A DNA stretch of 64,000 nucleotides, from contig NC_052404.1 in assembly GCF_009389715.1 (NCBI RefSeq), forward strand, positions 2,038,738 to 2,102,737, written 5' to 3'. The DNA comes from Phoenix dactylifera. Its lineage: Eukaryota > Streptophyta > Magnoliopsida > Arecales > Arecaceae. Below are positions 1-64,000 of this stretch, piece after piece (position 1 is the stretch's first letter; the number at the start of each line of letters is the position of its first letter). The notes beneath the pieces are model-generated. The model saw only the letters and a program-made list of their open reading frames with translations. It was not told the origin of the DNA and ran no database searches. A program made the translations under genes and the position numbers.

Positions 1-2107
1 TATTAATTCCATTATTGTGAAACGTGCCAAAACCTGCAACTCTAAGTTAGCTTTGAGATTGCTTCTTACGAGCTAAAACTGATACATAGAAACTAAGGCA
101 TGACTCATAGCAGCTAACTTATTTTACTCAGTATTCTGAAATTTAAATTGCATTGAGCTAAAACTGATACATAAATACTAAGGCGTGACTCTAAAATAGC
201 ATCTAACATATTTTACTCAGTATTCTGAAATTTAAATTGTAAATTGTGAGAGTGTTAGATTGAGCAAAATATTGGTCAGTTTTTTGAATAGTTAGGCTTA
301 TTGAAATTGTTTCGTGGAACTTAAAATTCATGTTTTTGATTTTGCATTTTATATGATCAAACCAAATTCTTTGCAGTATTTTGGGCTTCTTCTAAAGCAT
401 GGTGGGTTGTCATACTTCACCAATTTCTATGTATAAAATAACTGTAAATAGCACGAGGTGTAGTTGAAGCATCACATTTTCCATTTTTCTTTGCTGTTAT
501 CTCATGTGATGACTCAACACAACTTTTAGCTATGTGCAACATGTAGCATGATTTGAGGGCCCTTCTCTTTATAATATGATGCCACAATTGGTTCCTTTCT
601 TTTTAAATAACAGGATATGTTGAGATGGCGACAACTTTCTTATTAAAGGAGATAGTGATATTGTCATCCTCTTAGAGGAATTCTATTAATGTCCTCTTAT
701 GGGGCAATACCCTGATGCCTGATTTGCACAGAACATTTGTTTTCCTTAATTTTTTTTAAACCTATAGCACAGATACCAAATAGTGGAAACCAGGTACAAG
801 AACGTAAATGTCAGAGATAACGTTTTTAGAGAGAATAGATGTAGAGATATTGGGATCAAATTGTTTGATGTTATCAACTAAAGGAATGGACTATTCAAGC
901 GAACCATCTTTTTTGGAGTGTTGTCTTATTTTAACAATGGGTTTTTTGTATGAATACCCTTCTAAAACTTCAAATTTGTGTGAATACCCTCTTAAAATTT
1001 ATATTTATTTCTGTACCCTCATAAAACATGTTTTTGCACAAATAACCCTAATATAACGGTTCTTCTAACACAGTTAATAACAACCATATTTATTTTAATT
1101 AAAAATAAAATAGAATTTTGAAATTATTTTTTTGTCCTCCATCGCGATTATCTTATAAATATTTCTTTTTGCACATCTACCCATTAAGGGTATGTTAGTC
1201 ATTTTAATTTGAAACCATTAATTTTTTAATGGCGTTAGATGGTGTGGGAACATATGCAAAAAGAAGGATAAAAAAAGGGTAGAATAGCAAAACAAGTGTT
1301 TTATGAGAGTATACACGCAAATATCAATTTTGAGAGGGTATTCATGCAAAATTCAATATTTAGGAGGGTATTCATGCAAAAAACCTTTTAACAATTAGTT
1401 TCTTAATTTTTTCGGAGCCTTATGTCAAACCGTTTCTGATTCTACTTTTCAGATTTCACTTGACAAAATGCTTATTGGAATTTGAAAAATTAAAAAAATA
1501 TTTGCACAAGTTGCTCTCTAGTAAACATATTTGACCCTATAAGTTGGTTCAAGCATTCAAAACCAAGTGTATCAATTTTGAATGGCTGAAGCCTCGAATT
1601 GTTCTTTGATGCTGGTTTGACACATGATGCATCAGATTTACAAGAATCTTGGGTGACCAAAATTCAGTATTTTTTTTTGAACTGTGGCATTTCCCCTGCC
1701 ATGGTGCATATTCTCCTTGATGGATATTGAACTTGTAGGTGTTACTACTGTATTGTTCACATGGTGGATGGATGGTCATGCTTTTTTGGTTCAACTTGGG
1801 TATGCTTTTAGGGTTCAACTTTGGTTTGTTGACTTTATGTATTTGTGAAAAAATTTTGGGCTGATTTAGTTTCTTTGGTCCTGTGCAAAACATCTAACCA
1901 CAATAACCAAAAACCTCATGATCTGATCTGGGTAATTGTATTTTATGTGTGCTATGTTAGTAGATATGTAATTTTAAAACTTTTCTGACAATATTATTTC
2001 TTTGTTAGTCTCTAATTGAGCATTTCATGTTTCTGAGTTATGCCCATGGGTATACGTTTATATGTTGTTTAATCTAATAAATATTGTTAAATATCATCAT
2101 CTTGCAG
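1..2107 (+). other. Intron sequence of the CBP80 gene (5' exons outside window)
   Basis: No exon of CBP80 or of any other gene could be recognised here. The first supported exon begins at 2108 after a TTGCAG acceptor, and the preceding part of the protein must be encoded further left. The stretch is AT-rich and contains one well-defined MITE (939–1385). Short ORFs at 808–1056 and 1549–1893 have no recognisable similarity. Confidence 0.6.
939..1385. mobile_element. MULE-type MITE with ~100-bp terminal inverted repeats
   Basis: The left end (GGGTTTTTTGTATGAATACC) and the right end, read in reverse complement (GGTTTTTTGCATGAATACC), begin imperfect inverted repeats that stay alignable for about 100 bp. 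The arms share internal 'GAATACCCTC' repeats and a 'CTCATAAAACA' block. The element is flanked by a perfect 10-bp direct repeat, TTTTAACAAT, at 929–938 and 1386–1395. A target duplication of 9–11 bp is typical of Mutator-like elements. There is no coding capacity, so it is a non-autonomous copy. It lies in an intron of CBP80. Confidence 0.85.
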
Positions 2108-5100
2108 ATACTATTGTTACCACAGCCACCATTTAAGCCAATATACTACACGCTGGTTATCATCGACCTTTGCAAGGTAATTTTATGCTTATCCTGTTGT
2201 TGAGACTTGTATGTTACTAAACAAAGTTCTCCATGTAGTATAGATGGGAGGTAGAATAGTTGAGTTCATATAGTGACATTGACATATAGTTCATTCTTTT
2301 TCCTTAATTCCTTTCCAGTGACAATCCTTCGGAACTTCCCTTCCCTTTCACTTGAATTGATGCCCTTCTTCTCACTTCTGCTTTGATTGTCATAATGTAG
2401 TGTTGCTTAATGCTGTCCGTGCAGTACTTTCTTGAAAATTTTCATACTGTTCTCTTTCCTCAAATTCTTTACTTGATTGCTGACCTTTGAGTTATCACTT
2501 TGTGCAGTTTTTTCTTGTACTTTTAATTGCTTAATGATTAGGCGTTCTTCCATATATTTTTGCCTGCCTTCTCTTTTCTCTTATCAGCTTCTTGATTCCA
2601 AAAAAAAAATCCTTATGGTTGCTGTATCTGTTTTAGATGCTTCACCTAACTATTTTTCTTATAAATATTGCACCTCTGTGGTGTATATTGAATGGCACTT
2701 AATTTTTTTTTTTGGTTGAAGTTTCATTATTATTTTATTATCCAATATTTCTTGTATCATGCTACCTGTGAGGGTCAGTGGACAACCTGAAGGCTGAAAA
2801 TTATTTTATACCATATACTTATTAATCAATGCCTATGCTTTTTTGTTCTTTTTCCTGTCTTTTAGATTTTTTTTTTTTTTTTTTGGGAACAATTTACATC
2901 CTGTGCTGTTTCATCAGAAAATGTTCAACTCTTTGATAGTCAAAAGGTTGCTTTCTGATTCTTGTGATACTCTTCTAGGCACTCCCAGGGGCATTCCCTG
3001 CTGTTGTAGCGGGAGCTGTCCGTGCTCTCTTTGACAGAATTGCTGATTTGGACATGGAGTGCCGCACTAGGCTCATTTTATGGTTTTCTCATCACTTGTG
3101 AGTCTGGTTTCTTTTTGATGTTTCTAATTTGGTATATGACATCTGAAAGTAAGCCAGAATTATTTTTAAAAATAATCTATGGATCCCTTTTTTTGAGTCT
3201 TACACCTTGCATTTCTTTCACCGAGTTTTGGCACCTGTATAGTAGATTGTGCACATGTATTTCTTATTTTTTGGTGCATTTTTGGCATAAAAGTTCATAA
3301 GCACTTGGATAAAAGATACTATGATTTTACTAGTTTATGTTAGAGACAATTAGCCATTCTTTTCTATCATAATGTTGGTTGATGATTTGGTTCTCTCGCT
3401 CACTGCTGCTTGTTTTTGTTGGCTAGACTTTCAGTTTAATGATGACAATGGTTGTAGATTTTGTCGGATGGTTATAGGTTTCATAAGATATATGAAATGC
3501 ACTGACCTTCTTTTTGTGATTTTTCTCTTTGCAACTTTGTTTTCTCAATTGGAAGACTAAACTTATAGGTAATAGAGTTTTTTTTTTTTTATTTCCAATG
3601 TTACACTTGTGAGTAGAAGTTACCACAGTTATTACAAAGTTTTTTGTTAATTGAGCTGTTACAATTCCTTGTCATCAAGATTGCAAATATCTGTCTTGAC
3701 CAATAAAGGTTGGAACCTAAATTGGACTTACGCAAAATTAGCCATCTAAATTATTTCATTCTCTGTTGTATCACTGGCTATTACCAGATAATATGTCTCA
3801 CTATTAATGGGTCTCATCATGGGCGGACAATTTCCATATCCACTGATTGTGCATAAAAAAAAATCATTTTGATGGACATTCTCAATTTTTTTGCCAACCT
3901 TTAGTGATCGATCAGATTAGAAATTTTCCTGAGTAACTAAAGTATTATAATTAGATCATTGAACTTCAATCCTAGGCAAATATTGATTTGACTATGAACT
4001 ATCTGGCTTATGTTGCACAGTAACTTGAACTGATTTCCCACTCAAGGGACTGCTGGGTTTGTGAATCAGGAACTTTTAACCTCTTACTCCTTTAGTGAAA
4101 ATTAGAATTCAGGTTGCCAAAAATTGTTTTTAGAAAATAGGGACAGGTTGTGTTGGAGGCAAACTGGAGGAATCTAGTTCACATAGATAGAATGCAGCCT
4201 TCTGTTAAGTTTCTTATCAAAAATATAAATCCCTCCACTGGTTGGTGAAAGACTTCTTGTATGTGTTTTCTTCCAAAAGAAAGTGAGATAGTTTCTTGTT
4301 TTACAAGACTCCTAAACCCTATCCTTGTACTTGAACTAACAAACTGTGATATTTTGACTGAAACAAACTAAAAGGCAAATTCTTCCACAACCCATACAAG
4401 AAGGCATGCAAGCATTCTGATATCCATTCTCCAGACTACATGAAGTCCTCTAACTCAACCTGCAACTAAAATTATTAATCTTAGCAATGTCCCTGATCAA
4501 GATGGTAACCCAAGATATTGCCCAAATATTACGATGACTTGATATGCCCTAACTCTCATAATATAGGAATCTTGAATCTATGGAATTTAATTAAAAGGCA
4601 AAGAGGTTTAAACTACAAAGCTCCTAAGAAATGGAAATCTTTTGTGGACGTCATGTATTAGACTCCTTATTTGAGAACTCCTACATGAACAGCTTCTACG
4701 TGGAGATGGATTCTTATTTTCCTATGTGTCAAAGTTGGCAAAGTCTCTCAAGCTGAGTAATAATTTCGCAATTTTCTATCAGCATCACTTCTGACTCAGC
4801 CTTTTCTTGTGTGGCTTTATTTATAATCATCATCACTTTTGACTCAATCTATCAGACACAGACTTATTTAATCTAATGGAACTTCTAGTGGCCTTTTAGT
4901 GGCCCTACCAATTATTCGGTGGCTTTTAGTTGTTATTGTTGGTTGTCATATGCTAACCAACATGCTGTTTTAATTAATTCAGGTTGAACATATTATACTC
5001 GCAGCTTTTAGATAAATCTTGCGAAAGCTAAGTGTTATTATTGCACAGATTTCTAGTACTATTTTGCTTCTTTTTGAGTTAACTCTTTGTATGAAGAGTA

Positions 5101-8100
5101 TTATTCTTATTCCTTGGCATATTAATTCTTTCTGAAATTTTTTATGGATTGTGTTATTGTTCCACCAGTTGTCACTGAATAGGACAGAGCATAGTCTGCT
5201 GTGCCGGTAACAGGCCCCGAATCGGTTGCCTGGCGGCCTTGGTTGGTACGGCCCTGCGCAGTGCCGTGCCGGCCTTGTACCGACACAATAGTGGTAGGAG
5301 AGAGGAAGAACGGGTGAGAGGAAAAGAGAGAGAGAGAGAGCATGGGAGGGAGGGATAGGAAGAGGAAGGAAGAGAGAGACTGGACGGCAGAGGCGGGAGA
5401 GCCTCCACGCGGAGAAGGTGGAGGCCAGGGAGCCGCAAAGGCGGGGCTCCGCTTTCGCCTGGAGGGGGCCCCTTCCAGAATTTTAAGTGAAGACAGAGCC
5501 CCACCTCCGCAGCTCGCTGAACGGCTTCTCTCTTCCTTCCTCTCCCTCTCCCTCCCTCCCCCGCTCTCTCTCTCTCTCTCTTCTTCTTTTTTCTTCTCCT
5601 TCCCCCTTTCCATCATCGGTTCCGGTTTCGTTGCTGGAACCGTCCCGGTCCACAGCCGGTGCTGCTCGAGACGCTCCGAACTGGGCGGTTCGGGATGGTT
5701 CCGCCGACCATGGGACAGAGTTTGTCAGGGGTTGCATTAGATGATAAGGCACAACCAGTTCTCTTGTTTTGAAAAATTATCTTTTATTGTCTTTAGTGAT
5801 GATGCCTGGATTACAACCATAAATCTGCAGGTTGCTCTTGATTTAATAATTTCATGGTTTGCAGATCAAACTTTCAGTGTATTTGGCCATGGGAAGAATG
5901 GGCTTATGTTAAAGATCTTCCAAAGTGGGCCCCGCAAAGGGTTTTTGTTCAAGAAGTATTAGAAAGGGAAGTTCGTTTGTCATACTGGGACAAAATCAAG
6001 CAGGTAATATATCTGTACCAAATCACTTGTACTAAATATGACAAATTTGTTCTTGTTACTTCGTGGGACCTGGCCGCTTAATTAACGTAGGATGCTGTTG
6101 GTTTCCAGAAACCATTTGTCATCTAAGTAATGACAATAGTGCATTGTCAACATTCAGTAGAGAAATGCACCAACCTTAACCCAGCTTTTTATTTTTTATT
6201 GTTCCAATCTCTGTTCTGCTAATAGTTGCGGTTTCAATGTTATTCTTAGTCATCCTATCATGGTATTAGAATTCATCAATTTATCTTGTTTTAGAAATAT
6301 CGACACATTTATTTAAGTTGATGCACCTACTATATTGTTTAAATGACTGCCAAAATCATTTTACATTCATACTGTTTCCTGGTCATCCAATTGTTATCAG
6401 TAATATTCTTGAATGCTGGTCACTGAAGTTGTTACAGCTCAATCTAGTGACCTTTCAAAGATAGGTTCTATGCCACATTGGCTTGAATCTACCAAGTAGA
6501 ATTTGTACTATGCCAATCCATAAGCAACATATAGAAGACTAGTAGAAAGTCTGTCTCTGCAATGATGCAACTGGGTTTACAATTTTAGTTCCTATATTTC
6601 TGGATTGTAAAGGGTCCATCTTCTTTCATTTGTGGTTTGGAACTTCTGTAAATCCTCTCTGGGACAACTTTGCAGCGGGGTATTTCTGTAACTTGCAGAA
6701 AATAAGATATATACCCATGCATTTGCTCTTGTATCATTCTGTTTAAAATGGTATGCACTGCCATGGTGTAAATATACATTCTCTTATGCTATTTTCTTTT
6801 GTTTTTCAGAGTATTGAAAATGCACCTGCTTTAGAGCAATTGCTTCCCCCAAGGGGTGGGCCTAATTTCAAGTACATTATTGAAGATAGTCAAGAAGGCA
6901 TGGAAGGTCACACACTTTCTAAGGAGTTAAACAGCATGATTAGGGCAAGGAAGACTGCTCGTGAGATTACTTTATGGGTAGAGGAAAATATAATTCCATT
7001 ACATGGCTTTAATGTTGCACTTGAAGTTGTTGTCCAGACTTTTCTTGACATTGGTTCAAAAAGTTTCACTCATTTAATCACAGTTTTGGAGAGATATGGT
7101 CAGGTCATAGCTAAGTTATGTACTGATCAGGATAAGCAAATTTTGCTACTAGAGGAAGTCAGTTCATACTGGAAGAACAATACCCAGATGACTGCTATAG
7201 CCATCGATAGAATGATGGGCTACCGACTCATATCCAATTTGTCAATTGTTAGATGGGTTTTGTCTCCTTCTAATATTAACCAATTCCATACTTCCGATCG
7301 TCCATGGGAGGTATTTTCTTGCATCTTAGTACTTCTATAATCTGTCGTAGTTTGTTGGATTATTATGACTCATTTTTTCCTTTAGATTCTTAGGAATTCT
7401 CTCAACAAGACCTACAATCGTGTTACCGATCTTAGGAAGGAAATCCAATCGCTCAAGAAGAGTGTTCTATTAGCTGAGGAAGCCACAGTCAAGGCTATGA
7501 AGGAGTATGAGGCTGCTGAATCAAAGCTAGACGTGGTGGATGATCAGCCTGTTCAGTCTGAAAAACCAGGAAGGTTAAAACGGCTTAAGGGGTATGTGGA
7601 GAAAGCAAAAGATGATGAGACTTCTATACAAGAATCTTTAGAAGCTAAGGAAGCTCTCCTTGCTCGAGCACTTGAAGAAAATAAGGTATATTGTTTTACG
7701 ATTGGCATTAATTATTGACATAAATTCTAATTGATGGTTTGCCTGTGGTGCTTAAAACTTAAAAGTTAAAACATAAGCTAAATTGAGAAAAGGATATTTG
7801 CTTAGAAATACATGACCTATATCAGTCATTTTACAGACAGTTGCGTACACTTCATAAATAATTATACTTAATCCTGAGTAATATTTTCAGTTATATGTAA
7901 TCATTAATTAAACTTTTTTAGAATCTCCGAAAATAGAAAAACCTGTGCAGTTTTGTTCATTGATAAGCTCCAAACACTCTATTATTATGCTTTTGCTTTA
8001 TTTGCATTATTATTGTTATGTTTTAATCTGTGTATCTTTTGAAACCCCAGTAGCTTTGGATCATGTATGCTCTCATAAGCTGTCACCCTGAACCATCTTC

Positions 8101-9196
8101 TCTTTTCCATCAGAAAATAAATTAGGCAAAAAGATATCAAGAAATTGTTCGAACAGGACATATGGTGTAATAGCAGTTTCAATTAAATATGTTGTCAACA
8201 GGAAGTATGTTATTGTGTTTTATTGCCTGGTGAATAACTTTTGACATATACAATTCTTACAGGCACTATTTTTTTCATTATATAAGAGCTTCAAAGATGT
8301 GCTTATGGAACGCCTGCCTCCTGTGTCTGCTGATGGAAAGTTGCCCAAACTAAGGACTGCTAATGTAGATTCCGTGACTATCGACTCTGAGCCATCAACT
8401 ATGGATGTGGACCATGATGATGGAAAAACCGATAATAGGCAAGTTAATAATGACAAGCATCTTAGCTCCATCTTATTTGGTTGATATTTTACAATTTCAT
8501 AAAATAACTTGTCGAACTATTTGGACAGTCAATCAAATGGTGAGAGAGTATTCCACAGCTACACCACTGGGGAGCAGGAGCAGTGGTGCCTTTGCACATT
8601 GGGCTATGTCAAGGCATTTTCGAGGCAATATGCAAGTGAGGTTAGTCCAGCTCTTCAAAAATGGAAGGCAAATGTTAAAAGCTGTACTTTTCTTGTCCAA
8701 GTATTGTACTGTGATTTGTTGCGGGCAGTGATTTTTTTGGGGGGTGTTGGGTATTTTGACGTCTCAGGTGTTAGCACTGAACACCTTGAGTAATGGTATT
8801 TAATGACTAATGCTGTTCATTGATAAAACGGAAAATGAGTCTTTATAGAATGTCATTATCACTGTACATTCTGATTGCTTACAAGATTGGTGATAGACTG
8901 CCTGATATCGTCACCTACATGTGGCCTCCCCATCACCATTGCCAATTGGAATCCATTATTACCAGTATATGCAAGATTTAATAGTCCCCCCCCCACAACA
9001 CACACACACACACACACACACAAAAAGCTGAAAAATCTACGGCTATTTCTTACAGGTGCTGTTTGGCTATTTCTCATTGTTGCAGATCTGGCCTCATATT
9101 GATACACTGGACTCTGAAGTCTTCGCCGGAGACGTCCATCCGCTTTTCCGCAATGCTGCTTATGCAGGTTTATGCCTGTCAACCACTGAATTGTGA
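2108..9196 (+). CDS. CBP80: Nuclear cap-binding protein subunit 1 (CBP80/ABH1), 3' part of gene
   Basis: Large subunit of the nuclear cap-binding complex, which with CBP20 binds the m7G cap and acts in splicing, miRNA processing and export; in Arabidopsis it is ABH1, linked to ABA response. Exons read from the sequence: 2108–2176, 2979–3097, 5865–6003, 6810–7310, 7386–7685, 8263–8438, 8529–8640, 9086–9196. They join in frame to 508 residues plus stop, out of roughly 850 for the family. Recognisable stretches are ILLLPQPPFKPIYYTLVIID, FQCIWPWEEWAYVKDLPKWA, SFTHLITVLERYGQVIAKLC and MTAIAIDRMMGYRLISN, all characteristic of the C-terminal MIF4G-like domains. A charged linker (residues TMDVDHDDG) precedes the last helices (EQWCLCTLGYVKAFSRQYAS, IWPHID). 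The stop at 9194–9196 assumes read-through at 9167; splicing from 9168 to an exon at about 9641 is an alternative. The N-terminal third lies outside the window. Confidence 0.93.
5180..5740. repeat. GC-rich insertion with purine/pyrimidine inverted repeat in CBP80 intron
   Basis: This block is far more GC-rich than the flanking AT-rich intron. Two arms of about 60 bp form an imperfect inverted repeat: a purine arm at about 5318–5379 (AG runs, GGGAGGGAGG, GGAAGGAAGAGAG) and a pyrimidine arm at about 5525–5590 (CTCTCTTCCTTCC, CTCCCTCCC, CT runs). The outer parts carry CCGGT/GTACCG-type words seen in other repeats of this window. Overlapping ORFs on both strands are low-complexity by-products. 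It looks like a dispersed repeat inserted in the intron; I cannot name the family. Confidence 0.6.
8439..8528 (+). other. GC–AG intron of CBP80
   Basis: The upstream exon ends ...AATAG and the intron begins GCAAGT at 8439, the standard consensus for GC donors (AG|GCAAGT). The acceptor is ACAG at 8525–8528. Only this junction keeps frame: the GT at 8443–8444 would shift the reading frame relative to the strongly conserved EQWCLCTLGYVKAF exon. The joined codon is AG|T (Ser). At 90 bp it is short for this gene. Confidence 0.8.
8987..9024. repeat. Poly-C then (CA)n microsatellite
   Basis: A run of C followed by ACAACACACACACACACACA lies in the last CBP80 intron, about 60 bp before the final acceptor. 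Confidence 0.9.
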
Positions 9197-10289
9197 CATT
9201 TATTATAACCTTTGTTGTATGCTGTTCAAAATTTTCTTTTGGTTGATTATAAAATATTTATATTCGTTTTGAAGTTCCTCTTTCCACCAGTTAACCTGGT
9301 CATGTTTTGCAGTGTCCCATTTTGTTTTATCAAAAAAAAAAGAGAAGAATATAAAGTCGGTGTCGGGTGAAATACGCGTCTATGTGCTTATGCAGGTTGT
9401 CATTCCTGTGTGACATTCTTTCATGCATCTTGGAGGTAAACAAAGTTCTCGATTAAAGAAATTAGTTTATGACCTTTAGATTAATGAAACAGCTGATATG
9501 CTGATGTTGATAAACCAACCAATACCTCCACCTTCAGGCTTATCAACATTTGGTCCTTGCTGGTTATTGACCCGTCGATAATTTGCAGCATTTGCTCAGG
9601 GAAGATTTGTTATATGTGATTTCTTTCTATATTGGCAGATTCGTGCTTTTATGCCTCTGAACACTCGATAACATCCGCTCAAAACTGAAGGGAATAATAT
9701 ATCTCTTTCTTTGAGAACTTGGGTTAGCAAGGACCAAATCTCTACGGTTAAAATGCACGGTGATTATAAAACGATGCATACGCCTCATGTACTAATTCAT
9801 CCTGTATTTGTCGATAAATCCTTTTGAACTAAAAAAAAAAAAAGTTGAAGCCATCGCTTGCATTAAACGCATCGTGCCGACAGTCTCACAAAAGGAAAAA
9901 GAAGAAGAAAAAAAAAGCAGCCTTTGGAGCTCAAGGGATTAGACTAGCTAATTTTCAGCCTGGCAGTCGGTTCCATGATGAATTTTAATCTTTTTGAGGG
10001 CATGCGCTCTTTGTTTGAATAAAAAAGAAAACAATTAATGTGTTCTGGTTAGGGCTGGCAGGTCATGAAACATATTGTGACTGTCGTATATCAAAGTATT
10101 AAATATTATTATAAAATGTTTTTTAATTTTATGTTGATATTCTATATCGCAGATTGTATGTCACTATTATAGTATGCACTATTATTTTGCTGCCTATGAT
10201 AATATCAGTAATATGATAAAATGATATAATATGCAAATAAGTACATATACTTATAATATGAGTTTTTGTTATTATATTAAGAAATAATA
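9197..10289 (+). other. CBP80 3' UTR and downstream flank
   Basis: No further coding sequence is clear. A candidate poly(A) signal AATAAA lies at 10018–10023. A possible alternative last exon starts after TTGGCAG at 9638. A 13-nt inverted repeat (TTTGGTCCTTGCT at about 9550 and AGCAAGGACCAAA at about 9727) could form a stem in the transcript. The phrase GCTTATGCAGGTT occurs twice, near 9158 and 9387, suggesting a small local duplication. Confidence 0.4.
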
Positions 10290-10294
10290 GTATT

Positions 10295-10818
10295 TGTTTG
10301 GGGGGGAGGGGGGGGTGTGGATGAGGCAGGGACCACTTTAGTCCCATACTGCTTTGAGAGGTCGTGCTTATAAGGTCTAGTTCCCTTTCTTTTGCGAGAG
10401 TTTTTTTGGTAGCGGCGAAAGTCGCACCGAAGGGATAAAACCGTACGGAGGTGAAGTACCTACGCGGCTCTCCTCTAGAGCGGACAATACCTTGTAACGG
10501 GGGCCGTCCATTTTTGTGCTCTAACAGTTGGTGCTTTCGTTGAGAGCCCCGTCGAATCTTCTCCGCACGACCCTTTCCGCTGGGGGTATCGTTGGAGGGG
10601 CGGATGGGGCAAGGACCACTTTAGTCCCATACTGCTTGAGTAGCAGAAAAAGGTCGTGCTTATAAGGGTCTCATTCCCTTTCCTTTGCGAGGGCCTTTTG
10701 GTAGCGGCGAAAGTTGCACCGAAGGGACAATACCATACGAGGGTGAAGTACCTACGCGGCCCTCCCCTAAAGCGGACAATACCTCATAACGAGGGTCATC
10801 CATTTCCGTGCTCTAACA
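10295..10818 (+). mobile_element. Complete TRIM retroelement: 232-bp LTR, 60-bp interior, 232-bp LTR
   Basis: Two direct repeats, 10295–10526 and 10587–10818, are each exactly 232 bp and end in GCTCTAACA. The left one starts TGTTTGG; the right one starts TATCGTTGG, where the TG has mutated. The 60-bp interior starts GTTGGTGCTTTCGTTGAGAG, which matches a primer site for tRNA-Thr as I recall its 3' end, and closes with a purine-rich CCGCTGGGGG before the right LTR. A 5-bp duplication, GTATT, flanks the element at 10290–10294 and 10819–10823. Each LTR holds a CTTATAAGG TATA-like box and the motif GCGGACAATACC (10480–10491 and 10772–10783). There is no coding capacity, so it depends on an autonomous partner. 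Confidence 0.93.
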
Positions 10819-10823
10819 GTATT

Positions 10824-12479
10824 GTAGTGATATTAATATAATTTTGTACTAATAATATTTGAGAATTATTATTAATATTGTTATATCATAAATATAATTT
10901 TAATTATTTGTAGTTACATTTTTACAATACTTCAATAGACATAATAATATGGTATATTTGCATTATCAATATTATACTGCAGATTAAATTTCTAATATTA
11001 TTCTTATTTTTATGTTATATTGATATATATGATTTTTATACTATTATAGTTGCAAGATGTATAATGACATATTATTATTTCTACCATTTTATATTAATCA
11101 TACAATATATTATTAGGCATATCCTATAATAACATAATATCATTATTATATCATTTTAATTTTAGGAGATATGGTTGAAAAGGATGGGGGGTTATAGGGA
11201 TTACACGGCAAGAGGAGTGCAGGTCAATCCCATGGAAAGATGCAAGTCAATTGCTTGCAATTGAACTAACTTGCCGGTAGCCAAAAACTTGCAAAATATC
11301 CATCAGTAGCTAGCTTGCAACAAGTTGACTTGTAGTTTGTCCAATTGTGGGTAGAGGTGGAAACAAGCCCAACGTGAGCTGAGCAAAGCTCGCCTCGTTT
11401 TCTACTCAAGTCAAGATCCTGCTACCTCATTTAATTTTACATTGAGCTGGAGCTGCTTACGAGTAGTATGTTCAAGATATCTAGTGAGCATTAAAGATCG
11501 AGTCAGAGTCTACTTGTACAGTATGGAGTAATAACTTTGATTACATTTTAATCTTATAATTGTAATATATTATGTTCAACACAATCTATATTAGTTTATG
11601 AAAAATATAATAAATAATTCATTATCTATTATTTGTATAGATAATATTAACTGAACTAATGTATAGTAAATAAAAATTATTTATATATCAATATTTGAAG
11701 TTAATTTGAGCCGAGCTTGAGTGAGCTGCGCTGAACTTTGGCTCAGCCTATTTCTTAATTGAGCAAACATAACTCAAGCCAAACTTGAGCTAGCTTTCCA
11801 ATAGCTGGCTTGTTCATCGGGCCGAGTCAAGAAAATGAATAGCTCTTTAGGGTTTAAATAAGTATAATGAGTTTCAACTTAGTTTTGTCATGTTCCTAGA
11901 GAATATTTTAAACTTGGAATAGAATCGATTTGACCTATGATTTACATATTACATTGGATCCTGATCCACTTAGAAAACGAGATTCTAGCTTTGAGTTTTA
12001 TAGGGGCATAATAACATTTACTTCTAAAAGTAATTCGCATATATAACACCAAAAATAATTATCTCTAAAAAAATTATATATATATATATACACTTAAGGC
12101 CAAATGAATCACCTCCTAAAATTCATAGTGGCATTCTTTTGCTGTTTATATTTTTAGTTAAAAAATATAAATATTGTCACTATACAATGTTTATGAAGAC
12201 CATTCTCTCTGTTTTTTTTACTGCTAGTCTTTCACTATGAATATTTAAGCATCATTTCATAATTTTTAGATTTTTTTTCTTTCTTACAGTTAAAATTCGA
12301 TGCAGCCCGAACAAAGCCAACATCTTGAACATGTGCCCCATTTATTCTTTTCATGCAGGTGACGAGTCTTGTCGGAATGCCCAGTCTGTATCTGGCTTGT
12401 CTCCTGCTTGTCGTATTCATAAACAGCTAAGTTCTTTTGCAGTTCTACCCGGCGTCGCGCTGATTGGCATCTTTTGCAT
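10824..12479. other. AT-rich spacer with a degraded hAT-like repeat
   Basis: 10.82–11.17 kb is very AT-rich. At about 11347–11850 a segment starts GGGTAGAGGTGGAAACAAGC and contains GAGC/CTCG words (GAGCTGAGC, GAGCCGAGCTTGAG, CTCAAGCC). This resembles non-autonomous hAT elements of plants, but I could not define matching ends or a target duplication. (TA)n occurs at about 12069–12090. No gene is seen. Confidence 0.4.
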
Positions 12480-12576
12480 GGTTTTATCGCGTAGCATGTA
12501 TGCGTGTGTGTAGGTTTTATTGTGTAGCAGGTATGTGTGTGTGTAGGTTTTATTGTGTGGCATGTATGTGTGTGTC
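12480..12576. repeat. Short tandem repeat, about 2.5 copies of a ~38-bp unit
   Basis: The unit contains GTAGCATGTATG, a GTGTGTGT run and AGGTTTTATTGTGT, repeated with small changes. The array gives rise to short spurious ORFs on both strands. Confidence 0.7.
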
Positions 12577-12589
12577 CACACACAAGCTC

Positions 12590-12955
12590 GGCTGGCCTTT
12601 GCCGATGCTTTAAAGCACCGGTAATAAATCAACTGGTATGGCACGATACGTTTTTACCGACGCTATAAAACGTCGGCAAAGACCTTAGCTTGAACCGACG
12701 CGACTAATAAGCATCGGCAGAATCCAACGTAAGCCGACCCAAAAAAGCATTAGCTTATAATGTCCGACACTTTTAAGCGTCGGTTATCTCCGAACGATGC
12801 AACGCTCAAAAGCATCGGCATAGAGTCAGATAAAGAAAAACTCCCATCTTCACCTGTCTGACGCTTTTGAAAGTGTTGGGACGAAAAATACCGATGCTTA
12901 TAAACATCGGTAAGGACTCTAAAAAGCGTCGAAAAATATTACTTTTTTTGTAGTG
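12590..12955. mobile_element. Terminus of a CACTA (EnSpm) DNA transposon
   Basis: The right end is TTTTTTTGTAGTG at 12943–12955, the reverse complement of CACTACAAAAAAA, the diagnostic CACTA terminus. The preceding 350 bp is packed with short direct and inverted subterminal repeats of the type GCATCGG, CGTCGG and CCGACGC, which serve as transposase binding sites in this superfamily. No partner end is visible to the left, so this is a truncated or fragmentary copy. Confidence 0.8.
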
Positions 12956-13218
12956 TATTATCTGCAGGATCTAGCAGTGTAGACACAGCTTTGTGTTCAT
13001 TCTTTCTTGATTTTTATGTTATCCGCCTCCTCTGCTTTGCATTGTATCTTGCGTGTTACAGGAAATTGCTGAAGAAACGCACTGCAAACTTACGATAAAT
13101 TCATGCACATGCACTTGCACACGAGAAAATACGCATGCAATATCAATATCCATGTGTGTAAAATGACACATGGATCAAATTTCCTTTTCAATTTTATACG
13201 TATATCTAAATAAAACCT

Positions 13219-13758
13219 GTTCTAGGGGCTTCCGAATTTAATCCCATATCGACCAAGTAGCGGAAATATCTGTACCTTAAATTGGGGGGCTCAAAGTCTT
13301 TTCCATAGGAGGCGCCTTTTGTGGGGCAAAACCGTAAGGGGTGGCTCCCACCGCGAGCTTAGCGCCAGATGCGGTCTACAATCCCCAAAGCGGACAATAC
13401 CTTCCAGGGAGATACAGCTCACTTTCCCTGCTTGGCTCGGTGTGAAACTGTGCTATTGACCGAGTCAGCCCGGCAATAGATGGCGCGCCAGGTAGGGGCC
13501 CCGACCGGCACAGGACCTTCCCGCTAGGGGGGCTGTATTCTAGGGGCTTCCGAATTTAGTCCCATATCGACCAAGTAGCGCAAAGATCTGTCTTAAATTG
13601 GGGGCTCAAAGCCTTTCCCTTGGGAGGCGCCTTTGAGCTTAGCGCCAGGTGCGGTCTACAATCCCCAAAGCGGACAATACATTTCGGGGGGACACAGCCC
13701 GCTTTCCCTACTCGGCTTAGTGTGGGACTGTGCTGTTGACCGGGTCAGCCCGACAACA
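13219..13758 (+). mobile_element. TRIM retroelement with two LTRs and a ~55-bp interior
   Basis: The left LTR (13219–13478) starts TGTTCTAGGGGCTTCCG and ends CGGCAATA. The right LTR (13534–13758) starts TGTATTCTAGGGGC and ends CGACAACA; it lacks about 37 bp present in the left one. The interior begins with GATGGCGCGCCAGGTAGGGG, matching the 3' end of a tRNA-Arg as I recall it, and ends with CCTTCCCGCTAGGGGGGC. Both LTRs hold the GCGGACAATAC motif (about 13390 and 13670). No clear 5-bp target duplication was found (AAACC on the left, CTCGG on the right), so the copy is probably old or rearranged. Confidence 0.87.
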
Positions 13759-14735
13759 CTCGGTCTTTCTTAATTTGCTTTCCAACATTTTAATATATTT
13801 TTTCTCCAAGTTTCTTGTTATTATTACAAATGCGAAAATGAGAACTTGTCATAACCACAATTTCATGTGCTCCATAATTTTTTTATATTTGGAAGCCTGC
13901 CTGAGAACTTGCCGACAGAAAATGTTATTATGAATAATATATACCAACTTGATCGCTAGAGTACCCGGGCACCTAGTAAAGAAAACACCTCTGTCCATAC
14001 TTCAAATAGGACACAGACAATGGAACTAGCTTACCATTTAAACAACTTAATATATGAATAATATTTCTCTTAGCAGTTAGAAGTTCTCATTTGTTATTCC
14101 AAGAACATTTTGAAATGAAGATTCCTCTAAGCTGTCGAGATTCCTTTTAAGGGCTCGCAGTCGGTAGAATCCAACTCAATGAACTCTGAGTTGACACTTG
14201 GCCCAAAGAAATAAAACTGGATATCATTAGTTTGTTCCTTAATCAATTCATGGTAAATAGTGAGCAAGAGTTATTAGCACGAGCATCAGTCTTTTTGTCT
14301 TTCTTTTGTCCCGACAGGCACATGTCGCCAAATGAGCAAGCTTCACTTCGGCCCCCTCCCCTCATTGTCTTTTTCTCTTCTTTTTTTTAAGTTCCAGAAA
14401 AAGAAACTTGTTCTGTTTCTCCAACTCCTAAGGAATTCACCCTTTCCTCGGACATTGATAATTTCTTGAGTCAATAGCCATAAAAAAGTAACCTCCTGCC
14501 AATTAATAAGGAATTCGTCTTTGGCTTTGTTTGTGGTTGTGATAAGCTCCTTAATTCAATCATTTTTTCCCCCTTTTTAGGAGAGAGAGCTCCTTATTTC
14601 ATTCAAACTAAAGCATCCATTATAACTCAATCCAACTCAACTAAGCCTTGATCTAGATCCCAAAGGGGCTAGAGTGAGCTGCAAAGCACCCAATATAGCT
14701 AAATGCATTGGAGCAGTCCGACCGCGAACCAACAT
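13759..14735. other. Spacer without recognised gene
   Basis: AT-rich sequence. The ORF overlapping 13730–13933 begins inside the LTR and has no recognisable similarity. Nothing else is seen. Confidence 0.4.
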
Positions 14736-14741
14736 GCATAG

Positions 14742-14742
<1 letters not shown>

Positions 14743-14816
<74 letters not shown>
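14743..14816. repeat. (GT)n microsatellite, ~74 bp
   Basis: Almost uninterrupted GT dinucleotides with one TATG interruption near 14779. It generates a spurious Cys-Val ORF. Confidence 0.97.
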
Positions 14817-14817
<1 letters not shown>

Positions 14818-14952
14818 GCAAACTTTTCATTCCTTTTTTTTTAATCCATTTTTGTGTGTGTTGGTTTTTAATGGGACTGGTCCACTACTAAGCTAGTAAA
14901 CCTGATCCAACCAATTATTTCTCCAAGGCAACAAATTTCTTTCAAATAGGCT

Positions 14953-15125
14953 CATGGTACGCCGTATCGGTCCGAATCGGACTGTACAAAGCATACCATA
15001 TCGATTCGGTACCAGTACTCGGTACGGATGGCATGCCAATACTCGAAATGTCCAAACAACTTCATACCATATCATACAATACCGACGCTGCATCAGTATG
15101 ACATCGATATAGGGTTTGGTACCGA
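14953..15125. repeat. GTACCG-rich dispersed repeat
   Basis: The segment is dense in words such as GGTACGCCGTATCGG, GATTCGGTACCAG, CTCGGTACGG and GGTACCGAAACGG. A similarly composed copy lies at 58035–58215 in the CUL1 intron, and a degraded one near 60950–61130. The family is not named here. Confidence 0.6.
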
Positions 15126-18100
15126 AACGGCAAACTTTTCTAATACTTGATTACAGCCTGCTGGACCCTATATTCAATTTCTATACTATTACAACACTTC
15201 TTAGGGCACAAGACTCTTCAATAAGTGGGGATTTAAAGAAATCCCAAGATCCTCAAAAGACTTCAACATCTTGGGTTTCCCCTTGGCCTTCTTGTCCTTT
15301 TCATGAATATTGTGCTCCTGCCACTTGATGCATTTCTTTAGGGCCATAAATACAATAAGATACAAAGAGAGGTGGGTCAATGGCCAGCTTGTCCTTGTGC
15401 AAATTCTATACAGAAGTATATATCATATGAGAATCTTGAAAACCTAATAATTAGGTGTCCCATAACAAATTAATAGCCCAAGGTGTATGCCCTCCTTGTT
15501 ATCTTCCATCACTTTTACTTGACCTTTGGAGTAATGATTCCATTATTGTTTCCTTGTGTAAAGCTTGAGATGGACCACATGGAGCCTCCCCACACACATG
15601 TGCACTCCAGAACTCCAGTTTTCTCTATTGGTTAATTTGGCATTGGCAAGTGAAACCTCACGATTTGCCATACATTCTGCGACAGGCATCTAGGATTATG
15701 ATTATTTTATGGAAGCGTTTTCCATAACCATGACTATATCTTCTAAGTGGAGAATAAGTATAGACAAGCATGTCAAAAAGCCATTGTTGAATCCCACCCA
15801 ACAAAGATACAATATATTAGCATCAGAATAACTTAACAGGAGATCATGCTCATCTATGGTAAACTCAATTGACACAAACTAGTTGCCTGTGTCTAGAATG
15901 GCCAATCATTCTCCCTATTTCTGACCAAGTGGATTACAGCATCTTGGGCAGAAAAGTAGAAGAAAAGGGAACAGCAATGCACTATATGCAGCCAGATGTG
16001 TCTTCTGAATAAAGTGTGTAATTTTTTATAGCCAAAAATATTTTTCAGCTGGTTGAAGAGTGTGGTTATTTAAAATTATGGTACTGTCTGGTTGTAAGAG
16101 TGGGTACTGAAAGTTGGAGGAGTTTCAGATAACATGGAATTTCAACTTTGGAAGATAGTACTGTCCCAAGTGAAAAAAGAAAGAAAATAAATTATAAGTG
16201 GAACTATAAGAAATTTTCACAAAGTGGCCCAACAATTGTTTTTGTAACTTCATAACTTGTAAGTTCAAAATCAGGAACATTCCCAAAGCATCATAATTTA
16301 CAGTAAAAGGAAAGACATGCTTATTATCTAGCAATAGACAAAGAATTTTTTCTTTTTTTTAAAAAAATAAAAAATATGAAGAAATTGATTCGAGGATGAA
16401 TATTTCCCTAACAAATAATTTTATTCTATGGTTACCGGTCAGGCATTTCAACTAAATTTCATATGCTCGCACAATTAAATAACATCACTGAAAACATACT
16501 TTTCCATATTAATAGATGATTTTTCCTTGTACCACTTCTTCTTCTTTTCCCCTTTTGATGAAAGGAGTTGACTTCCAATTTTTTTGTCTTTCTTTTTTCA
16601 CCCTTTTATCCTCAAGAATCTTACATTTCAGAATCAGAATACTCATATTCAAAAGACTAGAAAAATAACTCATTCTTAAATTTCACTTTTCACTTTATTC
16701 TATGTGGTTCTCATAAGGAATATAACTTATTTATCTTCAGAAACACAACCAACGATTCATGCAGGTAGTCCAACATCTACATTTTTCTTTTTTGTCTAGC
16801 CTACTGTTCGGATTATAGTAAACCAGTCTCTAAGCTATTCAAAGCGAACCAAAATTCCCAATGTTGACTCATTTTTTCTTGCTAAAAAAATTCATACTAT
16901 ATTCTCAAAGCAACCCTTCTTACAAAATTCCCAGTTTCCGCATCAAGCTGAAAGTAAAGCTACAAATGGTTGTTGAGTATACGGGCATAAACAAAAAAAA
17001 TAAAATCTATGGACAGATTCCAGTCATTTGAAATGGACAACTTGGTGCAAAGCTATGCCACCAAAATCTTGACCACTTCTAAATTTATGCATAACACAAG
17101 ATCCGTTTGTCGAGAAATATTAATGAAAGGGAGTTTAAGATTTTTTTTTTTTTTATAGATGAATAAGGGAGCAACAATTAATCATCATCCCCTTCAATAT
17201 ATGGTTGGTTTCACCACCATTAATTACTTCTCTTTTTCACTTGATACGTCCATGCGGAGGAACTACTAACCTTTAGTTTGGATGACACATTCAAAACCCC
17301 AAGCTTCTCCGCATAGAATTTTCCTTGTGGAGAACTCGTACTCTCATTTCCTGGACGGACAAGTGCTGCAGTGGGGCTGCCTGATATATTGGACGATATG
17401 CCTATGATTATAATCCCAATGTTCTTTAAACTTGAGGCTATGTGACGATCTACAACCTTGGCACCATAGCGTCCTCCTTTTATCAACAAAAGTGGGACCA
17501 GGTGCATATATATAGCTCCCATTTCCTCCATGTTTAAAGGGTCATTGCCGGCAAATGGCGAGGCATCCTTATCTTCCATGCTTTCGATCGATGAGGACGG
17601 ATCACTTAACCACATCGATAGGACCGAGTCTGAGTTCTTCGCTCGCATGCACAGCAGTGTGGAGTACTATTATGGTGGTGGTTCTCATTTGAATAAGCAG
17701 CAGGCAATCCAACAAGTGGAGTTCAAATTTATAATTTAAAGCTCCTTTAATATAGTTAGGTCGATCTGGATCCATTACAGCAGCATCAGATTGCAGCGTG
17801 TTCAGATTGCATTAAACATACGTATCAACCTCACATAGTGATGCTCGGTGGAGGAGGAGGAGGAGCATTTGCCTGCTTCAAAACCATGGATTTCAGTGTT
17901 TTGTCTTGGCACGTGTGAAGAGCGTGGAAAAGTCTTCCCTGATGCACCTCCGTCCCTAATGAAACCAAACCATGACATGACCAACAGGCAGTCCAACAGT
18001 TGAAACTTCAAATCGTCCCCCCGACAATATATGTGGGAACCTGATGAGCTCGCAGTGTGGCTCCCCACACGACCAATACTACAATAACTGCAGAGTTTTC

Positions 18101-18247
18101 CGACATCATGACTCGCTGCTTCTGAGTCGCCTCAGAGGGATTTATGTCTCTCTTTACTCTGTGCACATATATGTGCAGGAACTTATGAATGTATACAGGC
18201 ATTCGTACACATGCACGGACATATACATGTAGATGTACGCTGGGAGC
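15126..18247. other. Intergenic sequence upstream of NF-YB, with a possible promoter region
   Basis: 15.1–17.2 kb shows nothing recognisable. At 17220–17648 (minus) an open frame of 142 codons exists, but its product resembles nothing I know and the opposite strand is also open at 17530–17739, so I do not call it a gene. From 17.7 to 18.2 kb the sequence is less AT-rich and includes a perfect G-box, CACGTG, at 17910–17915, a GGA repeat at 17851–17866, and two related 35-bp segments (near 17698 and 17986) sharing CAGGCA-TCCAACA. Confidence 0.4.
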
Positions 18248-18254
18248 TATATAG
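18248..18254 (+). promoter_or_regulatory. TATA box of NF-YB gene 1
   Basis: TATATAG within GAGCTATATAGGATGAG, about 76 bp upstream of the chosen ATG. The equivalent position upstream of the second NF-YB gene (43145–43155) also holds a TATA sequence in related flanking sequence, which supports both. Confidence 0.65.
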
Positions 18255-18329
18255 GATGAGCCGGTGGGAGGCCGAGGTGCGACGTGTCTACATTCCAAAG
18301 GGGGGGTTTCGGTGGATTTGAGTGTGGAT

Positions 18330-18857
18330 ATGGCTGATGCCATGGGGAGCAGCGCAGACCTGGAAGGTCGTCAAAATAATTGCTGCACAGACCAGGGGGG
18401 CGAAGAAGGAGGCATCAAGGAGCAAGATCGGCTGCTGCCCATCGCCAACGTGGGGAGGATCATGAAGCAAATCCTTCCCCCCAACGCCAAGATCTCCAAG
18501 GAAGCCAAGGAGACGATGCAGGAGTGCGTGTCGGAGTTTATTAGCTTCGTCACGGGGGAGGCCTCGGATAAGTGCCACAAGGAGAAGCGCAAGACGGTGA
18601 ACGGTGACGACATATGCTGGGCCCTCAGCACGCTGGGGTTCGACGACTACGCCGAGCCGATGAGGAGGTACTTGCAGAAGTATCGGGAGATGGAAGGGGA
18701 TAGAGCAGCTTCAGGAAGTCATGGTAGTAGGGCGAACAGTTTGGATTCTAGAGACGAAGCAAGAGGTGAGCAGCAGAGAGATCAATCATCTGGAGCTTGC
18801 CAATTCATGTTTAATGCCTTGGAGAGGAACGATGCTTCGACATCAAGGCGATTTTAG
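18330..18857 (+). CDS. NF-YB: NF-YB (HAP3) CCAAT-binding factor subunit, non-LEC1 type, gene 1
   Basis: Histone-fold subunit that pairs with NF-YC and recruits NF-YA to CCAAT boxes in promoters. The intronless frame encodes 175 aa. The histone-fold core spans about residues 31–120 and starts [20 protein letters not shown]. Further conserved parts are [39 protein letters not shown] and the [13 protein letters not shown] helix. Lys at the position of the LEC1-specific Asp (ISKEAK, not ISDDAK) makes it a non-LEC1 type; the core most resembles Arabidopsis NF-YB5. The start is ATG 18330 (MADAMGSS); the frame is open further upstream, but that would run close to the TATA box at 18248 and adds only a non-ATG extension. 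The C-terminus is Ser/Arg/Gln-rich and unrelated to known domains. A degraded copy of this gene lies at about 39800–40400. Confidence 0.93.
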
Positions 18858-19427
18858 GATCGATCTTCGAGTCTGCAAGTGATTGAACGAAAACTAGTGT
18901 GTGTTGATGATGGCAACAATGATTAGGGTGGCGGCTGTAGCTGTTGCAGAGAAGATGATGGCGCTGGTGATCATATGTATGCTCTTTTATTTGTCATAAG
19001 GTCAGAAATCTTGGATTTCTGCTTTGCTTGTAAGCGTTGTTGGCTGAATTCTTGGATTGCTATGTTTCTGTGCTAATCTTTTTTGATCTCTCTAGCTGCT
19101 TTCTATTTTTCATATAGTAATTAAGCACAAATAGAGAGAAGAAATTTCCACTTTACCACTCAGACATAAATGTGGGTATTAATTAGATTTATTGTTCTTA
19201 ATTGTATGCAGTACAAGATCGCGTTCCTCAACTTCTCGCAAAAAAAGTAAAATTATCATACTGAATATCTTGTTGCCTTATCAAAAACTTCGTTCTAAGC
19301 AGTGGTTGGAAACAAAGGAACTGAATTATTTACACAACCAGAAGAGGATGATAATCGGTAAGAGGTGTCCTTTATGTGATTATTAACTGTATACTAATCT
19401 ATAATAATTATATAGTGTTTGAAGTAG
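18858..19427 (+). other. 3' flank of NF-YB gene 1
   Basis: Likely 3' UTR. The segment near 19105–19165 (CATAGTAATTA...AGAGAGAAGAAA) is still recognisable downstream of the pseudogene near 40330. No other gene is seen. Confidence 0.5.
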
Positions 19428-19517
19428 AGAATAGGCTACTGAAATTTTTTTTTTTTGAGACATAGAGGACGAAGTGAGAAACTTCCCCCATTTATTGATC
19501 AGAATAGGCTGCTGAAA
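19428..19517 (-). mobile_element. Severely 5'-truncated LINE insertion (~56 bp) with 17-bp target duplication
   Basis: A near-perfect direct repeat, AGAATAGGCTACTGAAA (19428–19444) and AGAATAGGCTGCTGAAA (19501–19517), encloses only 56 bp. The insert begins with a run of T (poly-A on the minus strand), followed on the minus strand by a GGGGGAAGTTTCTCACTTCG tail, similar to the 3' end of the neighbouring LINE at 19600 (GGGGGAAGCATTTCGCTTCC). This is the signature of target-primed reverse transcription that stopped almost at once. Confidence 0.8.
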
Positions 19518-19599
19518 TCACTTGGAGAGAAAGCAAATTAGAGAAAATACAAAGTGTTGGTTCTAATGTCGTTTGAGGCATGTGAAACGATATAGTCTT

Positions 19600-20280
19600 T
19601 TTTCGATGGGAACCGGAGGAAGCGAAATGCTTCCCCCAACTTTATCATGATAAAAGAATGAATGAGTACGTATGCAGTCTAGAGATCGACAGGAGAGGAA
19701 AGGAGAGAGTTACAGTGAGTGAACAAGTTATGCAGTAAGATTAGGCAGCATCAGGGAATTCAGAATGATGCGGTGCCCATCTTTTGAAGCATCTGAGCAC
19801 ATGTTTCCCCAAATCTGAAAGGAGTGAAGAATTTTGTGCTGAATTGTTGTGATTGTGAACTTTTTTAGGAGGAATATTCTCGCATTCTTTTCTTGCCAAA
19901 TTTGCCAACAAATTGCCATAGATAGTTGATCCCAAGCTTTCCTCAGTTGTGCCTTAATTTTTCCTTCTTCTCCTAGTTGTCCAAAGCTCCTGTAGGTTTG
20001 GGGTCGTCCATTAACGTTTAGACAAGAGAGAAAAGAAGACCACATCCTTCTGGTGAAAGGACATCTGATTAGGAGATGATCAACAGCTAGTTTTGGTACT
20101 TATCGCACAAAGGGCAACCCCGTACTTATCCTCCATCCTTTTTCTTTTTTTGGCTGTGACCTCTCCAGTGTGCAGTCTATCTTTTGATGCAAGCCACATG
20201 AACACTTTAATTAATCTTTTCCCGTACTGCTGCCTTCCAGATTGCTTTATAGTATGGACAAAGGATACCACCATTATTAA
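19600..20280 (-). mobile_element. LINE (non-LTR retrotransposon) remnant, zinc-binding RT C-terminal region
   Basis: Reading the minus strand, 20080–20274 gives VFMWLASKDRLHTGEV and ...VALC, the zf-RVT motif found after the reverse transcriptase of plant LINEs. After a frameshift near 20080 it continues LAVDHLLIRCPFTRRMWSSF and then WQIWQEKNARIF (about 19860–19900), also typical. The 3' tail, GGGGGAAGCATTTCGCTTCC, ends in a short A run at about 19600. The upstream RT and endonuclease are missing, so this is a dead fragment. It sits between the duplicated NF-YB block members. Confidence 0.8.
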
Positions 20281-20939
20281 GGAATTTATAGGACTTACCA
20301 GTGAAGGAATTTATAGGACTTCAGAGGCATTTGAAATGGTAATCACGATTGGAATAAATCAAGATCTGAGACATGGTTTTCTCATGTAAATTGAGGAAAG
20401 AAGCAAGAGTGCTGGCCAATCTATGAAATATTTTAGTCGCGCCAATAGTATCTATGATAAAAATAGCGTTACATAGTTATGGATTGGTTACTCTTGTGCT
20501 TCAGCTTGCTCTTTCATTGACAATCCTTGCAAGCAAACCAAAACTAGTGTTCAACATTTACATTCCATATCTTCCCTCAAAAAAAAAAAAATTTACTTTC
20601 CATATCAATGATGCTTGATCATTTTTATCCTCTAAGTCCATTTATATATTGACTCTTGGCAATTTCTCCCCCCTTTACCATTCTTGTTGTGGTTCATTTA
20701 TTCTTCAGGATTTTAGTGCAAGGCTATACAAGCATATCTTGCCATTTAAAACTCTAACATAATATTTAGTGAATCTGGGACTGGCTATTTGAGAAAATCC
20801 TAGTTCATGTTTCATCTGGAGGGTTTTTCCATCCACCTATATGATGTCTAAAACCAAGCAAGCATCTGAAATAAAAAGGTATATGCCTCTCCTGTTTATG
20901 TTAGATGCTCACTTTAACAGCATAACTGTGTTCGACCAT

Positions 20940-21309
20940 TGTTATCACATAGGTCTACTTTTCATGTTTCCTTAAACCCTAGCCAGGGGACCGTGGACAG
21001 CCCTTGCCTCAGGATAAGTTGCATTGTTTCCTGTCAAAGCCAAACAAGCTTTATGATACTGGGACGGTTTTGCTTCCTAGCTAGAGCTGAAGATGACTGA
21101 AAACTTGGGGTAAGTATTGGTCTTGAATTCCAGTAGCATTGTTATATAACTAGATATTGTTCTCACCGAGAATCAAAGTTCTTTGGAAACAGCAAATATC
21201 AAAAGTAGAATTTCCCCCTTCGGAATTAGTTTCGCTAAGAGGTTCTTTTCCTGGTGGTGGTGTTATGGCCTTTGCAAAGAGAAGCAGTGTTGACTGTTGA
21301 GTCTCTCCT

Positions 21310-21362
<53 letters not shown>

Positions 21363-21615
21363 GTATATAAATATATTTACACACCCCAATATGTAGAGAA
21401 AGACCTACCTATCTATCTTAATATTGAACCAGTTCTACCAGAATGTGCATGCTGTGGAAGTCCGAATCAACAACTTCAGCTTGCGGCCACTGTACATCTT
21501 GTCTGCAAGTGTCACCTCGGTGCCTGTGAAGACTTTGATGGAAAAAAACTCTGAATCGACAATGGAGTGGAAGTCGTGGAGAGTGTCCGTGATGACATGC
21601 GTGCATTAGCCACCG
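20940..21615. repeat. Copy A of a duplicated block of unknown content
   Basis: Collinear similarity by eye to 40857–41460: shared phrases include TTAAACCCT, AGGTCTA, TTCC-TTGTTTCC, TGGTTTTG/CGGTTTTG, TGTTATGGCCTTTGCAAAGAG against GTATTGCTCTGGCCTTTGCAGAGAG, and CAAGTGTCACCTCGGTGCC against CAGGTGTCACCTCGATATA. The minus strand over 21440–21600 reads as an open segment (SIKVFTGTEVTLADKMYS) that I do not recognise. This copy is interrupted by a (CT)n(TA)n tract. Confidence 0.6.
21310..21368. repeat. (CT)n followed by (TA)n microsatellite
   Basis: A run of CT dinucleotides from about 21310 passes into TATATA at 21348 and ends TATGTATA. It interrupts copy A of the duplicated block. Confidence 0.95.
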
Positions 21616-23619
21616 TCTCTTGGCACTCGAACAAGCAGTTAGACTAGAGAAATAATGTTCAGAAGAATGCCATCATAAACTTTGAACTGCATGTCACGTC
21701 AAGATATGTGGTTTTCCCGTGTTTTTTTCCAGGCAATACAACAATTTAGGCCTCATATATGAAAAGTTCCTGCAAATATTTACCAGAGAATGCTAGCGAT
21801 ATCGTTCCGAAATGCAGATTTGGAGAGCAGCGGGCCCGCGCGTGCTGTCAAGTTGGAAAGAATCATTTCCCTACTAAAAAACCCAAAAGTTCACCTCAGT
21901 CTACTACCACAAGATAAAAGGATAAAAGATGGAGAAAACTTTTTGTGAACCCAAGAAATGAATTGTTACGAGAGATGATGGGAGGAACTAGTCTCTGACC
22001 CCCATTCCCAGCAAAAGCTAAAGACATTAATGGGTACTTTGATACCTTATCCAAGTTCATGCATGCTAAGTAAATTTGTAAGCTCGCCATTATTGTTGCT
22101 TCAGTACAGTTCTGGAAGACAGACTTTGCTTCCCTTATTTCTAGCGGAAAAGAAAAGCAAAAAAACTTGTTATTTACTTAAAAGCTCCTAATTAGTGAAT
22201 GTACACATAATTCACAGTAAAGAACCAGTGCATGGTTTATCTGCAGTTATGCCAAAGGATGTGAATACATGCATAAATTTTAGTAAAATAATTAAAAAAT
22301 GAAGAATTTTTCATGACAAGATTTTTAAAGAGAATTACGTACGGAAGACCAACACTTTACTTCCATTTTGTTAGAGATTACGTGCATAAAATCATTATGA
22401 TATAGACACGTACAGGAAGGGTTGCTGCAAAAAAAACTCACTTCTATCACATAAAGGAAATCCCTTTCTTAAGTTGAGCAAATTCCATGGACAAGTAACA
22501 TATATTAAAAACTAAATGAATGGCACTAATCACTCATAGATTCGAATGCAAAGAAGAATGAGCCATGACATTGCACTTCTATACAACAATTAATGTGCAG
22601 TATCAGCATTTGTTGTATAAAATACTGTATGCCCAAGCGCACATGGTATATAGACTTACTATATTAATCAGTTTCAGATCCTTGTGAATTTTCTTCGAGA
22701 TACATAATCTCACAGAATTTCTACTGAAACACTAATCTGAGAACATAATGCCTTGATATACTTATTGCAGCAATACCAACCAGAGTCTCATCTTGGAATC
22801 CTCTATCCTTTTACTTTGTACTTTCTTTAATTTAATTTGTCTAATAGCTAATTTTGAAGATAATTTGATTTGTCCAGTAGTTACATGATTTCAACTAGGA
22901 TCATGGAGGAAATTTCTACTGTGCATATGATAAAATAGTTCAGCACACAGACATAAGAAAATTGTTGAAAATTTTCGGTCCAAATGGATGGCATATCATT
23001 GGCTATGAAGGCATTACCAGAAACAATACTATTAGGAAGCCGGTAAGTGAAAGATATGACATTTCCCAACTAGATGGGTTATATATATCGATTGTGCTAG
23101 CTTTACAATATGGAAAAATTACTAAAACCATTGAAACATACTATCTAAATTAGCCACATGCAACTTTCCTTGCTAAAAGCATATTTTTGTACTCGAGTTT
23201 TATAATCAGGAAACGAGAAATTGTTTTAACGACAAACGTAAGATTTTTTTTACCAAATCGAGGCAAAATAAAAGCAATCTATACTATACAAATGATCTGG
23301 TGACTATGGAACTGGTAGAACTTTATAGTAAAAATAGCTTATTTTATGATTTTGTGGAGAAATCAATGTCAAAAAGATACTGAATCCACCCATTTTTCTT
23401 TTCATTCTTTCTTTTGTAGAACAAGGGACATCAGAAGATTGTAGAGCTTCATACCACTCTTAGTCAAAAAATTTGGACCAATTATATTTTTCATAATGTT
23501 GAAGGATTGTTCGAATAATTAATAATATTTACAATATTTTTTTCATAAAAGTCTTTAAAATAACGTATGTCAATCATATATTCTAACAAAATAGCATTGC
23601 ATGTCTTTCAAATAATGTC
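21616..23619. other. AT-rich spacer without recognised gene
   Basis: No coding similarity, long repeat or RNA gene is seen. Short ORFs are scattered on both strands without conserved features. Confidence 0.45.
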
Positions 23620-24377
<758 letters not shown>

Positions 24378-24482
24378 GTGTGTGCGTATCTCTGATACAA
24401 TCTAACTGGATCTACCATCCTTCCCCTCTTCTTTCTCCTCCCCTTTCCTCTTCCTCTCTTTCTCTCCCTCTCTTTTTCTAGA

Positions 24483-26163
24483 TCTCCACCCATAGGAAAC
24501 CCCATGAATAAAGCAAGGAAAAGAGTGCATGACCTCAAGCACGCTTCTCTCTTTATTTTTCAAATTAGGCAAACTATTTGCATCATGCTAGGTACCAACT
24601 AATTCCAACCAATTTTGGCCGGGACATATAGGATGTCCTTGCTTGGCTAAGGAGCAATTTCTCACACTTTGTATTATCTTGTTTTCTTGACAGAACAATA
24701 CGATACAAACAATATCATCCTATTTTCGGCAAACCTTAGTTCTTAGTCATTTATATTTTTTAATATAGATTTGACATCTTTTAGGGTGCTGAGAGTGTCT
24801 ATTTTGTACATCACCTATACTTGATATCAACTTCATGTAAAAAAAAAGATAAATCTATAAAGTGTCATCCACCAAATATCATAATATCAATTTTTATGTG
24901 TGTAAAGATATACTATCTAATAATAAATAAGATCATCCATTAAATATAATAGCACTACTCATAAGTTAAAAATATCCACAATTGCATATCATCAACTATC
25001 GAAGAAAGATGTTCATAATTACATGACATAATTCACTTCTTATTTTCCTCCTCTCCTATACTCTTTTTGGCTAAGACATGAAATAACTCGATAAACTCAT
25101 ACTTTAAACAACTTGTTGGACCACTGATTGTTAGAGTCGTCCAATTGAAATGTAGCCAATCTATTATAGAATAATTTACTCCCATTGAGCTTGTAGTATG
25201 GTGGTTGTTATAGCAAATGTTTGTTTGATATATCGGCCATTTCATAACAAAACACTATCTAATGCTTTTTGGGCTAGCAATGGTAAACCTAATTTTTACA
25301 ATAACGGACTTGACATATTGACACTCCTCTATGAAAGAATTTATACTCGCAATATCCCTCCCCCACCCCAAAAAAATATATAAAACACCTTGACAAAAAG
25401 AAAATAAAATATCAAAAGAAATTTATCATATATAAATTTAGAATAATGCTACAACAGTTAGATATTTGGCATCAAGAAAAAAAGTTTATGGTTAAGAGTG
25501 GATTGATGCGGTTCATAGGATTAGCTTAATTTATGGGTGAATTCTAGTATAAAGTGCTAACTATCTTATGAATTGCGGTTCTGAAGCTATTCTTGGTACC
25601 AAATTGCATCTTAAAGTATTTTTATAGAGTAAGATGCTAAAGACCACCTGCTAGATAGTCACTTAGATCAACAGGTTAACATGAAAGTCGATGACTAATC
25701 AAATGGTAACCATGACAACAACATCAGCTTGGAGAGCTAAACAGTGATATGGTAGATCATTGGTAGAGGTACTCTTTCATAAATTAACATCATCAACAAG
25801 GTCATAAGAATCAACATTTTATTTAAATTCCCATACCATCATCAACATATCAGCCGAGATGAAAAACCTAGCTGGAGTCTAATTGAAATCAAATTATACG
25901 ACAATAAAGGTATCGCGGTCGGCAATTGGGTGAGATTAACACCTCTTCCGAGTCGAACCTGAACTCAGAACACGACCCAAGGCCCAAATATCGGACATGC
26001 GAGGGTTCGTTCTTTCCAAGCCGGAGGGAGGGTTCTTTCTTTCCAAGTCGGCCAAGCCCTTCTCCCTTCTTTCTCTCGCTCGCTCGCGGACGTAAGCAAG
26101 CGCTGGGATAAAAGAGCCATCCATTCCCTTTCTTTGAGGGAAGAAAGCGTCGGCCTTGTGGCA
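24483..26163 (+). other. Spacer and promoter/5' leader of the 331-aa protein gene
   Basis: 24.5–25.9 kb is AT-rich with nothing recognised. From about 25920 the composition rises in GC, with repeated TTCTTTCCAAG(T/C)CGG words and a CTCGCTCGCTCGCG run, consistent with a plant core promoter and 5' UTR for the gene starting at 26164. No clear TATA box is seen in this part. Confidence 0.5.
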
Positions 26164-29100
26164 ATGGCGGGGGTTGCTCTCCTGGTTGATCTCTTGAAGA
26201 GAAGTCAGGGCTTCTCCGCCCAATCCCTCCACTCCCACAGCTTGTTCTCCGCCACCGTCGCCGCCTCGGCCGCGGCCGCTTCCATTGCGGCGGGGAGGCC
26301 TTTCGCCTCCCGCGCTATTTTCGGGTGAGTTTATTGGATCCCCCCTTTCTTGCCTGCGTTCTCGGTGTTTTTGTTTCATAATCTCTTGTTGGGATTAGAA
26401 GATTTAAGATTCTCGTTCATAGGTTTCACCAGATCAAGAAAAAGATCGTTTTTCTCTAACAAAAAAAACATCATCTTTCTCTGGTTCCCGTTACTAAATT
26501 TACGCTACAAAGGTGTGAGTATGCGTCAAGAACTTAGATATAAACGGATATAATTTCTAGTAATGGGTAATCCGTGGTGGAATTATCAGAACTTTCCTTT
26601 TCCTTCTTTGATTGTAGTCTGCATTGGATTGGATCTGGAACGAATTCTCTGTGCAAAGTTGTGAGGACAGATAATGCGAGGATGAATGAGTCTGCTGACC
26701 TATTCTAGGCAGCTCCAACATCAAATTTTTAAACAGTTTATGCTTGTTGTACATGAAATTGTTTATGATTTTCCACATTCTGTATAATTTATTATATATT
26801 TGAAGCTATGGTTTTACTGATAAGAATCAAACATGGGATAATTTTGGATATTAATTAGGAGGCAAGGATTTAGTCATATTCAAATTTAAGCAAAAGTATG
26901 CGACTTTAGAAGGGAAAGAGGGCCTTCTCTTGAAGCATAAACTGCTGGTTGGAGAGTACAAAAATGTACCATGTTGGTAGCAGTATAAGCTTATAAGGCT
27001 AAAGAGCAATCTCATGAAATTCCTATGTCTAGAAGAAAAGGTAATTGATGGGGTTCTGATATAGGGTATTGCGTTTAACTTTCATGGAAAAGTTATTAGC
27101 TAAAGCTCAAAATGTTTGATGGAATAATGCACGCTCTAATGGGGTGAAACGTGTAAGAAAGTTCAGAAAGTTTTACTATTACTTGGAGCAATAGACTTTG
27201 AGGATTATAGGTATTCAACAAGATGTTGACTTATAAAGACGAGATGGGTCATCATAGTTGTGCTGAAATGACAAAAGTAAAAAAACTGTCGCCATCATGT
27301 TTGTAATGAAAAGAAATAATTTTAAGATGCTCCAACAACGGTCAGATATTCTTACAAGGCCACTTCTGTAATGACAAATACAAAGTTTACTTTGTTAAGT
27401 TCCAGAATGTAGTATGGTTGTGGGGGAACAGATGATATTTAGCTTTTCAAGTGTCTCTTCTGAAGGGCTGAACTGGAAGGATCTGTAGAATGAGGTGGTC
27501 ATATAGTAGAGTATGTTGGCGAAGATTTTCTAGTTATTTAAGGTGGCTAGGCAGGATATAATCTAGGAAGGAAAACTGTCGTTTTTGTGGCCAGTATTTA
27601 TCTATGTTAAAGAAGAACATCTGGAGTTCAATATGAAGTGTGCAACTATTCTGGAGGATATAAAAGGGTAGTCAGATGATTATCTCTATAATGTCTCTTC
27701 ATGAGATGCTTCTTGGTGTCATGAAAAAGTGTAGAGAGAGAGAGAGAGAGCCATTCCTTGTATCTAATTTGGATCCTGTATTTGTTTTCTCTTGTGTTTG
27801 AGCTTCTTGTAAGTGCTTTTCTTAGGTTCCTGTCTCACGATGCTTTTGTGAGGTTTTGTAACCTTTTTTGATGGTCACTCTTGTTCTATTAACTTAATTG
27901 TATCTTGAAGTGTATTCTTATACATGCTATTCTGGCTATCCATTAATTAAAATTTTTGATGTAGCTAGTGAAGATCACTGGCACCTCATTTATTTCGGAG
28001 TATCTGTTGCACCTGCATTTCTTATTTAATTTTAAAGATCATACTGTTTTCTTGCTGATGCAATCATATTTTCCAATTCTCATGTACCTTGTTTCTTGTA
28101 ATGGATTGTTCGTTTATTCAATTGTAAAGATCACACTCTTCCCATTTGGTACGTTGTAAGAGTTGCCATAACTGACTGGCTTAGCCTGATGCCCTTTATT
28201 AGAAGTCAGCCTCCAGAGTCCTTTTTCTTGCATTCATTCTACAAAGGGGTAGTCCCATAGCTCGTGTGTTTTTCTAGACCTGTTTAATACATCCATTAAG
28301 GTCTTATAGCTTGCATCTCTTTCCTTCTTTCTTTTCGGATCTTAAACTTTCTCTTTACTATCACAACGTGTAGTTTTTGTTGCATATAAACCATACCTTT
28401 TGAATCAGTTCATTATTTTTATGTCTTTCGATGCATGGCTCAAATTATTTCTCTTTGTGTTCATTACTTCATTCACCCACATATCAATCTCAACAATGTC
28501 GCCTTTGGTGAACTATCTTTGAAACTCCCGGCTTTCCTCATTTTTTGGAACAATGCAGCATTGGCACACTTGGCAATTTCATAAAAATCTGCCTTAGGTA
28601 TCACTAGCATGCATCATATTATAATGGTCTGGAAAGAGAAGCAATGTCCATTTCATTTAACCTATACATAATACTCCAGAGAATTGTGATATATCTTTCC
28701 ACTGTTCTGTGATGAGATAGCCAAATCAGTTACAGTCAATTGCAGTACCTTTTGGCCATTGAATTTGAATGTGACCATATTTTTCATTGTAATCCTGTAA
28801 ACATTTCTGATGACATATGTTAAGAATAGGTATTTTGTAAGCACCTTCTTGTGGTTGTGATAGAGTTGTTAACGCACAACTCATCATTTAAAAGAGAATT
28901 CCTTTATATTGGTTACACCATTATTTCATGTTGTGGTTATCTGAAATTCATGGCCTTCATCTCTAATGGCTGTAATGTATTTTATTTCAGTGATGGAGGA
29001 TTATTTTCGATTGCTTATTGTGATGCTGGTGCAAGTGCAGCATTGAACACTGATTATGTTCCTGATCTTCACAGTGCTTCTAAAGATACATTTTATCATG

Positions 29101-32100
29101 ATTCAATTAAGTACAGAACTAAAGAATACCCTATACAGCTAAAACCTCTTTTTTCGGCCTTTGGACTTAAGGCCCTTGGAATGACATCACTAAGGTCCTT
29201 TTTGTTGTTCTATTTGCCCCTTTTGGAACCTCGCCCTCCTGTAGAAGATGATGATGATGATGATTTCCTACAAGATGCGCCAGAAGAGAGGCCTATAGAT
29301 TTGGTTACACCTTTCCAGAATTCGGTGAAACAAATTATCCGTGAGGTGAATCTTTTGACTTTTGATTATTGTCTCCTTTTAATCTTCTTCTAATCATCTG
29401 AGTGGATTTTGTAGCTCCCAGTATCCCTGCTTTGAATTGCTAAAGGTTGTTGTTAACAATTCACTAGCTTTTTAGTTGATTCTATATGCATTTGAAGGTG
29501 CACTCTTGCAAATTAACTAGAAATTGGGATTTCAACTGCTTTTCCATACTTGGTTATTGTTACAAACCACTTATTGATACGGTTTGGAACATATATTGTT
29601 CAGACAATACATTCTGATCTTATTTAATTAACCATACAATTTACATTATAGCTCTTGTTGAATCTGTTCCATGACTATAATCATCATCCCTTCAGATAAG
29701 GTGCGATAAGCCTAAGATAGTCATTGATATGGAGATCAAATATTTGGTATCCTCATTAGCAAGTTAATGATTCTGATTTGGAGTTAAGAGTGTTTGAGTT
29801 GCCCTTTTTTTTTTAAAGAAATACAAATTAGTTGTTTACAAAATAAATTGCTAGCATTTATAATTAAGTGCTAGTACTTTACAACAAACTGTTCCCTACA
29901 AATGATCCAACATATATTCCATCTTATACTAGTTACATGCAATGCATGTGATTATAATGTAAACACTAAGCTAATTTGTACCTAAGTAATTTCCTTTATG
30001 AATGCTAACTCAACCCCATCGAATTTGTTGCAATTCCAATGGATTGGGTTATGCAGCTGATCAAACTGATGTAATGGTTTGAGTGCTTGCTTCACATTCA
30101 CCTACTGGCTATGGTTCATTTGTATATCAAAAAGTTTTGGATTGACTATTTAAGCCACACAAAGATTGTTGTTGAACTTTTTTGTTAGAGCTGTAAAAGT
30201 ATAAAGATTGAGAGAAAAATATTATGTACCTTATAATTTACTTCAATAGATTATGTATTTTATAATCTATTGCACATTTATTTAAAAAAATTCTTGCACG
30301 ATGTAAAAGTACAGAGAAGTACTTGTCTTCTAGGTCAAATTTGCAACTGAATGTGGTGCATTGAACTGCATCGCTATTAGTTGATGTGGTTGTGGACAGT
30401 AAATATGCAATAGAGGTCATATTTATAGGTCCTAGGGTTGTGCTGGTGCTGTTCAAGCCAATTCCCTTTTTAGATTGGTGATGTGTTGCCGATCATTTTT
30501 CCATTTATTAAAATCAATTGACAACTTGAAATAAGACATTACACAAATATTATCTTATTTTATTATCATTTTGAATTAGACGGATGCTTTTCTGCGAATG
30601 CAGAAAAACCTGTTGAAAAATTAGATTCTGTTGTAAACAGACATTTTTGTCTCTGTCTTCATAACTTACCAGGTTTTAGACAAACTTTCTCAACAGTTAT
30701 TGTGGCCTAAATAGTGAGCCCAAAATTTCAAAATACATTTTGTATTTTCAGTTGTTAGGATACTCCAATGCCACCCTTGAAATTTTGTTGCTACATTCAT
30801 CTACCTCTTCCTCGAGGAAGAGGAACAATTGTAAATTTTGCAACTAGTAGTTGATATGAGGTTTATGATATTTACCAAACTCGTATAAGGAGGTGTCCTT
30901 TGTTGCAAAAGACTAAGAACTTATGGCATTGGAGTGGTACAAAGCCCAGCTCCCAGAATCACGAGTTTATTGGATTGAGCCAATATTTGTAAAGTTAATT
31001 ACAAGTGCATTCTTTAGGAAAGATTATAAAAATATAAACTAGTTATAGATATGAAAGCAGCATGTTGGCCATACATTAACACGGCAAAACACATAAAGAT
31101 ATAAAAAAAGATAATTACATTTTGCTAACAGCCCTCCTCTGCCAATTGGGAAAGGAGGTGAAATTTATGGCTAAATGGTTATCTTCATTTGCTCCTGTAG
31201 CGTGTAAATGTTGTTGAACGCTTAAAAATATTATAGTATTGAATTTGAAACCTAGCCATATGATTAGATCCATGATGAAATGGGGTAACGAGAACATTGT
31301 AGGTTATAAATGCCTACATGATGCCATATTCTGCCCACCTTTCCCTACTCAATTCATAATTGCCATGCTTTAAAGATAATTGCCATGCTTTAAAGATGAT
31401 CACAGACCCTATGAGAAGATTTGTCTACTTTGTTCTATAAAGCCTCAGAAATATCCTTTTTTTTTACATATTCTTGGGAGAAAATAATTGATAACTTAGT
31501 ATTTGTCTAGTCGCTAACTCCAGTGCACTGGCCTCAATATCATCATCATGAAGATTATCAACCTCTCTAGTATTTGCAAAGGTGTCATGAAGTTGTGGTT
31601 GTTTTGATATCATGAGTAGATATATTATCAAGACTCCTATTCCCGGTTACTCTTTTATTTGTATTCTTATTGTAGGTCCAATGCAATGCTTTTACAAGAA
31701 GGAGATGAAAAATCTTTACCTCGTTATGTTCAAGTGGTTGCCCTTTTGGCAATTCCATGATTAGAGAGACTTATTTGTAGTATTCTTTTGTCTTTCGAGT
31801 AGTCTGAATTGAGACATATCTTTTTGCTACCAGTTTGCAATGATTTGATACATGCATCAATATTATGGTAACAGTGAAAAGAAATACATCATGTGTAGAA
31901 TATCTGGCCAAGTGGAGTACATGAGATCAGTTTTAAGATTTTTGTTTATAAATGAGTTAAGGACTAGGTCTTGAATGGCCACCTCACAGTAATAGTTAAC
32001 ATGTTAGCATTATTTCCCGCATGGACTGATTGGTGTGATACTTTGTTCCGACCCTCTCTAAACCGAAAAATAAAGCTAGATATAATCTAAGGAAATGGAT

Positions 32101-34614
32101 AAATTAAAACTATGTATAATTAAGAAAATGGAAGCAAAACTCCTTGTACAAATGTGTGATGCAGATGTTGATAGGACAAATTTTGCTGAAGACTATCAAG
32201 CAGAACTAAAATATGGGATAAGGCTTATGAGTTATTGTTACTGAAATCTGGCTTGTGCAATGCGCGTGCTTGATTGAGGGAAGAGAGTGCTCAATGGATG
32301 GCTGACAGAAGCAGGAGAGGGAGGTCATTCTGTTGTCAACCTTCATTTCTTTCCTACACAAGAATTTAATAAGAAAATCTGTATTTTGGAGATGTGTGCT
32401 TTTTCATGATATACTTACTCTCTGTATTTTATTTTTTTTGCATTATGTTTATAAATTTATACGAATATGCTTTCATGCGTACTTTTTTCTAATTAATCAA
32501 CTTTTTTGGTTTTAGCAAACAAATTGTTCCTCCTCAGTTTGTGCTACTTCGCACTGCTTTTCAGGTGTTCTCTTACCATTTGCCAACATACTCAACTTGA
32601 TTGTGCATACATCATTCGTTGAGATTGTAGGACCTATAAGCTGAATTATGTTGACCAATGAGCCTTGTCCAATTTATATATGATAGACTTTATATGGATG
32701 AATGTGTTTAAGATTTGTTCTCAACTTTTTAAATCGAATTTGCTTATATTCATTTGTTTAATAGCAATTTTGTCAATCATAGGAGCAACAACTTACTGGT
32801 TTTAGCTGTCTTATGCATTTCAGACTTCTATTGTAACGACTAGACGAGTGCTGGAAAGACTTGCTGTTCAGTATGTTTCACCAAGAATGGCATGGAAACT
32901 TCTTAAAGGTACTTAGCCTTACAAATCTACAAAAATATATTTTTTCACAAATGTTTGAAGTGCTTCTCTATGCTCCTCTGTCTTGCTGGGTATGATAGTT
33001 GCCAAGTCAACGACCCTATTTTAGCTAAATCCTTCAGAGAAATTGAGCTGCGGGGATACAAAACCGATAAACATTTTTTACTTGTAAATTTAAAAATGAA
33101 CTGCATGAACAGTGGTGATATTGTGTAATAAATTTCCTTTTTTTCATTAAAAATTCTTAGGAGAATTCGGAATAGTTTGCTGATCTATTTCCATTGTGTT
33201 AAATTATTAATTTTGACAAAGACATGGAAGATCTAGAATCATCTTGCACATCATGTGTTCCATGGTTTACAAATGAAAGAGTTCAGAGCTGTCGGTTCGG
33301 TTGCTGTGCTAGTTCAATAAGTTGTTCAGCAAGCAACTTTTGTTGGAAAGTACCAGCTTGCTCCACTTTATACTTCAGAACGTTTATCTATACTGCATTT
33401 AGGAGTTGTTTTGGTAGGCAACAATAGTATGTGCCATCCTTATTTTCAGATTCTCATAATGGCCTTTTTTCTTTTGCGTGGTGGGTGGAGGGCTTATGGA
33501 GAAGCAGTATATGCTTTCCCTGATTGATTTATGAGGGGGTGATAATACATGCTTATGTGCAAAGACATGTTTCTAACTCACCTGGGCACCAAGAGAATTC
33601 TCAGTTAGCACATATAATAAGTACTTCTAGTCTTCCTTATTTTCTTCTTGATATTGATTGTGGAAACAAATGACAAAGGAATGGAAACATTATAGTGCCC
33701 ATGCATCTGACGTGCCACAAAGTTGGCCATGTCATTTTTCTTTTGTCAACCTTTTCTCTCTTGACCAAAAGTTGCAAACATGGTCCTTATTTGATTACAC
33801 ACTAGTCATTGACCCTATACATCATTAAAAAAAAAATCCTTTAAGGTGTATTGAGGTTAGCCTTATGATTAGCCTCTCACACATAGCCCTTATTAAGACC
33901 AACTTCATCGTATTATTGTCATCTTCAACTGAGATCATTGATATGCATTTTTCCCATACTGTTCATCAACTTTATCCTCTTTAGCCTGCATTGCCAACTT
34001 ACTTAGTGTACGGTCTTAAATTGCTGCCAATTGGTTTCTTTTATTATTGTCCATAGTACTACTTGAAGCTTCCTTTGGAGCAGGATTTTAAGTTTTGGCT
34101 GAAACCAATCAATTTCGGCTGAGACCAAATGAAACTAAGCCCAATCAGTTTCAGTAGAAATTGACTAGCTTCAGTTAAGTTTCGGTGGTTTTAGCCTGTT
34201 TCAGCTGATATTAGCGATAGATGTGTCTTTTGAGTTTTAATATTATTTTTTTAATCTAATATCATTTTTTTATCATTGTAAGTACATAGGATATATAATA
34301 TCAATTATTAAAGTTTTCCCTTTTATTTTCTTGAGTTAAATTAGAGATTCAGTAATAAAGAAAAAGATTCGACTGCACTAAGCAATGAAAAACTTAATAA
34401 TAGCTAATATAATGAATGTTCAAATAATTAAAGTTTGAGAAGTAAGTAATATACACACAGATGCACAAATACATATAAATACATGCATGCATACATACAT
34501 ACATATACATACATACATGCATATACATACATACATGCATATACATACATACATACATATACATATATACATACATACATATACATATATAGATACATAC
34601 ATATACATATATAG

Positions 34615-34665
<51 letters not shown>

Positions 34666-34796
34666 CATATATATACATATATATACATACATACATATAT
34701 ATATACATACATACATATATATACATACATACATATATATACATACATACATATATATACATACATACATATATATACATACATACATATATATAC

Positions 34797-34830
<34 letters not shown>

Positions 34831-37800
34831 ACATACATATATATATACATACATATATATATATATATGATCATGGTGCAAAATGCTAGTATACTAATAG
34901 GTTTCACTTATATGCAATATTAACTTCCATCTTAAATTGTCTAAATTACATAAATAAGGAACCTATATAATACAAGATATCCTAAAATGTGGTGTAATAG
35001 CTTTTCTTGGCTTCTTTTATTTTCTTCACATTGAATTCTTCTTAAATTTTCTTTCTGAAACTTTGAAACCTGGAGTAGAGCTTCTGAAACCACCGAATCT
35101 GCTGAAGCCAGAATTGTGTGGACTTGGCTGGAACTGAAACTAAGTTTTCAATCTTGCTCTAGAGGATGGCTTCTGGTCATTTACATTTTATGCATTGGTT
35201 TACATGGCATGTCACCATCATTCTACTTCATGGCTTCTAGTTATAAATCCTATTGGTGTTTACCCTTGCATATGACTTCATTCATTGTCATGTGTCCACA
35301 AGCGCAATATTGGCTCATCCAATGAAGCAAACACCTTGGCAATTCCTCCAGCAGTAACTGAAGTTCTTTGAGTCCTATTTAGCAGATTTATTTCATAGTC
35401 ATTCCTTTTTTAATGCTACCGGTGTAATATGGTCCACCTTGAGTATTAAGGAGGTTGTGGGAAACAGTTGGTATAGCAGCCCTTAATCATTCTATATACC
35501 TGCTGCACTTGAATATTTAGTGTACTTTATGCATGTAATTTTGTCTTTTTGTGATTTATGCATATACTGTGTAAATAAATCGATATGTTGTTGCATGATA
35601 ACCCATGCATTTGTTATTTCTCTTGAGTCCTTTATATCTATCTAAAAGATGATCTACAGACAGCTGATGCACATATAAGTCAGGCATATGGTTGCACAAC
35701 ACCCCCTATAGAACATGCTGCTGCTACTAATATAAAATATCAAGCCTGAAGTATATGGACTGTGAAGAAACATTAACATTGTGCATTTTGGGGATCTTGT
35801 CAGTTGCTATTTTAGGGTGCTATGTTATATTTACTGGAGGACATCCATTGCATCATTTTTTTTTTCAATACAGATGAAGTTTCTTTCGAACAAAAACATT
35901 TGTCTGTTCCACTATTTGTTTCCATTATCTGAATAATCAGTTGTTCTTCACATGCTAATGATTGAGTTGTGGTTCTCAGACATTCCTAAGTCAGCCAGGC
36001 GCAAAGCCAACAGAGGGATGCCATCTCTCTTGTATTTCTACAGTGTCAGCAGAACAACTTTCAGAGGTTGAACTTTTGGCAATAATATCTTTCATTTGTA
36101 AGCTATAGATATTCTCACTGATTCTTATTGTCATCTTTTTTTCCCCATCAGGACATTTGTTAGGCGTAGCTGCATCATGGCTTGTTCAGACCATGGTTGA
36201 AATTTACAGATGCTTCATCCGCAAGTCCAACAATGGTAATGAAGAGGTTGATATAAGGGCGAAAGTCAGACGTTTTAGGAAAAAGGTGTACGGAACTATG
36301 GTCAAATGTAGTGCATCATTAGTTTTTGCATCAATTGGTGCAGGGATTGGTGCCCTTTTTCATCCCTCAACTGGTCAATGGATTGGTAAGTAAACAGCTC
36401 ATGGACTTTTCACACATAATCTTTTGGTTAAGGCCATTGATTGTTGCCCGAATATGCTTCATCTTCTTAATTAACTAAATCACAAGACAATTATATAATT
36501 TTCTGAAAAAAATCTTGAAAATTATCTGCCCATTCTTCTTTTGATCAACACTTAGTAAAAATGTAATTGCCTCTTTCAGGTTTGAACTGATGGTAGTTAA
36601 TAATGGAATCCAGAAACTTCCATTCCGAAATTTATTTTAGGGAAGTGTAACCCCAGCTCTTTCTTGATCACCTGTTGATAATGATCAGATAGACAGGCAC
36701 ACAGACATTCTATATATAAATTCATAGCAATAAATATTTAATGCATGAACATCACTATGCTAGAATGTAAATGCTAATGACATATTGGCAACAAGATCTG
36801 CTGTCTCTTGATGTGCATGGTTAAGGTGTTGAATTTGTAAGATCAACCATTATGATGCTCAAGCTCATGATTATAAAAGAGAGATCATAACCTTTTTAAG
36901 GATGTTTTTTTTTGGCTTTCCTTGTATATTTAATCCTCCTACTAAGTTGTGTGGCATTAGGATGCTGATGCCACATGAAGAGTTCTAGATTTAGTGTACT
37001 TCTGCATTCTTGCTTGGGTATAAACAAGATATATCTTTTAAGATTTTGGAATAAGTGAAAAAATTGATAGAGCTCATAATAAATTATGTTTGCCTCTAAG
37101 AATATTTTGAATAGCTTAGCTAAGACCTTATTACATAATACAACTAATATATTTGAGGTAAGCTTCCTTGAAAATCCTTCTACATGGTTGACATTGACGC
37201 TAGTGTTTACATGAAGACACAAATAGGGATGTTCAAATCCTCTGTTCACTAGGGGAGTTAGGGGTATCTACAGACCTCTTCTATCAAAAAATGCAATATC
37301 ATAATGTAAATAGTCTCTATGTGGGATGTTCTGTGCAATATGTAACAGCTCTTCTGGACAACATGCTGACATTTTAGACATGTCACTGTGACAGGCATGA
37401 TGACCACCGAACCGTGGCTTAAAATCCCTTCAGCTCCAAATTCATTACCAATCACGTGGTTCCTCCTAAATGTTCAGGTGTCCATTAGGACATGGTTGCA
37501 TGTTAGACACATGTCAAATGCTGTGACATAGGCACTAGTGACCACTTAAACGTGGCTTAAAATCCCTTCAAATTCATTACCGATCACTTGGTTGCTCCTA
37601 AATGCAACCTGGTCACACGGTGTTGCTAAGTAGCTCGCTCATATTTCAGTAGCTACAGGTTTCATTGATTCTTAATAATAGTTTATTTTTTAACTTTATT
37701 TGACTACTCATTATTTGGTTGTATGCTCGCATGAACTTGAACTGTTGAGCTTTTTTTTGAATGAATAAATAATATTATTCTACATTTCATAAGAATATGT

Positions 37801-38403
37801 CATTTTACGAAAATAATTTTAAAGGCTTTTTTCTGCATTATGTTATTTTCCTTTTTCAGCTTATTCTGATTTAGTTCTATTCATCAACCTGCAAGCTACT
37901 TTTGGTTGAGCTAATCATGCAATCCCACTTTACACCTATGAAATGCCATTTCCGTATCAATCTTAAACATCCTTCTTTTTCCTCCTATATTACTGAAACA
38001 TTTTAATTCTCACCTTCTATTATGCCATCCTGGCCTGCCCTCATCCAAAAACTACAGTTGTCATTAATTCTAGAAATAATCTTCATGACTTGAGTAGCTG
38101 ATTAACAGTGCTTTCTGTGACCAATGACCCGTTTAACCAGTGAGGATCTGGCCTATCTTTTGGTTGGTTGGATTCTTTAAACACGTAATGATTGTTGATT
38201 CGTTAATGTCCAGTTTATGACATTCTTTCTGGTGTTGTCTGCCTTATTATTATTCCATTTTACTTTATACCGTCTATTAAGCCTTCTGACCTAGCCATTG
38301 CTTAATATTGTGCTTCTGTGATGCCACAGGTTGTGCTCTTGGGGATTTCGCAGGGCCTGTCATTGTCGTTGTTTGTTTTGAGAAGCTTCAAATGGATATA
38401 TGA
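26164..38403 (+). CDS. Conserved plant protein of unknown function, 331 aa, probably organellar membrane protein
   Basis: Six exons join in frame: 26164–26324, 28991–29345, 32824–32908, 35980–36066, 36152–36385, 38330–38403 (TGA), 996 bp in total. All introns are GT–AG. The N-terminus ([17 protein letters not shown]) followed by an Ala/Ser-rich stretch without acidic residues looks like an organelle transit or membrane signal. Then come a conserved central part ([20 protein letters not shown]), an acidic run of six Asp (about residues 126–131), [20 protein letters not shown], a [13 protein letters not shown] segment, and hydrophobic [18 protein letters not shown] near the end, closing with a Gly-rich [15 protein letters not shown] tail. 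I recognise it as a single-copy land-plant family (my recollection is that the Arabidopsis member is an unnamed 'transmembrane protein'), but no biochemical role is known to me. Introns total over 11 kb, and intron 3 contains a large microsatellite. Confidence 0.88.
34085..35150. repeat. Diverged inverted repeat flanking a long microsatellite (intron 3)
   Basis: The left arm (about 34085–34215) is full of TTTCGGCTGA/GTTTCAG words and contains TTTCGGTGGTTTTAGCC. The right arm (about 35055–35150) contains the reverse complement of a related stretch (CTGAAACCACCGAATCTGC, GGAACTGAAACTAAG). Between them lies a ~400-bp array. It resembles a foldback-type repeat, but no target duplication was found. 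Confidence 0.45.
34460..34868. repeat. TACATA/TATATACA microsatellite array, ~400 bp
   Basis: Phased repeats of CATACATATATATA, TACATACA and TATA. Every frame is open on the minus strand and one on the plus strand, giving long Tyr/Ile/Cys/Met ORFs that are not genes. Confidence 0.98.
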
Positions 38404-39799
38404 GGTCACAATAATGATATCTGATGTTTTGCAAGTGCCAGGTGCCTCCTACAGCTGTTTACTGGTTTGAAGTCTCCGAATATGCCGTTAAATAGGTTTG
38501 AAGTCTCTGAATATGCCGTTAAAACGGCAGTCAGGTTAACAACAGCCGTCAGGGAACTAAGTGGTACTAGTTAATAACATTTGGCCCTCATTTTTCAGTC
38601 ATCCAAGCTCATGTCTTAGTTTACAAAACACGCTTAGGGAACATCTGGACTGGATAAATTCAGAAGAACAACCAGCTGCACCAAAATCAGGTGCCTATCA
38701 TGTATGGAAAAGTTTGAATCTTGATGAGCTACTGTTCTCCCTTTCTTAATGCAGTAATAAATGCGCACTATGGATTTTTGGTTTCCTTTCTCTTTCAAAT
38801 TGCAATGAGGCACTCAAAGTGTTCTTTCATCATTTGTTGTCACAATCAGTGCATGTACTTTTTCTATTTTATAGACTTTAAGTTTGGAGCTCCTAATTTT
38901 TTTTATCACTGCTTAAGTCGTTGGAACAGAATAAGGCCACCACTAATTGTTTGCAAGAGAGCACCCATTATCAGAGAACAAAGTAAGCTTGTGTTGTCTT
39001 TTGAGGGAAAATAAGCTTCTACTGCTATTTAATTGCCTCCACAGACTATTGAACAGATGCTACTTTTCCATCCTTTCTGGAATAGGTTCTCCTGTTTTTT
39101 CGCTGTATCTGCAGCACTCAGAATAAATACTTTCAAGTTTACTTGTAACTGCTGCATTCTTCCCCTTGCCCCCTTTTTCTCTCTGTGCAACGAACTTGCT
39201 ACAACAGTTTACTGTCTAGTTGTATAGAATATGGCCATGCTTCACCCAAATTATAGCAAACCACACTTAAACTATGCCGGTGATTTTTAGGGGTGAAAGT
39301 GGATCGGACAATATTTGTCCGAGTTTATTTCGTATTTGAATCTAACCGAATATGAATAAAAATTTAAGCATCCGGCTAATATATTATATCCATTGAAGAA
39401 AATGGATTTGAGTATGGATAAATAACTATCTGATTGAATATTTGATTATATTTGTAGCTCTATTTAATTTTATATAATATTCATAAAAATTTTTTAAAAA
39501 TAAATAATTATATTACCATGCTATTAATTTGACTTATCATCTATATAGTAATATTTTTAATTCTGCAATTATCGAATTTATATCCGTATTTGTATCTATA
39601 TTTTTAATATTCGATAATTCATATCTATTTAAAATAAATACGAATATGAATTTTTACATCCGGCTACCATCTATATCTATATTCATATTCATCAAATAAA
39701 ATAAATATAAATATAGACATATGATCATCCAATCTGTATCCAATCAGCATTCAGCTTTTTGATTATGGTGAGTAGGAGAGATGCGTGAGCAGCAACAAA
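38404..39799 (+). other. 3' flank of the 331-aa protein gene; AT-rich repeat
   Basis: Likely 3' UTR and spacer. A tandem duplication (GGTTTGAAGTCTC-GAATATGCC) lies at about 38465–38520, and AATAAA at 38756–38761. A 190-bp open frame at 38561–38749 may be an untranslated alternative exon; I do not recognise its product. From about 39292 to 39735 a segment starting AGGGGTGAAAGTGGATCGG, rich in GAATATGAAT/ATTCATATTC words, resembles plant hAT-type MITEs, but its ends are not defined. Confidence 0.45.
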
Positions 39800-40400
39800 T
39801 ATGTTTACATTCAAAGTGGGGTTTCATTGCATTTGATTTTTTTTTAACCAACTTGTTGAGCTACCACCTTCAGCAAATTCGATTGGTGGCCAAGGGTGTG
39901 GAGGAGCCTCGAGTCTGAAGGCTTTCATGATAGCTACACGGCCTCGAGCTCCTGCACTGGCATGGCCTTAGGCAAGAGGGCTCGAGAAGCAAAACTGGCA
40001 GCTTTTCTTTGCCATTGCCAGCCTAGGAAAGATCATGAAGCAAGTCCACCCTCCCCCAACTACGGTGCCAAGATCTGCGTGAAGCCTGGGAGATAGTGCA
40101 AGAGCATTAGCGCATGGTAACGCTCATTAGCTTTTGGAGACCTTCCAATATGCGCCTTCTCCAGGAAAAGTTCAGGAAAAGTGCAACAACTAAGAGCGGT
40201 TTCAGGAGGTCATGATAGTAGGCAGTTTGGATGCCAGAGATGAACTGAGAGGCAAGCCATAGCAGAACTCTATCTTTGCTGGGTGTTTTTCTCATCCTCG
40301 ATCCCTTTGGACAATCTCTGTATTTTCTCATAGTAATTATGTAGATATAGAGAAGAGAAACATCAACGTCTAATGACTTGTAATTCATGGAAAATGTGGT
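39800..40400 (+). pseudogene. Degraded NF-YB copy, type 1 (relative of 18330–18857)
   Basis: Similarity to gene 1 is clear in four places: upstream (TTCAAAGTGGGGTTTC against TTCCAAAGGGGGGGTTTC); the core (AAAGATCATGAAGCAAGTCC... GTGCCAAGATCT against AGGATCATGAAGCAAATCC... ACGCCAAGATCT); the C-terminal part (TTTCAGGAGGTCATGATAGT, GGCAGTTTGGATGCCAGAGA, GAACTGAGAGGCAAGC); and the 3' UTR (TTCTCATAGTAATTATG). No ATG corresponds to the start, frames are shifted, stops interrupt (GGGAGATAG), and most of the histone fold is deleted. Not functional. Confidence 0.85.
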
Positions 40401-40856
40401 CAATAATCAATTTTATTTTTCTAAGCATATCCAGCATAAAGTTACAGGATCAAACTTTTAATTCCTTGCTCGAAGAAGTTTTGATCTTAAAAGTGTTTAA
40501 GAGCAAAGGGATCTTGGCATAAGATATTGGGGTTGTAAATTTGTAATCAATTTATGTGTTTGAATCTTTTAGCCCCACCCTTTCATTTTAAAAGCAACCA
40601 AAGATGAGTGCTTAAAATTGCATCCAATCTCAACATCCCTAGCGAACATTTTTTCAGCATGGTTCTTAATATTTCTTTTCCTTTCCATGACATTGAACAA
40701 TAAAAACATCTCTTGCTATTCTAAAACTCAAATGCTTAGTGTTCAAAAAACCAAATGTTTCATCTGGAGCTTCCATTTGTCATGAAAGAACAAGAATCCA
40801 AAATGTATATCACCCTTGTTTATGTAACAATGTCCATTTGAACATTGTTGAACTTG
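40401..40856. other. Spacer between pseudogene and duplicated block
   Basis: No coding or repeat signal recognised. Confidence 0.4.
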
Positions 40857-41460
40857 TCCACGGTTTCGACAAAGGTCTAGATCTCATGGTTCGTTAAACC
40901 CTGACAAGGAGAACATGAACGTCCCTTGGCCCTAGGTAACTTCCATTGTTTCCATAAAAAGTGTCCAGCAGGTTCCTGCAACTTGGCCTTACTATATTAG
41001 GATGGTTTTGTTTCCAAAAACTGTGCCCAAACCTTGAGTTACTAGTCTTGGACTTCAGTTGCAGTGTCTGTCTAGATTAAATAACTAAAGTTCTTTTCTT
41101 TCTTTTTTTTGCTTCAACAAGAAATTTTTTAGTAAACAGCAACCATTAAAAAAGAAGCACCTTTTACAATTTAATATTTTGAGGAGGTTTTCTATAGATG
41201 AACCCTATGAACTGGGAGGGCTGTTGGTATTGCTCTGGCCTTTGCAGAGAGCAACAATGTTAGATTCTCTACTGAATCCACAGAAATGCGCCTCGGATAT
41301 TGGAGTCTCATCAGCCGCAGCACGCGAGCATCGCACGGATTGTCGGCAGGTGTCACCTCGATATATGCAAAGGTTTCTGACTAAAAGTTTGAACAGCCAA
41401 TTGAATGGCTATTGCATGGAGTGTCAGCAATGGTGTAGGGTGCAAAGGTTTCACTAAATT
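40857..41460. repeat. Copy B of the duplicated block of unknown content
   Basis: Collinear counterpart of 20940–21615 (same order relative to the NF-YB copies). It lacks the (CT)n(TA)n interruption. The best preserved part is 41225–41400. Neither strand gives a recognised protein: a plus-strand frame at 41179–41457 is open for 92 codons, but the copy A equivalent is not conserved in frame. Confidence 0.6.
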
Positions 41461-42849
41461 GGTGCAAGCAAACCATGAAGCTTGAGTAACAAGTATTTAG
41501 TCTTGTTATATGACATGAAGTGCATGTTAACTGCATGTAATGTTAGAAAATGTGGAACTTGTTCTTCCTTGGAAGAAAAAGGACTTCTCAGTGTATCTTA
41601 TGATAAGCAATATAATGATTTTTACACCCCATTATTCAGACAATTTTCTTATATCTAACTGATAATGCTTGTGGTATCATGACAGATTTTCCAAAAAAGT
41701 GCACGAACTTCTCATGCTTTATTAATGCAACATATCTTTCTCCCATATTAAACCATCAAGCGAGCATTTTGTTCTTTCTGTTTCCTTGAGAGGAGACAGC
41801 CATATAGCCAGGAGAATGACAGCCATATAGCCAGGAGAATGAATTAACGATATAAAAATCAAGCCAAGAAAATGAAATGTTATGCAAGATGTTAGGACGC
41901 ATAGCATTGTTTATTTAAGAATTAATATGGCCCACTAACTTCCTATACTTTAACAATGAAATAAATTTTAATTTTACTATGATAAATGAATTAAGTCTCT
42001 CTCTGGAACCCTTTGTTTTATCTAATTAATTGACTTTTAATTCTGATAATAATGCAGTCAACAATTTAAAGAACTTCCTATTTAACCAAATAAAATGTCT
42101 CCAAAACCTTAACCGATATGAAGATAGATAAGAGGTAGTAGCATAAAATTTTATCAAAAATGGAAGCTTCTGATACTTTGCCCTTTTTCTGGTAAGTTTC
42201 AATGCTTTGCCTTGAGGAGGCAGCTGAGCACTAACATGTGAATTTCAACAACAAAAATCCACTATAACGAGGTAGCTTTATAAGGAATCTCTTTGAGCCA
42301 TCTGCTGTGTAATCCTTTGATGCATAGAGTAGCCCTTTTTCTTTGTACAAACAATATATACCTAATAACATATGGCACTCAATGTTCATGCAGTTTTTAC
42401 TATGAAACCCTAGTTTTTACTATGTTCATGCATCAGAGCTTCTCAAAGTATAAGTAGCATTTTAGATTTACTCATAAATGCATCTTATGGTCGGATAAAT
42501 GACCCATCATATATATGGCTTTGGCTTTTACTGCACATACTGTTTTATATATTTGGGTCACTTTAGAGAATCCTATTTGCAATACATCTGAGTAATCGCA
42601 AGTTGTTTTCTGCTAGGGTTTTTGCATTCAAAAGTTTTTTCTTTAAATTTCTCTAATGCTTCCATCATTTTTTCGTCCCTAGATCCTCAAAATGAAGGGC
42701 TACAAAACAGATAATAAGTCTGCATCCTCTGCGACATTTTAAGCGTCGTAAGATAAATTATTTACAAATATGTACACTAAATCATATACAGCACAACAAA
42801 TCATTGCTTTCATTTTAAATATGTTTGAATCATATGCTAGTGTCTGCTT
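41461..42849. other. AT-rich spacer
   Basis: Contains a perfect tandem duplication of about 23 bp (ACAGCCATATAGCCAGGAGA, 41799–41841). No gene recognised. Confidence 0.45.
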
Positions 42850-43143
42850 GTCAATTTCAGATCAGGCAACATGATCGAACCAACATCACTCTTTTCTCAT
42901 ACAAGCATTACTTATTAAATGAAAACCTAACCTAACAAAATATTATTAGTATTTAGAGTAGTGGATCCATTATTAGAGTGATGACCCACCAGCACGCCAA
43001 ACAAAGTTAGGCCTCTAGCATTAAAACATTCAACCTCTCAAGTAGTTCAAGAAAATGGAATACCTGAGTCATGTCTCTGCTTGCCCTCCAATAAACAAGG
43101 AGAAAGATGTCAGTGCATTTGCTGCGCATATGTATAAGCACCC

Positions 43144-43154
43144 CTATATATATT
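43144..43154 (+). promoter_or_regulatory. TATA box of NF-YB gene 2
   Basis: CTATATATATT at 43144–43154, about 70–80 bp upstream of ATG 43224 and followed by GGGGCCAAGGCGCAACGTGTC. That last segment aligns with GGAGGCCGAGGTGCGACGTGTC after the TATA box of NF-YB gene 1. This argues that the in-frame ATG at 43107 lies upstream of the transcription start. Confidence 0.65.
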
Positions 43155-43223
43155 GAGATGCCTGAGGGGCCAAGGCGCAACGTGTCTGTGTTTGATGAGT
43201 TCAGGTTTTTCTCCTCCCTAAAA

Positions 43224-43739
43224 ATGGATAGTAATACAGATGGCCAACCTTATTTGAGAGGCCATGACTGCAATGTTACAATAGACAAAGCAGGTGCTAC
43301 ATCATATGAATGCATCAATGGGCAAAATCACCTATTGCCGATAGCCAATGTGGGACGAATTATGAAGCAAGCGCTGCCAAACAATGCAAGGATATCCAAA
43401 CCAGCAAAAGAAACTATGCAGGAATGTGCGTCCGAGTTCATCAGCTTTGTCACCGAGGAAGCCACTGAACAATGCCGCAAGGAGAAGCGCAAGACTATCA
43501 ATGGGGATGATATTTGTTCTGCTATGAAGACACTTGGCCTTGATGAGTATGCTGATGCCATGAAAAGATATTTGTGTAGATACAGAGAGCATGAAGAGAA
43601 GGCCACCTCTATGAAGCGCAATAAGCCAGCTCAGATTAATGTTAGAAATGAATTGCCAGTCTTTAGAAGCAATCAGTATAGAGACCGATCGCCTTCCAAG
43701 AGTCCTTGCAATGTAGCAAAGGAAAAGAAATTTCTCTGA
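43224..43739 (+). CDS. NF-YB: NF-YB (HAP3) CCAAT-binding factor subunit, divergent, gene 2
   Basis: Intronless, 171 aa from ATG 43224 ([10 protein letters not shown]). The frame is open back to ATG 43107, but that codon precedes the TATA box, and the homologous region of gene 1 is untranslated. The histone-fold core (about residues 36–122) starts [17 protein letters not shown] and continues [32 protein letters not shown] and [20 protein letters not shown]. Like gene 1 it has Lys, not Asp, at the LEC1 signature position. It differs from the family at usually fixed sites: [10 protein letters not shown] for [10 protein letters not shown], and Ser for Trp after DDIC. The C-terminus is basic. It is a tandem-duplicate relative of gene 1 and of the pseudogene at 23.6–24.3 kb. 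NF-YC pairing seems possible; expression is unknown. Confidence 0.9.
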
Positions 43740-46700
43740 AAGCAAATTTGGGAATTTGCCTGAATATTTAAACTGCATAATATCTATGATATGTTCTTTT
43801 TTTTTGGTTGGGAGGTGGGGTGGGTTGCGGCGGTGGAGTCGTCTGGCTTGTCTACTGCTGATCTTTATGTACTACCTTGTGCTATTTATCTGCATTTCCA
43901 GTATTCTGCATTGGAACCTTGTCTTATAAATGGTCCCCAGTGTTTGAAAATATCAATCTCTCTATTCTGGAATGAAGCTCTTCTATCATTTTATGTATGC
44001 TTAAGTTTTCCCATATTGAATTTATCCTATGAAGTATAAGATTCTATTTGATTCTGGAACAAGTATACGAGGCCTATGAGTTTTTTTGATTGCTAGATAT
44101 ATGTGGGCAAATACTAATCTTGTTGACCTTGTTTTGTGGCTAACTTAAAGTAGTTACAAAGGAAGAAAGTAATCTTGGTTGTCCATTAAACAAGATTCTA
44201 CTTCATTATTTCCATTTTACTTCAAAATAAAGGGTTTCTTCTCATACATAATGGAGGGAAAACAAATAAATGAAAATCTATTTATGATGTTTGATATACT
44301 TCAATATTTACAAATTTTAGATGATCCATGTTTTACCCTTATGGTCGTGTTATAGAGGAACCAAGTGAGCATCCCAAGTTTTCATTACATAGAAGAGAAA
44401 CAATCGGATTTATGTCAAAATCTAGTTACTCTTCAATCTTCATCATAGTGGGGTTTCACCAGTAAGTTAATTTTTTCTGCCATCAGTTGTGGGACCTTAG
44501 ATATTGCAGTGAAGTACCATACGCTAAAGTCAGATTTAGATTTATGTAGTCTCAATTTATTTTAGATCTTAAGAGTGTTTTAAACTGAGTTTTGTTGCAT
44601 GATTTTTTGTAAATAAGCCATCAACATTAAAGCACTCCACCTAGACTAATGAAATATAGATGCTAAAATTTTTCAGTCTCTAGTGGATGACAATTATAAC
44701 AATGTGCAGTTACAAATATGAAAAATTCAACTAACACATAGAGAAGATTTGTGGCGTTAAAATCATAGGTCCTCCTCCTTAGTATAAAGCACTTTGGGGG
44801 ACCATTCTTGAGTTTTGTGTTTTATGGTGGAGTTGATAATATGGCCTCCTGCATTGGGAGCTGATTTCAATGCTCTGCTTTGGTTAGAACATTAGAAACA
44901 AATACATTAGATTGCTCATTGGAGTTAAACAGCTTGACGACAAGTGTCAAGTTGGGAAATGAGAAGGCTTGACGACTGCGACATGACGTGGAATTGCACT
45001 GATCGATAACATCAACCAATGTAGAATGATTAGATTCGCACGCGAAGAGCCTTATGCTTTTCTGAGATCTGATGTTCATTGAATCTGTCACAGATTCCAT
45101 CATTAGTATCATTGTGCAGCCTTCAAAAACTTCGACAAGGATACAGAAATGTCCTCAAGCAAGTAAGTTTATATCTTAAGTACAAGCAAAGTTGATGTAT
45201 CATATACCAAATTGTCTACAAGCAAATTATTGAAGTATTAGCCTAATCTTTGTGATTACTCAACGAAAGAAATCTGTTGAGATGGGCCTCATGTAACCAT
45301 TCTTCACCTTTAAAAAAGAAAGAAACGCAACCCCAGAAAATAAGAGCATGGAAAGAGAGATAAACAGCTCATAAATATCTAAAAATTCTAGAATGTGTGA
45401 AATAATTCATTTACAATTTAAATATCTATAGTAATTTTAGATAAGTTGGTAGAGACCATTAAACTCTAGCTGCTAATATACTCATTCTCCAATATGAATC
45501 CAAAGTTTTGAACGTCAATGTTCTTGGGAATCTATGTCTTCAAAAATTTTGGTCAAACCCATTTGTCAACAAGCAGATAACATCACCAAACTGTGTTATA
45601 TTTCAGTGACTTGAAATCTTCCAAAGCATTCTTGTCCATGAGGAATTGCAGAGTTCTTTTGAAGAAAATTGTTGGGATATCAAAGAAGTCTTGCTAGGAA
45701 CTTTTCAATGAAAGAGGTCACATCTTTAATGAGATCAGATTGATGCAATTCCTCTTATCCTTGAACAACTAAAGAGAAGAAACATAACCTTGAAAGACAA
45801 ATACAGCAAAAAAAGAAACTAAATCAAGCAGAGATAGATTATCTTTGACAAATAGATTAGTATAACTTAAGAATAACAAGGTTCATGCAACCTGAGAAAA
45901 ATGTTAGGAGTTCATCATTTGATATCAAGCTTCAAATATGATATCGATACTAATCAGCAAATCTGTTATTATTCTCCAACACGAATTTGATGATTGAAAC
46001 TTTGAATCTCTTGTTATTTCTTTCTTAATGGATTCAATGAAATCCCATTCATCATGCAGTTGACATGATCACCAAAATATTATATTTCTGTGACTTGAAT
46101 GCTTTCAGAACATTATTGTTTGAGATGCCTTGAGTTGTGAACAAGAAATTAACTAATAAAACCAACTGCAGTGGTATTGGAAGGACTAAGAAGTAAGCTA
46201 TTCTAGAACTAAGCTTTGTTCTAATTCTTGACATACTAAATTCCATACTTCATGTCAATAAAAACCAGATAAAACCAAGACATAGAAACTCCTAGTCACA
46301 CTCATGCCAAATTAATATGACAGGAAAGATTAAAATTGGCCGGCTATTCTGGAAACAAAAGGCTTGGTCTAATCTCTAACATGTAAACAATTAGTGCTAA
46401 ATGCTGAGTTCTTTTCAGCTGGAGCCATGAACCATGTTTATCTAGCATTTACATCCATCTCTTATGTGATGACTTGTGTTCCATCTTTGTCCTCAGTTGA
46501 AGCATCATGGGGCAGTTGATGCGATCGTCCGAAGGCACTGCATCTGTAGTTAATTATGACTCGTGTCATTCTTTTACGATGTTTGAATCTTCACCATCAG
46601 TCATACGTCATTAGATCTTGCCAACAGCTAGTCTGATCGGTCATTTTTTGGTCCTTCTAGCAAGTTTGTATGGAAGTTTTCTGCAGAAGCAATTGCTCAG

Positions 46701-47571
46701 GGTTAGTTTCAATTCGGCCTTTCACATCCTAAACCTAATCAGGATTCTCCATCGATGTTTATAAGACATCTGCAGCAGAATGTATCTCCATTGGTGCTCC
46801 TTGTGGACTTGGGAAATGTTGCCACCTGACTCTTTATAAGTTGTATATTGCTTCATATTTTCTTTATTAATTAGAAATCTTGGTATTCCTGGCATGCATT
46901 AGTCACAATTTATACATGACAAGTGATTAAAGGTGCAGTTATCTCAATCTGATAGCAATATATTTTTCCTTGCCACCAATTTTTGTGTAATGTTATAGAT
47001 CAAGAATCTGTTCTGAATCTTCAGAAAGTTGAAGAACATGTATATGATGGAAGAAGTCACCTAGAAATTCCATTGAACCAGTACTAAGATATCGCTAAGC
47101 ATTAATGAGGTGAAAATGCATTGGATCATCTCAAAAACATTCAACAAAATTGCATGCCAGCTTACATATACATTTAAAAAAAGGACACTCCTCTACTTTT
47201 CCATCACCTTCCAAGCTCAACCAACCAACTTGGAAGGCTTAATTAGGTGGAATCATACAATTGACCTTTACTTTATGGTGAAGAAGGTACTCAAAATAGA
47301 CAACCATGGTTTCTAAGATAAGCCCAATGCCCTTTCTTAATTTGAATGAGGAAGGCCTAATATACCTTTTGAAATATTTCTATTACAACTGATGCAAGCT
47401 TTGAGAAGAATGGCACCTGCCTTGATCTTTTCAAAATAAGTCAAATGATGGGGCACTCCAATACATGGTATTTGAGTCAACTGAAGCTTTTTCCCCTTCA
47501 AAGTTTCAGGTTGTCTGACTTTTTAAGTTGGTGTGGGGTCAAGCAAGTTATAGCCCGTAGTTATGGAGATT
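43740..47571. other. Spacer with two related degenerate coding-like segments (minus)
   Basis: On the minus strand, about 46140–45960 reads NVLKAFKSQKYNILV followed by DEWDFIESIKKEI and CWRIITDLL. About 45690–45480 is a diverged relative (NALEDFKSLKYNTV, later DSYWRM). Stops and frameshifts interrupt both. A further minus-strand frame at 44867–45112 (81 codons) is open but not recognised. These may be remains of one gene family; I cannot name it. The rest is AT-rich with nothing seen. Confidence 0.3.
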
Positions 47572-47576
47572 GAAGC

Positions 47577-48487
47577 TGTTGCGGGATTTTCACCCCGACA
47601 ACAGCCCACATACCGGCCGAGCAGGGAAAGCGATTGCGTCCCTTCCCGAGGTATTGTCCGCTTTGGGGCTAACCCTGCAGGCACGGAGCTCGCACAGGGG
47701 GCTTGGGCGACCCCTCACGGTTTTGTCCCACAAAAGGGCCATCGGGAGGAAAGGTTGGACCTCCTCATTATAAGGCACAGACCTTTCCGCTGATTAGCCG
47801 ATGTGGGACTAAAGTTCGGAACCCCATCCACAACACAGGCCCCCCAGCGGGAAGGTCTATGCGCGGCTGGGCCCCTCCTTCTAGCGCCATCTGTTGCGGG
47901 ATTTTCACCCCGGCAACAGCCCGCACACCGGCCAAGCAGGAAAAGCGACTGCGTCCCCACCGAGGTATCGTCCGCTCTGGGCCCCGTGGGCGCGGAGCTC
48001 GCACGGGGGGCGCACCCACCCGCGGGCGCAGAGCTCGCACGGGGGGCTTGGGCGTCCCTCACGGTTTTGTCCCAAAAGGCGCCTCGGTGAGAAGAGGTTA
48101 TTGAGCCCCCCATTTAAGGCACAGACCTTTCCGTTCATTAGCCGATGTAGGACTAAAGTTCGGAACCCTATAAGGGACAAAACCGTGAGGGGTGGAATGG
48201 GTGGCTCCCTATAAGGATCTACGATCCCCGATCCCCAAAGCGGACAATACCACATCGCTCTGGCTGGGCTGCTCCAGCACTCTCTATTGACGAGGGCCCT
48301 TTTGTGGGACAAAACCGTGAGAGACGCCCAAGCCCCCTGTACGAGCTCCGCGCCTGCAGGTGGGTACGCACCCCGTGCGAGCTCCGCGCCCGCGGGGCCC
48401 AGAGCGGACAATACCTCGCAAGGGATGCAGCCGCTTTTCCTGCTCAGCCGGTGTGCGGGCTGTTGCCGGGGTGAAAATCCCGCAACA
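47577..48487. mobile_element. Palindromic TRIM composite: two minus LTRs plus one inverted LTR
   Basis: LTR a (minus) is 47577–47835; an interior of about 56 bp follows (minus-strand PPT-like GACCTTCCCGCTGGGGGG and primer-site-like GATGGCGCTAGAAGG). LTR b (minus) starts at 47892 and breaks off near 48165. From there sequence in plus orientation runs to 48487, ending as an LTR in ...AATCCCGCAACA. The outer ends are therefore perfect inverted repeats (TGTTGCGGGATTTTCACCCC on the left, its reverse complement on the right), both being U5-type ends. A 5-bp duplication, GAAGC, flanks the whole unit (47572–47576 and 48488–48492). The motif GCGGACAATACC occurs at 48240 and 48404, and inverted at 47650. 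Overlapping ORFs in all frames reflect GC content. Confidence 0.85.
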
Positions 48488-48492
48488 GAAGC

Positions 48493-49522
48493 CATGCTTT
48501 GGACTGAGTTGGACTGAACTTGAGCTCGAAAGTACCAACTGGATTTTGAAATTTGAATTGATTCTGGGTTGGCCAGAAGGCTTAGATAACCTGATCCAAT
48601 TCAGATGTTGATCCTGCTAGATCTAATCCGTTCTGACCTGAGCTAATTCAACCAGATCCATATTGTCTTATGGCTGATGATTTTGAGGTTAATTTTTGGA
48701 GTTTGGTTGGCCGAGATTAATAGTTAAGTCATGTCTAGTTAAGGTCATTCATGTAAGCCTAAGACATCATTTACAGGCTCGCATATACAAGTGTTATAAT
48801 TTATAAAGTTATTTACAATAGCAAAATAATAGTAGTTCGAGTGTTAATTGGACAAATAATATCCATGTAGCCACAAAAAAAATTGGCTATGTTAGTGTTA
48901 CCCATCGTCCGGTTGTGACAACTATCACACCATAGTAACAGTGGTAGTTATTAATGTTTTCATTGTCCATCAGATTAGTAATATATTAAACCCAGAAGTC
49001 AAAACTCCAAATCAATCAATTATTTATATTATTAAAATAACTTTGAATTTTTATTTTTATTAAAAAATAATCTTGTTTGCTATTTGTTAAGGTGAGATTT
49101 TCTTTTGGTCCAGCCTTTGATTCAATCAAACATGTTTTTTATATGTTTGTTTAAAGAGCCAAACCTGCGACTTGGTTTGTATAGGGTCTTATAATTGTAC
49201 AGACGTCCATGACTTTCATGCGTACTTCCGATAATATCATTATAAATTGCAAACTAGATCATTTTTCCCGGAGAAAAATACAACCTAGATCATACTTTAT
49301 TACATAACATTACTTAATAAAAAATAACATAAATTTGCATTTAGTTTTCTTAGTGATAATACTTCTTGTATTTAATGGCAATAATATCAACTTTTTATTC
49401 ACACTGAATATTCTTTATATTATCAATATATGTATGTGTATGCATGATTTTTTTTTTTGTATGTATGTATAACCTAGGGGATTGATAACCTAGGGGATTG
49501 AATATATATATATATATATCTA
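48493..49522. other. Spacer without recognised gene
   Basis: 48.5–48.7 kb contains repeated GATCCAATTC/GAGTTGGACTGA-type words suggestive of an old repeat. The rest is AT-rich. At 49470–49500 two partial copies of CCTAGGGGATTGA precede the foldback element. Confidence 0.4.
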
Positions 49523-50162
49523 GGGGATTGATAACCTACTCTCTGTTATGGTAGGTTATCAATTTACCCATTTTTCATTGGACAAAAAATACCCTTATTT
49601 TTTGTAACTTTTCAGGGTGCTTTATGTCTTTTTATAATCTCACATTAACTCACCCTCTCAACCCCCAATTAATGCTCTTTCCCTCTCTCTCTCTCTCTCT
49701 CTCTCCGGTGTGTGTGTATGCATGTATGTACATACATACGTATGCATGTATGTATATGTATGTATGTATGTCTATGTATGTATGTATATGTGTGTGTATG
49801 TATGTATGTATGTATATATGTATGTATGTATGTGTATGTATGTATATGTATGTATGTATGTATGTGTATGTATGTATGTATGTATGTATGTATGTATGCA
49901 TGTATGTATGTGTATGTATGTATGTATGTATGTATGTATGTATGTATGTATGTATGTATGTATGTGTATGTATATGTATATGTATGAGAGAGAGAGAGGG
50001 AGATAGAGCATTAATTGAGGGGTTAAGAGGGTGAGTAAATGTGAGATTGTAAAAAAGACATAAAGTACCCTTAAAAGTTATAAAAAATAAGGATATTTTT
50101 TGTCTAATGAAAAATGGGTAGATTGATAACCTACCATAACAGAGAGTAGGTTATCAATCCCC
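49523..50162. mobile_element. Foldback/MITE-like element with ~180-bp inverted repeats and microsatellite loop
   Basis: The left arm (49523–49704) and right arm (49986–50162) are inverted repeats with only scattered mismatches: GGGGATTGATAACCTACTCT, TTATGGTAGGTTATCAAT, ACCCATTTTTCATT, CTTATTTTTTGTAAC, TTTATGTCTTTTT and CTCACCCTCT recur in reverse complement. Each end also carries its own 13-bp hairpin (ATTGATAACCTAC... GTAGGTTATCAAT). The arms end in CT/GA runs and enclose the TGTA array. Both outer flanks are (TA)n, so a TA or TA-containing target is likely but cannot be proven. Confidence 0.85.
49710..49984. repeat. (TGTA)n microsatellite array, ~275 bp
   Basis: TATGTATG repeats with GTGT interruptions, open in all three plus frames and in two minus frames. 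It forms the loop of the foldback element. Confidence 0.98.
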
Positions 50163-50193
<31 letters not shown>

Positions 50194-51085
50194 CAGATTT
50201 TATTTTATTAGTATATTTATCAAATATATTTGGTATTATACATCGATATGTACATGTAAATATCTTCATAAATAGATACATATGTATCTATATATGCATG
50301 TATATATGTATATATATGAATATGTAAAAGCAATGCGCAGGGCTCCTGCAACACACACACATATCTAAAGACTCTCTTCATCACCCTCATTTCATTGTTC
50401 AGGGCCTCCAAGATAAGTCCAGGTGCGGATGCAAATCTACCACACCAAAAATTTGTTAGTGTATTTTCTTTACAAAAAGCTTCAGGGATCATTCATCATG
50501 TACTTGAATTTGAAAATCTGGTTTCAAAGCTCTGATCACAACTAAAATTGTTAAGATTAGCTAACACTCTGCGCTCTTGAAGCATTACATTAGCATTGAT
50601 GTCACTTTGTGATCCAAACCACAGACACCTAAAAAAGTAAGCTTAATTTCACAAATGAAACATAGTACTCATAATGGAACTGATAATATATGGTATATTT
50701 ATTCTGGAAAAAAAAACTCCAATAATTGGCATTGGGCATTAGACTAAGATGAAACAAAATAATATGCAGACAAAAGGGAGGTATGCATGTTCACAGATTG
50801 CCCATCAACAAGATCAAATACTTCCATCCACAGCAACCTCAACATTACCCCAACCATCTTCAATATCAGGTCCCATCCAATAACCAGATACTATCACATG
50901 CATACTGGAAATTTACAGTTCTGCAACTAGCTAAGTGATACACACAAATATCTCATAGGCACTGATAGATTCTGACGTCGAACCATAGCGACGCCGAAAC
51001 TGGTCATGTTGTTGGGTCTGGATAGTTTCATAGCTACAAAAAATAGCCAGATGCATCAGGTGAAGTGGATGTGCTTAAAGAGTTG
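50163..51085. other. Spacer without recognised gene
   Basis: Contains short TA and GT runs just right of the foldback element (50163–50195). Nothing else is recognised. Confidence 0.4.
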
Positions 51086-51713
51086 CATAGCACAAAGAGA
51101 TTGGATTAGACCTAGCCTTAGGAGCTGCTTGTCCTGCTAGTCTATTTACAAGTAAAGCCTCTACTTGCATCTCCTGCCAACAGGTTGATAAATGTATATC
51201 AGGAAGAGGAATGGGAGGTCTGGAGGTATTGGATTTGTGATCAGAGACCACCGTGGCAATTTGGTAGCAGCAGAGGATCGACGCACAGGCCTTACCGTTG
51301 TGGGGGCAGAGCTTCGAGCAGCCTGGAAGGGAATATCATATGCAAGGCGAGCGCTCGGCACTGAGCGGATGTACATTGAGGATGACTCATCTATGGTGAT
51401 CAAGTGGATACGGGGTGCGGATATGTATGAAGATGGTCACCCACTCATTCGTGAGACATGCAAGCTGGTAGTGGAGCTGGGTATGTACCAGGAGCACATG
51501 TCTTCCGGAATGCGAACAGGGTAGCAGACTGGGTCGCCTCCTATGTTGCACGACATTCTGGGGAGTTCTTATGGATGCCCACAGTAGGGCTCCCGCCCCC
51601 ATTGTACTTTTTACTTTTTTCTAACTTGGCAAGATGTACTCACGTCCGAGCTATATGAATTACCATTTTTACCAAAAAAAAGAAAAAAGAAAAAAAAAGA
51701 AAGAAAAAAGACA
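51086..51713 (+). mobile_element. LINE remnant with RNase H domain and poly-A tail
   Basis: The plus strand from 51192 reads SGGIGFVIRDHRGNLVAAED, AELRAAWKGISYARRAL and MYIEDDSSMVIKWI, a plant LINE-type RNase H (RVT_3) domain. A frameshift near 51490 is followed by HVFRNANRVADWVASYVA, the usual closing motif. It ends in an impure A-rich tail at 51674–51711 (AAAAAAAAGAAAAAAG...). The RT and endonuclease regions are absent, so it is a 5'-truncated dead copy. A matching target duplication was not found. Confidence 0.85.
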
Positions 51714-51889
51714 TTATGCATTTGGTTCTCATTCATCACATTATGGAAGGCATACATTTGATTTAGGGTGATAAAAAGGAGATATATGGACATCTTCCAC
51801 CATTGCAAAATGACAGGCTGATTCAACATCATATAAATCACAAGCTTGGTTGATTGAGGGCTGATAGGGGTCTTTTGGAGCATAGTTTG

Positions 51890-52534
51890 TGTTGTGGGTG
51901 TGGTGCCGAATTTAGTCCCATACCGACTAGGCAGCGGAAAGGTCTGTGCTTTATAAGGAGGGAAAACATCTTTCCTCACGAGGTGCCTTTTGTGAGGCAA
52001 AACCGTGCAGGTATCCCCCCGTCAGCGCTGGACGCGAGGGCCGGAGTCCCAGAGCAGACAATACCTCGTGGGGGACGCGGGTCATTCTTTGTCGTCAGTT
52101 GGTTGGGACTGTGCTGTTATCGGGTCGAAAGGCTTGCAATAGATGGCGCGCCAGGTAGGGGCCCGCCCGCACATAGAAACTCTTCCTGGGCCTGGGGAGC
52201 TGCGTCGGCTCAGGCCGACCCAGGACCTTCCCGCTGGGGGGGCTATGTTGTGGGTTTGGTGCCGAATTTAGTCCCAGACCGACTAGGCAGCGGAAAGGTC
52301 TGTGCCTTATAAGGAGAGGAAACCTCTTTCCTCACGAGGCGCCTTTTGTGGGGCAAAACCGTGCGGGTATCCCCCCGTCAGCGCTGGACGTGCGGGCCGG
52401 AAAAAATTCTCCCCGTAGCACTGGACGCGCGGGCCGAAGTCCCAGAGCGGACAATACCTCGTGGGGGACGTGGGCCGTTCTCTGTCGTCAGTTGGTTGGG
52501 ACTGTGCTGTTGTCGGGTCGGAAGGCCTGCAACA
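51890..52534 (+). mobile_element. TRIM retroelement with two LTRs and a ~104-bp interior
   Basis: The left LTR (51890–52141) starts TGTTGTGGGTGTGGTGCCG and ends TTGCAATA. The right LTR (52246–52534) starts TGTTGTGGGTTTGGTGCCG and ends CTGCAACA. The interior begins GATGGCGCGCCAGGTAGGGG, the same tRNA-Arg-like primer site as the 13.2-kb TRIM, and ends CCTTCCCGCTGGGGGGGCT. Each LTR has a TATAAGGAG box, a TTTTGTG-GGCAAAACCGTG hairpin word and GC(G/A)GACAATACC. The right LTR has an extra ~40-bp duplicated piece (CGCTGGACGTGCGGGCC repeated). No clear target duplication was found. Confidence 0.88.
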
Positions 52535-54045
52535 CTTTCTAACCAATGTCTAAGTAAATTATGTTTTTGACCGAAAAGCTTTAAAATTTCTGAATTCTAT
52601 AGTGCATATAAAAATATAAATTAATGGAATGAGAGAGAGAGAGAGAGAGAGAGAGATTGGGGATATGAAAGGCAAAATAGCGGTTAGAGAAAGAGCGTCG
52701 ATATTTTTATTTGTGTTTAGTAGGGTCTAATCTATTTGGGGTGTCTACAAAAATCCATGTAGATAAGACATCATCGTCGTTATTGTTATTAACCTTCACC
52801 TGTAATTCGACAAACAAGAATCCTATCTCCTCGCATTTTCATTAGCCTTGTTATCATAGCCATCATCCTTTATCTCCATTTTCAGCAAGCAAGAACCCCA
52901 TTCTTGCCTTTTTCTTTAGCCTTGTTATCTCGGCCTTAAATGTGATTCAGGATTAAGGAAAAAAATAGAGATTTTATTTTTCTAGTTGATAGAGTTAAAA
53001 TTTATTTTAGTAAATACTTTTGAGCATGTAAAAGTTTTATATCCTATCATGCTGGAAGAGTTCGAGTAATACGGGAAGTACCAATCAACTACCACCTAAC
53101 CAACAAAAAATAATGAATTATCTTATTGTTTAAAAATTAGCTAATTTTATTTTCCTTGAATTCTCGAATTTTACTTAGACTTTAGAATTTTATTTTATGT
53201 GGGCTCTTATTAGGATTTTGGGTTGTTTATATAAATGAATTGCTATGTTAATTTAGAACACAACTTGCATTATTGAGAATATAGAATATTGAGTTGCTCT
53301 TCTTCCCCTCTTCTCTCCCCTCTTCTTCTCTTTCTTCTCCTTCTCTCTCTCTCTATCTCTTTCTTCTTCTGACTTGCGCCAGGTATTGGTCTACAGTGTA
53401 GATACATAATTTCTCTCTTTCAACATATTATGGTTCCTCTTGGTGAGTTTTTTAGACTTACCTTCAGAAGAATTAAAAAAAAGGGGAAAAGAGCATGAAA
53501 ATCCTAGACTATCTCCTTACACTTAAAGTTTTTATTGTTGTGTGGTTTCCGTTTTCAAAACTCCCCCGCTATCTTGCAAGAACTCCTTTAAGCCCTACCT
53601 GCCACCTAAACTATCTCCTGTTTCTGTATTTTAAGTACTGGCAGTAAAATTACTGCAGTTGAAGTCCTTAATTCCAAATGACACTCAATATTTTCCTTCA
53701 TAGAACGACCATGTGATGTTCTGTTTCCATACTATGGTGATCAGTCAGTGTTGAATCACATACAAAATCTCTCCAAGGAATATTTGAGTGCTTGGCTATG
53801 ATATTTGTTGGATATCATGTTTATTTATATATTTACTTTGAATTGGCATTTTTGAGGTGTTACATGGATATCAATTCGGGCCTTGTTGTAACGGTAAGGT
53901 TGCTTGACCTTAATGTCACAAGTTCAGAACATAAAAACAATCTAATTATGAGGTGATTTTGCCTATCCTGAAATGAAAAGTTTAAGTGATAATGCATATC
54001 AAAAGTTTCCAGTTGATATTTGCTAGCCAATTACAGTACACAAAC
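52535..54045. other. Spacer without recognised gene
   Basis: Holds an (AG)n tract at 52630–52656 and a CT-rich stretch at 53300–53370. No gene recognised. Confidence 0.45.
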
Positions 54046-54334
54046 TGTTGCAGGCCTTCCGACCCAACAACAACACAGTCCCAGCCAACTGACGACAGAG
54101 AACGGCCCGCGTCCCCCACGAGGTATTGTCCACTCTGGGACTCCGGCCCGCACGTCCAGCGCTTAAGGGAGAATTTTTTTCGGCCCGCGCATTCAGCGCT
54201 GACAGGGGGATACCCACACGGTTTTGCCCCACAAAAGACGCCTCGTGAGGAAAGAGGTTTCTCCTCCTTATAAGGCACAGACCTTTCCGCTGCCTAGTCG
54301 GTATGGGACTAAATTCGGCACCACACCCACAACA
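54046..54334 (-). mobile_element. Solo LTR of the 52-kb TRIM family, minus strand
   Basis: Starts TGTTGCAGGCCTTCCGACCC and ends ACACCCACAACA. It is the reverse complement of the LTR at 52246–52534, including GGTATTGTCC-CTCTGGGAC, GGTTTTGCCCCACAAAAG and CTTATAAGGCACAGACC. It also carries the extra duplicated piece, so it is closest to the right LTR of that element. No interior or partner LTR is adjacent. Confidence 0.87.
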
Positions 54335-54794
54335 GAAAGATATCCCATTCAATAAACAATGTTTGGATTCCACTATTGGCTATTGTAGATATTACTATTG
54401 TAATAATAAAGTTATTTTTAGCAAACGACAATTACTATCAATATTGCAGCAATTAAAAATTGTTTCAATGGGGTTCTGTTACTTTAGAGCAATCACATTG
54501 CTAAACCATCAACTATTACTGGAGAAGAGCTTCATCAGTTGGATCAACAAAGCAATTAGACATTTCCTATGGGGCCATGACACTAATTCTAGGAAGATGC
54601 ACACGATCTCTTGGCAGCAAATTTTGCAAACTAGAGTCTATAGGCCTTTTAGCGATTTCTAATTTACAAATTTATTGTTGGCATGATTTCTTGGCAAGGT
54701 TGCAGGGAGAGTGAAATGGACCCAAACTATCTGCTTGGACACCTATTTTGCTCTAAATATCATTTCAAATTCTCCCTATGTCCCGAAGGGTAGG

Positions 54795-55480
54795 TGTAAC
54801 AACTCAGGACCTCGTCCAAAATGGCTAGCCGGAAGATATTATTTGGGTTTCTTGATCCTGTATAAGTATCCAAGATCTACTCAGCAAATAACCGTTGTGG
54901 GACTAAACACATGCCTGCACGGATCTTTACATACTCCTCCGTTCGAGCTCTGACGTCCTTGTCAGACTAAGGGTTCAAATCTATTCAAATCTAATCACAA
55001 ACACCACGATCGGCCCGTGGTCAGCCTCAATGAATCCGTGCTGCAGTGTCCCCTAGTCCACATAGGTTATGAGCCGGATCCGTTCTGGTACCACTTGTAA
55101 CAACTCAGGATCTTGCCCAAAAATGGCTAGCCGGGAGGTATTATTTGGGTTCCTTAATCCTGTATAAGTATCCAAAATCTATCCAGTGAATAACCGATGT
55201 GGGACTAAACACACGCCCGCACGAGTCTTCACATATAAAGGGGTGCAACACGAGAACTTCCCAGGTAGTCACCCATCCTAATACTACTCTCGCCCAAGCA
55301 CGCTTAACTGTGGAGTTCTGATGGGATCCGGTGCATTAGTACTGGTATGATCGCACCCAGACTCGTGGGCGTGACCCAGCATCCCAAATCACTTTAATAC
55401 CCCCGATTGGCTTGAGTCACAAGCTCATGCAACGAAGCTCAGCATATAGTTCTGATTGGGGGAGGTCCTGGGTTGTTACA
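54795..55480 (-). mobile_element. Cassandra TRIM retroelement (5S-bearing LTR), minus strand
   Basis: The right-hand LTR (55096–55480, the 5' LTR on the minus strand) starts TGTAACAACTCAGGATC and ends GGTCCTGGGTTGTTACA. The left-hand LTR starts at 54795 with the same TGTAACAACTCAGGA but stays alignable only to about 54930. A primer site, read on the minus strand as AAGTGGTACCAGAACGG next to 55095, resembles the initiator-Met site. The flanking GTAGG at 54790–54794 and 55481–55485 is a perfect target duplication. The LTR encloses a 5S rRNA-like segment, the defining feature of Cassandra elements. There is no coding capacity. Confidence 0.93.
55241..55358 (-). rRNA. 5S rRNA-derived segment inside the Cassandra LTR (not a genuine 5S gene)
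   Basis: On the minus strand it begins GGGTGCGATCATACCAG and ends GTTCTCGTGTTGCACCC, covering the full ~118 nt of plant 5S rRNA. Box A (AGTTAAGCGTGC) and the intermediate part (GAGAGTAGTATTAGGATGGG) are preserved; box C reads GGGTGACTACCTGGGAAG where genic 5S has CCTCC. Because it is single, sits inside an LTR and is not in a tandem array, it is a retroelement component, possibly acting as an RNA polymerase III promoter. Confidence 0.9.
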
Positions 55481-55800
55481 GTAGGATAGGTCGTCGATGG
55501 AAATTTCATGTAGTTGGATCATTGATACCTTCACTCATCCACAGTTCTCTACAACTCTAGTCCCTAAGATGGCATCTGGCGGTAAGGTCAAAATATAGAC
55601 CTGTATCCTCCAATTGCAAGATTCATATATGTCGATGGTAACTGGAATTCTAATTTGATTGCGCAATGTTTCTCGCCTTGTTTGGCCGAGCAAATCATCA
55701 AACACCTGGAACAATGGATCGGGGTGACTATCTTATGTTGGGGCGAAGGCTGCAGGAAAGTTTTCTGTGCATTATTGGCGCCCAACAAATGCTAGACCCA

Positions 55801-56780
55801 AGGTTGACCGAGAATAAAAAATGAGGGCTCATTGCTACTAGGACTACTAATGGGTCAGACCGGGCTGAGGTATGCTTCACTTTCGTCTCAACCCAATTTT
55901 ATAGTCAGACTATGATTATGAACTTAGATCTGATCTGTCAGCCGGTCGGATTGGGTCGATCAGGCTCAAGAAAATGGTGTTAAATGTTCAAGTTTGGGGA
56001 GGTGAGTGGACTGGACTAGGTTTATAATTTGAGTTGAGCATCAAGCTATTCTTTTATAGAAAAAATATAATAACAAATAATTAAATAAAATTTACTAAAA
56101 AATAAATAAATAATTAAAAAGATCTAACTTAAACTTGAAATTTCATTCAAAAAGTTTTAATTTCATCCAAATAATTGATTATTCTTAAGTTTACAAATTA
56201 TAATCTTTATTATATATATAGATATATATTGATATACTTGAGAGTATTATTGTAAACAATCTACCAAAATAAAGAATGAAATGTATATATTTAAAGATAA
56301 CTAATTGAAAATATATATGAGAGAATATGTTAAGATGAGAAGAAGAAGTTAGTTTAAATGAGAGTTTATTTAATAAATTTGAAAAGATATTTAAAACCAA
56401 GGATGATAATAAGACTTACATGATTTATGTTTTCAAGCGGGGCTGGATTGGATTTGGGTTGGATCGGATCTTTTATTTTGCCGACCCAAATTAGACTTGA
56501 ATAATAATATATGGCCTGAACTCGGTCTAGATTTTAAATCAAATCCAATTTTTGAACCTAGGTTAACCCAATCTAGTTGCAGCTGTACTCATTATCGTCA
56601 GCATTCCTTTGGGAGCACCTTCCGACTTCGTCATTTCGGCATGCCTGTCCTTGGTATCTTTACACTTGGTGGACCCAACTCGTACCAATCATCAAACCGG
56701 TGTCTTTCCAATTAGTGGACCCGTTTTGTACCAATCATCAAACCCTCCATTATAAATCACACGGTCCAGAATAGAACAAC
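55801..56780. other. Spacer with hAT-like degraded repeat, upstream of CUL1
   Basis: 55.84–56.56 kb contains GGGTCAGACCGGGC, CGGTCGGATTGGGTCG and TTGGGTTGGATCGGATC words around an AT-rich centre, like old non-autonomous hAT elements; the ends are unclear. At 56665–56750 a direct repeat (GGACCCAACTCGTACCAATC against GGACCCGTTTTGTACCAATC) lies just before the CUL1 leader. Confidence 0.4.
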
Positions 56781-57373
56781 CGTGGAACCCAGACCACAGT
56801 GTATCCCAAATTCTCAAAAATGACCCATTTGCTCCTCGCCGTTTCTTCTTATTTCTGGCATCCTCAATTCCGAGCTCTTAGTCTCCGGGATCTCCCCATT
56901 TTCGATCGTCATCGGCCCCAGCGTCGACTGTGCGCGCCGTCCTCTCTCCTCTTCTCCTTCATCCCCTCAGATTTCTAGGGTCAGGATTAGGGTTTTGCGT
57001 CGCCTCCGTGCCCTCCAATCCATCGCCATCTTGTTATCTCCGAATCAGGTACTTGCTGTCTGTTTCTCTCCATTTCGTTCGCAATTTCTCCTTCTGCTGT
57101 GGCTTCGATGCTTCCTTTCGGCATGGACTCGAGTTCTGTTTCTGGATCGATGTTTTGGGGTTGTTTTCATGTTTTCGCCTGAATTGATGCTCGGAATTAG
57201 GGTTAGGGTTTGATTTCGGGCCGTTTTGATTATTCTTTGGCCGTTTTGATTCTTTTTTAGTTCTTGATTTAGGTCTACGAATCGAATATATCTCGCTGTA
57301 AGTGGATTATTGGGGGTCGTTTCAGCTGTGTCGGGCTCGGCCTGGGGGACGGGGTGGCTCGTGGTGAGAAAGC
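56781..57373 (+). other. Likely promoter/5' UTR of CUL1, with a leader intron
   Basis: The sequence becomes GC- and CT-rich (TTCTCCTTCATCCCCTC, CCATCGCCATC), as in plant 5' leaders. A plausible UTR intron runs from GT at 57049 (after CGAATCAG) to the acceptor TTTCAG at 57325. Short ORFs here do not match the cullin frame. Confidence 0.45.
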
Positions 57374-63041
<5,668 letters not shown>

Positions 63042-63605
63042 GTGAAAAATTACTTCATTTCTCACTGTATCAAGTCTTTTGATCTCAAATCAAACTTTTT
63101 TTAATGTTTTAGTAAATTTTGTAATTTGCTTGTGCAAATGTTGCATTGCATTATACTGACTTGTACAGAGATCACAGACTGGGATGCTGTAGAAAGCTAA
63201 TTTAAGCTCTAACAGTACTAAGACTACTATTACTGGAGTCACCAATGAATACTTCATTGCTGATGGATTATGGGATCTTTCAATATCTTTCATTCTGCAC
63301 TTATACCATGAGAAAAGCTAGGCTGCCATGCATCGCTTTTCCATGCACCCTCCCATGTGCTAAAGAAACTGGCTTTCCCTGTTTTGTAGGTTTTACGAAA
63401 CTCATTTTCCAAGTATAATCTTCCCTATGCGACTGAAGTGATGGGATTCATATCTCTGTTTATTTCTTCCCTTTCCTCTCCAATCCTTTATTCCTCCACC
63501 TCCTTCCTTTAATTCTACATCCCAAACTTGTCACTGTACCAGAAGAGAAATGGTGCATAATAGGGCTTTTGAGATCCATCAAGTTTTCTTGAGCCAGGAT
63601 GCTAT

Positions 63606-64000
63606 CTAGAGTTGGGCACTGGGCCGGGCCGCCCACGGCCCGGCACGAAGCGGGCCGTGCCTGGCACGGCCCGCTTGCTACAGTGCCGGGCCGTGCCTGG
63701 CACGGCCCATTTGAGAGGGCCGTGCTGGGTCACAGGGTACTGGCCCGCGGGCCGAGCCCGGCACGGCCCGCTTCGTGCCTGGGCCGGCACGGCCCGCTCT
63801 AGGCCCGCGGGCCAAGCACGGCACGGCCCGCGGGCCTGGCACGGTCCGGGCCTGGGCCCGGCCCGGCCCGATAAAAATTAATGCTTCATAAATTTTCTAA
63901 AAAAATTAATAAATATTAAAAACTAAGGATTTATGAATATAAAGCCACCTTAATGGTGGGGGGTTTGGCATAGACCCCTACCAGTTTATTAATTTAAATC
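63606..64000. mobile_element. GC-rich terminus of a hAT-like element (partial)
   Basis: About 260 bp of GGGCCGTGCC/GGCACGGCCCGC repeats on both strands, preceded by TAGAGTTGGGCACTGGGCC and followed by an abrupt change to AT-rich sequence (ATAAAAATTAATGC). Plant hAT elements of the Tip100/Ac type often have this organisation: a TAGRGTTGGGCA-like end, then GGGCCGGGCC subterminal repeats. The other end is outside the window, so the class is provisional. Confidence 0.5.

What the first reader, a model, noticed from the sequence alone, without database searches (positions are those of the whole stretch)
18248..43739. Duplicated NF-YB pair with reciprocal gene loss
Two blocks carry the same order: NF-YB type 1, an unknown conserved segment, NF-YB type 2. 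In block A (18.2–24.3 kb) type 1 is intact and type 2 is broken. In block B (39.8–43.7 kb) type 1 is broken and type 2 is intact. Similarity extends outside the coding parts: the type 2 upstream region (23620–24100 against 42850–43220), the type 1 3' UTR (19105 against 40330), and the middle segment (20940–21615 against 40857–41460). The 331-aa protein gene lies between the blocks. Complementary loss after a segmental duplication would keep one copy of each type but separate them by about 25 kb.
Basis: partly seen in the sequence, partly recalled or inferred. Interest (0 to 1): 0.8.

Follow-up and report, generated by a model that had tools for sequence, protein, structure and literature searches.

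The report
Duplicated NF-YB gene pair, complementary loss
In a plant chromosome, a neighbouring pair of transcription-factor genes appears to have been copied as one block, after which each copy lost a different member, so both genes survive but about 25 kb apart; this is a clear, fairly ordinary example of how duplicated genes are sorted out.

Summary
Blocks A (18.2-24.3 kb) and B (39.8-43.7 kb), both on the + strand, share the order type 1 - middle segment - type 2. Outside the histone-fold cores, the type 1 C-terminal/3' part, the middle and the type 2 upstream region match each other better than all 300 placements elsewhere in the window and all 300 shuffles. A1 and B2 are intact NF-YB genes under purifying selection (K at codon positions 1+2 0.17, K3 1.49); B1 and A2 drift (0.27/0.31, 0.26/0.44). 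So the types split long before the block was copied. Pairing A1 with B1 and A2 with B2 is favoured by 4 of 6 alignments; the 2 that force B1 onto B2 do not decide and lean slightly the other way, so pairing leans on flanking DNA. An addition: the intact genes share a TATA-to-ACGTGTC promoter stretch (0 of 1000 controls) not kept in the dead copies. I read this as an old block duplication followed by complementary pseudogenisation: a good example of a known process. No plant genome could be searched, so ancestral state, block edges and further copies are untested.

The parts
18247..18289 (+). A1 core promoter: TATA stretch to ACGTGTC (motif at 18282, 48 nt before the ATG)
   Evidence: Aligned to B2 promoter, score 102; 0 of 1000 placements and 0 of 1000 shuffles reach it; positions
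18330..18857 (+). A1: intact type 1 NF-YB gene, one uninterrupted ORF, 175 aa
   Evidence: ORF; PF00808 E 5.7e-28; plant NF-YB structures, best E 1.8e-48; K12/K3 against B2 0.11
18702..19200 (+). A1 C-terminal coding end (to 18857) and 3' UTR, matched in block B
20807..21665 (+). Middle segment, copy A; no strand or frame preference in translated comparison, no Rfam family
23586..24004 (+). Type 2 upstream region, copy A
   Evidence: score 560 against maxima of 109 and 107 in controls
24010..24268 (+). A2: broken type 2 NF-YB (start lost, in-frame stop, frameshift, cut short by TA repeat 24259-24364)
26100..39220 (.). Interval between blocks with exon-like ORFs; sampled pieces have no convincing second copy in the window
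   Evidence: (7 pieces; other hits only at E 0.41-0.8)
39764..39860 (+). B1 promoter remnant; ACGTGTC motif not kept
39870..40290 (+). B1: broken type 1 NF-YB (many indels; 150 bases of the A1 core face 59 here)
40318..40400 (+). B1 3' UTR remnant
   Evidence: score 111, 0 of 1000 placements and 0 of 1000 shuffles
40755..41520 (+). Middle segment, copy B
42793..43219 (+). Type 2 upstream region, copy B
43144..43187 (+). B2 core promoter: TATA stretch to ACGTGTC (motif at 43180, 44 nt before the ATG)
43224..43739 (+). B2: intact type 2 NF-YB gene, 171 aa from this ATG (ORF listed from an upstream ATG at 43107; choice of start is mine)

Best explanation
An ancestral tandem pair of NF-YB genes (type 1, middle noncoding DNA, type 2) was copied once as a block in the same orientation nearby. 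After that, type 2 was lost from block A and type 1 from block B. Shown here: collinearity, intact against broken state, pairing by flanks and by most alignments, the order 'type split long before block copy', and relaxed constraint in the broken pairs. Inferred: that it was one event, probably unequal crossing over or another local duplication; that both losses were early; that redundancy alone let either copy of each gene decay; and that the two survivors act as NF-YB subunits (histone-fold partner of NF-YC, with NF-YA at CCAAT boxes), which rests on family knowledge and not on any test here.
For: Collinearity beyond the cores. Strong hits of each element at two places only. Similar divergence of most pieces: K2P 0.35 middle part 1, 0.37 type 2 upstream, 0.32 type 2 core, 0.27 type 1 C-terminus, 0.35 type 1 promoter; outliers 0.52 middle part 2 and 0.17 for 39 sites of 3' UTR. 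Partner tree in 4 of 6 alignments. Where A1 and B2 differ in the core alignment, B1 sides with A1 34 to 8 and A2 with B2 29 to 13. B1 core is found by the A1 core model at E 8.9e-9 and by the type 2 model only at 0.13. Three cross-type upstream pairs score 68-108 against 560 for type 2 with type 2. K12/K3: 0.11 for A1:B2 (95% 0.05-0.19), 0.87 for A1:B1 (0.38-2.13), 0.59 for B2:A2 (0.30-1.16). K3 1.49 between types against 0.31 and 0.44 within types.
Against: Long spacers between the matching pieces do not align. Block edges are not visible, and no second copy of sampled interval pieces was found. When B1 is forced onto B2 the tree is undecided with a slight lean to A1A2|B1B2. Rate ranges are wide; that of B2:A2 core begins at 0.30, so late loss of A2 is possible. 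No outgroup genome was available, so further copies elsewhere, or another ancestral order, remain possible.
Confidence: 0.86

Rival explanations
1. Separate single-gene tandem duplications made an array type 1, type 2, type 1', type 2', and two of them died; no block was copied as a unit.
For: NF-YB genes do form tandem pairs (rice OsHAP3G/OsHAP3J). Spacers do not align.
Against: The middle segment and the type 2 upstream region are copied in the same order and place, and divergence is similar across most pieces. Single-gene events would not carry the middle segment.
Confidence: 0.08
2. The two blocks are homeologous segments from a whole-genome duplication, brought near each other by a later rearrangement.
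For: Divergence is old (K about 0.3-0.45) and complementary loss is common after genome doubling (recalled).
Against: Same orientation and about 21 kb apart. Other hits of the window self-comparisons are repeat-like clusters at 0-1, 10, 13, 37 and 47-55 kb and not a second pair of identified genes.
Confidence: 0.05
3. The similarity is an artefact: chance, a repeat shared by both places, or a false duplication in the assembly.
For: The window holds many repeats; the middle has three weak extra hits, one at E 0.00015.
Against: None of 300 or 1000 controls reaches the main pieces. Strong hits occur at two places only. About 30 percent divergence does not fit an assembly duplicate.
Confidence: 0.01

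Closest known systems
Reciprocal (complementary) gene loss after duplication
   Same: Two redundant copies, each losing a different member so that one of each is kept
   Different: Best known between whole-genome duplicates or between populations (recalled); here within one local block pair of one sequence, with the dead copies still readable
Rice tandem NF-YB pair OsHAP3G/OsHAP3J on chromosome 1 (PMC4783360, passages seen)
   Same: Two adjacent, rather different NF-YB genes (49.6 percent homology there; 54 percent identity of A1 and B2 here), reported with different expression in most tissues
   Different: One pair only is reported in rice; orthology with this window not tested. PMC12525001 (passages) lists OsNF-YB6/OsHAP3G beside LOC_Os01g70890 and LOC_Os01g70900
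Adjacent OsNF-YB1/OsNF-YB7 and their maize and sorghum homologs (PMC5920288, abstract, passages and one section seen)
   Same: Old, conserved neighbourhood of two NF-YB genes
   Different: OsNF-YB7 is LEC1-type; neither gene here carries the LEC1-diagnostic Asp and His. Similarity of type 2 to OsNF-YB1 was not tested (no sequence held)
Non-LEC1 plant NF-YB proteins (PDB 7cvo NF-YB3, 7cvq NF-YB2, 7c9o NF-YB11)
   Same: Full histone-fold core in both intact genes
   Different: A1 and B2 share 9 of 90 core residues found in none of NF-YB2/3/11; B2 has 16 further private differences, A1 has 4

Membership tests
NF-YB (CBF-A/HAP3) | Complete NF-YB histone-fold domain in an open reading frame | tested here: met
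   A1 and B2: PF00808 positions 2-65 and 3-65 of 65; matches of about 90 residues to plant NF-YB structures
NF-YB (CBF-A/HAP3) | Binding to NF-YC/NF-YA and CCAAT | not testable with these tools
   needs biochemistry
LEC1-type NF-YB | Asp84 and His79 of L1L (as stated in PMC5920288) | tested here: not met
   L1L chain 5g49 reads HAKISDD; A1 reads NAKISKE and B2 NARISKP: Asn for His, Lys for Asp in both
Block (segmental) duplication | Collinear similarity including noncoding DNA | tested here: met
Block (segmental) duplication | Recognisable ends of the copied unit | tested here: not met
   outer regions not above placements elsewhere; no second copy of 7 sampled interval pieces. Old age can erase ends
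Reciprocal gene loss | Each block keeps a different member intact, partner broken | tested here: met
Reciprocal gene loss | Broken copies group with the intact partner of the other block | tested here: met
   4 of 6 alignments; 2 of 6 undecided with a slight contrary lean; flanks agree
Reciprocal gene loss | No other intact copy of either type in the genome | not testable with these tools
   The genome search on the window's own assembly did not complete

The most novel reading that the evidence does not exclude
The two genes, once neighbours in one regulatory domain, were uncoupled by the block copy, and splitting them was itself favoured: each block keeps the shared middle segment and one gene with the conserved TATA-ACGTGTC promoter, so each gene gained its own copy of a shared control region. 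The evidence does not exclude this, but the middle segment (K 0.35-0.52) is no better conserved than third codon positions (0.31-0.44), so it gets no positive support.
Probability: 0.08. Interest if true: 0.55.

Novelty: new member of a known kind. Interest (0 to 1): 0.32.

Why it matters
It is a compact case where all four outcomes of one block copy can still be read, two alive and two dead, so the order of events can be worked out from the sequence. Such complementary loss moves genes without changing gene content and can mislead synteny-based orthology. If it differs between related species or populations, crosses can produce offspring lacking one gene (established idea, recalled). The promoter stretch shared by the two intact NF-YB types, with a motif (ACGTGTC) listed beside ABRE elements in a motif table (PMC3859232, one passage seen), is a concrete lead on their control.

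Tried and rejected
Middle segment as a hidden gene: translated comparison gives equal best scores on both strands (E 1.08e-8 for one + and one - frame, stops throughout; three more frames between 2e-6 and 9e-5), so no coding signal. As an RNA: no Rfam family reaches threshold there (the only Rfam hit in the window is 5S rRNA at 55240-55358). Folding z-scores: best -3.8 in copy A (21287, of 38 windows) and -1.9 in copy B (41395, of 34 windows), not at corresponding places. Middle or upstream pieces as constrained enhancers: divergence not below that of third codon positions, so not claimed. A third block: no strong hit. Extension of the block to the interval or outer flanks: not found. LEC1 identity: rejected. 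dS of A1:B2: not obtained (NG86 gave dN 0.17 and no dS, YN00 failed). Relatives of A1 in viral contigs: none confirmed (B2 not tried). tRNAs: none.

Papers: peptide-string search 0 papers. Listings only, no title describing this locus: NF-YB + palm + tandem duplication (6 of 6 listed), NF-YB + oil palm/date palm (20 of 969), reciprocal gene loss and related terms (20 of 1,226), NF-YB + pseudogen + tandem (15 of 21), ACGTGTC/ABRE/NF-YB (8 of 266), OsHAP3G/3J (2 of 2). One search (20 of 36 listed) gave PMC5920288 and PMC4783360. PMC9887194 passages gave nothing used. These are partial listings of one open-access library, so I make no claim that the locus is unpublished.

Replaced results: the A1:B2 codon-position count was printed in a shifted frame (one search replaces it); the alignment controls used gap costs that let scores grow with length (one search replaces them; type 1 upstream was reached by 5 of 200 placements and the spacer before type 2 by 1 of 60). 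The plant group was not determined; palm was only my guess when choosing search terms.
Full report
WHAT WAS CLAIMED. Two blocks with the order NF-YB type 1, middle segment, NF-YB type 2; type 2 broken in block A (18.2-24.3 kb) and type 1 broken in block B (39.8-43.7 kb). I call the four genes A1, A2, B1 and B2.

IS IT THERE. A direct comparison of the two regions gives four collinear plus-strand matches covering type 1, the middle and type 2, plus the expected paralog match of A1 to B2. Base-level alignments show the match of type 1 upstream, the type 1 C-terminal end and 3' UTR, the middle segment, and about 400 bases upstream of type 2. Against 300 placements elsewhere in the window and 300 shuffles, the type 1 3' part (best stretch is the C-terminal coding end), the middle and the type 2 upstream region are reached by none. 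The small noncoding 3' UTR piece (0 of 1000 in both controls) and the second half of the middle (0 of 500 in both) also stand alone. The type 1 upstream match is weak in a wide window (28 of 300 placements, 4 of 300 shuffles) and clear only in a narrow one (0 of 1000 of each). The spacer before type 2 and the regions outside the blocks are matched by 72-104 of 300 placements; against shuffles they are reached by 17, 5 and 25 of 300, so a faint leftover signal before the blocks cannot be excluded. Profiles of each element find the two copies strongly; extra hits are weak: three for the middle (best E 0.00015 at 49670) and one for type 2 upstream at the A1 promoter region (E 0.036).

STATE OF THE FOUR GENES. 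A1 (18330-18857) and B2 (43224-43739) are uninterrupted and carry a complete PF00808 domain. A2 has lost its start codon, carries an in-frame stop and a frameshift, and runs into a TA repeat at 24259-24364. The rest of type 2 was not found in 24366-26000 (102 of 200 placements and 80 of 200 shuffles score as high). B1 has many indels, and 150 bases of the A1 core (18551-18700) face only 59 in B1.

WHO BELONGS WITH WHOM. Tree tests on two MAFFT alignments prefer A1B1|A2B2 (AU p 0.0003-0.002 for the alternatives). In the core alignment, where A1 and B2 differ, B1 sides with A1 at 34 sites and with B2 at 8; A2 sides with B2 at 29 and with A1 at 13. Four projected alignments were then tried. The partner-projected one, which is built towards the hypothesis, and the one with both broken copies on A1 agree (AU p below 0.001). 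The two that force B1 onto B2 do not decide. In both the best tree is A1A2|B1B2, by 3.2 and 0.6 log units, and A1B1|A2B2 is not rejected (AU 0.15 and 0.45). So 4 of 6 alignments support the pairing and 2 of 6 are undecided with a slight contrary lean. The core of B1 is short and damaged and aligns poorly to B2. Independent of the tree, the A1 core model finds B1 at E 8.9e-9 and the type 2 model only at 0.13. The flanks match partner to partner: type 2 upstream A to B scores 560, while three cross-type pairs score 68-108.

ORDER OF EVENTS. Between the two intact types, positions 1+2 differ by K 0.17 and third positions by 1.49. Within type 1 (A1:B1) the values are 0.27 and 0.31, within type 2 (B2:A2) 0.26 and 0.44. 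The 95 percent ranges of K3 do not overlap (0.97-2.59 against 0.14-0.56 and 0.25-0.71). So the types split long before the block was copied. The K12/K3 ratio is 0.11 for the intact pair (0.05-0.19), and 0.87 (0.38-2.13) and 0.59 (0.30-1.16) for the pairs with a broken member. These fit early loss of both broken copies but do not prove it. Pieces outside the cores diverge mostly by K 0.27-0.37, with outliers at 0.17 and 0.52, close to the third-position values. That fits one event and gives no sign of special constraint on the middle segment.

A SHARED PROMOTER. Aligning the roughly 95 bases before the start codons of A1 and B2 gives a 44-column match from a TATA stretch to ACGTGTC (score 102; best of 1000 placements 64, best of 1000 shuffles 60). 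ACGTGTC occurs three times in the window counting both strands, twice at these two places, starting 48 and 44 nt before the ATG. The corresponding places in A2 and B1 do not carry it. PMC3859232 lists ACGTGTC (GADOWNAT) and ACGTGKC with ABRE-type elements as enriched in a desiccation-tolerance gene list (one table passage seen). That the motif acts here is not tested. Loss in dead copies is what neutral decay predicts.

WHAT THE GENES ARE. Both are NF-YB proteins, not LEC1-type: the His and Asp that PMC5920288 calls diagnostic (section seen) are Asn and Lys in both. They share 9 core residues absent from NF-YB2, NF-YB3 and NF-YB11 (one of them, Asp105, is also Asp in the L1L row), which suggests but does not prove that they are sister types. 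Rice has a tandem NF-YB pair, OsHAP3G/OsHAP3J, with 49.6 percent homology and different expression in most tissues (PMC4783360 passages). It may be the single-block counterpart; orthology was not tested.

MECHANISM AND LIMITS. Best account: one local copy of a two-gene block, then complementary pseudogenisation because either copy of each gene was enough. The way the copy was made and its length are not shown. Seven sampled pieces of the interval between the blocks have no convincing second copy (other hits at E 0.41-0.8), so either that stretch was not copied or its copy is gone. The genome holding the window could not be searched, no relatives from other plants were obtained, and the plant itself was not identified.

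VERDICT. Interest 0.32.

Noticed in passing
18247-18289 and 43144-43187: Conserved TATA-to-ACGTGTC core promoter shared by the two intact NF-YB types although their third codon positions are near saturation.
   Followed up: partly
19428-19518: A direct repeat (19428-19445 and 19501-19518, 17 of 18 bases identical) flanks a short T-rich stretch, like a target-site duplication around a truncated retroelement. A neighbouring ORF 19728-20045 (-) gave no Pfam hit.
   Followed up: partly
54795-55358: A full-length 5S rRNA match (55240-55358, minus, 103.4 bits) lies beside direct repeats 54795-54933/55096-55235; could be a 5S-bearing retroelement or a stray 5S gene.
   Followed up: no
52246-52538 and 54042-54334: Inverted 293-base repeat, 92 percent identical, with further diverged copies near 51890 and 13220; looks like a transposable element family.
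   Followed up: no
34394-34907: Long simple-repeat tract open in several frames; its ORFs do not look like genes.
   Followed up: no
6753-7340: ORF with a MIF4G_like_2 domain (E 2.5e-26), as in cap-binding protein CBP80 (name recalled), probably part of a multi-exon gene.
   Followed up: no
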